A stretch of 49,031 nucleotides of DNA from Nitrosotalea sp. (GTDB taxonomy: Archaea; Thermoproteota; Nitrososphaeria; Nitrososphaerales; Nitrosopumilaceae): positions 1 through 49,031 of the forward strand of contig JARCRW010000091.1 of the NCBI GenBank assembly GCA_029850515.1, given 5' to 3'. Within the stretch, counting starts at the first letter, position 1; every line of letters starts with the position of its first letter. Under the pieces are notes generated by a model. The model made no database searches, had not been told where the DNA came from, and saw nothing but the letters and a program-made list of their open reading frames with translations. The position numbers and the translations under genes are program-made. Shown piece by piece: positions 1 to 49,031 of the stretch.

Positions 1-1
1 A

Positions 2-307
2 ACTCACGGTACACTTCCAGCAGGAATGAAACCCGCAGAAGCTCCAAAACCACAATCAGCACCAGAGACATCTAATGTGCATGAACCATCTGCAGGAGAA
101 GTAGCACCTGCATATGCAAAGATAAGCTCAACAGGTTATACAGGTAACAAGTATTTTGCAACAAGAAAGAGATTGTCATATCATCCATCAGACAAACAGT
201 TTACTGGTAATGTCTCAACAACTAGCACTGCACCACAACCAGCTGCAGAACCTGCAAAACCAAAATCTACATTCCGCACAACACTTCCAGCGGGATTTAA
301 AGCCTAA
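2..307 (+). CDS. C-terminal end of a repeat-containing protein (5' end outside window)
   Basis: The reading frame is open from base 2, so the gene begins before the window; an internal Met codon lies at 26. The visible 101 residues are rich in Ala, Pro, Lys and Thr and have low complexity. A short unit recurs: TLPAGMKPAEAPKP near the left edge and TTLPAGFKA at the very end. The gaps between them are Pro/Ala-rich linkers. This looks like the tail of a protein with short tandem repeats. No fold or function is recognisable. The stop codon overlaps the convergent peroxiredoxin gene by 4 nt. Confidence 0.7.
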   Translation, partial: THGTLPAGMKPAEAPKPQSAPETSNVHEPSAGEVAPAYAKISSTGYTGNKYFATRKRLSYHPSDKQFTGNVSTTSTAPQPAAEPAKPKSTFRTTLPAGFKA

Positions 308-762
308 TTCTTAAAGGCATCTAGCACTTCTTGTGCATGTCCGGCAGGTTTTACTTTTTCAAAAACTTTTAGGACCTTACCTTTTTCATCTACAAGAAAA
401 GTTGTCCTGTTTACTCCCATGTATTCGCGACCCATGAATTGCTTCTTGCCCCACACGCCAAACTTTTTTGCGACATCTTTTTCGGTGTCTGCAAGTAAAA
501 TAAAAGGAACATTCATCTTCTCACCAAACTTTTTGTGAGATTCTTCATTATCTGGACTGATTCCGATTATCTCAATTCCAGATGTCTTGAATTTTTTGTA
601 ATCTTGAGAAAATTCCGCAGCCTCTGTTGTGCATCCTGGCGTGAAATCTTTTGGATAAAAATAGACAACATATTTTTTGCCCTTGAGATCTGATTTTTTC
701 ACTGTCTTGCCTTCTGTATCCTTTAGTGCAAAATCTGGAACTTGATCTCCTTCTGATAACAT
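304..762 (-). CDS. bcp: Peroxiredoxin, Bcp/PrxQ family, one-Cys form
   Basis: A thiol peroxidase of 152 residues that reduces H2O2 and organic hydroperoxides in the cytoplasm, as known for the Bcp/PrxQ family. Visible are G-D-x-V-PDFAL at the N-terminus, the active-site block YFYPKDFTPGCTTEA with peroxidatic Cys44, and the conserved Arg in NRTTFLVDEKG near residue 120. Length is normal for the family. Cys44 is the only cysteine: the position five residues later, where many Bcp proteins have the resolving Cys, is Ala. A one-Cys mechanism that needs an external thiol is therefore likely. The gene converges on the upstream partial gene with a 4-nt overlap. Confidence 0.95.
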   Translation of the reverse strand: MLSEGDQVPDFALKDTEGKTVKKSDLKGKKYVVYFYPKDFTPGCTTEAAEFSQDYKKFKTSGIEIIGISPDNEESHKKFGEKMNVPFILLADTEKDVAKKFGVWGKKQFMGREYMGVNRTTFLVDEKGKVLKVFEKVKPAGHAQEVLDAFKN

Positions 763-851
763 CTGAGATATGCTGTATACGATCCCTACTTATTTTTTGT
801 CTACGGGGTTTCGAATGTTTTATATTGTATATTCAGAGGTCAGAGTGATTG

Positions 852-1556
852 ATGGTTAATCTCCGTGCCTGGCTTGCAGAGGCAATTGGGACATATGCTC
901 TTGTCTTCTTTGGACCGCTGTCTATCATACTTTCAGTCGCATATTTTGGCTCGGTTCTTACAATTCCATCACTTGTCGTAATAGCACTTGCACATGGTGC
1001 TGCCATTGGGCTGATGGTTTACACATTTGGCCATGTTTCGGGTTGTCACATCAATCCTGCAGTCACAATATCGATGCTAGTGACTAGACGAATCAATATC
1101 AAGGATGGAATTGGCTATATTATATCTCAATTAATTGGTGCAGTTGTTGCAGCTGCAACACTCAAGGTAATACTGCCTGACCTTGGCGAGAAGGTGCATT
1201 TTGGAACTCAGGGTGGACCTAGTGCAATTTTGCACAATAGTGTGGCATCTGGATTTGCAATTGAAGCAATTCTTACATTTTTCTTGGTTACTGTGATTTT
1301 CATGACTGCTGTCCACAAAAAGGCACCAGCCGGAATGTATGGACTTGCAATAGGTGGAATGATATTTCTGATACACTTGGTAGGTGTGCCATTGACAGGA
1401 GCAAGTGTTAATCCAGCAAGAACTTTTGGACCTGCACTCATCTCTGGTTATTGGGATTACCACTGGATGTACTGGGCAGCCCCGATAACGGGTGCGATAA
1501 TTGCAGGACTGATAATGAACTATGTCTTTGTAAAAAAGGCTGAAGAAACTGCATAG
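852..1556 (+). CDS. Aquaporin / MIP-family water channel
   Basis: A six-helix membrane channel of about 234 residues. Both NPA half-helix motifs are present: GCHINPAVT near residue 70 and GASVNPARTFGP near residue 190. The second carries the selectivity-filter Arg. The helix before it contains LIHLVGVPLTG, whose His matches the filter His of water-selective aquaporins, so water conduction is more likely than glycerol. ATG at 852 is preferred over the adjacent TTG at 849, because a TATA-like TTTATATT at 819-826 lies about 30 nt upstream, which suits a near-leaderless transcript. The substrate assignment is an inference from filter residues. Confidence 0.93.
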   Translation: MVNLRAWLAEAIGTYALVFFGPLSIILSVAYFGSVLTIPSLVVIALAHGAAIGLMVYTFGHVSGCHINPAVTISMLVTRRINIKDGIGYIISQLIGAVVAAATLKVILPDLGEKVHFGTQGGPSAILHNSVASGFAIEAILTFFLVTVIFMTAVHKKAPAGMYGLAIGGMIFLIHLVGVPLTGASVNPARTFGPALISGYWDYHWMYWAAPITGAIIAGLIMNYVFVKKAEETA

Positions 1557-1612
1557 ATTTTTTCTCTGTTTTTGAAATGTATTATAACGGGTCTGTGCTG
1601 AATTTTATCTGT

Positions 1613-1690
1613 GGACCCGTAGCACAGCTTGGATAGTGCGGACGCTTGCGGAGCGTCAGGTCGTGGGTTCGAGTCCCCCCGGGCCCGCCA
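1613..1690 (+). tRNA. tRNA-Arg (anticodon GCG), CCA encoded
   Basis: The cloverleaf folds directly: acceptor GGACCCG/CGGGCCC, D-stem GCAC/GTGC, anticodon stem GACGC/GCGTC with loop TTGCGGA (anticodon GCG, decoding CGC and CGU), T-loop TTCGAGT, discriminator G and an encoded CCA at 1688-1690. Two pairs are mismatched: A3-C70 in the acceptor and T50-C64 in the T-stem. A TATA-like TATTATAA at 1580-1587 is properly spaced upstream. A frameshifted small gene follows immediately on the other strand, so the 3' end could be an old integration site. Confidence 0.93.
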
Positions 1691-1698
1691 TAACTGTT

Positions 1699-1952
1699 TT
1701 ACCGGGCACCTTTTTGCAGAACGACCTTTCCATTAGGTAACGTTCCTACAAACTGCCAACCTTCTGATATCAACTGTTCTGCCTCGTCTGCTGTTGACAC
1801 TCGCTGACTACACCTGTTTTGCAGCTACCCATGTCCTGGAGCAGCTCTTGCACCAGTGCAATCTCATCATGTGTCATGCCTTCCAGTCTTGATTTCATTT
1901 CATGTTTCTTTTTCTCAAGAGGGTCTTCTGAAATTCTGTCAATATCACGCAT
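1699..1952 (-). pseudogene. Frameshifted small gene next to tRNA-Arg
   Basis: Read on the minus strand from ATG at 1952, the first 42 or so residues look like a real charged helical protein (MRDIDRISEDPLEKKKHEMK and onward). The frame then runs into low-quality sequence and stops at 1770. A second frame, shifted by one nucleotide, continues plausibly (VSTADEAEQLISEGWQFVG, then LPNGKVVLQKGAR) and stops at 1699. Switching frames near 1825-1832 gives one protein of about 84 residues. The tail, with a helix followed by GW-F-V and a Gly-containing hairpin, resembles the small C-terminal tail I recall from thaumarchaeal integrases. That link is weak. Sequencing error cannot be excluded. Confidence 0.55.
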
Positions 1953-1953
1953 A

Positions 1954-2829
1954 TTGATAACAACTAAAACTATTGTTCGGATTTCTACGTTGTCACTTCT
2001 TGTGATTGGTGTAGTCTCTGCATTCTTGTTAATTTATGTAAGACCAACAAGTCAAGGACCGATTCCAGAACTTGTAGATAAGAATACACTTATCATAATG
2101 ATAAAAAAATTCAACCCTGATCTGTCCATCTATGACCTCAACAACATGGAACTGTTACACATACACAAAACAGGCCAAGTCTACGTAGTTGACCAAAACA
2201 CACTCAGAGATACCGATTTGTACCAAGAGAATCTACCTAATTATCCGCATGACCAATACGTGTGGAAAGTACCGTTCACAGAAGAGGCAAGTGTTGGAGG
2301 ACAACTCAGCAGTACAATTTATGATGCGTCTAGCGGGACAAGGCTTGGCAATATTTTTCCTAGTGCTGATTGTCCACTCGGAGGTCACGAGCAATCAAAC
2401 AATGGCCATAAAATAGTTTACTTGGTCTACTATGTAATTTCGTCTAATGGAAAAACGTCTTATGTAGACCCCACACTCAAAGGCACTTTTCTTGGAAACG
2501 AAGCAGAGTTTGAATTAATCAACAAGACACAAAACTTTCCAGATGTATCGATGATGATGCATATGTATAGCCATGTATGCGTCGATTCATTTCCAACTGA
2601 TTGGTATTTCAAGAAAGATCCCAACTTTCCTGGCAGTAAAAATGATGTAGAATATCTAGCCATGGGCAGAGGAACCAACAACCAGATAATCATTGTCGAC
2701 AAGTTTGATTCTGAAGACAGAAACATAGGTAGAATACTTTATTGTGGAACTGATGCGTCTCCTATATATCATGCAAGCATGAGGAAAATTTTTTCTTGTT
2801 TTAATTCCACGTCTTCTATTACTTCGTAG
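1954..2829 (+). CDS. N-terminally anchored extracellular protein, PepSY-like part
   Basis: After a TTG start at 1954 (291 residues) comes one hydrophobic helix (LSLLVIGVVSAFLLIYV, about residues 11-27) and then an extracellular-type domain. The stretch QYVWKVPF, followed by IYDASSGTRLGNI, has the shape of PepSY-like domains: a strand, then D-A-x-(S/T)-G and a strand. Two Cys pairs occur in the C-terminal half. The frame stays open further upstream, but that part overlaps the antisense small gene and reads as unlikely protein, so the TTG start is chosen. No clean promoter was found. Function unknown. It is the first member of the secreted-protein array but lacks the MKTLHL leader. Confidence 0.65.
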   Translation: MITTKTIVRISTLSLLVIGVVSAFLLIYVRPTSQGPIPELVDKNTLIIMIKKFNPDLSIYDLNNMELLHIHKTGQVYVVDQNTLRDTDLYQENLPNYPHDQYVWKVPFTEEASVGGQLSSTIYDASSGTRLGNIFPSADCPLGGHEQSNNGHKIVYLVYYVISSNGKTSYVDPTLKGTFLGNEAEFELINKTQNFPDVSMMMHMYSHVCVDSFPTDWYFKKDPNFPGSKNDVEYLAMGRGTNNQIIIVDKFDSEDRNIGRILYCGTDASPIYHASMRKIFSCFNSTSSITS

Positions 2830-2836
2830 GTTGGTG

Positions 2837-2883
2837 TTTAGACCACCGTATTGCGGTTGACTAAAAAACATTTGTTCGGGAAT
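2837..2883 (+). repeat. Intergenic repeat A, copy 1
   Basis: Three diverged copies of this element lie upstream of array promoters: here, at 3964-4000 and at 42226-42271. The shared core is TTTAGACCAC, a few bases, ATTGC-GTTGACTAAA and ACATT. This copy and the third also share the extension TTTGTTCGGGAAT. It ends about 40 nt before the promoter cassette of the next gene. Confidence 0.75.
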
Positions 2884-2919
2884 ACGTGCTTGGTTTTAGA
2901 AGAATCTTACTGAGAGAAT

Positions 2920-2966
2920 CTACGCCAGTTTTTTATGGTTTGAATGATAAATGATAGCATATTTTG
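2920..2966 (+). promoter_or_regulatory. Array promoter cassette, copy 1
   Basis: CTACGCCA at 2920 is followed by the T-rich TATA-like TTTTTTAT at 2929-2936, 35 nt before the TTG start at 2964. The downstream GTCCAGTAC segment is not conserved here, so this is one of the more diverged copies. Confidence 0.75.
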
Positions 2967-3947
2967 AAAACTCTATTTTCATTATGTCTTGTTGTACTGA
3001 TAGTCACACCATTGTTACCTTTAGCATCAGCACATGGAGTATGTACTGGAATACCACCACGTTTTGGAAGATTAGATGATGTTCATTTTTCAAGCCAATC
3101 AGTTCAAACTGGAGATACAATCATAATAACTGGAAATATTACAACAATGGTACAACAAGATTTACAGGGATATCTTTCAATTCATTCAAGTCCATCTCCA
3201 CATGCAAGATGGATTGTGATGTCAACAGAACCAAGTGAGAAAATGATTAATGTTACACAATTCTCAAGAGTTCCATTTTCCATGACAATCAAAGCATTGC
3301 AACCGGGAACCTACAAACTCTCTCCTGTACTTTACTTACCGGAAATAGGACCTGCATTTGGTATGCTAAATGGATGTAACACAGAACCTGTGGTCACAGT
3401 TACAGGCGAATCAATATGCAATACAGGATTTGCATCCCTATTGAAAGCAGAAGACGATTCTTCATTCTGTGTAAAACCTACTACTGCTCAAAAGTTGATT
3501 GAGAGAGGTTGGGCAAAGATAACTGTTACAAAGGCAACTTTTGATGTTATACAATCAAACACGACACAAACAAATGCGATGGCAAACTTGGGTAATGATA
3601 CAGGAATAACTACTATAGGTAATCAGGCATATTATTTTGAGACACCGAATTATTCTCATGACGTTTACTTTAACTCACCACAAATTTCATTTCATGATGT
3701 AATCTTTACCTTGTTTCCAAGTGGATTCAGAGGAGGACTGCCAACTAATGGCTGTGGAGGACAATACTATTGGACTGATGTTAAGTTCTCAGATGGCACT
3801 AGTGAGTTATTGCATATCTTTGTAGGTTCCCCACAATGTTCTGATTCTCAACCTCCAACCTATTTTAGTACTCATACAAATCCTCAGGCAGGTTTGATAT
3901 TCTATGATGGAAAAATGAAATTATTGATAAGCGTAGAAGAGAAGTAA
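2964..3947 (+). CDS. Secreted protein with QPR module and FSDG C-terminal domain
   Basis: A secreted protein of 327 residues that begins with TTG in the position where sister genes have ATG. A signal peptide (residues 1-23) ends in LASA. An Ig-like domain follows (about 24-145) and starts AHGVCTGIPPRFGRLD. Then comes a degenerate QPR module (about 150-188): it has lost QFKSG but keeps ICNTGF, FCVKPTTAQKLIERGW. The C-terminal domain (about 215-327) contains DVKFSDG and PQAG. The architecture matches the broken gene at 7028, and the last domain matches the one at 48054. It has its own promoter cassette and is monocistronic. Role unknown; extracellular location is inferred. Confidence 0.85.
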   Translation: MKTLFSLCLVVLIVTPLLPLASAHGVCTGIPPRFGRLDDVHFSSQSVQTGDTIIITGNITTMVQQDLQGYLSIHSSPSPHARWIVMSTEPSEKMINVTQFSRVPFSMTIKALQPGTYKLSPVLYLPEIGPAFGMLNGCNTEPVVTVTGESICNTGFASLLKAEDDSSFCVKPTTAQKLIERGWAKITVTKATFDVIQSNTTQTNAMANLGNDTGITTIGNQAYYFETPNYSHDVYFNSPQISFHDVIFTLFPSGFRGGLPTNGCGGQYYWTDVKFSDGTSELLHIFVGSPQCSDSQPPTYFSTHTNPQAGLIFYDGKMKLLISVEEK

Positions 3948-3963
3948 AACCCAACAATCTTCT

Positions 3964-4000
3964 ATTTTAGACCACTGGATTGCAGTTGACTAAAAAACAT
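3964..4000 (+). repeat. Intergenic repeat A, copy 2
   Basis: Same element as at 2837 and 42226: TTTTAGACCAC, GGATTGCAGTTGACTAAA, AACATT. Here it runs directly into repeat B instead of the TTTGTTCGGG extension. Confidence 0.8.
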
Positions 4001-4063
4001 TAAACTTTTGGTAAAATGTAAGAAAATACTATCTAAGGGAATTTGCTTCTTTTAGAACAATCG
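3999..4063 (+). repeat. Intergenic repeat B, copy 1
   Basis: A stretch of about 65 bp that recurs at 9763-9828 with about two mismatches. It includes ATTAAACTTTTGG, AATGTAAGAAAATACTATCT and GAATTTGCTTCTTTTAGAAC. Both copies end directly before an array promoter cassette. Confidence 0.9.
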
Positions 4064-4075
4064 CACTGCAGCGGT

Positions 4076-4125
4076 CTACGCCACTTTTTTAAGAAGCCAT
4101 GCCTGTCCAGTACGTGTAAAACATG
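4076..4125 (+). promoter_or_regulatory. Array promoter cassette, copy 2
   Basis: CTACGCCAC, then TTTTTTAA (4085-4092), then CCATGCCTGTCCAGTACGTG and the ATG at 4123. The full downstream block is conserved. It drives the unit 4123-9675. Confidence 0.85.
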
Positions 4126-4635
4126 AAACCCCCACACCTTGCAATTGTTTTTGCTGTTTTGATTACCGGAATCGTATTAGTTGTTATCATGACCATCACA
4201 CAAGAGCATCCACCCGGGGTATTATCTGTGAAATCACCCGTATTGCCGCAAAATTATGCAATCGATTACTATGTCAACATGACAAGACAAATTGTACTCA
4301 AGCCATTCCAAATTCAGACCATTCCTGTACAAATTTACGCTCCACAAGACAAGCCATTACACGTTAAATTGGGCGTGGCACTGCCAAATAAAGAATCTAA
4401 TTTTATTGCTACTGGAAATGGCAACATTCCATTTGGAATATTGGCTACATTGAGCAAAAATGAGATTAATCTCCCAGCAACTTCGGAGAATGGTACTGCT
4501 GTTAGAGATACTGTTCAATTGACTGTTTTTGCATACTCGTTTACAAGTGGCACATACAAGATAGGCGTATTGTTATACCAAGATGATAACGGAGGAGAGT
4601 GGATTTCAAGATTTGTCACGATAAAGGTGGATTAA
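4123..4635 (+). CDS. Membrane-anchored Ig-like surface protein
   Basis: 170 residues. The N-terminal helix (LAIVFAVLITGIVLVVIMTI, about 6-25) has no good cleavage site, so it probably serves as a signal-anchor. The rest is beta-rich: an Ig-like sandwich with a final GTYKIGVLLYQDD strand pair. There is no QPR module and no C-terminal helix. First gene of a five-gene unit behind promoter copy 2; the next gene starts 4 nt after its stop. Function not recognised. Confidence 0.8.
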   Translation: MKPPHLAIVFAVLITGIVLVVIMTITQEHPPGVLSVKSPVLPQNYAIDYYVNMTRQIVLKPFQIQTIPVQIYAPQDKPLHVKLGVALPNKESNFIATGNGNIPFGILATLSKNEINLPATSENGTAVRDTVQLTVFAYSFTSGTYKIGVLLYQDDNGGEWISRFVTIKVD

Positions 4636-4639
4636 AAAA

Positions 4640-6037
4640 ATGAAAAGATCACATCTTTCAATTCTGACTATACCCGTCTTGGTGGTGCTTGTTATGGGTA
4701 TTTTCTATTATACTAATCCATCAAATGCGATATATGGAGGACCTGAGTGCAACGAAAAAAGTCTCCTAGGGTTTCCTCTGGCCTCGCCATATTTTGCCAA
4801 AAAGATTGCACTTGTCTCAAATGTTGGAAGTGCAGACCCGTCCAATTTTACGCTGTATACAGTAAACAGCGACGGTAGTGGCAGTCTGGATAAAATCAGT
4901 ACAATTCCATACCAGACTGCTATTGCAATGTCGTCTGACGGAAACAAGATTGCGTTTCTCAGACAAGTAAACAAGACAAACCAGATCTTTGTTGCAGATA
5001 CTGACGGTACTGGACTCAAACAGATGACTTTTGACAATGCAATAAAATCTGTCATCGGTATCACTCCAGACGGGAAAAAGATAATCTATAACCACTATGA
5101 CAGTGCGGGACGGATAAATAATTACGATACCATGGATTCTGGCGGTAAAAGTCACATACAAATTACAAATGATTCATCAAGGAAGGGTTGGCCTGCACTC
5201 TCTTTCGATGGTACAACTCTTGTATTCAATGACGAATCCAAGCCTCCACAAATATTTGCAGTAAGAACGGACGGAAGCGATTTCCATCATGTCACAAACG
5301 GGTCGCTGTTCTCGCACACCCCGGTGATATCAGGAAATGGTTCCAAGCTAGTCTTTTCAAGAGACAATCCTGCTGATTCCAATTCAAAATATCTATTCAC
5401 AATAAACACCGATGGAACAGACCTTGTTCAGCTTACTCCAAAACCAATCTACTTCCAGTCCGATTTTACCGTATCCTTGGATGGTTCAAAGGTAGCATTT
5501 GATGACGGTTCAAACCTTGCATATTATGTATCCGTGATAAATTCCGATGGAACCGGATACGAGAAAATGACCAATACTGACACGTACTATTCGCACACGC
5601 CTCTGCTTTCATCAGATGGTTCAAAGCTGATCTACTCATCTGTTAATCCAACACAGACACTTTTCATGTCAGACGTGAAGAATGGCGGATCACCACTTGA
5701 GGTAGATTCTGGTATGATATGGTATGAAAAAGAGATCTCACCAGACACCGCAGAAATCGTCTATCCAAAAATTGTTGACAATACTGAAGAAATTCTGGCT
5801 GCAACTTATGACGGAAAGACATTTCCACTGTTTGACAATTCTATTTTCACGCCAAATCCAAACTGTACTATTCCATACGATGGGCCTTCTTCGGGCATTT
5901 CGCATCCTCCTCATTTTATGCATATGACAATTGTAGAACCATGGTATGACAAGGTGCCAGGGTGGATATGGGTAGGTATCATTAGTGGTACAGTGATATC
6001 ATTTTGGATATTTTATTTCAGGCGTTTCAAGGAATGA
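4640..6037 (+). CDS. Secreted TolB/PD40-type beta-propeller with C-terminal anchor
   Basis: 465 residues. A signal peptide (about 1-30) precedes a propeller built from repeated blades with the pattern S-x-D-G-x-K-I-x-F, for example MSSDGNKIAFLR, TPDGKKIIYN, SFDGTTLVFND, SGNGSKLVFS, SLDGSKVAFDD and SSDGSKLIYSS. Between blades are D-T-D-G-T-G-L or N-S-D-G-T-G turns, as in TolB/PD40 proteins. A C-terminal helix (WIWVGIISGTVISFWIFYF, about 441-459) with a basic tail (RRFKE) anchors it outside the cell. It has no QPR module, in line with the anchor. Such propellers usually bind proteins or glycans. No enzyme signature is seen. Confidence 0.88.
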   Translation: MKRSHLSILTIPVLVVLVMGIFYYTNPSNAIYGGPECNEKSLLGFPLASPYFAKKIALVSNVGSADPSNFTLYTVNSDGSGSLDKISTIPYQTAIAMSSDGNKIAFLRQVNKTNQIFVADTDGTGLKQMTFDNAIKSVIGITPDGKKIIYNHYDSAGRINNYDTMDSGGKSHIQITNDSSRKGWPALSFDGTTLVFNDESKPPQIFAVRTDGSDFHHVTNGSLFSHTPVISGNGSKLVFSRDNPADSNSKYLFTINTDGTDLVQLTPKPIYFQSDFTVSLDGSKVAFDDGSNLAYYVSVINSDGTGYEKMTNTDTYYSHTPLLSSDGSKLIYSSVNPTQTLFMSDVKNGGSPLEVDSGMIWYEKEISPDTAEIVYPKIVDNTEEILAATYDGKTFPLFDNSIFTPNPNCTIPYDGPSSGISHPPHFMHMTIVEPWYDKVPGWIWVGIISGTVISFWIFYFRRFKE

Positions 6038-6047
6038 TGAGACCAAG

Positions 6048-7031
6048 ATGAAGTTCAATACAACAATTAATTATGCTGTGATTTACCTTGCAGCAATTTC
6101 TATTGCAACATTTGTTTACCCAATTTTTTTCACGGATCTAAACTTTGTCGGACATAGGTATGATTTAGGAGAGTTCTCCCAAGTTGCATACCTGACTGGC
6201 GGCGCATTCTTCCATGTTGCAGATGTCGTTCTGCCCATGTTGCTGCCACCAAATGTCATGCTTAGATCTACGATTGTATCTTTTACAAGCATGTCAGTTG
6301 GCGTAATTGGCATCGCATCAATACTTGGGCTGGTAAGAAAACAGCGTTGGGCGCAAAGAACTGCAGTAGTGTTAATGTCGATGCAGTTTATTTTTAACAT
6401 GCTGGTATTTGTCTTTGCAAAAAACCCTTCGTACCTGCTATTTTCCATACCTCCCGGTGTGTTGATTTATTATTTGTCAAAACAATCTGTCAGTAGACAG
6501 TTCAAGGGCATGACTGGATTTACCCTGGAAAAAACTGGTCTTCTTCTGGTATGCATTTTAGGATTTAACGTGCTGGTTCTGATGGCTGTGTTTGTTTTCT
6601 ATAATTATGTTGTAGATGTGCAAGTATTGTATGGGGACATGTCTCCACACACGATGGAAAAGGTAATCGACATGGACAGTATACACAAGTCTAGGCTGGT
6701 CCAAAACATTTTGGTATCTGTGACAAATCCTGACGCAACTCACTGCCAGATTACAGATGAGGGGTATCACAAATGTGAGTCAACCCAACTCCTCAAAGTA
6801 TATCAGATAGACCAGGTCACGCGCGATTTACAAATGCAAAATGCGTTTAATTCAAACAGGTGGGGATTCTACACCGGTACCCAATACCATGTAATTTTTC
6901 AGCAAAATGGAATCTATTACCTTATTTTTGTCATGACTCCTGATTTTTGGAACTGGGTAATTTTTGATTTGCTGGTCTCTATGATGGGGACATTGATGAT
7001 AGTTGCATGGAAGAGGATGGTTTTGAAATGA
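6048..7031 (+). CDS. Polytopic membrane protein of unknown function
   Basis: 327 residues with six or seven predicted helices: about 8-28, 45-65, 70-92, 100-121, 125-140, 163-190 and one at the C-terminus (about 305-322). Between the last two lies an extracellular loop of about 110 residues. It contains two Cys (THCQITDEGYHKCES), which may form a disulfide. It has no MKTLHL leader and no family I recognise. It overlaps the next gene by 4 nt (ATGA), so the two are probably translationally coupled. Confidence 0.8.
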   Translation: MKFNTTINYAVIYLAAISIATFVYPIFFTDLNFVGHRYDLGEFSQVAYLTGGAFFHVADVVLPMLLPPNVMLRSTIVSFTSMSVGVIGIASILGLVRKQRWAQRTAVVLMSMQFIFNMLVFVFAKNPSYLLFSIPPGVLIYYLSKQSVSRQFKGMTGFTLEKTGLLLVCILGFNVLVLMAVFVFYNYVVDVQVLYGDMSPHTMEKVIDMDSIHKSRLVQNILVSVTNPDATHCQITDEGYHKCESTQLLKVYQIDQVTRDLQMQNAFNSNRWGFYTGTQYHVIFQQNGIYYLIFVMTPDFWNWVIFDLLVSMMGTLMIVAWKRMVLK

Positions 7032-8096
7032 AAACTCTATACTATTCCATAATTGTAATCGTGGCACTGTCCATGATTTCCACAATTGTGCCACATGCAT
7101 CAGCACATGGCATATGCACAGGATTGCAAAGTCGTTATGGCAGACTTGATGGTGTAGCATTGTCTAATCAGACTTTACAAACCGGTAGCACTCTTATCGT
7201 ATCGGGTAAGATAGTAAGTTCTGCAACAAATAACATGACAGGCTTGTTCAGGATATGGTCTAATTCAACCACTATTGGTGTCTGGGAAGTGGTTTCAAAA
7301 GAACCATATGGATATAAAATTAATATTTCTCCAAATGATGTAACTCCGTTTTCAATTACCATCAAAGCTCTCAAACCGGGTTCTTACCGCATTTCCCCCC
7401 AAATTTATTTCGGGGATCTGGGTGCTATTTCTTTGTCAGATGGATGCCATAGGGAACCCAAAGTCGTTGTTACAGGTAATTCAATCCCGTTGCCAAATTT
7501 ATCTCCTCTGAAGCAGTTTGAATCAGGAATTGCAGCAAACGATGTAAAATGTATGTCAGGTTTTCAGCTGATTCTCAAATCAGAAGATGGCACTCCTGCT
7601 TGTGTAAAATCTGGTACCATAAATGTACTCATTGAACGCGGTTGGGCAAAACCAGAACTTTACTATGTTGATTCTCATGTGAGCCCAAAAGTTGTATTGT
7701 ATGATCATTTTTATGACGGAATAGACAAAGATAACACAACTGTATCAATCAACAATCAGACCTATTATCAAACTACGCTTAACTATACAGTTGATAATCT
7801 AAGAAAGAATACGTCAATACAATTTCACGGTGTTATATTTGCTTTTCCAGAAGGGATCATGGTTACTCCTGGGCAGTATGACAATACTTGATGTGAAATT
7901 TTCAGATGGCTCTGAAGAAATCTATGGTAGAAAAATGATGAATTCCGATGGATCCGGTTCTGGTTTTGGAATAGGAATTCCATCGAAGTTTGGTCCTCCT
8001 GCAACAACTTCAATCATCGTTCTTAGTAATCATGTGATGCCACAAGCCGGAATTACCATATTCCATGATAAAATCAAGCTATTGGTGAGCAAGTAA
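7028..8096 (+). pseudogene. Frameshifted QPR protein, paralogue of the genes at 2964 and 48054
   Basis: From ATG 7028 the frame encodes a signal peptide ending in HASA, an Ig-like domain starting AHGICTGLQSRYGRLD, a good QPR module (about residues 158-208: PLKQFESG, C, PACVK, IERGWAK) and the first part of the FSDG C-terminal domain. It stops at 7891 after PGQYDNT. The missing end is intact in the +1 frame (ILDVKFSDGSEEIYG through DKIKLLVSK, ending 8096). A single-base insertion or two-base deletion near 7870-7890 explains this. No obvious slippery site is present, so decay or sequencing error is likelier than programmed shifting. The 3' end shares 41 identical bases with 48758-48798. Confidence 0.8.
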
Positions 8097-8097
8097 A

Positions 8098-9675
8098 ATG
8101 AAAACAGCGCATCTTACAATAATTGCAACTTTCTGCAGCTTTATTGGCATCTCTTTTTCTGGGGCATCCGCCGAGGAATTATCCATGGGCGGTCCAGTCC
8201 AAACAATTCATTATCAGTTTTCACAAATGGCCGCATCTGGGAATGACGTTTACGTCACATATCAGGAAAATATTGGCAATGGAGTTGGCGCATCCGTGTT
8301 CTTTAGAAAAAGTTGGGATTCTGGATCTAATTTTAACGGCATAATTAAATTAAGCAGTGGTACCAACGCCGCAAATCCGTTGGTTGCAGCCTCTGGAAAT
8401 GATGTATATGTCACATGGATGGAAAATTGGGGAGGGCGTGGAATTTCATACGCAATGTTTGAGCGGAGCTCTGATGGCGGCAATACATTCTCTGCACCAA
8501 TCAGGATAAGCAATGGTGACGGTGATGCCAACCCTCGACAGATCATCGCAAATGGAAGCAACGTATACATCCTAATTGATTACGCGTTGCATGGAAATAC
8601 AATGGCCAGATTTTCATTTCTAGCAAGTCATGACAACGGTGCTACTTTTGGAAATTCAATCACTCTGCTGGAAGATACCAGAGGTCTTGCCTATATTTCT
8701 ACATCTGAAGACGGCAACACAGTCTATGCCTTTGGAGAAGGTAGTGGAAAATGCCCGATAGGGACAATGAAATGCAATTATGATATCTTTCTAAAGAAAA
8801 GTACAGACAGCGGTCTGTCTTTTGGAGAACCAGACATAATCAGAACAACAAACGCGCAGATATTTTTTCCCCAGATTGCCTCACCTGATACAAGTGTGTA
8901 TCTTGTTTGGGAAGAGCGGATAAGCGGCAATTCCAAATTATTTTTTGTAAAGAGCAATAATTTGGGAACAACTTTTAGCAAACCTATTGTCATAAATCAA
9001 CAAACAGGCGAGTCCTCCTTTCCACACATGGCTGCAAATGGGAAAAACGTGTTTCTAGTGTGGGATTACAGCAACGAATCTGTGATATCAAGCGAGAGGC
9101 GCCATCACGACATTATGATTGATTCCCCAGTGTCAGGGTTTTTCTTTACAAAAAGCTCTGATGGCGGCAATAGTTTTTCCGATCCAATAAACTTGAGCAA
9201 TGCTGTTGGAACTAGTTATTTGTCAAACATTGCCGCATCGGGGAATGACGTATTTGTCTCATGGGGATCTAAATTTGGAGACAAGGAAAATGTCTTTATT
9301 CGAAAAAGCATGGACGGTGGTACTAGCTTTGATGATACCATCAAGCTAACAGACGAAAAACAAGATTATTTTCAAAAGCAAATGGTATCATCAGGTAGAA
9401 ATGTTTACGTTGCAATAGATACTGCTTTTCCTGGCGATGATCTGTTTTTAACTACAAGCCATGATTTTGGAAATACATTTGGGAATCTGGTTAATCTGAA
9501 CCATGAGGGCCTCTTGCATCTTGGACCGCCATCAAAAGTTCCGGCAGTTCAAGTCTACCCGGAAAACAGTCATGCCGATGACCTGTACAATGCCATCCTT
9601 TTGGCAGCTGTTGGCGTGCCCATAGCTATTGGCGTTTCTATTGGCATGTTGTTATTTACTAGAAAAAGAAAATGA
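8098..9675 (+). CDS. Secreted eight-Asp-box propeller with C-terminal anchor
   Basis: 525 residues. The signal peptide ends in GASA (about residue 22). Eight Asp-box (BNR) motifs of the form S-x-D-x-G-x-T-F follow at roughly 50-residue spacing, near residues 71, 123, 175, 233, 285, 352, 403 and 453 (e.g. RSSDGGNTFS, KSSDGGNSFS, KSMDGGTSFD, TSHDFGNTFG). This predicts a sialidase-like beta-propeller. The sialidase catalytic Arg triad is not evident, so binding rather than hydrolysis is likely. A C-terminal helix (AILLAAVGVPIAIGVSIGML) with a basic tail (RKRK) anchors it. It is a sister of the gene at 11886, which has a QPR module in place of the anchor. Confidence 0.88.
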   Translation: MKTAHLTIIATFCSFIGISFSGASAEELSMGGPVQTIHYQFSQMAASGNDVYVTYQENIGNGVGASVFFRKSWDSGSNFNGIIKLSSGTNAANPLVAASGNDVYVTWMENWGGRGISYAMFERSSDGGNTFSAPIRISNGDGDANPRQIIANGSNVYILIDYALHGNTMARFSFLASHDNGATFGNSITLLEDTRGLAYISTSEDGNTVYAFGEGSGKCPIGTMKCNYDIFLKKSTDSGLSFGEPDIIRTTNAQIFFPQIASPDTSVYLVWEERISGNSKLFFVKSNNLGTTFSKPIVINQQTGESSFPHMAANGKNVFLVWDYSNESVISSERRHHDIMIDSPVSGFFFTKSSDGGNSFSDPINLSNAVGTSYLSNIAASGNDVFVSWGSKFGDKENVFIRKSMDGGTSFDDTIKLTDEKQDYFQKQMVSSGRNVYVAIDTAFPGDDLFLTTSHDFGNTFGNLVNLNHEGLLHLGPPSKVPAVQVYPENSHADDLYNAILLAAVGVPIAIGVSIGMLLFTRKRK

Positions 9676-9762
9676 AAACCCTACTTAATGTGTAAAAACA
9701 CTAACAGAATTTGCCTAATTTACAACGTATGTGTTAACGAGTTTAAGAAAGTTAAATACACC

Positions 9763-9828
9763 ATTAAACTTTTGGCAAAATGTAAGAAAATACTATCTTA
9801 GGGAATTTGCTTCTTTTAGAACAATCGT
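9763..9828 (+). repeat. Intergenic repeat B, copy 2
   Basis: Nearly identical to 3999-4063 and placed in the same way, ending just before a promoter cassette. The two copies are about 5.8 kb apart and head different transcription units. Confidence 0.9.
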
Positions 9829-9839
9829 ACTGTAGAAGT

Positions 9840-9886
9840 CTACACCACTTTTTTAAACCATGTCTATCCAGTATGTGTACAAAATG
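9840..9886 (+). promoter_or_regulatory. Array promoter cassette, copy 3
   Basis: CTACACCAC, TTTTTTAA at 9849-9856, CCATGTCTATCCAGTATGTG, then ACAAA before the ATG at 9884, 35 nt after the TATA-like element. The in-frame ATG at 9860 lies inside the cassette and is not used as the start here. Confidence 0.88.
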
Positions 9887-11134
9887 AAAATTATATATCT
9901 TGGAATCATTCTGGCATTTCTACTAGTTGCAATGTCGGAAGCAAAACCTATTCATGCGGAATCCAGCGGTCCAGTCCAAATTCTCAATGTGCAAGTACAA
10001 CCAAACATAAAAGTCAACGATACATTCTCACTCAATATGACAATTCTCAACAATTCTGCATTTCCGATATATCTTACAAGTGGTTCCTGTACTCCTGCAT
10101 TCTCTGTCGTGTTTGATGCTCATGCAAAACAAGTTTACCCAAACATAACATGCACTACAGAGGCGATATTGCAAAAAGTAGATCCGCAAAGTCAGGTAAC
10201 AATATCAAACGCAAACAAACCCGGGATAATTTATCAAGCAGTGCAACCCGGAACGGCAACTGTAAACATTACGCTTCCATATTATGCAAAAAACCAGACT
10301 GCTACAGATTATTCCAATATTTACTATAATGCTTCAAAATCATTTTCATTTACTATATTGAATCAATCCGAAACACCCCCGCAACATGCCTACGGAGGAG
10401 GCGGTCCAGTTGTCACAATAACTTTGGACCCGTTAGAACAGTTCAAGTCAGGAATTTCTGCAAAAGATGTTACTTGCAAAGAAGGTCTTCAACTTGTAAT
10501 CAAAGCAGAAGATGGCTCCCCGGCATGTGTAAAATATGATACTGCGCAGAAATTGATTGAAAGAGAATGGACAACAAATTCTCAAATCGCCTATCCTTGC
10601 CCAACGACTGATCCAAGCAAGATATCCGTTGATTTCCCTGTAAAACTCCCAGCCATACTGCCTAATGGTTACTCACTGCAAGGTATTGAGCAAAATGGCA
10701 GGATTCAAGTATATGCATATTATGCGAACAAGTCGCTCTGTGCACCAGACCATAACTTTCAATTTCATGATATACAGCTTCTTGTTACAATCGGAAAACA
10801 ACAGCGGCCGCTACCTAACTTGGAATATTATCAACTAATTCCCCAACTGGTTGGTAGCGAATGGGACATACCGCTAGGTCCCAATCTCATCTCCGAACTC
10901 GCAAACGAGGGGATAACTGTTCAACCTTTAGAGATAAATGGCTACAAGGGATTTGGGTGGGTACCTTGGGATACTCCTGTATATACTGAACAATTAGATG
11001 TGATAGATCCCAATCGAACAGCAAGTTCGTTATTTTTCTATAACAACAATGATCAAGATGTGTATTCATTAATTGACTTTGATCATCAGTCGGTAGTTCG
11101 GCTCTCGAACATTGCAAGGAGCATTCCACCTTAA
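9884..11134 (+). CDS. Secreted protein: Ig-like domain, QPR module, C-terminal domain
   Basis: 416 residues. The signal peptide (MKIIYLG and onward) ends near IHA (about 25). The Ig-like domain (about 30-155) has the pattern VNDTFSLNMTILNNSAFPIY and two Cys; it is shared with the genes at 29028 and 33953. A Gly-rich linker (AYGGGGPVVTITLDPLEQF) leads into a QPR module (about 182-229; RGW is REW here). The C-terminal domain contains LPNGYSLQGIEQNG and ends with a helix, reminiscent of DUF4367-type folds (tentative). First gene of the long unit 9884-19298. Confidence 0.88.
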   Translation: MKIIYLGIILAFLLVAMSEAKPIHAESSGPVQILNVQVQPNIKVNDTFSLNMTILNNSAFPIYLTSGSCTPAFSVVFDAHAKQVYPNITCTTEAILQKVDPQSQVTISNANKPGIIYQAVQPGTATVNITLPYYAKNQTATDYSNIYYNASKSFSFTILNQSETPPQHAYGGGGPVVTITLDPLEQFKSGISAKDVTCKEGLQLVIKAEDGSPACVKYDTAQKLIEREWTTNSQIAYPCPTTDPSKISVDFPVKLPAILPNGYSLQGIEQNGRIQVYAYYANKSLCAPDHNFQFHDIQLLVTIGKQQRPLPNLEYYQLIPQLVGSEWDIPLGPNLISELANEGITVQPLEINGYKGFGWVPWDTPVYTEQLDVIDPNRTASSLFFYNNNDQDVYSLIDFDHQSVVRLSNIARSIPP

Positions 11135-11148
11135 GTCATTGACAGAAA

Positions 11149-11391
11149 ATGAAAACTCTATACTATTCCATAATTGGAATATCATCACTTTTTGTGTTTC
11201 TATTTGTCGCGCTAGCTCCTGTATTGGATAATCTCGAAGCGCATTATCAGGTTTGTGACAAGAATGGTTGTAAAGATGTTATTCAATATGATTCAATTTT
11301 GTATAGGTATTATTGTGTTGGTGGAATTTATGCCACATCTGGTCAATTCTGGCTGGGTCAATGCGTATGGAATTCAGTGAGTAAAAATTGA
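11149..11391 (+). CDS. Small secreted Cys-containing protein
   Basis: 80 residues starting MKTLYYSIIG. Its first 24 nt are almost the same as those of the gene at 7028. After one hydrophobic segment come about 50 residues with four Cys (VCDKNGCKD, YYCVGG, GQCVW), possibly two disulfides. Nothing else is recognisable. It could be a genuine small surface protein or a truncated relic of a larger member. Its TGA overlaps the TTG start of the next gene. Confidence 0.6.
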   Translation: MKTLYYSIIGISSLFVFLFVALAPVLDNLEAHYQVCDKNGCKDVIQYDSILYRYYCVGGIYATSGQFWLGQCVWNSVSKN

Positions 11392-11882
11392 AAACTCTAC
11401 ATCTTTTAGTAATTGTAATTTTAATAATATCGTGCATTATTCTGTTAAATTCTGCCACAGGATTTGGGCTTGCGGAAAAACATTTTGAGGATCAAAGAAA
11501 TGGTCTAACTTGTAACAATCCTGGTAGCAGTTGTCCATTTCCAGATTTCGAGGATCATATGTTTTATGGGATTGCAGGTCTTGGAATATTTGCATCTAGT
11601 GCGATTCTTTTAACATTCAAGGCAAAATCTGTTTTATCTCGTTTGATTTTAGGCATAACCTCATTAATATCGGGAATTCCTGCTCTAACAGTTGGGTTTT
11701 TGGCATATGTTAATGATTATGACCACTATGTCACAATAATGGAGAAATGTTCACTTACTCCGTGTATGGGTCCAAATATTTTTTTCAATATGCAGTTTGT
11801 CGAGTTTTATGTCATCTACGGGGCAGTGTTGTCTACATTAGGAGTAATTCTTTTTGTCATGTATTTTAGGAGGAAAAAATAG
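11388..11882 (+). CDS. Membrane protein with Cys-containing outer loops
   Basis: 164 residues, TTG start (MKTLHLLVIVILI) at the usual leader position and overlapping the upstream stop. Four predicted helices: about 5-25, 57-76, 84-108 and 139-159. The loop after helix 1 has CNNPGSSCPF and the loop after helix 3 has CSLTPC. The layout resembles the smaller two-helix proteins at 23911 and 42337, which also hold a Cys-Pro loop between helices. Function unknown. Confidence 0.75.
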   Translation: MKTLHLLVIVILIISCIILLNSATGFGLAEKHFEDQRNGLTCNNPGSSCPFPDFEDHMFYGIAGLGIFASSAILLTFKAKSVLSRLILGITSLISGIPALTVGFLAYVNDYDHYVTIMEKCSLTPCMGPNIFFNMQFVEFYVIYGAVLSTLGVILFVMYFRRKK

Positions 11883-11885
11883 AAA

Positions 11886-14051
11886 ATGAAAACTCTACTT
11901 CTTGTAATTTTGATAGTGGCTTGCTCTGTCTGCATTTTATCTACTACTGCAAATCAAGCTAATGCTACCTATGCAATATATTCCAGAATATCTCAGACTG
12001 TAGCATCAGGAAATGCAGTCTTTGTAACATGGGATCAAAGCACTGAAAACAACACCTACATTCTCTTCAAAAAAAGTCTGGATGGCGGAACCACATTTGG
12101 GAAGACACTAGAAATTGCAAACAATGTGGGAGTTGCAATTGATCAAAGAGTGGCGATTTCACAAAATAACACATACATTGCATGGGGGACAAATATGGAC
12201 GCACCACACATATTTTTTAGAAAAAGCTCTGATTATGGTAATACGTTTGGGCCTGCACTAATTTTGAGTGATCCATATCCAATATGTTCTGGATTGCATG
12301 ATATGATTGCCACAGGATCTAATGTCTATGTTTTCTTTAGTTGTTACAATTCCACATCAAAAGAGGGAAGCATTGTTTTTAGGGCAAGCCATGATTATGG
12401 TAATACGTTTCAAAATCCTGTTATAATTTTCAAAGGAAATAGCATCTCCTCTGGTAGTGGTGTTTCTGCAGTGGTCAATGCAAGCAATATTTACCTTGCA
12501 TTCCAAAGCAGCGATGACCTATCGCATCCATCTGATGTAGTATTCAAAAGCAGTCATGATAGAGGCATGTCATTTAGCGATTCGCTTACTCTGAGCAATG
12601 GTACGGCATGGCATACATATCCTAATGTTGCATCCTTTGATAATCATGTGTATGTAATCTGGGTCAATTATGATGGTACTGATTTCAAAAGTCTGTTATT
12701 GAGGAAAAGCGATGATTATGGAAAAACCTTCGGTAATGTTATCATATTGCGTGAAACTGCACCAGAATTTGGCATAGAGTCTATTCCATCCATAATTGCA
12801 AGTGACGGTAAAGTCTATGTCAAGTGGCAGGAAATGAATTTTCCACTAGACTCAAGTGAACAGAAACAAAGCGTTATGCTTACTACCATCTCAAACAATG
12901 GGAACAGTTTTGATACTGTGTCTGATGTATCTGGAAAACAAACTTTTGATCTTAGACACAGTGAAATTGCCTCCGCCAATCATAATCTTTACTTGATGTG
13001 GCCTAACGTGACAAATCCTACCTTTGACACTGTAGGAATATTCTTCAAGAAAAGCACTGACTGGGGCAGTACATTTGGAAATGCAATTGATCTTAACAAG
13101 AATGATCCTTTGCCCATTCAAATGGGGGATCCTCATCTGGTTGCATCAGAAAATAATGTTTACGTAACAGGTGACTCGGTAGAAAAAAGTCATGATATAT
13201 TTTTTATTGCAAGCCATGATGGTGGTTACACCTTTGGCAAGATGGTTAACATTGATGATTTTAATCCTACTGGTGTTATTGTACCCACAGTTGATTCTCC
13301 ATTAAAGCAACTCAAGTCAGGTGTTGCACCTGAGAACATCAGGTGTCAAGATGGACTTGAGCTTGTGATAAATTCCCAAAAATCTCCTGCATGTGTAAGA
13401 CATGTACATCTTCCAAGGCTGTTATCAAATGGTTGGGTTTATGGTATTGATGATGCTGCTGAAGTTGCAAGCAAAAAAATTCAAGATGTTCTTGTGATAC
13501 ATGACAAGATACATGAAGGCGATGGGCTTGTTCCAGTAACTGTTACCGAAGTCATAAACCATGCAGAATCACTTGATTCTGTAATGGACTGGAGTTTCAT
13601 ACCTATTGGGTATGATGGAGACAACCGTGGAACCTCGTGGGACTTTATCCCCAATTCTTACCCGCTACCGTCTGGAGTCACAGATGGGAAAGGCAATGAT
13701 GTAATAGACAAATCGCGAATGCCTGAAAACTTTGCAATTACCTTGGAATTGCGTCTCTATTCTACAATATGCGGTTCTACAGAAAAGGTCATGGGAGAGG
13801 GAGGTCATCCATTCTCGCTTCCAATAAAAAAAGGCAATCCTGTAGTCCTTGTTTACAGCGGTGGAAGGGGAATACTTCCTGATTCAAGTGGCACGTACAC
13901 TGTAAACTTTGTATCTTTGTTTGAAACCAAGGTAGAATTTCCTAAAAGCGCGCATGTGATTTCAAACCAGACTCAATCATGTTTTCTTGAAAATAAAATA
14001 GATAATTTCACAAAAGCATTTTACACAAAAGCTGCTTTCACAATGGATTAG
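11886..14051 (+). CDS. Secreted eight-Asp-box propeller with QPR module
   Basis: 721 residues. After a cleavable signal (about 1-30) come eight Asp-box motifs near residues 63, 112, 167, 222, 274, 335, 388 and 442 (KSLDGGTTFG, KSSDYGNTFG, ASHDYGNTFQ, SSHDRGMSFS, KSDDYGKTFG, a weak SNNGNSFD, KSTDWGSTFG, ASHDGGYTFG). A QPR module follows (about 470-522: PLKQLKSG, C, PACVR, SNGW). A C-terminal domain of about 200 residues is not recognised. Compared with its sister at 8098, the membrane anchor is replaced by QPR plus a new domain. Sialidase catalytic residues are not evident. Confidence 0.88.
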   Translation: MKTLLLVILIVACSVCILSTTANQANATYAIYSRISQTVASGNAVFVTWDQSTENNTYILFKKSLDGGTTFGKTLEIANNVGVAIDQRVAISQNNTYIAWGTNMDAPHIFFRKSSDYGNTFGPALILSDPYPICSGLHDMIATGSNVYVFFSCYNSTSKEGSIVFRASHDYGNTFQNPVIIFKGNSISSGSGVSAVVNASNIYLAFQSSDDLSHPSDVVFKSSHDRGMSFSDSLTLSNGTAWHTYPNVASFDNHVYVIWVNYDGTDFKSLLLRKSDDYGKTFGNVIILRETAPEFGIESIPSIIASDGKVYVKWQEMNFPLDSSEQKQSVMLTTISNNGNSFDTVSDVSGKQTFDLRHSEIASANHNLYLMWPNVTNPTFDTVGIFFKKSTDWGSTFGNAIDLNKNDPLPIQMGDPHLVASENNVYVTGDSVEKSHDIFFIASHDGGYTFGKMVNIDDFNPTGVIVPTVDSPLKQLKSGVAPENIRCQDGLELVINSQKSPACVRHVHLPRLLSNGWVYGIDDAAEVASKKIQDVLVIHDKIHEGDGLVPVTVTEVINHAESLDSVMDWSFIPIGYDGDNRGTSWDFIPNSYPLPSGVTDGKGNDVIDKSRMPENFAITLELRLYSTICGSTEKVMGEGGHPFSLPIKKGNPVVLVYSGGRGILPDSSGTYTVNFVSLFETKVEFPKSAHVISNQTQSCFLENKIDNFTKAFYTKAAFTMD

Positions 14052-14054
14052 AAA

Positions 14055-15578
14055 ATGAAAACTTTACACATTACAATAATCATAATTCTTGTAATGGGAA
14101 TCAGTTATGTAACTGACAAAAGTGTGATGGGGTATGGCTTTTGTTGCGCACATACATCATCAGAACCATACACACCTCCATTAGAGCAATTCAAGTCTGG
14201 AATTGATCTTTATCACATAAAATGCAACAATGGTATGATTGCAGTTGTGAAGTATGATGATAATCTCCCATTATGTGTTAAATTTGATCATATTGAAAAG
14301 ATAAAGGCTCGTGGAATATCGTTACTCCTAAACGTACCAGATTCACAACCCGCAGGTCTTGCAATTGAAGGATTGAATCATTCCTACTCGATAGGCCAGA
14401 AAATAGATTTCAAAATAAAATTCAATGGAACTGCACTTAGATGCGATGACCCACGAATACTTGTGACTGATTCCGATGGTGTTATTGTGTGGTCAAGCAA
14501 TACAGTTGTAGTATCTTGCGCACCGGCAGACAACGAAGGCTACAAACAGTTACAAAGACATGCAAGCGATTTTGGAGATTTGAGAATAAATGACAATTCA
14601 GGATGGCACAGGCTTGTTGTGGTATTTAATGACAAGACACTGACAAGAGATTTTTGGGTTGACTCGAAAGAAACTCATATTGTGATACCCAATGGATTTT
14701 CTGAAAACAAGACAAGTTTCCAACCAGAAAATGTCATAATAAAATCAGGAATGAATGATACTGTAGTATGGCAAAATGATGATTTCATACAACACCAAAT
14801 AATTGCAGACAATTACAGCAATCCTGATTTTTACGATAGCACACATTTTGATCCACGAAACAACTCTACAATAGGAGCTGGGCAACACTTTGTATATTAT
14901 TTTAATACCCAAGACTATGGAACATTTGGGTACCATTCCGAGTCTGGGCAACATGGAATGATAACCATATTGCCACCTGACACTCAGCGGGCTCAGCTTC
15001 AGATCCAGCATACGCCGACTCCCTTTGAAGGCCACTACTCAAACTATAGGATATCCATAATGAAAGGTACCAAAGTTTCATGGGACAACATAGACAACAT
15101 GACACATACAATAACAAGCAGCACCGGTGTCTTTGATTCTGGATTGATACCCCCGCGAACAAGATTTACACTTGATACATCTACGCTCTCTCCGGGATAT
15201 TATGATTATTTTGATAAACTACATCCAAAACTGTCAGGAGGATTAAGAGTAATGATTCCAACAACAGAAAATGATATCATGTTAGTTCAAGCTGCAAAAA
15301 ATCTCGTAGAATCACAGACGTTTATGGAAAAATACCCCAATGCTCTAACATACGTACAGCACGGTTATTATGATTCAGTAGTGTTTATTGTTGAAAAACA
15401 AGTGTATCCATCAAATCCAGCAGATGATGGAACAAGAGATCTTAGACTTGAAGTGACATATGATCCCAATCACAATCTCAAGAACATTTCAATTGTTTGC
15501 GGGGGACCTGTTTCATTAGATGCATCAGATGTTGTAAAATATCTAAACTCTGAATCCTGTCTTAAGCCAAATTCATAA
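14055..15578 (+). CDS. Secreted protein: QPR module and two degenerate cupredoxin-like domains
   Basis: 507 residues. After the leader, a QPR module (about 42-90: PLEQFKSG, C, PLCVK, ARG) precedes an Ig-like domain (about 100-205). Two cupredoxin-like domains follow (about 210-310 and 320-400). The first keeps the N-terminal His (IQHQII) but reads YHSESGQHGM where YHC-x-x-H is expected. The second keeps THTITSS but reads YFDKLHPKLSG, so both Cys and Met ligands are missing. The C-terminal domain (about 410-507) has no known match. Copper binding of the normal type-1 kind is therefore doubtful. Starts 3 nt after the previous stop. Confidence 0.85.
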   Translation: MKTLHITIIIILVMGISYVTDKSVMGYGFCCAHTSSEPYTPPLEQFKSGIDLYHIKCNNGMIAVVKYDDNLPLCVKFDHIEKIKARGISLLLNVPDSQPAGLAIEGLNHSYSIGQKIDFKIKFNGTALRCDDPRILVTDSDGVIVWSSNTVVVSCAPADNEGYKQLQRHASDFGDLRINDNSGWHRLVVVFNDKTLTRDFWVDSKETHIVIPNGFSENKTSFQPENVIIKSGMNDTVVWQNDDFIQHQIIADNYSNPDFYDSTHFDPRNNSTIGAGQHFVYYFNTQDYGTFGYHSESGQHGMITILPPDTQRAQLQIQHTPTPFEGHYSNYRISIMKGTKVSWDNIDNMTHTITSSTGVFDSGLIPPRTRFTLDTSTLSPGYYDYFDKLHPKLSGGLRVMIPTTENDIMLVQAAKNLVESQTFMEKYPNALTYVQHGYYDSVVFIVEKQVYPSNPADDGTRDLRLEVTYDPNHNLKNISIVCGGPVSLDASDVVKYLNSESCLKPNS

Positions 15579-15581
15579 GAA

Positions 15582-17003
15582 ATGAAAATACTACATCTTT
15601 TTATTCTATTATCACTTGGAATATTTGCCATCCTTGGAATCTACTCTAACGCATATGCAACATGTGTTTTTGATAAAAATGGTTTACCAACATCATGTGC
15701 GGGTCCTCCTGTCTTGCACATGACAGAAAACTCGCAAAGCAACAGGTATGCAACTAATGACACCATAACAATTTTTGGCCAAATAGATAAAGTGCTTTTG
15801 GATCAGGATAATTACAAGGCTCAAATTGAAATCTACAATCCAGACAACATCCTGTACAAGTCTGATCAAATCAGCGTAAACCAAAATGGCACATACTCGT
15901 ATTCGTTCAAGATCACTGGCATTCTTGGAGTCTCTGGATGGTATAGTGGAAAGATTATTTCCACTCCCACCGAATGGGTAGGGATTGGTTTCAATTATGA
16001 ATCATCTCCATACTATCTGATGATTGGAAACACGACTTTTCCAATCACGTACAAGATTGACGGAGGCAGAATCAATTCAATAGATGTAAACCCTCACGAG
16101 AACTCTATAACTATACACACCAATCAAGTACGATGGATGACTTTGGAGCTACCAAGAAATCTGCTTGATGCCAAGGATGACAAAAATAATGATACTTCAT
16201 TTCTAGTCTTTACAAATTATACCGTAACTAATTTTCAAGAGATTAATTCAGATGCAAACACAAGAACGTTGACATTAGAAGTGCCCCCGATAGCAACACA
16301 AAATAACATAATTGAAAGGGAAAATGCAGGAATCAAGATAATAGGCACAATACTTGAACCACAAGTAAACCGCGCTACTATTCCGTATCATGTTATACCA
16401 CCTATCTTGCAGCAAAAATCGGGAATCCCGATAAAAGAGATTGACTGTGCCGATGGCTTTCAGCTAGTGGTAAAATCGGACGGAAACATCCCGGCATGTA
16501 TAAAACAGGATACGGTTGGTATACTGGTCCTGCGTGGATGGGCTTCAATCAACGACCTACCTTCCAATCTTGTCTGCAGTCAAGACTGTAAAAATATGGT
16601 GGAAAAAGTAGGATACACATGTAATACAGAAGGCAATATTTTTTCATGTTACATGCAAAACTCTGCAGATGTTACCAAGATTACCATACCAAATGGTGCA
16701 TCAAACTCTCAATCTGACACACCAAATTATGTCCCAAACAAGATTACCGTAGTCTTGGGAATAAACAGCACGGTACAATGGTACAATCAAGATGATGTCC
16801 CAAGTAGTGTTACAAATGATCGAAAAATTTTCGATTCTACTTCCATCCTACCAAACCATTCTTGGATATTTGTTTTTGACAGGCCGGGGATCTATTGGTA
16901 TCATAGCGAGTCACATCCCTGGATGCATGCTGAGGTAATCGTTTTGCCAGATGAATCTGTACCTGTCATTCCAAATGGGCCAAATCCAGTGAGGTCTGAT
17001 TAA
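15582..17003 (+). CDS. Secreted protein: beta domain, QPR module, degenerate cupredoxin
   Basis: 473 residues. The signal peptide ends near AYA (about 26). The N-terminal part (about 27-265) starts TCVFDKNGLPTSCAGPP and includes the YKIDGGRINSIDV and LELPRNLLDAK patterns. The same part occurs in the gene at 30351 and partly in that at 33953. The QPR module is about 278-325 (LQQKSG, C, PACIK, LRGW). The C-terminal cupredoxin-like domain (about 365-465) reads DVPSSVTND where His is usual and YWYHSESHPWMH where Cys is usual. Two of four type-1 copper ligands are therefore absent. Stop and next start are adjacent. Confidence 0.85.
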   Translation: MKILHLFILLSLGIFAILGIYSNAYATCVFDKNGLPTSCAGPPVLHMTENSQSNRYATNDTITIFGQIDKVLLDQDNYKAQIEIYNPDNILYKSDQISVNQNGTYSYSFKITGILGVSGWYSGKIISTPTEWVGIGFNYESSPYYLMIGNTTFPITYKIDGGRINSIDVNPHENSITIHTNQVRWMTLELPRNLLDAKDDKNNDTSFLVFTNYTVTNFQEINSDANTRTLTLEVPPIATQNNIIERENAGIKIIGTILEPQVNRATIPYHVIPPILQQKSGIPIKEIDCADGFQLVVKSDGNIPACIKQDTVGILVLRGWASINDLPSNLVCSQDCKNMVEKVGYTCNTEGNIFSCYMQNSADVTKITIPNGASNSQSDTPNYVPNKITVVLGINSTVQWYNQDDVPSSVTNDRKIFDSTSILPNHSWIFVFDRPGIYWYHSESHPWMHAEVIVLPDESVPVIPNGPNPVRSD

Positions 17004-18341
17004 ATGAAAACTCTGCATCTATCAATAGTATTTGGTTCTGGAATTGCTGCTGTAGTTGCAGTTGGAATCTACATTTTGATCTTTCCAAGTTCTATTGCTT
17101 CAAACTATGACAGTCCGTCTTGCAATCCTGCACCGAATACTTCAAGAGACGAAATTGCATTGAAAAAAATAACCTGGTTGTCTGTGATGGAGATAGAAAA
17201 AAACCAGACAAAACTGGATTGTACATCACTAACTGATGAAACTTTGTCTAGCTTGCCTAAACTTGAACAGTCGTTAAATGGAGCAGATCAATGCAAGCAG
17301 GGAAAAGATAACATTTGTTCATTTCCTAGCGGTATTGGCATGATCATGATATCTGATGGAATAATACCAGTCGAAGATCAGGTAAACTATCAAGCCAGTC
17401 TAACGCAAGATGAAGCACATGTCTTATTGGATAATGTGAATCTTGCTTCAAATGGAAATCTGGTTGTAGGGGATGTAAAATATGACAGCAAGTATTATCA
17501 AATTATATTATTTTCAAGCGACAAACCAGGTTCTAGTCAAGTATATCCAAGATTTAATCCAGAACCGGGCTATACTCGGGATAACCTTGCTAAGGGAGAG
17601 TCGATAAATTATACCATAACATTACAAACCTTGGCAACCTTTGGAGGACCGGTCAAAGTAGAACTGGATCCAAAAATTTCTACACTTGATTCTGGACTTG
17701 ATGCAAAAATTGTTCCAAACATACTTTTCATACCAGAACGAACCAGTGTAAACGCAACTATGGTTGTAACGGCTGGACAAAATGTACAAAATGGCATATA
17801 CGATATTGGATTTTCTGGAAAAGTATCTAATGGTGGATTTTCTGGAGGGATGATTCAAACAGAATGTCCATGCATAAGAATTGGTAATTCCGATTGGACA
17901 ATTAGCACATTTGAAAGTGGTGGTGGATATTGGGGTGGAAAGGATCCCCCGTCTTGGTTGCGAGTTGAGACAATCACTGACAAGCAAGTTTATCATATTG
18001 GAGATGTGGTGGAGATTAAAAATTTCATAGTAAATGACAGTCCAAACAAAGTTAGGCTAGACAATGAACCACGGCTATTTGTTCATGTGTACAATCAGGT
18101 AAATGGTACGGGGGCATACCGATATTTCTATGGTATTGATGCAATAAATGATGGAAAGCCAATAGTGCTTGAGCCGCATTCTGTAACCCTGATTGCAAGA
18201 CCATTTTATTGGGATCAAAGCGACCTTCGGATTGACTCTGTTTTGCACAAGGTGGTGCCTGGAAAATATCACGTTGACATGAGCTTTGGAAGTTATAATG
18301 GAACTGTTTGGGCTAGTGACGTTTCAATAGTGATAAAGTGA
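17004..18341 (+). CDS. Membrane-anchored surface protein with Ig-like domains
   Basis: 445 residues. The leader MKTLHLSIVFGSG continues into a helix (about 10-30, ending GIYILIFP) that lacks a clear A-x-A site, so a signal-anchor is likely. An alpha/beta region with four Cys follows (about 40-130). Then come two beta-sandwich domains, one (about 195-290) with a GQNVQNGIYDIGFSGK strand pair and one (about 315-445) with the pattern DKQVYHIGDVVEIKNFIVND. There is no QPR module and no C-terminal helix. Starts immediately after the upstream stop. Function unknown. Confidence 0.8.
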   Translation: MKTLHLSIVFGSGIAAVVAVGIYILIFPSSIASNYDSPSCNPAPNTSRDEIALKKITWLSVMEIEKNQTKLDCTSLTDETLSSLPKLEQSLNGADQCKQGKDNICSFPSGIGMIMISDGIIPVEDQVNYQASLTQDEAHVLLDNVNLASNGNLVVGDVKYDSKYYQIILFSSDKPGSSQVYPRFNPEPGYTRDNLAKGESINYTITLQTLATFGGPVKVELDPKISTLDSGLDAKIVPNILFIPERTSVNATMVVTAGQNVQNGIYDIGFSGKVSNGGFSGGMIQTECPCIRIGNSDWTISTFESGGGYWGGKDPPSWLRVETITDKQVYHIGDVVEIKNFIVNDSPNKVRLDNEPRLFVHVYNQVNGTGAYRYFYGIDAINDGKPIVLEPHSVTLIARPFYWDQSDLRIDSVLHKVVPGKYHVDMSFGSYNGTVWASDVSIVIK

Positions 18342-18350
18342 TCATGATAC

Positions 18351-19298
18351 GTGAAAACTCTACCCATTGCAATTGTTATGATCTTGTTTTTTTCAATAAC
18401 TCTTACAAGTTATGATTATCATGTATATGCACCAATCATGCCAGAATCAACAGAACAGCTGTACAATGAAAGTGCAATAATTGTAGTTGGAAATATAGTC
18501 TCGGCACATGAAATTCAAAATGGCACCAAAACAGAATATGTCATCCAGCCACAAGAATATCTAAAACCTGCCAATTTTGAGGACGCGACCAAGCCAATAG
18601 TTGCACAAGGGATAGGAAGTAAGACTCATCGTTTAATCTATAATCCAGTGTATGAAGTTGGGGATAGAGTACTTTTCTTTTTACAAAAAAAAGATGACAA
18701 TTATGTAATATCATTGTATTCAATTTTTACAAAATCAAACTGCAACGGAAAACAATTACTTGCACTGAATTTTTCTCCCGGTGATTTTTCTGTCACACAA
18801 GAAAATAACACCTACGAAAAAATGTTTACAGGAATACCTGTCAACATAACTGCATATGTTCATAATAATCCTGACCTAAAATCAAGATACGTGAATGTTA
18901 ACTTTATAGTTCACACTCCACGGTCTGATCTTGTTCTGACCGAAAAAAGGCATGTGCACATTGATGCATGCAAGGGATTTGCATCATCAAGCTGGAGTTT
19001 TGTGCCCATGATCTCTGGAAGATATGGAGTCGGCGTGACGTCTTATGATGAAAATGGAGTAGGATATGGCGGAGGATCTTTTTGTTGCATTAAGATGGTT
19101 GGTAGAAATTATTCCTCAAGTGAATCTAACATGTCACAATCTCTTGAAGACAATCTTGGGTTGACAGGACCTCCTAGGAGTTCGCTGTCCTCATCTAATG
19201 TTGACAATAATTCATGGCTATCGGTGATTGGACTTGGTGGTATTATTGGGGGTGTCGCAGTTGCAATTTCCATATACGTGATGAGGTTTAAAAAATAA
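18351..19298 (+). CDS. Surface protein with NTR/TIMP-like domain and C-terminal anchor
   Basis: 315 residues, GTG start at the leader position (VKTLPIAIVMIL). After the signal (about 1-26) comes a region with ESAIIVVGNIVSAHEI, then VYEVGDRVLFFLQKKD. This has the layout of NTR/TIMP-like OB folds and resembles the N-terminal domain of the gene at 24327. An Ig-like domain follows. A C-terminal helix (SVIGLGGIIGGVAVAISIYV) with a basic RFKK tail anchors it. No QPR module. Last gene of the unit starting at 9884; an orphan leader stub begins 2 nt later. Confidence 0.78.
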   Translation: MKTLPIAIVMILFFSITLTSYDYHVYAPIMPESTEQLYNESAIIVVGNIVSAHEIQNGTKTEYVIQPQEYLKPANFEDATKPIVAQGIGSKTHRLIYNPVYEVGDRVLFFLQKKDDNYVISLYSIFTKSNCNGKQLLALNFSPGDFSVTQENNTYEKMFTGIPVNITAYVHNNPDLKSRYVNVNFIVHTPRSDLVLTEKRHVHIDACKGFASSSWSFVPMISGRYGVGVTSYDENGVGYGGGSFCCIKMVGRNYSSSESNMSQSLEDNLGLTGPPRSSLSSSNVDNNSWLSVIGLGGIIGGVAVAISIYVMRFKK

Positions 19299-19299
19299 A

Positions 19300-19332
19300 A
19301 TGAAAACTATACACCTTTCATTATATTTTTAA
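19300..19332 (+). pseudogene. Orphan array leader stub, copy 1
   Basis: ATG at 19300 begins MKTIHLSLYF and stops at 19332. The first 22 nt are those of the leader of the intact gene at 21473 (ATGAAAACTATACACCTTTC). The rest of the gene is missing. The region 19333-19467 holds no further coding sequence that I can support apart from the hicBA promoter. The stub marks where an array gene was lost, possibly when hicBA was inserted. Confidence 0.75.
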
Positions 19333-19467
19333 AGTATGGGACCAAACGAAGTGAAAAAACATGAAGGGTATGAAAACAGTCACCTAATTTTTTACCTATG
19401 CGATGTGTAGTTTATCTTATTTTGATGTCTTATTCTTTTTATAGATCGTACTAACATTATATCATAT

Positions 19468-19695
19468 ATGCAACATTCCACCTCCACAGTATCTAAAAAG
19501 ACATATCAAGTAATTTTAGATAAAGATGAAGATGGCATGATATTTGCAAGATGCAACGAACTTCATGCTAATGCGGAGGGAAAGACAGAAGCCAAAGCAA
19601 AAGATGGCATCAAAGAAGCAATCGAATTGATGGTAGAGGATCTAGGCAAAGACAAAGGTTATAGTCTTAAATTTATTCGCAAATATAGTGAGTAA
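19468..19695 (+). CDS. hicB: HicB-type antitoxin
   Basis: 75 residues with the HicB pattern: a strand (YQVILDKDEDGMIFARCNEL), then helix residues in which EAKAKDGIKEAIELMVED matches the HicB alpha segment, and a short basic tail. It lacks a separate DNA-binding domain. In known pairs HicB binds and blocks HicA. It starts at ATG 19468; TTTTTATAG at 19436-19444 is a well-spaced TATA element of its own, unrelated to the array cassette. It overlaps hicA by 8 nt. The gene order is antitoxin first, then toxin. Confidence 0.88.
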   Translation: MQHSTSTVSKKTYQVILDKDEDGMIFARCNELHANAEGKTEAKAKDGIKEAIELMVEDLGKDKGYSLKFIRKYSE

Positions 19696-19933
19696 ACTTC
19701 CTCGAGTTTCTGGTAATGCAATAATAAAATATCTTGTCAACAAGAAAGGATTTTGTATATCACATCAAAAGGGAAGTCATGTTTCATTACGTAATGACGA
19801 TTCGAACAGATTTACTTCCGTACCAGCCAAGAATGATGAATTGGGAATTGGTTTAACCAAACAAATTTTGGACGATTGTGGAATAACACGGGATGAATTT
19901 ACTCAAGACTATCAGAATGGACTGATAAAATAG
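19688..19933 (+). CDS. hicA: HicA-type mRNA interferase toxin
   Basis: 81 residues with the HicA double-stranded-RNA-binding-like fold: LPRVSGNAIIKYLVNKKGF, then the active-site block HQKGSHVSLRN with the catalytic His, then FTSVPAKNDELGIGLTKQIL. HicA cleaves mRNA in the cytoplasm when not bound by HicB. A GTG start inside hicB is used. The pair sits between an orphan array leader and an intact array gene, and has no sequence in common with the array, so it probably arrived by insertion. The key His is present, so it could be active. Confidence 0.9.
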   Translation: MSKLPRVSGNAIIKYLVNKKGFCISHQKGSHVSLRNDDSNRFTSVPAKNDELGIGLTKQILDDCGITRDEFTQDYQNGLIK

Positions 19934-19949
19934 AATCAGAGATTAGGAA

Positions 19950-21476
19950 ATGAAAACTCTACACTATTCCATGATTGCATTTGGTCTTATTGGAATACTC
20001 ATATTTGGTTTATCTAGTGCGCAAGCTCAAAACTCGACTGAATCATGTGTAAATATGACAGAACTTGCAAAGTCAATAAATCCTCCAGGCAGTCCTGAAC
20101 TTCCGATGTTGAAAAATTATACACTCCGGTGTACGACCATGTCAGGATCTGCTATACAAATGGATTATGTACCAAAAGTTGTATCTGTTATAAATCCGCA
20201 AACAAATCTTAATCCTCAATCAATGATTAAAATGATTCCTGATTCTGGAAACAATTTGTCCGTAATATTGCACACCGGTCAATCTTTACATGTTCCAGTC
20301 AAAGTAAAAGTCAAGGATGGATACAGTACATCATCGATACAATTTTCAATGGTAAATGTTCCACCACGAGTTCAATCTTGGACAGATCCTAGAGATTCGG
20401 GATTTTTTACAAATCCGCCTATTAACGGAAGCCTTGCCAATGCAACAATTAATGTATATGTGGATTCGGGGGCAAAAGCAGGAACTTATGACATAGGAAT
20501 TGAGGCTGACGGTTCAATGATGGACTCTTCTGGAAAATATATTGAATTGAACCAATCAGAAATTGGTACATTACACCTTACTATATCTGGTCAAGATAAT
20601 ATCTGGTCTGATGTAGGTCTTCCTGACATGCATATGGATACTATATGTTCAGATATGGGTACTGGCAAGTTGTGCTCGGGTTTTCCATCGTATGAGGAAT
20701 ATCCAGTTACTGTATATGGTCAGGATCAAAAGGTTACGATGTCAGTGCCTGATTTACCCGCCGGAAAATATGTTCGATTTGTTCCAGGAAATGTAGTTGC
20801 AACACCAAATGGCACTATGCTAAAGATGATAGCATCTGGAATTGTCAAGCCGGGAGCTCCAAACGCATTGTTCACGCCAGTTGTCACAATTATTGCCCAG
20901 TCATCTGATGGTGATGAGGCTGCAAGCTATATTCCAATTGCAGAAATACAAAATCTCATGGTTATACATTCTCCTAAACCAATAGAATTTGGTGGAAATT
21001 TTGGGGGAAACGGAGCTACAGGGTTTGGAATTTATGGTGTAGTATATGATCCAATAAACTATACTAGTAATCCATTACAAGTAAAACTATCTGTTCTTGG
21101 GATGGATAATGGAACTAGGGTGGTCCCAATGCCATCATGGTTATCTGTGTCAATCCCTGAACCGTTATTTGATCTGACACCCACAATTCCATATTATATT
21201 TCACTTAGCTTTTCAAGCAATAGTGCACCACTTGGAACATATCCTGTTGCAATCAAGGAGGATGTGGGAGATTCTAGTTTTGTGCAAGATGTAATGATAA
21301 AAATCTACAATCCCTCAATGTATCACGGAGAAGTGCCACTAATTACCTCGCCTTCCCCTTCAGATGATGCATCACCTAGTGACGAGGCAAATATGGTTAT
21401 CTTGTTAGAAGTAGGGATGCCAATAGCTGCTGGAATTTCTGCTGGTGTACTATTATTCTCTAAGAAAAGAAAATGA
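19950..21476 (+). CDS. Large secreted Ig-like protein with C-terminal anchor
   Basis: 508 residues. Leader MKTLHYSMIAFG; the signal ends near AQAQ (about 26). Several beta-sandwich domains follow. One has the pattern HTGQSLHVPVKVKVKDGYST (about 110) and another LQVKLSVLGMDNG near 365. A strand motif of the form GTYDIGIEADG / GTYPVAIKED recurs, as in array Ig-like domains elsewhere. The C-terminal helix (MVILLEVGMPIAAGISAGVL) ends in SKKRK. No QPR module. No promoter cassette precedes it; it may depend on the hicBA promoter or on read-through from upstream. The next gene overlaps by 4 nt (ATGA). Confidence 0.83.
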   Translation: MKTLHYSMIAFGLIGILIFGLSSAQAQNSTESCVNMTELAKSINPPGSPELPMLKNYTLRCTTMSGSAIQMDYVPKVVSVINPQTNLNPQSMIKMIPDSGNNLSVILHTGQSLHVPVKVKVKDGYSTSSIQFSMVNVPPRVQSWTDPRDSGFFTNPPINGSLANATINVYVDSGAKAGTYDIGIEADGSMMDSSGKYIELNQSEIGTLHLTISGQDNIWSDVGLPDMHMDTICSDMGTGKLCSGFPSYEEYPVTVYGQDQKVTMSVPDLPAGKYVRFVPGNVVATPNGTMLKMIASGIVKPGAPNALFTPVVTIIAQSSDGDEAASYIPIAEIQNLMVIHSPKPIEFGGNFGGNGATGFGIYGVVYDPINYTSNPLQVKLSVLGMDNGTRVVPMPSWLSVSIPEPLFDLTPTIPYYISLSFSSNSAPLGTYPVAIKEDVGDSSFVQDVMIKIYNPSMYHGEVPLITSPSPSDDASPSDEANMVILLEVGMPIAAGISAGVLLFSKKRK

Positions 21477-22945
21477 AAACTATACACCTTTCAATAATTA
21501 CACTTATGCTTGTGATCCTTGGAACGAATCTATCATATGGGCAGTATGCTGTAACAGGTCCCTTTCAGGGATTTATCACCGTAAAAACTGACAGAGCTGC
21601 CTATGATTACGGAAATACAGTAACCATAGAGGGAAATGCCATAAAATATGGAACAATAACAATGCAGATTTTCGATTCAAACAACCAGCCAATAATGCAT
21701 GATGAGATAGAACCCCGCTCTGGACATTATTTAGGATCATATCTCATATCAGGTCCATTGTGGAAGTCAAAAGGAACCTACACAGTTACAGTTCAGCAAG
21801 ATTCATTTTCATACGGGAGAACAATCTTTTATTTTACCGGCAATGGCAAGTCTGGAGATATCACAGGACTGCCGTCACCACAAAACCCTCCATTGATAAT
21901 AATCCAGGCTGAGTTTTACGGACCATGGACGCATCACGCGCATTCATGTATTGGAGATGGTGATACTTTTGCAAACCAGTGGTTTGATCTTTACAATCCA
22001 ACATCATATGAGATCCAAATCAAAGGGTATGCACTTGTCATAGGAGAACAAAGTGAATTTGGAGGAACCGAAACTTCAAATGGATGGATTGATCTGCAAC
22101 CTCACCAAAGATGTACATATGCTCTACCATGGGTAGAGCAGGCATCCATACCTGACCCAAGAAACGTTGTCATATCATTTGGGTACAATTACAGCACTGA
22201 CAGATACAAGATCACAACACCTCCATTGACTGACACCTACAATGATTCCAGAACATGGAATCTCGTAGACAAGAACTGGCAGTTTTTTGCACCCAGTCCA
22301 TTGAAACAGATATCATCAATGATAAAACCAGATGATGTAACTTGTAACAATAATCTCAAGTTAATGATGTATCAAAACAAGACTGTCTGCATAAGCCCAG
22401 ATCATGTAGCAAAAATGTCATTACGTGGATGGAGTACATACAAAAAACCAGAATACATTCCTGTGTTTGATAGAGTATACAGCAGTGGACCCGGATTTGG
22501 TTGCCCATTCATATTTCCAAACGCCACGATTGTAAACTCGACAGGATTTGAGACCTACAACTATTCTGGAATATTACATTATATCTTGAAACCTAAACAA
22601 TCAGGCTCTTTTGCCTACAACATCTACAGCGATTCATACAACCTGGATCCTCCAATATTCAGCCCAAGCAAAATAAATGTGACAAATGGTGCTGACATTT
22701 ACTTTCAGCCTGACGCACGTCATGAAATGAAACAAGATACAAATTCTACAATCAGGATTTGGTTTAACCAAAAATCCGAGATAATCGACCATGATCAATA
22801 TGTTTCCGTTGTAGCAAAGATATCTGCAAATGAAGATACTCCAAAGGGAACATACTGGCTGAATTTTGTCCCAGGAGGATGTAGTCAGTTGCCACCAATA
22901 CCTATTGTAATAGGAAACAAGACGGATGCAACAGATATTCAGTAA
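21473..22945 (+). CDS. Secreted protein: Ig-like, lamin-tail-like, QPR and C-terminal domains
   Basis: 490 residues. Signal ends near SYG (about 23). An MG2/Ig-like domain (about 30-120) is followed by a lamin-tail-like domain (about 140-270). The latter contains NQWFDLYNPTSYEIQIKG, LQPHQRCTY and LTDTYNDSRTWN; the same domain ends the gene at 30351. A diverged QPR module (about 275-323: PLKQISS, C, VCISP, LRGW) comes next. The C-terminal domain ends GTYWLNFVPGGCSQLPPIPI, a pattern shared with 24327, 26412, 37300, 39389 and 45132. No membrane helix after the signal. Confidence 0.86.
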   Translation: MKTIHLSIITLMLVILGTNLSYGQYAVTGPFQGFITVKTDRAAYDYGNTVTIEGNAIKYGTITMQIFDSNNQPIMHDEIEPRSGHYLGSYLISGPLWKSKGTYTVTVQQDSFSYGRTIFYFTGNGKSGDITGLPSPQNPPLIIIQAEFYGPWTHHAHSCIGDGDTFANQWFDLYNPTSYEIQIKGYALVIGEQSEFGGTETSNGWIDLQPHQRCTYALPWVEQASIPDPRNVVISFGYNYSTDRYKITTPPLTDTYNDSRTWNLVDKNWQFFAPSPLKQISSMIKPDDVTCNNNLKLMMYQNKTVCISPDHVAKMSLRGWSTYKKPEYIPVFDRVYSSGPGFGCPFIFPNATIVNSTGFETYNYSGILHYILKPKQSGSFAYNIYSDSYNLDPPIFSPSKINVTNGADIYFQPDARHEMKQDTNSTIRIWFNQKSEIIDHDQYVSVVAKISANEDTPKGTYWLNFVPGGCSQLPPIPIVIGNKTDATDIQ

Positions 22946-22973
22946 AATCTACAAAATATTATCTATACAAGTT

Positions 22974-22994
22974 CTACGTCATTTTTTTAAACTA
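22974..22994 (+). promoter_or_regulatory. Extra core copy of the array promoter
   Basis: CTACGTCA, a run of seven T and AAACTAG match the cassette core. They lie about 40 nt upstream of the complete cassette at 23016. There is no GTCCAGTAC block and no gene start behind it, so it looks like a tandemly duplicated or truncated cassette. Confidence 0.6.
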
Positions 22995-23015
22995 GAAGAA
23001 TATTGCAGAGACAAT

Positions 23016-23062
23016 CTACACCAGTTTTTTAAACCGTGCCTGTCCAGTACAGATACGGAATG
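23016..23062 (+). promoter_or_regulatory. Array promoter cassette, copy 4
   Basis: CTACACCAG, TTTTTTAA at 23025-23032, CCGTGCCTGTCCAGTAC, then ATG at 23060, 35 nt after the TATA-like element. The GTG at 23036 is in frame but lies within the cassette. Confidence 0.88.
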
Positions 23063-23914
23063 AAACCTCTACATCTTTCAATCCTTGTGATTTTGATTTT
23101 GATATTCGTCATACCTGATCATAATCTAGCATCAGCACAGAATCCAGATGTAGCATGCGGGTGGCATCTAAGGTTTGACAAGCCCGAATTCAATGAGACT
23201 GACGTGATCCCAATCAAGATAAGAGATCCATGTTATCCCCAAGAAGGTAACGCCATTACCGTAACCGTCTCAGATGGAGACACGACAGACATCACGGGAA
23301 AATACCTAAACCAGACAATAACGGCAACAAATTCTACGGTTATAATTAATTTCAAAAAACCAACAGATTCACAACAGTACAGGTTTCTTGTAGCTCTGAA
23401 ATTTCCTCCAAACACTTACCAAAGTTGGGGAGTTGGAGAATTCATATTTACAAAACCAAATGCAAGCAAGCTTACAATTGTTGATCCTTTCATATCTTCC
23501 AATAATGTAAATGGACATCGAGTAATACATGCAAAACTCATTGATGGACTTGATAATCCCGTAACAGGTGCAAAATGGGGTGTAGGCATACATGTCGATT
23601 TGCTTATCCCTCAATGCGACTATGTGAACAAGTGTTTGATTCCTAATCTTGACCTGACACCGAATCCTTCCAATCAAACCTTTAATGGATTTGTAGATGT
23701 TCCAAATGACCTTGCATCTGGTACATACCATGCAGTTTTCACAGCAAAAAGCTACTATGGTGGATATCAGGTAACAAGTGTAGATGTACCTGTTTCTGTA
23801 AACAATGATGGTATAAACGATGCTTCTATTCCAGAATTCCCTTATGCTATGCCAATTTTACTTGTTAGCATAACTTCTACAATTGTATTTTATAGAATAA
23901 GATTTAGAAAATGA
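23060..23914 (+). CDS. Secreted Ig-like protein with PEFP-type C-terminal anchor
   Basis: 284 residues. Signal MKPLHLSILVIL ends near ASAQ (about 27). Two beta-sandwich domains follow (about 30-130 and 140-250), the second with LIDGLDNPVTGAKWGV and a GTYHAVFTAKSYYGG strand. The C-terminus is IPEFPYA, a hydrophobic helix and the basic tail RIRFRK. This tripartite signal resembles PEF-type archaeosortase targets. It has no QPR module. ATG 23060 is chosen because the promoter cassette overlaps the upstream GTG. Confidence 0.85.
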   Translation: MKPLHLSILVILILIFVIPDHNLASAQNPDVACGWHLRFDKPEFNETDVIPIKIRDPCYPQEGNAITVTVSDGDTTDITGKYLNQTITATNSTVIINFKKPTDSQQYRFLVALKFPPNTYQSWGVGEFIFTKPNASKLTIVDPFISSNNVNGHRVIHAKLIDGLDNPVTGAKWGVGIHVDLLIPQCDYVNKCLIPNLDLTPNPSNQTFNGFVDVPNDLASGTYHAVFTAKSYYGGYQVTSVDVPVSVNNDGINDASIPEFPYAMPILLVSITSTIVFYRIRFRK

Positions 23915-24123
23915 AAACTCTATCAACAGTTGGAATAATCTTGATAGTTGGTGGATTACTTTTGGCAATATACGGTTATGAATTATGTGCAAATTTTATC
24001 TGTCTTGGTTCTCACTGTCCAAGTTGTGAAACGGCTGAACCTATTAGTCGTCTTACAATCTATATTGGCATTGCTGTAATGTTGGGCGGCGTAGGTTTTT
24101 TGGTTTATTCGTGGAGAAAGTGA
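23911..24123 (+). CDS. Small two-helix membrane protein with Cys loop
   Basis: 70 residues: helix (VGIILIVGGLLLAIYGYEL), a loop with CANFICLGSHCPSCETAEP, helix (LTIYIGIAVMLGGVGFLVYSW) and a basic end. Four Cys, with a C-x-x-C pair, could bind metal or form disulfides. The start overlaps the previous stop (ATGA), so it is probably co-translated with the PEFP-anchored protein. Similar layouts are at 42337 and within 11388. Function unknown. The 200 bases after it hold only the next promoter cassette. Confidence 0.75.
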   Translation: MKTLSTVGIILIVGGLLLAIYGYELCANFICLGSHCPSCETAEPISRLTIYIGIAVMLGGVGFLVYSWRK

Positions 24124-24281
24124 TACCATCTGTCAAAACATCAATGAATTCTTTTATAATTTTACCATTGTTTTAGGGAATCAAATAAGACAGTATTGTA
24201 TCAGAACTTGTAAGACTCTATTTTGTGATCTGTTGTGAAATAACATTTGGCTCAGTCCTCTCTTTCTACTCTGGAAGAAAC

Positions 24282-24329
24282 CTACGCCACTTTTTTAAAT
24301 CATACACAGTACAGTACATCTCAGACGTG
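24282..24329 (+). promoter_or_regulatory. Array promoter cassette, copy 5
   Basis: CTGGAAGAAACCTACGCCAC, TTTTTTAA at 24291-24298, then a diverged CAGTACAGTACATC block and the GTG start at 24327. The CTGGAAGAAACC lead-in is shared with the copy at 44575. Confidence 0.85.
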
Positions 24330-26402
24330 AAAATCATATATCTTGCAATGGTAATGACGTTGAGTCTATCTGTCACACTTCTGGTTACAATTCAGCATGC
24401 ATCTGCAGACACCTGTTCTGCTAAATTGACATCGTATAACGCACCACAATTTTACCTACTCTCAGACGAGGTTTTTGTTGGAACTGTACAACATATTGAC
24501 AATGCCACAAATCATCAGTGGAAAGTATACTTTACCGTAGACAAAATTTGGAGAGGCACAGTAGGCCAAAAACCATTGATTGTAATGACAAATGATCTTC
24601 AAGGATGCGGATACTCCATAGCTCAGGGAGAAAAATATCTTGTTTATACAAACGGTTATCCACCTTTTTTTAATACGGTATGGAGCAAACCCTACGCAGA
24701 CGCACAAAATGACATTGCCATCATAGATGATCCAAAGTTCCAGTCTGATGAAAAGGCCCAGGAGGAGCTAAACAAAAAACTGGTGATTGCAAGAGATGCC
24801 ATATCAAATCTTATGGAAAGCAAGATGAGAACCATACCATTTAATTCAGTAGGAGTTGATGTGATAAACTCTACACTTGACATTGGCATTGATTCTGCAA
24901 AAGCTGTCTTGTCAGAAGAAGAGTATGAAAAGAAGATCAAAGATATTATTGGTGATATACCAATAAAGATCACATTTGGACAGATTGTTACAGATGCACC
25001 TATTCTTGACACGCTTTCATCTAAAAACTCTGTACCAATATCATTGTCTCCACTGCAACAATTCAGGTCAGGTGTTGCAACAAATGATGTAAAGTGCAGA
25101 GAAGGTCTTATGTTAATTGCAAAAACAAGTGACGGTTATCCTGCATGTGTAAAATCTGATACATCAAAAATTCTGATAGCTCGAGGATGGGCTACAATCC
25201 TCGGCATATCTTTTGGAGGGCCAACATATGTCATTAATGATACTCGAGTATCTCAAAAAGAAAATTCTACGTCTGCTCTCAAACTTTACATGTATACCAA
25301 TTCCGATATACTTCAACCAGGACAGTCAATTGGTATCACAATTTCAGTCAACAACACGCTTGAAACTCCTGTAGATGTTGCCTCGCAAAATAACTGGTCA
25401 TATTCCGGTGCAAATACGGGACCATGTTTTACAATTGGATATGGAGTTTCAATTCTTGATGGATTCTATGATGAAAACAACATGTCTGAAGGCAAGATCC
25501 TAAATTTATTCAATCCAGGCATCTTGTGTCCGTTTGTACAAGAGACTGCCAAGGCGTATGAATTCCAACCCCACAGTGGTTATGTAAAAGAATCACAATG
25601 CAAGTCAATCGAAGGCATACAATGCAGAACTGACATGTATCAAATGGGACAGGATTACAAATTTGATGGATATTGGGATGAAGGAGTAGTCAAGCCTTTC
25701 ACGTCTGGCATGTATACTATAGTTGGTGCAGATGAATGGGGTCATGTAGCACTAGATCATTTTGTGGTAACTAACAGCACAACATTTGCAGGAAATCTGG
25801 GTTCCATGTCATGTCCCCTGATGTACGGAGGAATACAGTTTGGTGCATCAATAAAAAACTTCACAGGGTTTGCACATTATTACAACTCTGAACAATATGG
25901 AAACCTGTTTTTCTTGCATAAAGGATCGACTGGAACAATCAATGTACAGTATGACGCTCCTGTCAATGCTTCATGGTTTCAAAATAATAACAATGAATCG
26001 ATTAACATGACTAATGGTGCTGCACTATATTATATGGCGAATGAAACAATAGGGAAGACTACAATTCCTTTTGCCGTTTCGCTTTATAGTGGTGAGACTG
26101 GGTATCATTCACAAATCTGTCATTATGGAGAACAACCCCGAGGAGGTTTTGCAGAGCCTTGCAATGAAGACAACAAAGGTGACATACCTACAGGTGAACT
26201 ACCTTATGCTTCAAAACTACTCAAACCAGGTATAATGACATCGTTTGAACCAAACTCGGTAATGCTGTATCCTGGAAGCACTCCTGTCTTTACTACTACT
26301 GTTTTTGTCTCCCCTGATGCAATAGCTGGAACTTATTGGTTATCACTTGAGAGGAATCTATGTGGACCAGGAGTTCTTGTCAGGCTTGTTATTCTGCCAT
26401 AA
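24327..26402 (+). CDS. Secreted protein: TIMP/NTR-like domain, QPR module, beta domains
   Basis: 691 residues from GTG 24327 (VKIIYLAMVM). Longer in-frame starts would read through the promoter cassette. Signal ends HASA (about 27). A TIMP/NTR-like domain follows (about 28-130): CSAKL, EVFVGTVQHID, CGYSIAQGEKYLVYT. Next is a charged helical region (about 140-225), the QPR module (about 241-291: PLQQFRSG, C, PACVK, ARGW), a beta domain with Cys pairs (about 305-480) and a C-terminal domain ending GTYWLSLERNLCGPG. In animals TIMP/NTR folds inhibit proteases; that role is not implied here. Confidence 0.86.
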   Translation: MKIIYLAMVMTLSLSVTLLVTIQHASADTCSAKLTSYNAPQFYLLSDEVFVGTVQHIDNATNHQWKVYFTVDKIWRGTVGQKPLIVMTNDLQGCGYSIAQGEKYLVYTNGYPPFFNTVWSKPYADAQNDIAIIDDPKFQSDEKAQEELNKKLVIARDAISNLMESKMRTIPFNSVGVDVINSTLDIGIDSAKAVLSEEEYEKKIKDIIGDIPIKITFGQIVTDAPILDTLSSKNSVPISLSPLQQFRSGVATNDVKCREGLMLIAKTSDGYPACVKSDTSKILIARGWATILGISFGGPTYVINDTRVSQKENSTSALKLYMYTNSDILQPGQSIGITISVNNTLETPVDVASQNNWSYSGANTGPCFTIGYGVSILDGFYDENNMSEGKILNLFNPGILCPFVQETAKAYEFQPHSGYVKESQCKSIEGIQCRTDMYQMGQDYKFDGYWDEGVVKPFTSGMYTIVGADEWGHVALDHFVVTNSTTFAGNLGSMSCPLMYGGIQFGASIKNFTGFAHYYNSEQYGNLFFLHKGSTGTINVQYDAPVNASWFQNNNNESINMTNGAALYYMANETIGKTTIPFAVSLYSGETGYHSQICHYGEQPRGGFAEPCNEDNKGDIPTGELPYASKLLKPGIMTSFEPNSVMLYPGSTPVFTTTVFVSPDAIAGTYWLSLERNLCGPGVLVRLVILP

Positions 26403-26411
26403 TGATGAAAA

Positions 26412-27425
26412 ATGAAAACTCTACATCTTGCCACAATTGCATTTGTCCTTGTTTTGTCAAGTCAACTGGCATATGCAACTACATATGGTGGACATTTGGG
26501 TCCGATAACAATTCAGATGCCATTTATGAAAACAAACTCTACTGGCACAATTACAATAAAGTATGTAGTCTATTACCCACATAATGACACATTTGATACC
26601 ACATTTGCAGTATATGGTGGCAAGTTACAAAATCCTGAACCTCTCACATTAAAGGACCTTACAATTAACACAGAGCCTAAATCAATAAACCTGCTTGAAA
26701 ATAATACAGTAACATATACCATTGTTGCAAAAAACAATATCAAAGGAGTATATGGCATTGCTCCAATTTTTCCTTGCGGCAAATATCCACTGGTTGTGGG
26801 ATTAAACGAATCAGAAATCATGCCTTCAACATTGTTTAGACTATCCATGCCGATTCACTGTCCTGTGATATCAAGTGACGCACCGGTCAGAAAGATCATA
26901 AATTATGACGGAATAATATTGAAAAATGTTACAAGGACACAGGACCAGTTCAGTCCAATAGAACAAATTCAGCTTGGATCAAACTCTACCGATGTTCAAT
27001 GCAAGCAAGGGCTTGATCTAATAATAAAGACACATGACAATATGCCAGCATGTGTAAAACCGCAAACAGCACAGATGTTGATCATGAGAGGATGGGGAAC
27101 ATTTACTGGACCATCAATTGATAATGCATATGATCAGAAAATGAATGGAACGCTTTCTGGTACTGTGTCATCATATGTGTACGGTGGACCTTTAGGAGGT
27201 GTAACAAATAGAAGTGCTAACTATGAGGTGTTTGTGTATGCTCCTGATGGTATCACAATGGTAGGGAAGACTTTTTCTGATGACGATGCGCATTATTCAT
27301 TACATCTCCCAGCTGGAGAGTATATCCTCTATACTTACAATGAGATTAAGCAAAAATATGCCGTTTCAGTGTATGCGGGTCAAAATTCCATTTTTAATAT
27401 AAAATCCAGCATTCATGTGCCCTGA
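26412..27425 (+). CDS. Secreted protein: beta domain, QPR module, carboxypeptidase-regulatory-like domain
   Basis: 337 residues. Leader MKTLHLATIAFV, cleavage near AYA. The first domain (about 25-165) has TNSTGTITIKYVVYYP, GVYGIAPIFPCGKYPLVVG and CPV, a layout shared with 37300 and with the C-terminal parts of 33953, 39389 and 45132. QPR module at about 180-230 (PIEQIQLG, C, PACVK, MRGW). The last domain (about 240-337: GTLSGTVSS, ANYEVFVYAPDG, AHYSLHLPAGEY) resembles the carboxypeptidase-regulatory-like fold. No anchor. It follows the upstream gene by 9 nt and ends the unit. Confidence 0.87.
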   Translation: MKTLHLATIAFVLVLSSQLAYATTYGGHLGPITIQMPFMKTNSTGTITIKYVVYYPHNDTFDTTFAVYGGKLQNPEPLTLKDLTINTEPKSINLLENNTVTYTIVAKNNIKGVYGIAPIFPCGKYPLVVGLNESEIMPSTLFRLSMPIHCPVISSDAPVRKIINYDGIILKNVTRTQDQFSPIEQIQLGSNSTDVQCKQGLDLIIKTHDNMPACVKPQTAQMLIMRGWGTFTGPSIDNAYDQKMNGTLSGTVSSYVYGGPLGGVTNRSANYEVFVYAPDGITMVGKTFSDDDAHYSLHLPAGEYILYTYNEIKQKYAVSVYAGQNSIFNIKSSIHVP

Positions 27426-27555
27426 TTTATGCCACGACAAAGTTGTTAAGATGTTAGAAAATGCTGGTATGAAAATTGGATGGAAATGGAGCGCAAAAAT
27501 GAACTGTACAGTAGCGTGTCCGGCCCAGTCCATCCCTTTTTAATCTAGAAGAATC

Positions 27556-27602
27556 ATACGCTGATTTTTTAAGAGATGTGAGTCCAGTACGTGTACAAAA
27601 TG
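27556..27602 (+). promoter_or_regulatory. Array promoter cassette, copy 6
   Basis: CTAGAAGAATCATACGCTGA, TTTTTTAA at 27565-27572, GAGTCCAGTACGTGTACAAA and ATG at 27600, 35 nt after the TATA-like element. The preceding bases 27426-27545 show no gene that I can support. Confidence 0.87.
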
Positions 27603-29018
27603 AAATCATTGCATCTATCAATAATTGTAATTGTAGCATCGTTGGTACTGCCAACAGCTTTTGGATCCGGAATAAACACCATGCCAGATCCTAAATTTCA
27701 TGCAGTTCTTGATAAGAACAATTACCAAAATTCAGAAAAACCCGTCTTGTCTGTATTTACAAAACCAAACGCAACCATCAATTTACTTGTACTAGATTCG
27801 CATGGATTACAAAAACTAGATAAAAACATCACACTTGAAAACGGAACTATGATCTATTCATTTGACATATCATCTTACAGTCCAGGAGTTTGTTCTGTCA
27901 TAGTTGAGGAAGGAACGGATGAAATTAAACTAGACTTTACAGTAGGACTTGCACCAACAGGCGGCGGGATTGTTCTAAACACTGATAAAAATTCATACTT
28001 TCCAGGAGACAATGTTACAATATTTGGATGGTGGAATTCAAACACAATGATCAAGTTATCATTGATTGATCCTGATGGTGTTTCTGTAAAATCTATGCAA
28101 ATATTTTCAGATAAAACTGGTCATTTTTCTTCATTTGATTTTAGCATCCCGAGTATTGCAACTACTGGAACATGGAAAATTTATGGAACTAGTGGAGTGA
28201 ATAACGTATCCGTAAATCTTACTGTGGAAAACATTCTAGGTGCACAAACGGATAAAACGATTGTACTTTCACCGTTAAAGCAATTCAAGTCAGGGATCAT
28301 AGCAAAGGATGTCAGGTGTAAAGATCCTCTAATACTTGTGTTGAGCATACATGACACCCCAGCATGTCTTAATACGGTTCACCTCACCACATTGTTTTCA
28401 AGAGGTTGGGTCAAACAAATAATGGAATCTGAAAAATTATTCCGAGAGCTTCCTGATAGTATGGCAATGAATTTTTTTCCACCCATCAAAACGAACGCAA
28501 CTGTACTGATTGACAAAGACATTAGCACAATAGGTTTGCCACTTCATACCATGTCTAACAGCTCCCAAGGAATAGCGTTTGTACAAAATGACAAGTTTGG
28601 AATGGAGACTAAAGTATACGATGACCACCATCTTCTTCTTACCATGTACAAGGGCAATACAACAACTGGTACAATCATAGCAGCAATGGCAACTAACATA
28701 AGTTCTGAGAAAATCACAATACAAAATTTTGGGTTGGGTGGAAGTTACTATTTTTCCTTTGACAATAGTGGGAGTGAAACTCCATTGCTACAGGTAAATC
28801 CTATAATAGAAAAGGATAGTTCTGTATCTAGTCCTACTTTACCAAGTCCCATTGTACTTGAACCACATCAATCAATAACGGCTTATTTCAACGGCACATT
28901 TGTCACAAGAGGTCTATCCTTGAACAAGTTTTCTGCAAGCATAGGATACGATTTCAATGAATCAAATAAAACAAGCAGTTTTTCTGTATCGGACCAATTT
29001 CTAAATGTTAAATCATAG
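27600..29018 (+). CDS. Secreted protein: tandem MG2/Ig-like domains and QPR module
   Basis: 472 residues. Leader MKSLHLSIIVIVAS; cleavage near AFG. Two Ig/MG2-like domains (about 30-125 and 127-215) show DKNNYQNSEKPVLSVFTKP and TDKNSYFPGDNVTIFGWWNS. The same pair occurs at the start of the gene at 45132. QPR module at about 223-270 (PLKQFKSG, C, PACLN, SRGW). The C-terminal beta domain (about 285-472) has a final Ig-like pattern (LEPHQSITAYFNGTF). No membrane anchor. First of a three-gene unit; the next start is 9 nt downstream. Confidence 0.87.
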   Translation: MKSLHLSIIVIVASLVLPTAFGSGINTMPDPKFHAVLDKNNYQNSEKPVLSVFTKPNATINLLVLDSHGLQKLDKNITLENGTMIYSFDISSYSPGVCSVIVEEGTDEIKLDFTVGLAPTGGGIVLNTDKNSYFPGDNVTIFGWWNSNTMIKLSLIDPDGVSVKSMQIFSDKTGHFSSFDFSIPSIATTGTWKIYGTSGVNNVSVNLTVENILGAQTDKTIVLSPLKQFKSGIIAKDVRCKDPLILVLSIHDTPACLNTVHLTTLFSRGWVKQIMESEKLFRELPDSMAMNFFPPIKTNATVLIDKDISTIGLPLHTMSNSSQGIAFVQNDKFGMETKVYDDHHLLLTMYKGNTTTGTIIAAMATNISSEKITIQNFGLGGSYYFSFDNSGSETPLLQVNPIIEKDSSVSSPTLPSPIVLEPHQSITAYFNGTFVTRGLSLNKFSASIGYDFNESNKTSSFSVSDQFLNVKS

Positions 29019-29027
29019 GATTGAAAA

Positions 29028-30347
29028 ATGAAAACTCTACAGATTCTCATGATTGGAATTTTTGTATTTTCTACATTGTTGTACATAAAACCAGTCCAGG
29101 CAGACAATGAAAGTGGTGCTGTAATTGAAAATATTCAAACGCTTCCAACCTCAATTATAATTGGGCAGACATTTAAGATAAATGCAACTCTGGTAAACAA
29201 CTCCACACATCCGATATTTATTGAACATGGATCTTGTGACTCTCCATTCTCTGTAACTTTTGACAATCACGTTGTGGTCCGAACAAACAATGTGACCTGT
29301 ACGTTGCAACTAATTGAGCAAAGACTAGACCCGGGTACGAAAATTACATCTACCAGTCCCTACTTGGATCTTACCTATGTGGCAGCACAAAATGGAACTG
29401 TAAACGCGACTGTATCATTTCCGTATAATGTTTGGAACCAAACCACCCGGTCAAACACCCAAGAAAATATCTCAAAACAGTTTTCTTTTGTGATATATCC
29501 TAAAACCAGAGTGCCAACATTATCGCCTTCCGGGAATCAGGCAATTGTTGATGTGGCACTATCTATACCTGGTTTGCAAAAATGGTCTAATGACTGGCAA
29601 TTTGACTCTATGGCATTTATGACTGCAAAAAATCAGCCAGGTAATTGGCAATATGCAATTGTCTATCTAAAGGCATCTTCTAGTAGTTCCATCATACCGT
29701 GTGATAGCAATAACGATTGGAGTGCAATGGTGATGATAGACAGGACAACAATGAAAGTAATTCAAGCAACATATCCTACCGTGGAATCACATAGCTGTAA
29801 TTATGCTACCGGTGGCGGACCAAACACATATGGTGACGCAACACCCAAGATGGATACTCCATTACAACAATTCAAGTCCGGAGTTTCTCCATTAAATGTC
29901 AAATGTTCTACAAACTATGCCCTTATAATAAAAAAAGAAGATGGTTCTCCTGCATGTGTGCAAAGAAATGACACTGATAATCTTATGAACCAGGGTTGGG
30001 CTATCAATCAGTTCATAGTATCAGAAGTTTATAGAAATCAAGGAATCAGTGTAATTCAAAGAGATACAGGACTTCTCAAATATGAAAACGGGACATTTGT
30101 ACAATATATGTCGATTTATGTATTTATTAATAATTTCACCAAATCAAGTTCTCCATTGCAAATTCAAGTTTTGCATGATGATGCATCGTATAGAACTGAC
30201 GTGGTATCTTCTGCAGATATTTTACCGGACGGCTTTTACAAATACCAATTTACTCTAAACCATGCAATATTTGGTAGCTACAAGATTGTTGCAACTTATG
30301 AAAATAGGACAAGTCAAACATCATTTGTGATTGGGATGCCTCCATAG
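29028..30347 (+). CDS. Secreted protein: Ig-like domain, PepSY-like part, QPR module
   Basis: 439 residues. Leader MKTLQILMIG; cleavage near VQA (about 25). The Ig-like domain (about 28-155: IIGQTFKINATLVNNSTHPI, Cys pair) is shared with 9884 and 33953. The next part (about 165-265) has AIVDVALSIPGLQKW and WSAMVMIDRTTMKVIQ, similar in outline to PepSY-like folds. QPR module at about 280-330 (PLQQFKSG, C, PACVQ, NQGW). A short Ig-like domain ends the protein. No anchor. Stop and next ATG are 3 nt apart. Confidence 0.86.
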   Translation: MKTLQILMIGIFVFSTLLYIKPVQADNESGAVIENIQTLPTSIIIGQTFKINATLVNNSTHPIFIEHGSCDSPFSVTFDNHVVVRTNNVTCTLQLIEQRLDPGTKITSTSPYLDLTYVAAQNGTVNATVSFPYNVWNQTTRSNTQENISKQFSFVIYPKTRVPTLSPSGNQAIVDVALSIPGLQKWSNDWQFDSMAFMTAKNQPGNWQYAIVYLKASSSSSIIPCDSNNDWSAMVMIDRTTMKVIQATYPTVESHSCNYATGGGPNTYGDATPKMDTPLQQFKSGVSPLNVKCSTNYALIIKKEDGSPACVQRNDTDNLMNQGWAINQFIVSEVYRNQGISVIQRDTGLLKYENGTFVQYMSIYVFINNFTKSSSPLQIQVLHDDASYRTDVVSSADILPDGFYKYQFTLNHAIFGSYKIVATYENRTSQTSFVIGMPP

Positions 30348-30350
30348 GAC

Positions 30351-31898
30351 ATGAAAACTCTGTACCTTTCAATAATCACAGCCGTAGGAATTGCAGTAAT
30401 AGGCGGAATTGGAATCATCCTGATTCATCCTCAAACTGTTTATGCACTGTGTGCTATAGGACCAAATGGAACGCAGTTATGCGCAGGTCCACCAATAATT
30501 CACATGACCCTAAAATCCGACAGCATGGCATATGCTGACGATGACAAAATCACAATTTCTGGTACTGTAGACAAATACATCTTGTCAAAGTATGGAACTC
30601 ATCTTTCAATCAAAATATATGATCCAAAAATGGTTCTGTATAGCTCTGATCAGTTCAATACTACTTCAAATGGCTCATTTGTTTATTCGTTTAAGATAGG
30701 GGGGGAAAACGTCACTAGTGGATATTACAATTTTTACCTCAGTCCAGATCTGAATACCATGTCATACGGTTCGGCATTCATGTATCAAGCCACTCCATAC
30801 GACTTGGAGATAAATGGAACGCATTACTCTTTGGTATATGCTCTGGCTGACGGAGTAATAAATAGAATTGATGCAAGTCTTATGGAAAAATCAATAACAA
30901 TACACGTTGTAAATGCTACAGGTCATTCCACACTTAAAATCAAGTTACCGCGAGACCTAATTGATTCAAAATCCGATCAAGGTGATACTAGATTTACTGT
31001 ATTGGCTGATAATACTCCCGAAACACAATACATGCAAAGTGTGAATTTCAATGAGACGCAGACTTATTCTGACACAAGAACACTCTTGATTGACCTACCA
31101 TTTCATCCATACTCAACTGACGGAAACTGGTACGTGAAAATTATAGGCACTAGCATGGATCTTGAAAACAAAAATCCCCCAGTGATACTCACTCAGGTAG
31201 AGCTTGACAGTCCATTCGTATTTCTCCCTGACACCCAAACCTGTTTTGATAAACCCGGTTTTGCTTCTGCATATGCGTGTTCAACAGATATAGTTCCAGG
31301 CCACAAGGTCCAATGCGGATATTTTCTTGGCAGCAAAACATGTGAGCCAATCCACTTGAACTCTCGTTTTGCCAACGCATGTACAATTGCCACGGGGTTT
31401 TATGTCAATGGTACAGATATGAAGGACATATCGCATGAGTTTGGCGAGCAATGGGTAAGTCTGTACAACCGACTTGACAGGCCAATCACAGTATCACATT
31501 TTGAAATATTTCCATACAAAGACTGGGAAGCAACCTATGAGGGACCCAAACTTCCTTACCATGTTGCCAATCCGCACAGCATATCTCCTTATCTTGTACT
31601 GGGACCTCATCAAAGTTGCACATACGGATTTTATGCAATAGACGAGCCCATGTCGATAAATACCAAAAATACTGCACTGACTGCAGTCTATCAGTACAAT
31701 GGTACGCAATACCAATCACAAACTCCGCAGCTTACTGACAATTACAATGACTCAAAGACATGGCAGCTTGATGGACATACGTGGACTTTTGCAGAGCAAA
31801 ACACTGTGACAGTTCCCGAGTTTCCATTTGCAGTACCAGCTCTGCTGATTGGAATCGTATCTGTTATTACGTTTCATAGGGTGATATTCAAGAAATGA
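30351..31898 (+). CDS. Secreted protein with lamin-tail-like domain and PEFP-type anchor
   Basis: 515 residues. Leader MKTLYLSIITAVG; cleavage near VYA. The N-terminal part (about 33-285: LCAIGPNGTQLCAGPP, ADGVINRIDA, LKIKLPRDLIDSK) matches the gene at 15582. There it leads to QPR; here it leads to a lamin-tail-like domain (about 330-485: QWVSLYNRLDRPITVSHFEI, LGPHQSCTYGF, LTDNYNDSKTWQ). The C-terminus VPEFPFAVPALLIGI, helix and FHRVIFKK is a PEF-type sorting or anchor signal. There is no QPR module, so anchor and QPR are alternatives on the same N-terminal module. Last intact gene before the glycosyltransferase. Confidence 0.87.
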   Translation: MKTLYLSIITAVGIAVIGGIGIILIHPQTVYALCAIGPNGTQLCAGPPIIHMTLKSDSMAYADDDKITISGTVDKYILSKYGTHLSIKIYDPKMVLYSSDQFNTTSNGSFVYSFKIGGENVTSGYYNFYLSPDLNTMSYGSAFMYQATPYDLEINGTHYSLVYALADGVINRIDASLMEKSITIHVVNATGHSTLKIKLPRDLIDSKSDQGDTRFTVLADNTPETQYMQSVNFNETQTYSDTRTLLIDLPFHPYSTDGNWYVKIIGTSMDLENKNPPVILTQVELDSPFVFLPDTQTCFDKPGFASAYACSTDIVPGHKVQCGYFLGSKTCEPIHLNSRFANACTIATGFYVNGTDMKDISHEFGEQWVSLYNRLDRPITVSHFEIFPYKDWEATYEGPKLPYHVANPHSISPYLVLGPHQSCTYGFYAIDEPMSINTKNTALTAVYQYNGTQYQSQTPQLTDNYNDSKTWQLDGHTWTFAEQNTVTVPEFPFAVPALLIGIVSVITFHRVIFKK

Positions 31899-32026
31899 AA
31901 ACTCTACACCTTCCAGTAACTGGCATTGATGATGTACATGTGTCATCTTACTCTAATTTCTATGTGGTTGCCCTCTGTAGTGTAATAGAGATTTTGATAC
32001 GGATAGTGGGACGTGTCATACCTTGA
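31895..32026 (+). pseudogene. Orphan array leader stub, copy 2
   Basis: ATG at 31895 overlaps the upstream stop (ATGA) and begins MKTLHLPVTGIDD, the standard array leader at DNA level for about 20 nt. It then runs antisense into the end of the glycosyltransferase and stops at 32026 with no plausible protein. The true remnant is probably 31895 to about 31940. It shows that an array gene once continued here. Confidence 0.7.
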
Positions 32027-33412
32027 TATGCTTCCGTCAAATGCAGATACCACATGTGTGGAATTGTAAAGGTTGACAAGCCCTTTTCCAAGATTCAAAT
32101 CAAAATGAAAATGCGGATCTGACACAAACACAGTCTTTGGGTAGAGGGGCGCTGATAATGCATAATAATAAACCCATACGTTCTTTTTGTGAAAGACATC
32201 GTCAAGTATCCATGAATATGCAGGGCCTGCAAGGACAAGTGCATTGTGGGTATACTTGGTGTCATTTGCCACATAAGATATTGCAGCGTATTGTGCAGAT
32301 GACATATCGGTAGTAATGATGTCAACAAGGTTTGCCATGCCAAAGACACTGATTCCTGAAATTACAATAACCATGCACACCTTTGCAATTTGTTTTCTTG
32401 GTATCTTTTCAGATAGTTTTACTATCAATACTCCTGCAGCAATACACATCACAGGTATTACAGGAATCCAGTAAAAATACTGGTTATAGCCTATCAGATA
32501 TAGAAAGACCACAAAAGGGACAAACCATGTAATTATGAAATGGTCTCTTCTAATTGCGGCAAAAACCAAAGCAGCTGCTGCAAGCCAAAACAATACGGGG
32601 TCCATCTGCACAAATGTTTTAGAGATTGCATACAGGTCTGAGCCGCCTGTCCTGTGTGTCTGGTAATAAAAGACATCGTATATCCAGTTGGAAAGATGCC
32701 CGGATTCTATGCTTTGGACAGGCCATGCAAGTGGAATCATGATTACCGGTATGAGCCACAATCCAAGCATCTTGAGCCGCTTGCGGTTGTAAAAAAATAC
32801 AAGGCTGCCAACCAGCGGCATTATGGTAAACGCAGGTATTTTTGTAAATATTGCAAGCCCAAGGCAGGCGCCTGATAACAAAACTAAAAGGGTATTGTGC
32901 TTGGATTCCCTTGAATAAAGAGCCGCCAATATTGACAGTAGAAGAAATGGCAGCAAAATGGAATCAAGCAAAATCCTTCTGAAGATCCAAGATATTGGCA
33001 TCACGGAAAACAATACAGCCGAAATCAATGCCGCATTCTTGCCGTAACGTTTGTCTGCTATCTTGTATATGAGAAAAGTGTCAGCTACTGCAAGTATTCC
33101 CATGATGATCCTTGGAACTAGATAGAGGAGAGAAATCGAACTTGGATCAGATAAAGTGTGTAATGACTGTGGATATCCTATTGCGCCCAAAACTCCCGCA
33201 AGAAAGATCTGTCCAAAAAATGGATGATCATAAAGTGCACCCTCCTCGGGACCAAGACCCTTTAACACATGCATTGTCCTGTGCATGTAAGCTGCCTCGT
33301 CGAAAAAAATATCTGGAAATCCCGCTGCGTTCCAAAGATGTGTAAAGGCGGAAATTGCCAATATGGTTATGATTAGAATGTAATGATGTCTAGAACTGAG
33401 TTTTAGACTCAA
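31943..33412 (-). CDS. GT-C glycosyltransferase, PMT/ArnT-like (GT39-type)
   Basis: A polytopic membrane enzyme of 489 residues that uses a lipid-linked sugar, as known for the PMT/ArnT group. The first outer loop has the acidic signature FFDEAAYMHR (about residue 37), expected to be catalytic, followed by YDHPFFGQ, a match to the HPP-like motif after it. About ten helices follow, then a soluble outer domain of about 100 residues. The TTG start at 33412 is chosen; the nearby ATG is out of frame. It lies antisense in the array, right after an orphan leader. It could glycosylate the many Thr/Ser/Asn-rich surface proteins nearby, but substrate and acceptor are unknown. Confidence 0.85.
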   Translation of the reverse strand: MSLKLSSRHHYILIITILAISAFTHLWNAAGFPDIFFDEAAYMHRTMHVLKGLGPEEGALYDHPFFGQIFLAGVLGAIGYPQSLHTLSDPSSISLLYLVPRIIMGILAVADTFLIYKIADKRYGKNAALISAVLFSVMPISWIFRRILLDSILLPFLLLSILAALYSRESKHNTLLVLLSGACLGLAIFTKIPAFTIMPLVGSLVFFYNRKRLKMLGLWLIPVIMIPLAWPVQSIESGHLSNWIYDVFYYQTHRTGGSDLYAISKTFVQMDPVLFWLAAAALVFAAIRRDHFIITWFVPFVVFLYLIGYNQYFYWIPVIPVMCIAAGVLIVKLSEKIPRKQIAKVCMVIVISGISVFGMANLVDIITTDMSSAQYAAISYVANDTKYTHNALVLAGPAYSWILDDVFHKKNVWVYYYALSAPLYPKTVFVSDPHFHFDLNLGKGLVNLYNSTHVVSAFDGSISRYDTSHYPYQNLYYTTEGNHIEIRVR

Positions 33413-33497
33413 TATTTCATACCCGTCTCTTTGATGAATTAAACTTATTTTTATTAAATCACTTGATAAAAATTCTGAAAAATACTAGATGTCAAAT

Positions 33498-33545
33498 CTG
33501 CGCCACTTTTTTAAACCATGATAGTGCCGTACGTGTAAGAAAATG
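33498..33545 (+). promoter_or_regulatory. Array promoter cassette, copy 7
   Basis: CTGCGCCAC, TTTTTTAA at 33507-33514, CCATGATAGTGCCGTACGTG and ATG at 33543. It also serves as the boundary between the array and the divergent glycosyltransferase gene. Confidence 0.85.
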
Positions 33546-33956
33546 AAAATTCTGTCAATATTGATAATTTCAGTAATAGCCATTGTTTCAGCATTCATAA
33601 TTTATACTAGTCATGATTATTATGCAAAACCTGTTCTTATCTCAAAACAACAAGCTATCGATATAGCAGTAAAAGGAATTCAATGTAAGAAAGATCCCTA
33701 CCGTTTGAATAGCACTACCATTATTGGACAATTATTTCACATAAAAGATAACACAGTATTTTTAGTGGATGACAAAAATATGCAAGACAAGGTTTTGGCT
33801 AATAATTATCTCTCAGGAGTAGTAAAATCAACAGATTATGTCTGGGAGATTGGTTGGGATTGCTATGATGCTACTCTTGGTCAATATGTGACTCCTTATG
33901 ATCATGAATGGGAACTCAGATTTGTGGATGCCAAGAGTGGAATCCTATTGAAATGA
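33543..33956 (+). CDS. N-terminally anchored PepSY-domain protein
   Basis: 137 residues. A single N-terminal helix (LSILIISVIAIVSAFIIYTS) precedes an extracellular PepSY-type domain (about 35-137). SKQQAIDIAVKG is the first helix, DYVWEIGWDCYD the central strand, and WELRFVDAKSGILL the final D-A-x-x-G strand. PepSY domains are often protease-inhibitor or regulatory modules. The same domain ends the gene at 40639. Stop and the next ATG overlap, so it is translationally coupled to the large QPR protein that follows. Confidence 0.84.
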   Translation: MKILSILIISVIAIVSAFIIYTSHDYYAKPVLISKQQAIDIAVKGIQCKKDPYRLNSTTIIGQLFHIKDNTVFLVDDKNMQDKVLANNYLSGVVKSTDYVWEIGWDCYDATLGQYVTPYDHEWELRFVDAKSGILLK

Positions 33957-36034
33957 AAACACTGCATCTTTCGCTTATCATACTTATCGTAATTATTTTT
34001 CTAGGTTTTGGGTTACAATCAGCTCACGCAGACGATGCAAATAGTATGTCCATTCAAAATATCAAAGTGCAACCGTCTATGATAAAAGTTGGAGATACAT
34101 TTACCGTTACGGCAACACTGGTCAACAATTCCACATTTCCAATATTTGTAAGCAATATGATAAGCAAAGATTGTCAGGGACCGTTCTTCACGGTGTCGTT
34201 TGATAATCATGTCAAGGTTGAAGTTACTGCAAAAGATGGAATGACTTGTAGTTATGTTGGCCTTCAAGAAAGATTAGATCCTAATAAAAAATACACCGGA
34301 ACTAGTCCTGGTCTTTTTTTTACGTATACTACAACCCACTCTGGAACTGCAAATGTTACAGTAACATTTCCATATAAAATAAAAAATCAAACTGACCCTA
34401 ACCAGTCTAACATTGATCAAACCATTTCAAAATCATTCTTGTTTACAATTTATGATAGCAACACAAACTCAATCATTCCAACTTATGGTGGAGGCGGAGA
34501 TGTAGTTGCCATAACATTAGATCCGCTTGGACAGTTCAAATCCGGAATACCTGCAAAAAATATCACCTGCCAAAAAGATTTTGTTCTTGTAATAAAATCA
34601 GAAGACGCTTCCCCTGCATGTGTTTATGCTTCTCATGCAGCACAACTTTTGATACGCGGTTGGGCCGAGTCTGAAAATCAAAAAACCAACTTGCAAAACA
34701 CGATCAAGGTCACAGGATCTGATTCATCTGTAACATATGACATCACTGGGGGAAAACTATTGGGCATCGTAAGAGATTCACAGGGGGAACGTCTTTTCAT
34801 TCCAATACAATCGAATACTGATGGCAATGTGAAATTAACTCTGCCAAGATCTGTGATTGACACAAACCCTGATTACAAAAATGATACATTTTACATTATG
34901 ACAAACTCTGGTTCAATAGGCATCTTTGATGAAACAGATACACCTACTGAGAGAACCGTCACAATCCCGTTTGAAAAGGGAGACAATATGATTCAGATAA
35001 GCGTAATGTCATGGGTAAAAGAAATGGCAAGTACTGGACTTGGGTTGAATAAAACAGTGACCAATACCATATGTGATGTACCATATGATCCAGGAACTGG
35101 ACACTCAAGTCCACTGTATGACAATGGCACCATACTACACACAGGCTATACTCCGGTTCTCTACATGCCCATTGACTCGACTGGAAAAATATGTGTGCAA
35201 TACTACCACTCTGCCTCTCAGAGTAATGTTGGTGCTAGAGTCTTTGATGCAAACAATCTGGCAAATGACACAAACAATGTCTCCATATCCTCATTACAGA
35301 ATACCATTATGACTGGAAACACAACAGTTGTTTATACGGTAAATACTGGTCACAAGGCTGGATTTTACGGGGTATCATTTTTTTGTGGAGGGCAAGCCTT
35401 TGCAGTAGGATATGACAATCAATCAAGAATTGTTCTGGATGATTTTCCATGGTATGGACAAACATTTTTTTGTCCATTACAAACATACGAGTACAAAATA
35501 ACTGGATTGCATAACATTGGAGTCTATCATATCAAAACAGTATCTCATGAGCAACTGCTTTATGATATTACAAATACTACTGTTACGTCAGTTCACCTTA
35601 CACCAACCAGCCAAAATGTGACATTCTCGTTACATGTGCGCTCTTTTGACAAGCCTGTAGACTTTGTGTTTGACTACAAGGACAGCCTGATTGATCAATT
35701 CAAAACAAATCCTGGATTTGAAAAATCTTTTGACGTGTGTAACTGGAATGTCGCCAATCGTGATCTGGTGGGAAGTTTCCCATGGCTCCGACTGGGCCAG
35801 ATATCAGTCAGTGATATCCCTGTTACATTCAAGCCATGGTCTAATGGAACCTACACGTTTTCAATCATTGCCAAGGGTCTAGATGATGGATATTATGGAT
35901 TAAATCCTGTAGTGTATGGCAGACCTGCTGGCGTTTCCGACGACAATACGGGAATAAATTACGTTGCATATGACTATCCTGTAACAATCGGGCTTGGTTC
36001 CAATGTGGATCCATCTGGAGTTTGTAATAGATAA
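33953..36034 (+). CDS. Large secreted multidomain QPR protein
   Basis: 693 residues from ATG 33953. Signal ends AHA (about 24). Domains in order: Ig-like (about 28-155, VGDTFTVTATLVNNSTFPIF); Gly-rich linker (TYGGGGDVVAITLDPLGQF); QPR module (about 188-239: C, PACVY, IRGW); a beta domain (about 250-350, YDITGGKLLGIVRD, KLTLPRSVIDTN) shared with 15582 and 30351; a module shared with 39389 (about 370-530: YMPIDSTGKICVQYY, GFYGVSFFCGGQAFAVGYDN); and a final Ig-like part. No anchor. It is a clear mosaic of parts found singly in other array genes. Confidence 0.88.
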   Translation: MKTLHLSLIILIVIIFLGFGLQSAHADDANSMSIQNIKVQPSMIKVGDTFTVTATLVNNSTFPIFVSNMISKDCQGPFFTVSFDNHVKVEVTAKDGMTCSYVGLQERLDPNKKYTGTSPGLFFTYTTTHSGTANVTVTFPYKIKNQTDPNQSNIDQTISKSFLFTIYDSNTNSIIPTYGGGGDVVAITLDPLGQFKSGIPAKNITCQKDFVLVIKSEDASPACVYASHAAQLLIRGWAESENQKTNLQNTIKVTGSDSSVTYDITGGKLLGIVRDSQGERLFIPIQSNTDGNVKLTLPRSVIDTNPDYKNDTFYIMTNSGSIGIFDETDTPTERTVTIPFEKGDNMIQISVMSWVKEMASTGLGLNKTVTNTICDVPYDPGTGHSSPLYDNGTILHTGYTPVLYMPIDSTGKICVQYYHSASQSNVGARVFDANNLANDTNNVSISSLQNTIMTGNTTVVYTVNTGHKAGFYGVSFFCGGQAFAVGYDNQSRIVLDDFPWYGQTFFCPLQTYEYKITGLHNIGVYHIKTVSHEQLLYDITNTTVTSVHLTPTSQNVTFSLHVRSFDKPVDFVFDYKDSLIDQFKTNPGFEKSFDVCNWNVANRDLVGSFPWLRLGQISVSDIPVTFKPWSNGTYTFSIIAKGLDDGYYGLNPVVYGRPAGVSDDNTGINYVAYDYPVTIGLGSNVDPSGVCNR

Positions 36035-36043
36035 TTTTTAAAA

Positions 36044-36184
36044 ATGAAAATCCTATACCTTTTCATAATTGTGATTTTGTTTTCATTTGCTATTGCAGGT
36101 GTGTTTGCATCAAGTTCGTCTGATATACTTCTTCTGTTTATGTTGATTGTGCTAAACAAAGGGCACCTCTTGTTAATACTTTGA
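36044..36184 (+). CDS. Very short leader-bearing ORF, probable broken small membrane protein
   Basis: 46 residues from ATG 36044 (MKILYLFIIVILFSF), with the array leader and two hydrophobic stretches, 9 nt after the previous stop. Beyond its TGA, another frame reads EVAISFFGVCLFVYSIKN and stops at 36271. This looks like the second helix of the two-helix family at 23911 and 42337. A frameshift between 36150 and 36200 would join them. It is therefore either a tiny protein or a pseudogene. The region 36185-36369 otherwise holds only a TATA-like TTTAATAG at 36337-36345 for the next gene. Confidence 0.45.
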   Translation: MKILYLFIIVILFSFAIAGVFASSSSDILLLFMLIVLNKGHLLLIL

Positions 36185-36369
36185 TCTACGGAGGTAGCAA
36201 TATCATTTTTTGGAGTATGTCTATTTGTCTATTCAATAAAAAACTGTCAATCATTAAGAAATAGAACATAATTTCATCAACCGATTTTATACACGGAGAA
36301 GATCAATCGTCAATTAGACAGAACCGAGATGCCCAATGTTTAATAGTTTATGGACGATTTGTCCGGTAT

Positions 36370-36978
36370 ATGAATTTCAGAAAGAAAGGAGTGACGCCCA
36401 TAGACGGAGTTATAATTGTAGGTATTGTAATCTCTATAGTGTTGGGGATGACATTTGTTTTACAACCAGCCTCGTCACAAGAGAAACCGAGTCACATGGC
36501 TACAAATGGCAGCGATCAAATGCAGGTGGAACCTATGCCAGTAATTACTCATGACGAAAAGAAGATAGTAGTCCCATTATATTCACCCCCCGATCCATTC
36601 ACAATTACTGTCAACGGTCATATCACACCAGCAATCGTTGCTATAGTAAAGCGAGGTCAAACATCACAAGTTGATGTCTTCATCTCTCCAAACATACCTG
36701 GCATAAAAGGAAGAGTTGGTGTTTCTAGTGTCTTTCCAATATGTGGAACGATGAGCACACTTCCTGGAAAATGCATGCCTGATGGAATGACAACCACGCT
36801 ATCAAGTAATGTCACAACTGCTATGCACATGGTACTCACTTTTAGCGTTTCAAACGACATGCCAGTTGGTGTATACCAGTTTGAGGTCGCAGCAAGTACC
36901 TTCGGACTCCACGTACCGTATCAGACCACTCCTGTAAATGTCGGCGATGTCAATTCGTATTCCATACAAGTAGTCTAG
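36370..36978 (+). CDS. Secreted protein with pilin-like (class III) N-terminus
   Basis: 202 residues. The N-terminus is MNFRKKGVTPIDGVIIVGIV, followed by a hydrophobic run to about residue 32. A basic pair plus G-V-(S/T)-P-I followed by a long helix is the pattern of archaeal type IV pilin signal peptides, cut after Gly by PibD/FlaK-type peptidases. The remainder is an Ig-like beta domain with one Cys pair (VFPICGTMS, PGKCMPDG). It lacks the MKTLHL leader, the cassette promoter and the QPR module. TTTAATAG about 30 nt upstream suggests an independent leaderless transcript. A simple signal-anchor is the alternative. Confidence 0.7.
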   Translation: MNFRKKGVTPIDGVIIVGIVISIVLGMTFVLQPASSQEKPSHMATNGSDQMQVEPMPVITHDEKKIVVPLYSPPDPFTITVNGHITPAIVAIVKRGQTSQVDVFISPNIPGIKGRVGVSSVFPICGTMSTLPGKCMPDGMTTTLSSNVTTAMHMVLTFSVSNDMPVGVYQFEVAASTFGLHVPYQTTPVNVGDVNSYSIQVV

Positions 36979-37299
36979 CTTTAATTCAAGAACTTTAAGC
37001 GAAAAAATTCTTTCGTACCCTTGATGCCAAGAACAACTTTTCCTACCTGTACCACGAATCTAAATCGAAGTATGGTAGGGCGATTAGCACAAATTTTCCT
37101 AAGATGTATCTTCTAGTAAAATTTGTCGTGGTGTAAGACAAAATTTCCACTCTGAATTTTTTTATAAATTTTAACCTTGACACTGATTCATCAGAATTTT
37201 GAGGATCAATGTGGATTGTAAGAATATCATAACATGTAAACAGATAGAAAATATACATAACATTTAATTTCATTTTTTTCAATTATGTTTCAAGTAGAA
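36979..37299 (+). other. Intergenic region without a supported gene
   Basis: About 320 bases. AT-rich, with an imperfect inverted repeat (AATTTGTC at about 37120 against GACAAAATT at about 37137). I see no cassette promoter and no coding region that I can defend. An antisense frame here has no convincing protein features. A T-rich stretch lies just before the next start. Confidence 0.5.
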
Positions 37300-38328
37300 A
37301 TGAAATTTCTATATCTTTCACTAATTGTTCTAAGTGTGATGTTTATCGGTAATGTTAATGCTTACGCATTATATCCATTACCGGTTCCAGTGTTATCTAT
37401 GAAATCCAACACTATTGGGCACATATACGTTAAATTTAGTACCTATTATCATAATCAAACCCTAAAACTTGGACCTATGGACATCTATGATGCAAATCTG
37501 ACAAATCAAAATCCGCTTAAACTGGATGATCTATCAGTAATTCCAAATCAAACTTCTATTACACTTGATTCCAATAGTATAATAATTGATTACACTGTCA
37601 CAGCAAAGAATAATCTGAAAGGCATCTATGCATTACCTATAGAACATTTGTCAGATCTTTCTCCTTATGTTGTAGGAGAAAATCCTTTGAAAACCTATCA
37701 AGAAAGATATTCAAAATCTTATTGCCACATGTTTCCACTAGTAATAGGATTAAACAGCTCGCAGATCAAAGAAGAGACATTGGACAAATTCGTCCTTTTA
37801 AATACGTCAGATAATTGTCCTGTATCTCTTACAGATCAGTTATTTGTAGGAAGTAAAGCCATAGACCGACTACCTGGAACTATTCCACGTACAATAATAC
37901 CAATAACGGCTGGTTTTGACAAGGAGACTTATTTTCCAGGTGATTCAGTAATGATAAATGGACAAATTTATACCAATGATACAAAAGTTACAGTTGAATT
38001 AGAAAAAGATCACAAACTGATCGTAAAATCAATGGATATCCCCATAACACAAAATGGAACTTTTATTTCTAATTTTACAATACCTAAAGATTCGGCTAAG
38101 GCTTGGAGTGTTGTTATGGTTTCTTCAAACGGTGGAACGCTTACTTTAGATCCTAACTTTGAACCGTTTCCACTAAAGCAATTTCAATCTGGAATTATGG
38201 CAAAGGATGTCATGTGTAAACAAGGATTACAATTAATTTTCAAAGCAACAGATGATTCACCAGCGTGTGTAAAACAAGAAACATCAAAAATACTTGTTGA
38301 ACGTGGTTGGGCAAAGGCACAACGCTGA
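37300..38328 (+). CDS. Secreted protein ending in a QPR module
   Basis: 342 residues from ATG 37300 (MKFLYLSLIVLS); an in-frame ATG at 37285 is the alternative. Signal ends near NAYA. The first domain (about 27-190) matches the start of the gene at 26412 (MKSNTIGHIYVKFSTYY, GIYALP, FPLVIGLNSSQI, NCPVSL). An MG2/Ig-like domain follows (about 205-285: DKETYFPGDSVMINGQIY). The QPR module (about 289-341: PLKQFQSG, C, PACVK, ERGW) stands at the very C-terminus. This shows that the module can be terminal and needs nothing after it. No cassette promoter lies upstream. Confidence 0.86.
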   Translation: MKFLYLSLIVLSVMFIGNVNAYALYPLPVPVLSMKSNTIGHIYVKFSTYYHNQTLKLGPMDIYDANLTNQNPLKLDDLSVIPNQTSITLDSNSIIIDYTVTAKNNLKGIYALPIEHLSDLSPYVVGENPLKTYQERYSKSYCHMFPLVIGLNSSQIKEETLDKFVLLNTSDNCPVSLTDQLFVGSKAIDRLPGTIPRTIIPITAGFDKETYFPGDSVMINGQIYTNDTKVTVELEKDHKLIVKSMDIPITQNGTFISNFTIPKDSAKAWSVVMVSSNGGTLTLDPNFEPFPLKQFQSGIMAKDVMCKQGLQLIFKATDDSPACVKQETSKILVERGWAKAQR

Positions 38329-38372
38329 CATACAAGTAATTAATACCTCACTCTTTCCTTTTTTGTACACCA

Positions 38373-38993
38373 TTGTCTCTTCATAATGCAGTCAAATCTA
38401 AAAGACTGATCAAACTCGTAATAATTCCTGTGCTAACTATTGCCATCATTCTGGTTCTGGCAATGACCATCTTTTTTCAACCACCTAATCCTACATTTGA
38501 GGAACGACTTGGCAATCCGACACAAACATGGTTGGCACATAATGGCGCAATACTAATCCTCAACCAGACATCTGACAAACCAGAATACAAAGTAGGGGAA
38601 AACATAATGATCTCTACTGAGTTGATAAACGTGGGAAACAAAAGCGTAGATATTGGCTATTGGCCTCCCTTGGTTGTTCTAGAGATTAAAGATCAGAAGG
38701 GCGCACTTGTGTGGCCTGAAAATACTAACCTTATAGCTTTCTTGGAAATTAATGGCGTAGAAACAATAAGACCTGGAGAACACCTAAGTGAGAAACCATG
38801 GGGACATGGTAATTTTACTCAAATGTCTTATGAAATACCTCTCCCTCAATTACACGTGCCTGGAAAATACACTGTAGTATCAATGGCACTATTTACATTC
38901 AATATGACTACTAATAGCCATGGACATAGAGAACCAACGGGTCTTACAACGCAACTCTGGTCAAAACCAATTCAGATTACTGTGTTACCGTGA
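38373..38993 (+). CDS. Membrane-anchored Ig-like surface protein
   Basis: 206 residues, TTG start. An N-terminal helix (VIIPVLTIAIILVLAMTIFF, about 16-35) acts as signal-anchor. The Ig-like domain (about 55-206) shows KPEYKVGENIMISTELINVG and ends LTTQLWSKPIQITVLP. The same ending occurs in the broken gene at 46417. It has a non-standard N-terminus and no QPR module. Only 44 nt separate it from the previous gene, so co-transcription is likely. Confidence 0.75.
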   Translation: MSLHNAVKSKRLIKLVIIPVLTIAIILVLAMTIFFQPPNPTFEERLGNPTQTWLAHNGAILILNQTSDKPEYKVGENIMISTELINVGNKSVDIGYWPPLVVLEIKDQKGALVWPENTNLIAFLEINGVETIRPGEHLSEKPWGHGNFTQMSYEIPLPQLHVPGKYTVVSMALFTFNMTTNSHGHREPTGLTTQLWSKPIQITVLP

Positions 38994-39088
38994 TAATTAG
39001 CATTTTTCTAATAATTTTCAAAACCTTTGATGGGTATTACAATTTTAGTTCAAAACCCACTAAAGGTTTGTTCTACAAGGCTCATTGG

Positions 39089-39115
39089 GGGAACTAATCA
39101 GTTAGTTTAGTTCCC
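39089..39115. terminator. Perfect 9-bp hairpin, possible terminator or regulatory fold
   Basis: GGGAACTAA (39089-39097) and TTAGTTCCC (39107-39115) form a perfect 9-bp stem around a 9-nt loop. The hairpin lies about 96 nt after the stop at 38993 and is followed by a short CTACTTT run. It could end the transcript or be a protein-binding palindrome. Archaeal terminators are usually plain T runs, so the role is uncertain. Confidence 0.5.
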
Positions 39116-39187
39116 TACTTTAAAACATGAATAGATTAATTGTAGTTCAAATTGGGCCGGATTTACATGCCACACGTTCTATTTTGA

Positions 39188-39316
39188 GATCCAATAGGTA
39201 TTGCAGTTTCAAGTGATGGAAAATCAATGATTTTCGGAATAGATTCAGATGTAAATGACGGGCTAGTTAACGGAAAAGGAATTTACATTTTTGAGTTTGA
39301 CAATCTAATTTATTGA
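39188..39316 (+). pseudogene. Remnant of a TolB/PD40-type propeller blade
   Basis: One frame reads DPIGIAVSSDGKSMIFGIDS, then VNGKGIYIFEFDN and a stop. This is one blade with the S-x-D-G-K-S-M-I-F pattern seen in the gene at 4640. In-frame stops lie directly upstream and there is no start, so it is the debris of a propeller gene. It lies in the gap 38994-39388, between the hairpin and a promoter cassette. Confidence 0.55.
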
Positions 39317-39345
39317 TTCAAACCGGAAACACTCCATTTGAAATC

Positions 39346-39391
39346 CTACACCAAATTTTTAAACCATTCAATCCAGTACATTTCAGCCATG
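39346..39391 (+). promoter_or_regulatory. Array promoter cassette, copy 8
   Basis: CTACACCA, then TTTTTAAA at 39356-39363, CCATTCAATCCAGTACATTT and ATG at 39389. The in-frame ATG at 39338 lies upstream of the TATA-like element and is rejected as a start. Confidence 0.83.
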
Positions 39392-40630
39392 AATTTTTTA
39401 TATCTTTTCATGATTACATTTCTGTTAATCTTAGTGATTTGTGGTACTGGAGTTGCATCTGCACAAAATACAACAAATTCCACAATGTCGCATAACACAA
39501 TCAAAACTTCTGACGGCGGATGGGTTACGCCAATCCAAACAACTGATCAAAATGGAAAAAATCTCACAATACATTATGAAACAGGCATTGCTGCATCAGG
39601 CTATGCAAATACTGGCCCTCCACCAGATCCATTATTTCTTACTGATAACAAAGGAAGAATAGATAACTTTCTTACAAATCATCAAATTCTGATTCGAGCT
39701 GATGCCTGGCCAGGGCATGATACAAAAACAATGGATATTGGAATAAACATGACAAGTGATACCGGATTTGCATTTTATGCCAAAAAACACCTAATCTTTG
39801 AACCTGACACTAACCACATGCAGCAGGTCATTTGGCAATTCATTCCAACAAAGGCAGGAAATTACACCATTGAGAAATTTTCAAATGGGATGCATACATC
39901 ATCAGCTTTCTTCTCAGTTTTTGATTCTAAATCGAGTTCAAATTCTACTGTCCCGGTATCTCCCCTGAGGCAATTCAAGTGGGGCATTTTGAAAGAAACC
40001 ATTCAATGTCAAACTGACTCTGTATTGGTGTTCAAAACAAAAGATGGCTCTCCCGCGTGTATGAAACCGGATACTGTAACCAAACTTGTTACAAGGGAGT
40101 GGGCAAAAGTTTACGTGTCAAATCAATTTGATGCGTCTTTAATTAGCAACTTTCAACCAATTTATGATGATACCACAAATAGTACAAAACAATGTGAGAT
40201 ACCGCTTGGGGGAAAAGAAGGGTATATTCCAGTCATGTACATGCCTGTGAACTCTGTTGGGAAGATATGTGTTGAATATTCTTCTAATTATGCAGCCAAA
40301 GTGAACTTGATGTTCTATGATGCAACACCTTCACAAAATTCTTCAAAGAGTATAACCGTGATAGCTCAGCCACCAGTAATTCCGGAAGGAAAAAGTGATG
40401 TTGTGTTTACCATAAAGACTGGCAACCAAACTGGATTTTTTGGGGCAGAGTTGTTCTGCGTAGGAATGCCTTTTGCTGTGGGATATGACAATCAATCAAG
40501 TATCACTGCAAACAATTTTCCGTGGATGAAGTATCGTACAATTCATTGTCCTGCAGCAATTTACACTACCAAAGTTCTTGGCGTCCATGGCATTGGAACC
40601 AGGTATGTTTTCAACTCTCTAGTTGATTGA
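39389..40630 (+). CDS. Secreted protein: N-terminal beta domain, QPR module, C-terminal module
   Basis: 413 residues. Leader MNFLYLFMITFLL; signal ends ASAQ (about 27). The N-terminal region (about 35-180) has TSDTGFAFYAKKHLIFEPD and AGNYTIEKFSNGMHTSSAFF. The QPR module is about 192-241 (PLRQFKWG, C, PACMK, TREW). The C-terminal module (about 255-410: YMPVNSVGKICVEYSS, GFFGAELFCVGMPFAVGYDN, CPAAIY) is nearly the same as one inside the gene at 33953. No anchor. First of a three-gene unit. Confidence 0.86.
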   Translation: MNFLYLFMITFLLILVICGTGVASAQNTTNSTMSHNTIKTSDGGWVTPIQTTDQNGKNLTIHYETGIAASGYANTGPPPDPLFLTDNKGRIDNFLTNHQILIRADAWPGHDTKTMDIGINMTSDTGFAFYAKKHLIFEPDTNHMQQVIWQFIPTKAGNYTIEKFSNGMHTSSAFFSVFDSKSSSNSTVPVSPLRQFKWGILKETIQCQTDSVLVFKTKDGSPACMKPDTVTKLVTREWAKVYVSNQFDASLISNFQPIYDDTTNSTKQCEIPLGGKEGYIPVMYMPVNSVGKICVEYSSNYAAKVNLMFYDATPSQNSSKSITVIAQPPVIPEGKSDVVFTIKTGNQTGFFGAELFCVGMPFAVGYDNQSSITANNFPWMKYRTIHCPAAIYTTKVLGVHGIGTRYVFNSLVD

Positions 40631-40638
40631 TGATAAAA

Positions 40639-41706
40639 ATGAAAACTCTATTTTTGATAATTGTTTTATTGATAGTTCTTTTTATTGCGGAAAATCCCCC
40701 ACGTGTAGAAGCAACATGTGCTAATTCATATGTAAATATACCAAACCATAGTACTCCTTCTTCAAACCCAATAATCTTGGATTCATCGGATAGACCAATC
40801 ACGGGAATTGTGAAATTAGGACAGCAGATACAAATCCTTGAAGACTTCACAAACGGGCCGGACTGTGATCAGACATTTTACTACCTTGTACAGATACAAG
40901 ATATTAACGGTGTGACGGTATCACTGTCTTGGATTGACGGTACATTGTACCCAGGTCAAACACTGAGTCCAGTACAGTCTTGGACTCCGTTGGTAGCTGG
41001 TACATACGAAGTTCAAACTTTTGTATGGAAAAGCATTGGAAATCCAGATAAATGGTGGCCAACTGAGAGTGCAACAATAACCGCAGTATCTACTGGAGAA
41101 GCAAATGCATTGGAAACCCCATTATTACCATTACAACAATTCAAGCTTGGCGTAGAATCTTACGCTGTCCAATGTACGCCTGATCTAAAATTACTTGTAA
41201 GATCAGAAAATGATTTTCCTGCTTGTGTAAAATCATCTAGCATTACCAGGCTTCTTGCGCAAGGATGGAAATTACCAGAAAATACATCATTTCAAAATAT
41301 TCAAACACAATTTCAGTCCAAGATTATTACAAAAGAGAATGCCATCAAAATTGCTCAAGAATATGCAAGGGAACAACATAAGGCAGGCGTTATGAATTAT
41401 TCAAACTCTGAGATAAAGGCAAACTTGGTATACTATATCACAACATCATTTCCAAGGGTACCTGTTGATCATAGTACAGGGATACCAACCCGGATAATGG
41501 ACTGGCTTGATGAGTATTACCAGAATCCACAGTGGTGGACAGAATTTGAAAAGGACTATTTGGGCTTGCCAAACCATAGAATTGAAGCAGGCCACGTGGT
41601 GTGGGAGCTAGATTATGGAAGGTGTGATCATTGCATTGCAAACAGTCCAATGATATTTGTTGATGCAATTACAGGTAAAGTCATAGATACCAAGTGGCTG
41701 TATTAA
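40639..41706 (+). CDS. Secreted protein: Ig-like domain, QPR module, C-terminal PepSY domain
   Basis: 355 residues. Leader MKTLFLIIVLLIV; cleavage near VEA. The first domain (about 28-155: VKLGQQIQILEDFTNGPDCD, VSLSWIDGTLYPGQTLSP) is the intact counterpart of the broken gene at 47236. QPR module at about 163-212 (PLQQFKLG, C, PACVK, AQGW). The PepSY-type domain (about 225-355) has TKENAIKIAQEYAREQ, HVVWELDYGRCDHC and IFVDAITGKVIDTKW. It combines a module and a PepSY domain that are otherwise encoded separately (33543). No anchor. The next ATG is directly adjacent. Confidence 0.88.
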   Translation: MKTLFLIIVLLIVLFIAENPPRVEATCANSYVNIPNHSTPSSNPIILDSSDRPITGIVKLGQQIQILEDFTNGPDCDQTFYYLVQIQDINGVTVSLSWIDGTLYPGQTLSPVQSWTPLVAGTYEVQTFVWKSIGNPDKWWPTESATITAVSTGEANALETPLLPLQQFKLGVESYAVQCTPDLKLLVRSENDFPACVKSSSITRLLAQGWKLPENTSFQNIQTQFQSKIITKENAIKIAQEYAREQHKAGVMNYSNSEIKANLVYYITTSFPRVPVDHSTGIPTRIMDWLDEYYQNPQWWTEFEKDYLGLPNHRIEAGHVVWELDYGRCDHCIANSPMIFVDAITGKVIDTKWLY

Positions 41707-42174
41707 ATGAAAACTCTACATCTTGCAATAATTACTTCATCTGGAGTCATATCACTTGTTGTATTAGGGGTGTATTTGATTTTGAATCCAATTATTGATG
41801 TGTCGCCCAAAATACTAATTACAAATATTACAACTACTCCAGAAACCCTGCATGTAGGAGACCATTTTACAGTAAATGCCATAGTAAACAATGTCGGATC
41901 ACGTACTGTGTATTTTTTTTCAGATTATATATCTGGCATATTTGATAAGCATGTGGTAGTTTCACATTATGGCGGATGCTCGGGAGTGGTTGGAGGAAAC
42001 ATCCTAATGCCATCACAATCCGAGGAATTGACATTTCCCTCTCCAGGATGTGATTATTATGTTGCCAATTCTTCCGGTACCACAAATGTGGCAGTAGAAT
42101 TGCGATACGATATTCAAAGAATGGAATATGCTGTTAACGCATCAAAGGAATTTACAATCTTTCCGAAATCCTAG
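41707..42174 (+). CDS. Membrane-anchored Ig-like protein
   Basis: 155 residues. MKTLHLAIITSSG continues into an uncleaved helix (SLVVLGVYLILNPIID). One Ig-like domain (about 35-150) follows, with VGDHFTVNAIVNNVGSRTVY and a pair of Cys, related to the N-terminal domain of 9884, 29028 and 33953. Here it stands alone behind an N-terminal anchor. No QPR module. Confidence 0.82.
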   Translation: MKTLHLAIITSSGVISLVVLGVYLILNPIIDVSPKILITNITTTPETLHVGDHFTVNAIVNNVGSRTVYFFSDYISGIFDKHVVVSHYGGCSGVVGGNILMPSQSEELTFPSPGCDYYVANSSGTTNVAVELRYDIQRMEYAVNASKEFTIFPKS

Positions 42175-42225
42175 TTTATGCCATATGTGCATAGAATACA
42201 AGTGAAAAAAGCAGGAATTTGTGTA

Positions 42226-42271
42226 ATTTTAGACCACGGGATTGCAGTTGACTAAACATTTGTTCGGGAAT
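42226..42271 (+). repeat. Intergenic repeat A, copy 3
   Basis: TTTTAGACCACGGGATTGC, AGTTGACTAAACATTTG and TTCGGGAAT match copy 1 at 2837 almost 40 kb away, including the extension. It precedes another promoter cassette, as the other copies do. Confidence 0.8.
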
Positions 42272-42307
42272 GCCTGAGTAGGCTCAGTTTTGGAAGAATA
42301 TGCAAAT

Positions 42308-42339
42308 CTACGTCACTTTTTTAAACTGATGATTATGTG
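42308..42339 (+). promoter_or_regulatory. Array promoter cassette, copy 9 (shortened)
   Basis: CTACGTCAC and TTTTTTAA at 42317-42324 are intact, but the GTCCAGTAC block and the MKTLHL leader are missing. The GTG start at 42337 is only 20 nt from the TATA-like element. The cassette appears to be joined to a different gene, or the true start lies further downstream. Confidence 0.7.
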
Positions 42340-42585
42340 ATTCTACTGTTGTTTCAAACATCTCAGTTAGCTGGTGCCATTCTGATGATAATTGGTGTAT
42401 TGATGTCCATTATAGGAGGCGTATTAACAATGAAGGATAATGTATGTAGTTGTCCTCTATCACCTGGACCTTTTCATGCTGTAGTCATTCCAGTAATAGA
42501 CAGTGTATTGCTTTACCTTGGGATTTTTGTCTGTATTTTTGGAACGATCCTTTTTGTGGTAAAGTACTTTGGAAAGAAGCGTTAG
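42337..42585 (+). CDS. Small two-helix membrane protein with Cys loop
   Basis: Up to 82 residues from GTG 42337: helix (LAGAILMIIGVLMSIIGGVL), a loop VCSCPLSPGPF, helix (SVLLYLGIFVCIFGTILFVV) and a KYFGKKR tail. It resembles the 70-residue protein at 23911 and the larger one at 11388. The start is uncertain because the promoter is very close; an in-frame ATG further in (MIIGV or MSIIG) is possible. Function unknown. Confidence 0.65.
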   Translation: MILLLFQTSQLAGAILMIIGVLMSIIGGVLTMKDNVCSCPLSPGPFHAVVIPVIDSVLLYLGIFVCIFGTILFVVKYFGKKR

Positions 42586-42607
42586 TTGATAATTAAAAAT
42601 GAATGCA

Positions 42608-42886
42608 CTATTCTCCAAGTTTTGACAAAAAGACTTCAACCTGCTTGTGGTATGAAACACTCTGCAGCCTAGTCTTTATTGCATCAACTATCACGGTATT
42701 GGACTCTCCAAAAACATCCTTGAGAACTTCTCTCAGGTATTCAGGATTGTCATAACAGTCAGACAAGTGTGAGTGATATATCTCAAAAAGCCTATTGCTT
42801 ACTCTTTGAAGTGAAACAGATCCGCTTTCAAGCAGAGCCTTTTGTATGGCAATATCCACAAACACTTTCTTTGTCTGATCAGACAT
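42608..42886 (-). CDS. NitrOD5-like small helical protein
   Basis: 92 residues, helical and without a signal peptide. The block SDCYDNPEYLREVLKDVFGE, followed by an amphipathic helix and FLSKLGE, matches my memory of the thaumarchaeal NitrOD5 output domain, which often ends response-regulator-like proteins. Here it stands alone. It is probably cytoplasmic and regulatory. It lies 24 nt downstream of the winged-helix gene on the same strand, so the two likely form one transcript. Confidence 0.7.
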   Translation of the reverse strand: MSDQTKKVFVDIAIQKALLESGSVSLQRVSNRLFEIYHSHLSDCYDNPEYLREVLKDVFGESNTVIVDAIKTRLQSVSYHKQVEVFLSKLGE

Positions 42887-42910
42887 TTTTTCAAAAAATA
42901 AATCGGTTGA

Positions 42911-43204
42911 TCAGGAAACACCTTTGTCTGGTATGATGTCATGCAGTTGATTGTGGATAAATATTCCAGTCTCTGTTAAACGTAGAACGATATGACCATC
43001 TTCTTTTCCAAGTTCTATCCAGTTGAATATCTTCATTAGGTTCAAGTATCTTTTAGTGGTACTGTGATTCAATCCCGAATGGACTGCCGTATCTGTTATT
43101 CTGCTTTTTCCCATTTCATAGAGTGCATCCAAGATTCTATGCATTATCTCAATGTTATAGTTGAGTGAAACCTGTTTTGTTTTCTTGCTAGTTGGTACCA
43201 TCAT
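42911..43204 (-). CDS. Winged-helix transcription regulator
   Basis: 97 residues. A helix-turn-helix (ILDALYEMGKSRITDTAVHS, then NHSTTKRYLNLMKIFNWI) is followed by a two-strand wing (KEDGHIVLRLTETG) and a short final helix. This is the layout of small archaeal DNA-binding proteins. It starts at ATG 43204. A TATA box (CTATATAG) and a 16-bp palindrome identical in layout to the one at 44003 lie 35-65 nt upstream, so it probably shares regulation with the gene at 44057. Confidence 0.82.
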   Translation of the reverse strand: MMVPTSKKTKQVSLNYNIEIMHRILDALYEMGKSRITDTAVHSGLNHSTTKRYLNLMKIFNWIELGKEDGHIVLRLTETGIFIHNQLHDIIPDKGVS

Positions 43205-43237
43205 GTTTTTTCAGATGATTTGTTATCGAGAAAAAAT

Positions 43238-43269
43238 ACTATATAGGATTTGATTAAATTCCAATTTAA
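43238..43269 (-). promoter_or_regulatory. Palindromic operator-promoter, copy 1
   Basis: Read on the minus strand: TTAAATT-GG-AATTTAA (43254-43269), then TCAAATC, then the TATA box CTATATAG (43238-43246). The start of the winged-helix gene follows about 34 nt later. Spacing between palindrome and TATA box equals that of the copy at 44003. Confidence 0.8.
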
Positions 43270-43285
43270 CCAAAAATATTATTAA

Positions 43286-43978
43286 CTATCTCTTGTATGC
43301 CTTGAGGATTCTTTCTATGACAAGCCCTGATATTATGACAACAAGTGGGATCACAAATATCAAAATTTCATGTGAAAACCAGGATGGTTCAATGGGTGCC
43401 ATGTATGGTGGAAGTGTAGCAGGTACATGTGTTGGGGAAAGTATCGTAGGTGCTGCTGCAGGCACAGCGGTTTGTAGTGCAGGTGCATTAGTTGGGCTTG
43501 GAGATACCGGAGCTCTAATTCCTGTAGAAGATTCAGGACTTGTACCTTGTAATACTATCCATGAGACAAGGCCGCCAAAACCTATTGCGGCAAATCTGTA
43601 GATTTTCCTCAGAGAATTAAAAAGAGACTTGCTTGATTTTGCCATCTCGGATGCCTTGGTAGAAGTGATGATGAATGCAAATTTGGTTGAAGCGTAATAC
43701 TTGACATCGCTTTCTCTAGCGACAATGCCTATTATTCCAAGGTCCTGCATCTTCTTTAGGTGGTATATTGCAAGTGGCAATGATATTCCAGCTTTTTGTG
43801 CAACCTGGTTTGCTGTCATGGTATCATCAAGCAATAATTTCAGGACGCTTCTGCTAGAGTCATTGCTTAGTATCTCACCAATGGACTTGATCTTGTCATC
43901 TTCTGTTGAGAGTATCTCGATTTTTTCTTTCAAATCTACTTGGTTTAATGCTTCAGAAATTTTGTCATTTTTCTCCAT
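43286..43978 (-). CDS. Membrane-bound winged-helix regulator with Pro-rich outer loop
   Basis: 230 residues. The N-terminal ArsR-like winged helix (about 30-115) has SSRSVLKLLLDDTMTANQVA, then SLPLAIYHLKKMQDLGIIG and a wing with KYYAST. Helix 1 (YRFAAIGFGGLVSWIVLQG, about 128-146) leads to a loop of about 50 residues, rich in Pro, Ala and Thr. Helix 2 (LIFVIPLVVIISGLVIERIL) returns to the cytoplasm with a KAYKR tail. The topology suggests a one-component sensor that reports surface conditions directly to DNA. Palindromic operators lie at both ends of the gene (43254 and 44003). Autoregulation and control of neighbours are inferences. Confidence 0.85.
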   Translation of the reverse strand: MEKNDKISEALNQVDLKEKIEILSTEDDKIKSIGEILSNDSSRSVLKLLLDDTMTANQVAQKAGISLPLAIYHLKKMQDLGIIGIVARESDVKYYASTKFAFIITSTKASEMAKSSKSLFNSLRKIYRFAAIGFGGLVSWIVLQGTSPESSTGIRAPVSPSPTNAPALQTAVPAAAPTILSPTHVPATLPPYMAPIEPSWFSHEILIFVIPLVVIISGLVIERILKAYKR

Positions 43979-44002
43979 GTGAATGTGATTTAAGGGTTGT
44001 CG

Positions 44003-44033
44003 TTAAATTTGAATTTAATCAAATCCTATAAAC
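44003..44033 (+). promoter_or_regulatory. Palindromic operator-promoter, copy 2
   Basis: TTAAATT-TG-AATTTAA (44003-44018), then TCAAATC, then CTATAAA (about 44026-44032). It drives the plus-strand gene at 44057 and lies about 25 nt upstream of the divergent membrane regulator, so it may control both. Confidence 0.8.
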
Positions 44034-44056
44034 TAATACCGTAATTGGATATGACA

Positions 44057-44551
44057 ATGAAATTTCCAAATATCAAGATTGTGTTTATTTTATTGTTGAT
44101 AATCATATCAATTGGAGTTTTTGTATTTGTTTTCAATTTGTATCATTATCCTAAAGGGTATAATCCTGTTCAAATTGTATCTGTAAAAGTAATTCCTGAT
44201 GACCCTCATGTCAATGATTTACTGGACTTTAATGTTACATTTCAAAACTTGGGATATCCTCCAATCTACTATATTGGTGGATGTGGTCCAGAGATGACAT
44301 ATTTTATTTTATCAAACAACACTAAAACAATTGGCGCATCAGGATGCATGTGCCCAATAGAGCCGACTGCAAAGTCTTTGTCACAAAATGAGGCTGTTTC
44401 TGCAGTAACATCATTTTGCACATCAGACAGGCAGCTTGTCACAAAACCTGGACAATATGTAGCCAATGTGACAGTTCATTGGAGTACAAAACCTTCGATG
44501 TACCTAGAAAACTCTACTTTTACCTTGTTCAAGCTAAACATAACAAAATAG
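44057..44551 (+). CDS. Membrane-anchored Ig-like protein under the palindromic operator
   Basis: 164 residues from ATG 44057 (MKFPNIKIVFILLL); ATG 44051 is also possible. The N-terminal helix (KIVFILLLIIISIGVFVFVF) seems uncleaved. The Ig-like domain (about 40-160: VNDLLDFNVTFQNLGYPPIY) has several Cys, including CGPEM, CMCP and FCTS. It is a relative of the domain at 41707 and 9884. It is the only array gene here whose promoter is the operator type, not the cassette, so it may be a specific target of the neighbouring regulator. Confidence 0.82.
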   Translation: MKFPNIKIVFILLLIIISIGVFVFVFNLYHYPKGYNPVQIVSVKVIPDDPHVNDLLDFNVTFQNLGYPPIYYIGGCGPEMTYFILSNNTKTIGASGCMCPIEPTAKSLSQNEAVSAVTSFCTSDRQLVTKPGQYVANVTVHWSTKPSMYLENSTFTLFKLNITK

Positions 44552-44574
44552 TTGATATGAAATCTGGAAGAAAC

Positions 44575-44621
44575 CTACACCAGTTTTTTAAACCATACAT
44601 GTCCAGTACGTATACAAAATG
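44575..44621 (+). promoter_or_regulatory. Array promoter cassette, copy 10
   Basis: CTACACCAG, TTTTTTAA at 44584-44591, CCATACATGTCCAGTACGTA, TACAAA and ATG at 44619. One of the best-conserved copies. Confidence 0.9.
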
Positions 44622-45065
44622 AAAACTCTACACCTTGCAATAGTTATTGGAATAATACTTGTTTTCACAACATTGTCTTATTTACTTACACCGCATACTG
44701 AGAAAGTTAATCTCTACATTATGGGAATTCATACTGATACTGGATTAGCATATCAAGGTGAATCAAAACCTGCAATAATACTAGGACGTGGATACGATGA
44801 TTCATCTATTCATATTCCAAAGGGAATTATGATTGAACTCCATTTCATTAACAAAGATGCTGCTGATGATATTCCAATGGATCTTAACATAGATGCATTT
44901 AATGTGCACACAAATCATCTGACTAGCCTCCAATCTCAAACCGTCGCCTTTATGGCTGATACACCAGGTACATTTACCTATTACTCTAAATTGCATCCAG
45001 AGATGAAGGGTACACTAATAATTGACAACAACTCATTTGACATAAGATCTCCGTTCAACAAATAA
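44619..45065 (+). CDS. Anchored single-domain cupredoxin-like protein lacking the Cys ligand
   Basis: 148 residues. MKTLHLAIVIGIILVFTTL forms a probable signal-anchor. The cupredoxin-like domain (about 45-140) has FNVHTNHLTSL with His and FTYYSKLHPEMKGTLII at the C-terminal ligand loop. The expected C-x-x-H-x-x-M reads S-K-L-H-P-E-M, so the type-1 copper Cys is Ser while His and Met remain. It could bind copper in another mode, as in Cu-chaperone-like His/Met sites, or not at all. Own promoter cassette; the next cassette follows directly. Confidence 0.84.
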   Translation: MKTLHLAIVIGIILVFTTLSYLLTPHTEKVNLYIMGIHTDTGLAYQGESKPAIILGRGYDDSSIHIPKGIMIELHFINKDAADDIPMDLNIDAFNVHTNHLTSLQSQTVAFMADTPGTFTYYSKLHPEMKGTLIIDNNSFDIRSPFNK

Positions 45066-45086
45066 TGAATTTTAAACTAGAGGAAT

Positions 45087-45134
45087 TATGCACCACTTTT
45101 TTAAACGACGCATGTCAAGTACCTGTAAATCTTG
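45087..45134 (+). promoter_or_regulatory. Array promoter cassette, copy 11
   Basis: TATGCACCAC, TTTTTTAA at 45097-45104, CGACGCATGTCAAGTACCTG, TAAATC and the TTG start at 45132, 35 nt after the TATA-like element. Confidence 0.82.
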
Positions 45135-46409
45135 AAAACTCTATATTTTACAATTATTGCTTCAGTGTTTTTCATGTTGTTCCTTACAAATCATGTCTAT
45201 GCTACATGCGATATGGTAAATGGGAAACAAACATGTTTTGGCATGGAACCCATACTAATCTCAATCCATTCAGACAAGTCACATTATGAAAATTCAGACA
45301 AGCCTGTTATCACAATAACTGGAATGCCAAACAAACTGGAATATCTTGAAATCCATAATCAATCAGGAAATGTCGTATTTTCACAGAGTATCGAACTTCC
45401 GCCAACTGGAGTTGTCAATTATGTCCTAGATATATCGTCATACAAACTAGGTGTCTATTCTGCTATTGCAAGTACTTCAACAAGTAATGTGACTACTCAC
45501 TTTATGGTAGGTCCGCCGTCTGGTCCTCCTATGACGCTTAATGTAGTCAAAAACACGTACGCACCAGGAGATACTATCAAGGTACTTGGTACGGAAGGTC
45601 CTAATGGAATCATCCAACTGTCACTACTTGATCCAAACAGTAATGTTGTAAAATCAGTCCAAACATATACTGACAATGCAGGGCAGTTTTCATCAAATGA
45701 TCTCAAGATCCCAACAAATGCAATTTCTGGAATCTGGCAAATAAATGCAACACATGGTATATCATACACCAGTCTAGAAATCAAAGTAAATTCCTCATCT
45801 ACCATTGCATCCGTAATACCTTCTCCTCTAAAACAATTCCAATCTGGAATAAAAACAGAGAATGTAAAGTGTAATCCTGATCTTATTCTTGCAATAAAAC
45901 TAGATTATTCCCCAGCGTGTGTAAAAGAATCAAGTGCAACAAGTCTTTTTCTTCGAGGATGGACATTTGGCTTTGCAAATTACCAGCCAGTATATTTCAT
46001 GAAATCAAACACGGTTGGCCAAATATCTGTAAAATATTATCCAAACAAGTATCAAGGAGGAGTTGCTCCTGACATGTCTGCATCTCTTCATTCGTGGATA
46101 TATGACATGAAATCTGATTCCGGTCTTACTTTGAGTGATATCCATGCAACAGCCAAGCCAGATTATATCCACACAAATTCTATTACTATTGTGAATTATA
46201 CCATTGCAGCAGGCAGTACTCAAGGCGTATACTGGTTGTCGCTATTAGATCCATGTACTCTAATACCTATTGCAGTAGACCTTGATGAGTCACATATCAC
46301 AACATCTGATCTTCAAAACCCTGCAGAATCAAAGAGTTGTCCTGCACCTGTAACTCAATTCCATGTGATGGATATTTCCAATGTAATTCTGAAACTAATT
46401 CATGAGTGA
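45132..46409 (+). CDS. Secreted protein: tandem MG2/Ig-like domains, QPR module, C-terminal module
   Basis: 425 residues, TTG start in the leader (L-KTLYFTIIASVF). Signal ends near VYA. Two Ig/MG2-like domains (about 38-125 and 130-220: SDKSHYENSDKPVITITG, KNTYAPGDTIKVLGTEG) match the pair in the gene at 27600. QPR module at about 232-281 (PLKQFQSG, C, PACVK, LRGW). The C-terminal module (about 288-425: YFMKSNTVGQISVKYY, GVYWLSLLDPC, CPAPV) belongs to the family also in 26412, 33953, 37300 and 39389. Relative to 27600, only the part after QPR differs. No anchor. Confidence 0.87.
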   Translation: MKTLYFTIIASVFFMLFLTNHVYATCDMVNGKQTCFGMEPILISIHSDKSHYENSDKPVITITGMPNKLEYLEIHNQSGNVVFSQSIELPPTGVVNYVLDISSYKLGVYSAIASTSTSNVTTHFMVGPPSGPPMTLNVVKNTYAPGDTIKVLGTEGPNGIIQLSLLDPNSNVVKSVQTYTDNAGQFSSNDLKIPTNAISGIWQINATHGISYTSLEIKVNSSSTIASVIPSPLKQFQSGIKTENVKCNPDLILAIKLDYSPACVKESSATSLFLRGWTFGFANYQPVYFMKSNTVGQISVKYYPNKYQGGVAPDMSASLHSWIYDMKSDSGLTLSDIHATAKPDYIHTNSITIVNYTIAAGSTQGVYWLSLLDPCTLIPIAVDLDESHITTSDLQNPAESKSCPAPVTQFHVMDISNVILKLIHE

Positions 46410-46416
46410 TTAGAAA

Positions 46417-47239
46417 ACGAAAACTCTGACTCTTCCAGTTTTTGTAATTATGGCTTTATGTGTATTTTTATTATCCTGTTTTACAGTATGTCCTGCATCC
46501 GCATTATATAGTCATGGTACTTTAGATCTAGAAAAGACTAGCGATTCTACAATAACACAACTAGAGTTTAACAATTCTACAATTACATTTGAACAATATC
46601 TTAACAAAACAGCATACAAAGTAGGAGAAACAATTCACGTCTATGGCCAATTACGCAATGTTGGAATCCATGATGTGCATGTTAATTATCTGGGACCTAC
46701 AACATCATCCGTACTAAAGGATCAGAATGGTAAACTTGTTGATTCGTTTGGAGGTGCATATGTATTGGAAGGAGGACCTTATGGAAACGAAACGTTACAT
46801 CCCAATACTACTACAATTCTTAGAGTATGGGACTTTCCTAGAAATGTTGTAGGAGGGGGGCCATGGAGTCTACAGGTACAGCCAGCCAAGCTTGAAGCAG
46901 ATGAGCCTGGGAATTATTATGTACGATCCATGATTAATTTCAAGTATCATGCAGGCATAGCATCTGGACCTGCCAATGGTACAAATCACTTTGTGGTCAA
47001 AACCTCTACAGATTACGATATTGCCAGAAAAATATGTGCAAAATGAAACCAGTTCAGGACAGGTAGTACACATGACCGCATCCTTGCAAAATACTTCATA
47101 TACCAAGCAGATATTTGCGTACGCTGAAAACCACCAAAGTCCTGATGTAAGCAATGCGGTTGTTCTGGCAGAGGTGGAGATTCCAATAGCTGCAGGGATC
47201 ACTGTAGGCATATTCTTGTTTACCAGGAGACCAAAATGA
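46417..47239 (+). pseudogene. Decayed array gene: lost start codon and frameshift
   Basis: At the leader position the sequence reads ACG AAA ACT CTG, so the ATG has become ACG (46417). The frame continues TKTLTLPVFVIMALCVFLLS. ATG 46450 might still serve, but would cut the signal. An Ig-like domain follows (NKTAYKVGETIHVYGQLRNV). Near 46975-46990 the +1 frame takes over: ITLWSKPLQITILPEK matches the end of the gene at 38373, and a C-terminal helix (AVVLAEVEIPIAAGITVGIF) with FTRRPK ends it at 47239. The original was an anchored protein of about 273 residues. Confidence 0.8.
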
Positions 47240-47987
47240 AAATCCCAATCTTTTTCATTTTTATCATTCCAATTTTGCTACTTTGTCTTTTCATTTCACC
47301 TCATTACGCGTATTCTGTACAGGAATCACTGACAATCTCAACTGACAAAACTTTATACCATTATGGGGATAGCTACACAATTTCAGGCCAGGTTAATCCG
47401 GTTGTACCACACCGACTATTATCTATTGAAATTCTACATCCAAGTTATCCACCTCTCGAATTGGTATCCATTGAGCCAAATGCTGATGTAAGTTATTGCA
47501 GACATTGCCACTCATGTTCAAAGCCATCCCGTCTGGAAATTTTTCCATAATCGCAAGTTATGCGGGAACCAAGAACCAAACAACATTTAGCTATGTTGGC
47601 CTTGGATGTACTCCGCAAATCTTTTCTTCAGCTCCAATTATTCGCGGTATGCCTGCAAATAACCCAAGAATAGTGGATCCATCTGGGAATGCAATTGTAG
47701 GTGCGGTCAAAGTAGGACAGCAGATACAAATCACTGCTAATTTGGCCAACGGGCAGGATTGCGTTCAGCCATTTGCATACCTTGTGCAAATACACGATGC
47801 TAACGGCGTTACAATATCACTCTAGTGGATAATAGGTACGCTTGACATTAACCAGTCACTTACTCCGAAGCAGTCATGGATTCCAACTGCCCCTGGCACA
47901 TATACTGCTCAAATTTTTACTTGGAGTAGCCTTGACAATCCAAACGCATTGGCCCCACCAATGAGTGCTACAATATATGTGCAATAA
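47236..47987 (+). pseudogene. Decayed array gene: frameshift and in-frame stop
   Basis: ATG 47236 overlaps the upstream stop (ATGA). Signal and an MG2/Ig-like domain (TDKTLYHYGDSYTISGQVN) read to about 47490; the frame then degrades and stops at 47550. The -1 frame continues from about 47496 (LPLMFKAIPSGNFSIIASYA). It reaches VKVGQQIQITANLANGQDC, matching the gene at 40639. At 47823 a TAG stands where that paralogue has Ser (VSLSWIDG). Beyond it the frame stays open (WIIGTLDINQSLTPKQSW) to a stop at 47987. Two independent lesions make sequencing error unlikely. Confidence 0.85.
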
Positions 47988-48008
47988 TGATGTAGAACTA
48001 GAAGAATT

Positions 48009-48056
48009 CTACACCAGTTTTTTAAACCATACATATCCAGTACAAATACAATCATG
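48009..48056 (+). promoter_or_regulatory. Array promoter cassette, copy 12
   Basis: CTAGAAGAATTCTACACCAG, TTTTTTAA at 48018-48025, CCATACATATCCAGTACAAA and ATG at 48054. The promoter is well conserved although the gene behind it carries a premature stop. Confidence 0.88.
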
Positions 48057-48791
48057 AAGATTTTGCACATGTCAATAATCACAATATCTCTTGTAGCCGT
48101 TTTCTTTGGTATGTAATATGTATATGCACAAAATGTAATGGGAGGAGGCCCTGCTGTCACAATTACCTTAGATCCTCTTGAGCAGTTCAAATCGGGAATT
48201 GCTGCACAAGATGTATCATGCACGAAAGGTCTACATCTGCTGATTAGAGCGGAGAGTGGAACTCCAGCATGCATAACACCTGAGACTGCAACAAAACTGT
48301 TTGAGATTGGTTGGACAAAACAAATACGTTATTATGTTGACAAGCAAACATTACCTAACGTTCCTGCTGTAGAACCTAAAGCTACACTGTATGATTATTC
48401 TTATGGAGGAATTGACAAAGATGGTGGAATGGTATCAATCAACAATCAGACTTACTACCAAACTATGCTCAATTATACAATTGATAATTTGAAAAAGGGA
48501 ACATCCACGCAATTTCATAATGTCACTTTTTCTTTTCCTGAAGGTGTTCTTCCAACGCCAGGGGGCAACTTTCTATCGTCTGACATGAAATTTTCAGATG
48601 GCTCTGAAGAAATCTATGGCGGAGAAATACAATTCGCAGATAGATCTGGAGTCGTAGGCGGTATGCCAATTCCTGTACAATTCGGGCCATCACACTCGAG
48701 AAACTCGACTACCGTTCTTGGCAATCACATGGAACCGCAAGCTGGAATTATCATATACCATGATAAAATCAAGCTATTGGTGAGCAAGTAA
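48054..48791 (+). pseudogene. QPR protein with premature stop in the signal peptide
   Basis: ATG 48054 begins MKILHMSIITISLVAVFFGM and meets TAA at 48114. The same frame continues without further stops: YVYAQNVMGGGPAVTITLDP, a full QPR module (PLEQFKSG, C, PACIT, EIGW) and the FSDG C-terminal domain, ending at 48791. One base change explains the break. Restart at ATG 48138 would give a leaderless, non-exported 217-residue protein. The N-terminal Ig-like domain of its paralogues (2964, 7028) is missing; the QPR module follows the signal directly. Confidence 0.8.
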
Positions 48792-48792
48792 A

Positions 48793-49031
48793 ATGAAACC
48801 TCTGCATCTTGCAATAATAATTGGCTCAATAATGATACCTCTACTTGTGTTTGGAATTTATATTATTTCAAATCCAATAATCACAGAACCAAGTAGGTAT
48901 GACAATAACTACATGGAATCTTTGCAGGGACCTCCAACCGTCAATAGGATGAAAATAGTGGGATTGCAGCAAAATTATACCGTTGGTCAGCAAATTAATG
49001 CCTCGGTAGTTTACACTGGATACCTTAACGG
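48793..49031 (+). CDS. N-terminal part of an anchored array protein (cut by window edge)
   Basis: 79 codons are visible and the frame stays open at the edge. MKPLHLAIIIGSIMIPLLVF continues to GIYIISNP, a signal-anchor type also found at 17004 and 41707. After it comes the start of an Ig-like domain (QQNYTVGQQINASVVYTG). The first bases, together with the preceding 35, are identical to 8063-8103, so a duplicated segment ends here. Confidence 0.75.
   Translation, partial: MKPLHLAIIIGSIMIPLLVFGIYIISNPIITEPSRYDNNYMESLQGPPTVNRMKIVGLQQNYTVGQQINASVVYTGYLN

Follow-up and report, generated by a model that had tools for sequence, protein, structure and literature searches.

The window analysed here, 49,031 nt from an ammonia-oxidising soil archaeon, Nitrosotalea sp. 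(Nitrosopumilaceae; GCA_029850515.1, contig JARCRW010000091.1, positions 1-49,031), holds an array of about 40 mostly plus-strand genes for exported-type products, spread over 47 kb. These genes probably encode lineage-specific, fast-evolving, modular envelope proteins whose N- and C-terminal halves are reassorted by homologous recombination inside a shared module, WING-49. Comparison of related genomes demonstrates, as read from their DNA, that Nitrosotalea species swap whole N- or C-parts, with the junctions lying within the 150 nt of the module. The common gene plan would be a promoter box, a Sec-type leader, a variable N-part, WING-49 and a variable C-part (Table 1; genes are named by their first nucleotide). 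The largest ORF product is shorter than 1000 aa, and the genes 48138, 7025/7830 and 47236/47496 look broken.

Table 1. Features of the window, with module positions and mapped crossovers.
Feature	Position	Strand	Remarks
tRNA-Arg (GCG)	1613..1690	+	last 15 nt (1674-1688) form att-like core; conserved synteny ends there
First exported-type array gene, no leader	1954..2829	+	91% identical gene within WING-49 array of another species, G133
WING-49 gene	2964..3947	+	partial module 3396-3518; N- and C-halves in two separate G312 genes
Closely spaced leader-bearing genes that lack the module (4123, 4640, 8098), around WING-49 gene 7025	4123..9675	+	
WING-49 gene	7025..7891	+	module 7502-7651; crossover ~7538-7553; C-end split, continuing in frame of 7830-8096
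WING-49 gene	9878..11134	+	module 10427-10576; crossover ~10497-10537
BNR-propeller-like N-part and WING-49	11886..14051	+	module 13296-13439
Leader, WING-49, then two cupredoxin domains	14055..15578	+	module 14175-14321
WING-49 gene, C-terminal cupredoxin-like domain	15582..17003	+	module 16398-16544; N-part common to 30351
WING-49 gene	21473..22945	+	module 22295-22438; N-part segment in common with 30351
Leader-bearing exported protein, PEFG-CTERM-like tail	23036..23914	+	PEFG-CTERM (TIGR04296) 20.7 bits, below cut-off of 25
WING-49 gene	24330..26402	+	module 25047-25196; crossover ~25061-25065
WING-49 gene	26412..27425	+	module 26952-27101; crossover ~27061
MG2/Ig-like N-part and WING-49	27600..29018	+	module 28269-28415; N-part common to 45132
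WING-49 gene	29028..30347	+	module 29856-30002; crossover ~29882
WING-49 gene	33947..36034	+	module 34520-34666; module and C-half fused to 45132 N-half in G312 C192
WING-49 gene	37297..38328	+	module 38167-38316, extreme C-terminus
WING-49 gene	39392..40630	+	module 39959-40108; C-part common to 33947
WING-49 gene, PepSY-like C-part (below Pfam cut-off)	40636..41706	+	module 41125-41271
Promoter-like box, reference copy	44564..44617	+	8 copies: 9829, 23005, 24271, 27545, 33487, 44564, 45077, 47998
Two macroglobulin/Ig-like domains, WING-49 and C-part	45132..46409	+	module 45822-45965; crossover ~45850
WING-49 gene	48138..48791	+	module 48171-48320; crossover ~48217-48220; leader ~48055 broken by TAA

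WING-49 is a single-copy module with changing partners

An initial annotation, made from the sequence alone, had reported 17 copies of one module in the window. All of them exist, one per protein, and 16 begin within ~20 nt of where they had been placed; the first is a partial copy that starts at ~3396-3405. The module is 49 residues (150 nt) long, carries two cysteines (C17 and C34) that are invariant across copies, and corresponds to NCBIfam NF058652 ("WING-49"), against which the scanned window proteins score 44-86 bits (cut-off 22). It had no match in Pfam or the PDB. AlphaFold predicted a self-contained fold able to form a disulphide (pLDDT 94), and a search of this model against PDB folds returned nothing at E < 0.001. 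In a full-length model of 45132, the N-part and the module were resolved but the C-part was not, and an N-terminal helix was modelled. The NCBIfam entry gives a name and no function, and our literature search found no paper on the domain. Thus, the module did not turn out to be a known enzymatic domain, the outcome that the annotation had named as telling against its own reading.

The partner domains named at the outset fared unevenly. Propeller (BNR/PD40) and cupredoxin domains were recovered with Pfam, PepSY and MG2/Ig domains were weak in sequence, with Ig/macroglobulin folds supported by structure, and the TIMP/NTR-like and lamin-tail-like assignments were not confirmed. The starts of 15582 and 30351, described as equal, are homologous (39% over 250 aa) rather than identical, as are those of 27600 and 45132 (39% over 173 aa). 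About 20 further homologous pairs, found with the module masked, bear out the recurrence of domains in new combinations.

The genome contains 28 solid module copies, including the 17 on this contig, and in relatives every module ORF has a single copy (228/228), which forms the extreme C-terminus in 37 of 214 genes. WING-49 is nearly restricted to Nitrosopumilaceae: it occurred in 41 of 300 genomes of the phylum, all from this family, and in none of 14 control genomes, and the A1 profile gave a few single or double matches in other families of the same order. Partners in other genomes include a dienelactone hydrolase and Kazal plus metallo-beta-lactamase proteins. Shuffling need not accompany the module: many WING-49 genes of Nitrosopumilus are conserved as stable orthologues. 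A viral origin was rejected, since a single-sequence scan of viral contigs found no relative and four array proteins had no match in PHROGs.

WING-49 would be a small domain, stabilised by a disulphide, that does the same job in every protein. Because it occurs once per protein, tolerates different positions and is attached to enzymes, inhibitors and binding domains that are unrelated to one another, this job is most likely to retain or assemble the proteins at the S-layer or in the pseudoperiplasm. The proteins themselves presumably act outside the membrane, in recognition, adhesion or conflict.

Leaders and promoter-like boxes are conserved at the DNA level

A leader that reads MK(T/I/P/S)(L/I)(H/Y)L and runs on into a hydrophobic stretch opens ~30 plus-strand genes. 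The initial claim of a common leader holds for these and fails for five leaderless genes (6048, 36370, 38373, 44045 and 46450); four genes run against the trend, on the minus strand. The likeness extends to synonymous positions, which are conserved: among 18 MKTL-type starts, the Thr codon is ACT in 17 (background 0.29, p 1e-8) and the Leu codon is CTA in 14 (background 0.14, p 2.5e-9). Eight genes also have in common the upstream sequence CACCAGTTTTTTAAACC...GTCCAGTACGT. Judged by eye, the leaders resemble Sec signals, and these signal-peptide-like leaders, with C-terminal membrane tails, suggest a surface location for the products.

Junctions between species fall inside the module

Clustering the N- and C-parts by single linkage lumped together multi-domain proteins that are unrelated and was dropped; we therefore adopted a pairwise discordance test. 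Where N-halves were at least 70% identical, the C-halves failed to match in 45 of 65 pairs, and where C-halves paired, the N-halves failed to match in 36 of 55. We then considered gene pairs from different genomes in which one half had at least 85% DNA identity and the other did not. In 30 of 31 such pairs, a change-point test located the switch significantly within the 150-nt module, with an LLR above 3 relative to each edge; merging pairs that share a gene leaves ~20 junctions. At base level, one example showed ~99% identity up to module nt 52 and unrelated sequence beyond. Breakpoints in WING-49 ORFs lay inside the module in 67/214 cases vs. 25 expected, both counts to be halved because every event is counted twice, once from each side. 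Leaders were likewise enriched (60 vs. 20), a result given little weight because gene ends yield such breaks anyway. An explicit chimera was found in genome G312, where the N-half of 45132 is joined to the module and C-half of 33947. Array genes recur elsewhere as chimeras, and the combinatorial part of the initial proposal is strongly supported.

Since the junctions lie in the module and the N- and C-halves are discordant, we read the module as a hinge for homologous recombination. This would be the simplest reading, with the homology coming from the module and probably also from promoter-leader DNA; crossovers would therefore be in frame and in register and could link any N-part to any C-part, and each species would end up with its own set of mosaic surface proteins. 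What maintains the reassortment may be the advantage that a varying surface offers against viruses, competitors or attachment surfaces. Module copies within the genome have a mean nucleotide identity of 56%, with a longest exact run of 9 nt in the median and 23 nt at most, and are poorly suited to strict homologous recombination. The exchanging copies may instead be more similar ones carried by other strains, or short homology may guide the event, and selection for intact modules following random exchange could contribute.

More tentatively, WING-49 DNA might be a dedicated hinge at which Nitrosotalea populations continually exchange N- and C-halves, within and between strains, to make new surface proteins, with mobile tRNA-Arg islands supplying further parts; we rather doubt this stronger version. 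If true, it would be an archaeal system of combinatorial diversification in which a protein module doubles as a DNA joint. A named, functionless domain, many natural recombinants and junctions placed within 150 nt make the system testable.

Other explanations of the array

Archaeal exported proteins commonly undergo domain shuffling, the 30-40% similarity of the paralogues indicates old duplication, and some breakpoints fall elsewhere in WING-49 genes. Nonetheless, slow ordinary shuffling with duplication and loss, in which the module is a tolerated linker and the junctions are domain borders, is unlikely, as the switches occur inside a folded module, in the same register and away from its edges, in 30 of 31 cases, and between genomes that are 96-98% identical beside the junction. 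Chimeric contigs joined at repeated modules are very improbable. The comparison genomes are mostly MAGs, but the junctions occur in many independent assemblies, including the closed isolate genome of N. devanaterra and the Nitrosotalea sp. TS culture, and the short exact matches between module copies make ordinary short-read misjoins unlikely. In silent-cassette systems (pilS/pilE, vls) and shufflons, conserved stretches guide the recombination of variable parts. The array resembles these in that its conserved ends are accompanied by numerous related, variable parts, with crossovers at conserved DNA, and the initial annotation had drawn the analogy. Programmed variation of the antigenic type, in which a growing population would copy silent donor cassettes into one expressed gene or a few, nevertheless seems distinctly improbable, and the analogy is not supported: most genes have a start codon, their own leader and a stop, at least eight carry promoter-like boxes of one type, we found no single expression site, no set of promoterless donor copies and no recognised recombinase gene, site-specific or other, in the window, and the evidence comes from comparing species rather than from a single clone.

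A conflict system, in which a conserved N-terminal part and the module deliver variable C-terminal effectors, is given little credence. Like polymorphic toxin systems, the array combines a conserved exported part with exchangeable domains; C-halves vary downstream of the common module and are exchanged between species, as in VARTIG (PMC8416519), and N. devanaterra islands contain defence genes. Against this, N-halves vary as much as C-halves, the module is the very C-terminus in 37 of 214 genes, and neither a toxin or nuclease domain nor a partner immunity gene was recognised among the genes scanned (Pfam/NCBIfam; many C-parts match nothing).

VARTIG, the hypervariable Ig-domain loci of Thermococcales that differ in every genome, is the closest analogue of the WING-49 array (PMC8416519). 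Both are archaeal, rich in Ig folds, variable from genome to genome and secreted, putatively so for the array, with interspecies exchange of protein parts and locus shuffling, and macroglobulin-type domains have been discussed for VARTIG as well. In VARTIG, a single large Ig protein lies upstream and varies in its C-terminal domain, the recombination sites could not be located, and no counterpart was found in the other archaea searched (PMC8416519). The array belongs to another family and lineage and consists of dozens of small genes that vary on both sides of junctions mapped within 150 nt. Of the VARTIG traits tested, interspecies recombination of parts and shuffled loci were found in Nitrosotalea; the Thermococcales lineage and a large first Ig protein of arCOG07710 were not (no window protein reaches 1000 aa). 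The initial statement that no such system was described is accordingly too broad, the module being the named WING-49 and VARTIG having a similar logic (PMC8416519). Still, the NCBIfam description mentions neither a recombination-hinge role nor the array form or island setting, and our literature search among Nitrosotalea genome papers turned up no account of the array.

Synteny ends at a tRNA-Arg gene whose att repeats bound an island in N. devanaterra

Across the ~30 relatives compared, the array varies and lacks synteny, contrary to the other outcome named against the combinatorial reading; homology ends at the 3' limit of tRNA-Arg(GCG) in every Nitrosotalea examined there. Thaumarchaeota mobile elements integrate at the 3' end of tRNA genes, with att repeats and cargo islands (PMC6563490). 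We tried to delimit the window as such an att-bounded element and failed: the right-end motif is absent from this genome at up to 3 mismatches. Because of this, and because the sequence just past the tRNA (1711-1806) resembles the flank that G128 has beyond the right end, an att-bounded element may not include the window array.

An integrase-like ORF, recognised by eye only, adjoins att in G040 and G138 and has no match above cut-off in Pfam, PHROGs or NCBIfam; in this respect the setting differs from described tRNA-integrated elements, as it does in its cargo, a WING-49 array and Hachiman genes. It resembles them in its tRNA 3'-end site, att repeats and the presence of a cargo island. The genes gather at a tRNA-Arg(GCG) hotspot, and in N. 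devanaterra an att-bounded island carries them. In that closed genome, 11 of 16 module copies lie in a 61.8-kb island flanked on both sides by att repeats from the tRNA 3' end. An integrase-like gene and Hachiman genes for defence also lie there, and the right end is conserved. A species available in culture thus has its putative surface-protein repertoire linked to a defence island anchored at a tRNA gene.

WING-49 modules, a common leader and recurrent segments

The initial annotation had described an array of genes, for presumed surface proteins, sharing a leader and 17 modules, and this observation was confirmed in the window: all of the modules named (17/17) were present, together with about 30 leaders and recurrent segments. 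The module-profile search that it proposed returned 28 solid copies in the source genome (archaeal; 1.70 Mb, 97 contigs), 17 of them on the window contig. The module corresponds to the NCBIfam entry WING-49 (NF058652; 49 aa), which carries no stated function, and its two cysteines are invariant. A Pfam search of the array proteins did not recover the module, a PDB sequence search with it gave zero matches, and the name WING-49 was not found in the literature searched. Of 400 genomes of the class, 179 carry WING-49, at 1 to more than 20 copies each, and almost all of these carriers belong to the source genome's own family, Nitrosopumilaceae; 0 of 14 control genomes have it.

About 30 plus-strand array genes open with MK(T/I/P/S)(L/I)(H/Y)L, followed by a hydrophobic stretch. 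Among starts of this kind, Thr is encoded by ACT in 17/18 (p = 1e-8) and Leu by CTA in 14/18 (p = 2.5e-9). Because synonymous sites agree, the likeness of the leaders reflects common DNA, beyond a general signal-peptide appearance. Eight array genes have a promoter-like upstream box in common, and two 95-nt upstream stretches, at 3998 and 9762, are 93% identical. When modules were masked, some 20 pairs of array proteins had further common segments, in differing combinations; for example, genes 9878, 29028, 33947 and 41707 (named by start coordinate) have a common N-part, and the C-part of 33947 also occurs in 39338.

The array is not conserved among relatives

We made the comparison among relatives that the initial annotation had suggested, using closed Nitrosotalea devanaterra (LN890280) and many soil MAGs of the genus. 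Identity of the left flank to the relatives examined is 78–97%. In every relative whose contig extends far enough, homology ends with tRNA-Arg(GCG); the contig of the closest relative, G312, stops short of this point. Past the tRNA, gene content differs from genome to genome, and window array genes are found at other places in relatives, often only in part.

Features of the window and of the N. devanaterra island
Feature	Location	Strand	Context
Left flank (peroxiredoxin, aquaporin)	1-1688		
tRNA-Arg(GCG)	1613-1690		
Array genes apparently split by frame changes	7025-8096 and 47236-47825		
HicA toxin-like gene	19688-19933		inside array; Pfam 45.8 bits
PMT-type glycosyltransferase	31943-33412	minus	mid-array
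Three genes including winged-helix regulators (42911, 43286)	42608-43978	minus	within array
Interrupted leader of gene 48138	48055-48138		
Island left end, N. devanaterra	L088 4797-14177; chromosome ~514.8-524.2 kb		att repeat, integrase-like ORF, Hachiman HamA/HamB, CARF-type + kinase/AAA pair

Genes are exchanged at a joint within the module

Where stretches match, G312 is ~96–98% identical to the window. Gene 7025 matches G312 at ~99% up to module nt 52 and not after, and 48138 follows the same pattern, losing the match at about module nt 47; for 24330 the match ends ~15–18 nt into the module, and for 9878 it begins only at the module's second half. In one G312 gene, the N-half of window gene 45132 is followed by the 33947 module and C-half. 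In a survey of 103 sequences with 228 modules, 67 of 214 breakpoints in WING-49 ORFs fell within the module versus 25 expected (binomial p = 2e-14, which is too strong, as breakpoints were counted from both partners and the effective number is about half). For pairs with one common half and flank identity of at least 85%, the maximum-likelihood change-point lay within the module, significantly off both edges, in 30/31 (some pairs have a gene in common, giving ~20 independent junctions by our count). Between genomes, N-halves at least 70% identical had non-matching C-halves in 45/65 pairs, and C-halves in the same comparison had non-matching N-halves in 36/55.

It is unlikely that these apparent junctions are misassemblies, as the longest identical stretch between module copies within the source genome is 23 nt, and the junction partners include a closed isolate genome and a culture. 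Those copies average only 56% identity, a poor match for strict homologous recombination; exchange is therefore likely either to involve copies from other strains that resemble each other more, or to be guided by short homology. The mapped junctions and discordant halves thus support the combinatorial interpretation of the initial annotation as a probable mode of evolution between species; programmed or rapid variation within populations lies outside this support.

Among described systems, the nearest is VARTIG, which is archaeal, secreted, Ig-rich and hypervariable by inter-species recombination, and whose authors searched other archaea without finding a counterpart and were unable to locate its recombination sites (PMC8416519). 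In contrast to VARTIG, WING-49 genes belong to another lineage, have another gene plan, and vary in both halves about a mapped joint. The array fails or falls short of the defining features of silent-cassette variation, to which it had been likened, and, among the genes scanned in Pfam and NCBIfam, of those of polymorphic toxins, many C-parts having no match there.

Islands at tRNA-Arg(GCG)

The last 15 nt of tRNA-Arg(GCG) are repeated where islands end: GGACATTATTGTTTnAGATCCCCCCGGGCCCG is present at right ends, in 8 of 37 genus genomes (a reversed control of this motif had no match in the 37), and the inverted ACAATAATGTCC at left ends. In N. devanaterra, two repeats enclose 61.8 kb holding 11 of its 16 WING-49 genes, as well as a Hachiman pair (HamA, HamB), a CARF/kinase pair and an integrase-like ORF that had no match in the model libraries searched. 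WING-49 genes also adjoin such right ends in G312 and in G128, another related genome. Since the right-end motif was not found in the window's own genome, and the DNA directly after its tRNA is similar to the outer flank seen in G128, the window array is possibly not part of an element of this kind.

Two att copies in N. devanaterra, at position 5143 of locus L087 and 4797 of L088, lie 19.6 kb apart, a spacing that hints at elements in tandem at one tRNA-Arg. After the latter copy comes an integrase-like gene that shares 87% identity with its counterpart in the related genome G138.

Module structure and role

The module was modeled as a helix, β-hairpin and helix with high confidence (pLDDT 94), a disulphide between its two invariant cysteines is possible, and fold comparison of the model with solved structures gave no match. 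In the model of 45132, the module comes after two macroglobulin-type Ig domains resembling complement C3/C5, with a low-confidence linker between. Since the module is single-copy in each protein, may be N-terminal, internal or C-terminal (C-terminal in 37/214) and accepts partners of every kind, it would most simply have a common job such as envelope retention or assembly, and the variable parts would serve in binding.

In Nitrosopumilus-group genomes, WING-49 occurs on dienelactone hydrolase and on Kazal + metallo-β-lactamase proteins; many of these WING-49 proteins are stable orthologues, and exchange is also present (3/6 N-similar pairs discordant). At two Nitrosopumilus-like loci (L221, L230), WING-49 proteins also carry DUF4377 and a Kazal inhibitor, with metallo-β-lactamase in one of the two. 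Three others (L239, L241, L254) hold a conserved pair of adjacent genes, both of which encode a leader, the module and a C-part of 350 residues and unrecognised type; this pair is stable across species and is possibly an ancestral, non-shuffled form of the family.

Other genes and broken copies

The leader of 48138 is interrupted by TAA where G312 has a sense codon, so the window copy looks like a pseudogene. Of the two array genes that look split by frame changes, one is represented by 7025 and 7830, which taken together correspond to the whole of the intact gene 48138; in the other, 47496 is similar to the first part of 40636. The PMT-type enzyme could glycosylate envelope proteins, and the three-gene block with the winged-helix regulators is kept in G312 (94%).

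Follow-up and report, generated by a model that had tools for sequence, protein, structure and literature searches.

The window, i.e., the whole stretch of 49,031 nucleotides that was analysed, is contig C91 of a genome of 1,704,434 bases (1.70 Mb) that is 99.55% complete. Toward its right end, two near-identical sites flank the gene of a predicted transmembrane regulator: the left one precedes an operon that encodes a small winged-helix protein and a NitrOD5-like protein, and the right one is placed between the divergent genes of the regulator and of a predicted surface protein (Table 1). The sequence-only reading of this locus had described a double layout of a palindrome, a heptamer and a TATA box, and the letters bear this out: TTAAATT-GG-AATTTAA-TCAAATC-CTATA lies on the minus strand upstream of 43204, and TTAAATT-TG-AATTTAA-TCAAATC-CTATA on the plus strand upstream of 44051/44057.

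Table 1. Predicted features of the regulator locus, in window coordinates
Feature	Coordinates	Strand	Details
Second gene of the left operon, 92-aa NitrOD5-like protein	42608..42886	-	77-82% identical in orthologues
Left target, 97-aa small winged helix (HTH_45/Sso10a-like)	42911..43204	-	HTH_45 E 2.2e-05, just under cut-off
TATA-like box CTATATAG	43239..43246	-	Small winged-helix operon; 2 bp from left operator
Left operator TTTGGTTAAATT-GG-AATTTAATCAAA	43249..43274	-	26-bp palindrome, 1/24 mismatch to ideal; kept in all orthologues
Transmembrane regulator, 230 aa	43286..43978	-	Pfam, AF2, Foldseek, hydropathy
Right operator TGTCGTTAAATT-TG-AATTTAATCAAA	43998..44023	+	3/24 mismatches to ideal; kept in all orthologues
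TATA-like box CTATAAAC	44026..44033	+	Right-hand target; 2 bp from right operator
Right target, 164-aa protein, N-terminal membrane segment and outer domain	44057..44551	+	Start 44051 or 44057

The 28-mer TTAAATT-N-GAATTTAATCAAATCCTATA occurs exactly twice in the genome, once on either side of the regulator gene. A scan of all 1,704,434 bases with TTAAATTNGAATTTAATCAAATCCTATA gave 0 mismatches at 43242-43269 (minus) and 44003-44030 (plus), and the sole extra place at up to three mismatches was C67:11832-11859, with three. The exact core TTAAATTNNAATTTAA was likewise found genome-wide only in the two window copies, and its reversed control had no match. Thus, a random scatter of the palindrome through the genome was looked for and not found, the exact pair being confined to the flanks of the regulator. 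With two mismatches allowed, the core is ordinary in 49 kb (2 found versus 1.79 expected), and therefore what counts is the exact, extended form in phase with the TATA box, together with the comparison with relatives. From orthologues and paralogues, the operator was delimited as a 26-bp inverted repeat, TTTGRTTAAATT-NN-AATTTAATCAAA. The palindrome first described is thus present but was drawn too short, and TCAAATC is not a separate element: it consists of the promoter-proximal arm of the 26-bp palindrome and the first spacer bases. Both arms and a TATA box at a constant distance appear in a profile built from 97 distinct sites, the TATA part being partly by construction because some sites were fetched with a pattern that includes CCTATA; the palindrome scan used the 26 bp only, without the TATA box.

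A second repeated promoter module, ASTTTTTTAAACCATRCNTGTCCAGTAC, was observed in the window at 9847, 23023, 33505, 44582, 45095 and 48016 (plus strand) and also on contigs C25 and C38. It precedes many surface-protein genes that begin with MKTLHL or similar, and its reversed control has 0 matches in the genome. A viral origin of the locus was considered and dropped, as blastn of 43200-44100 against phage records gave no match.

The gene between the two sites had been read as encoding a winged helix, two helices and a Pro/Thr-rich outer loop, and each of these parts found support. For the winged helix, Pfam gave HTH_24 (E 1.3e-05) and HTH_5 (PF01022; 22.6 bits, cut-off 22), neither of them below its cut-off, the AF2 model has a winged helix with block-mean pLDDT of ~70-89 at residues 31-90 (elsewhere the values are low and the membrane part is unusable), Foldseek listed ArsR-type structures, and the family profile matched PH1932 (1uly, E 4e-07) and also 2p4w among PDB entries. 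The predicted layout consists of an ArsR-like winged helix (~28-98), a membrane helix (~126-147), an outer loop, another membrane helix (~201-226) and a basic tail; the maximum mean hydropathy over 19 residues of the two hydrophobic segments is 1.39 and 2.55. The loop has 53 residues, including 13 Pro, 9 Ala, 6 Thr and 6 Ser, and is predicted to lie outside because basic flanks stand on the predicted cytoplasmic sides of both segments. No known sensor domain was recognised in the loop, no HAMP match was found by Pfam at E 0.1 or better, and the OmpR-type winged helix (Trans_reg_C) is absent among the Pfam matches. A cysteine-based metal sensor is unsupported, given that the 230 aa contain no cysteine and that NF033788 scores 21.7 bits against a cut-off of 55. 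The named relatives of the protein are Thaumarchaeota MAGs, one of them labelled Candidatus Nitrosotalea.

At E 1e-10, the regulator family was found in 98 of the 250 genomes of the class, mostly in one ammonia-oxidising family (f1), from which we collected 85 distinct members by protein search, not by motif. A site with at most 5/24 mismatches lies within ~200 bp of 57 of these 85 members, versus 0.19% of shuffled flanks; with the orthologues of the window regulator removed, the count is 51/79, and it should be noted that the related species in these comparisons are non-independent. Ten of the 85 have no near site at up to seven mismatches: one stands at a contig break, three have a site farther off, and the others are unexplained or remote. 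Chance origin of the palindrome was rejected on the unique exact pair in the genome together with the family-linked sites compared to shuffled flanks.

The sites accompany the regulator in several arrangements. Both are kept in all orthologues (L001-L005 and L007-L009, 64-94% identical). In members that are ~32% identical (L018, L019, L021-L024 and L034), one related site lies just downstream and fronts a SIMPL gene (PF04402) where the contig extends that far. In a third group (L010, L087 and L088, and L154 in another genus), the site precedes a gene for a secreted beta-propeller (PF09826), and in a fourth, TTTGATGAAA-N6-TTTCATCAAA is found between the regulator and a small membrane protein. 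Genome G026, from another family, carries a palindrome with one mismatch before a secreted-protein gene, ~1.6 kb from the regulator (L161). Genus-wide, the half-site plus TATA pattern occurs one to five times per genome where present, mostly beside a family member, and the reversed control gave one match in 37 genomes. In dozens of related species, a protein of this kind has retained a site of this kind beside it, so that the pair looks like a real switch for cell-surface proteins. Sites were also observed that have no regulator gene nearby (L047, L056, L058, L084, L085, L089-L091 and L185); these stand mostly before genes with signal-peptide-like starts and are candidate trans targets.

The operator varies together with the recognition helix of the regulator. 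Members with a Pro helix (SxPL) have the arm TTTAAT, or TTTTAT in three members, and members with a Gln helix (SxQL) have TTTCA in at least one arm; the operator C was found in 34 of 34 Gln members versus none of 58 Pro members. The p value of Fisher's test (6e-26) overstates the association because the sequences are related, and the independent changes number two or three. A single Pro/Gln change does not suffice for the tree of the DNA-binding domains, which has a large Gln clade and, in addition, L167, which has Gln inside an otherwise Pro clade and whose site also has the C; on this tree, Gln arose at least twice. To us, this covariation is the strongest argument for direct reading of the site by the membrane protein.

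In the branch of the Gln type, a module, TLEEMLKLARERV...P.AGSGTP, is common to the outer loop of the regulator and to the small membrane protein that is encoded divergently from it, behind the same operator. A profile of four of the small membrane proteins finds the regulator loops with E down to 1.5e-11. The module was observed in the loops of L016, L031-L033, L068, L073, L080-L083 and L160 and in the small membrane proteins L068:1432-1872, L069:79-399, L074:1152-1469, L081:569-976 and L160:1147-1461; it is absent from the window regulator.

In the orthologous loci, the left operon is constant. The 97-aa winged helix is present in all of them (64-93% identical) and resembles small HTH_45 proteins encoded after related sites in L094, L098, L100 and L101, loci of another membrane-regulator branch in which membrane regulator and small regulator are arranged as in the window. 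The 92-aa protein is 35% identical to a protein beside the SIMPL-linked regulators; four of its seven homologues match NitrOD5 (PF11537) weakly (best E 0.00085; a single score of 16.4 for one homologue, against a cut-off of 27), and the window protein has no match to it. Companions of 92-96 aa of this NitrOD5-like kind were observed in the window and at L018:1007-1288, L022:983-1258, L034:933-1214, L137:2469-2753, L140:2395-2685 and L142:2468-2752, and stand-alone NitrOD5 proteins have been described in 7 copies in Ca. Nitrosotalea devanaterra (PMC5847659). As judged from these homologues, the NitrOD5-like protein is a second conserved companion of the regulator family, found with the window regulator and with the SIMPL-linked ones. 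Behind the right operator, in turn, stand surface-protein genes of three kinds that bear no relation to one another: the 164-aa protein, whose supposed Ig-like nature was unconfirmed by Pfam, is 98% identical in L001, and unrelated genes take its place in L002-L005. Window 44003-44551 and L001-L005, with operator and regulator kept, read as a case of target swapping behind a fixed operator. The called right-hand gene of L003 and L004 starts ~100 bp further on, and a short first reading frame may stand ahead of it.

Elsewhere in the genome, a SIMPL gene on contig C67 is preceded by a related site, and a paralogous regulator is encoded on C48. In this assembly (G000), a break near a long T run separates the SIMPL operator (end of C67) from its regulator (start of C48); judging by the synteny of relatives, C67 and C48 appear to be neighbours. 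On C79, a surface gene has a site with one mismatch and a TATA box at the right spacing and was retained as a candidate trans target. The C75 site (two mismatches) lies inside a coding region and was dropped, and those on C10 and C95 (three mismatches) were taken as chance. The predicted targets in this genome are the small winged-helix/NitrOD5-like operon, the surface protein, the SIMPL protein and one trans surface gene. The compact circuit that had been proposed, in which a surface sensor controls a second regulator and a surface protein, is supported insofar as the sites behave as operators, front these two kinds of genes, follow the regulator family and vary with its recognition helix. 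It was incomplete, being one instance of a family-wide system that includes SIMPL, beta-propeller and other secreted targets, as well as the C79 site in trans.

The best explanation overall, to which we assign a probability of about 0.75, is a membrane-anchored one-component regulator with a 26-bp operator that would control surface-linked targets, preferably by repression. The architecture, the operator, its linkage to the regulator family, the covariation and the place of the right site between divergent genes are read from the sequence, and from it we infer dimer binding, membrane location, sensing, autoregulation and the sign of control. The product of the regulator gene would be an ArsR-like winged helix in the cytoplasm, tethered to the membrane by two helices with a short outer loop, and its dimer would read the palindrome from the membrane. 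From its position 2 bp upstream of the TATA boxes, the palindrome would govern both the winged-helix/NitrOD5-like operon and the divergent surface-protein gene; the related sites before the SIMPL gene, beside the paralogue of the regulator, and before the C79 surface gene would join the same control. A change in the envelope would be felt via the loop and the membrane helices, and the winged helix would respond. The bound dimer would cover the BRE next to the TATA box, causing repression, and the envelope signal would release it. Since the regulator and its target have the right site between them, the regulator probably controls itself, too. Its ATG is 19 bp from the palindrome, so that, for a leaderless start with its TATA box ~25 bp upstream, this box would be part of the palindrome, which suggests autorepression. 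One half-site is common to two family members of this genome; thus, cross-talk is possible and the pairing of protein to site is ambiguous.

The same regulator and operator could work with the opposite sign, in which case the protein bound just upstream of the TATA box would activate by helping TBP/TFB; to this we give somewhat less than an even chance. The upstream position and the ArnR parallel favour activation: the whole of each site precedes the TATA box, in a fixed phase, and ArnR and ArnR1, which have the same overall layout, are activators (PMC6396743). The BRE overlap and the spacing of the ATG favour repression, given that the proximal arm extends as far as the BRE position, with 2 bp left to the TATA box, and that the TATA box of the regulator itself would be buried in the palindrome. 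Moreover, ArsR-type proteins are mostly repressors. Because the palindrome overlaps the expected BRE, the sign is unreadable from position, and we lean only slightly toward repression over activation from the same place.

It is improbable that the sites are bound by another protein, such as the 97-aa winged helix or a general factor, with the membrane protein a mere neighbour. A winged-helix gene does follow the left site, as HTH_45 genes follow related sites in the four loci named above; yet most site-bearing loci have a membrane regulator and no small winged-helix gene nearby, and the operator base varies with the recognition helix of the membrane protein. Least credible, with hardly any probability left to it, is the view that A+T-rich DNA here just contains a strong core promoter (BRE plus TATA) and that no regulator acts on it. 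Although the proximal arm and the BRE position overlap and relaxed core matches arise often by chance, the sites adjoin one protein family, and a plain core promoter was rejected on the low copy number per genome, the near absence of control matches and the conservation of the distal arm as an inverted repeat beyond any core promoter.

Going back to the membrane-anchored regulator, we tentatively suggest, with more doubt than confidence, that ammonia-oxidising archaea have in common a network of membrane-tethered, ArsR-like envelope switches, rich in paralogues, with their own versions of the 26-bp code, plug-in surface targets and, in one branch, a loop homologous to the small membrane protein that the switch appears to control. 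If so, a changed recognition helix would give each switch its own operator version, new surface-protein genes would be plugged in behind a fixed operator, and in that one branch the switch and its small membrane product would sense a common partner or interact directly. Ammonia-oxidising archaea are abundant and important in nitrogen cycling, and the locus offers concrete promoters and proteins for asking how they adjust their surface. In many genera, the regulator family, the operator and the likely targets are recognisable from sequence, together with a residue-to-base rule that can be tested, and the locus is a predicted example of a switch that would read DNA while anchored in the membrane.

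Among known systems, the bacterial ToxR/CadC-type regulators likewise read DNA from the membrane and have surface or stress genes as targets. They possess an OmpR-type winged helix and one membrane helix, whereas the protein described here has an ArsR-type winged helix and two. With the ArsR/SmtB winged helices (1uly/2cwe PH1932, NolR, HlyU and SmtB) it shares the fold and a palindromic operator, and it differs from them in its membrane anchor, the lack of cysteine and an NF033788 score far below the NCBIfam metalloregulator cut-off. Transmembrane transcription regulators (TTRs), which combine a DNA-binding domain and a predicted membrane region in one protein, are widespread in archaea according to a survey, the main text of which does not mention ArsR-type or thaumarchaeal cases (PMC10269533). 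The two features that define TTRs, a predicted DNA-binding domain and at least one predicted membrane-spanning region, are both present in the window protein. Similar in design are ArnR and ArnR1 of Sulfolobus acidocaldarius, archaeal membrane-bound one-component regulators with an N-terminal HTH, two C-terminal membrane helices and inverted-repeat sites upstream of a surface-structure promoter; ArnR, which has a putative HAMP and a sensor domain, acts as an activator of flaB through inverted repeats that precede the promoter, the ArnR box being TCGAC-N5-GTCGA (PMC6396743). By this description of ArnR, the window regulator is set apart by a Pro/Ala/Thr loop between the helices with no HAMP match, and its site by a 26-bp A+T-rich palindrome that abuts the TATA box. 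No description of a regulator-operator pair of such kind in ammonia-oxidising archaea was found in the open-licence papers that were searched, and the switch is apparently undescribed so far. Its kind is already known, that of a transmembrane transcription regulator such as ArnR, and the operator and the targets are its own.
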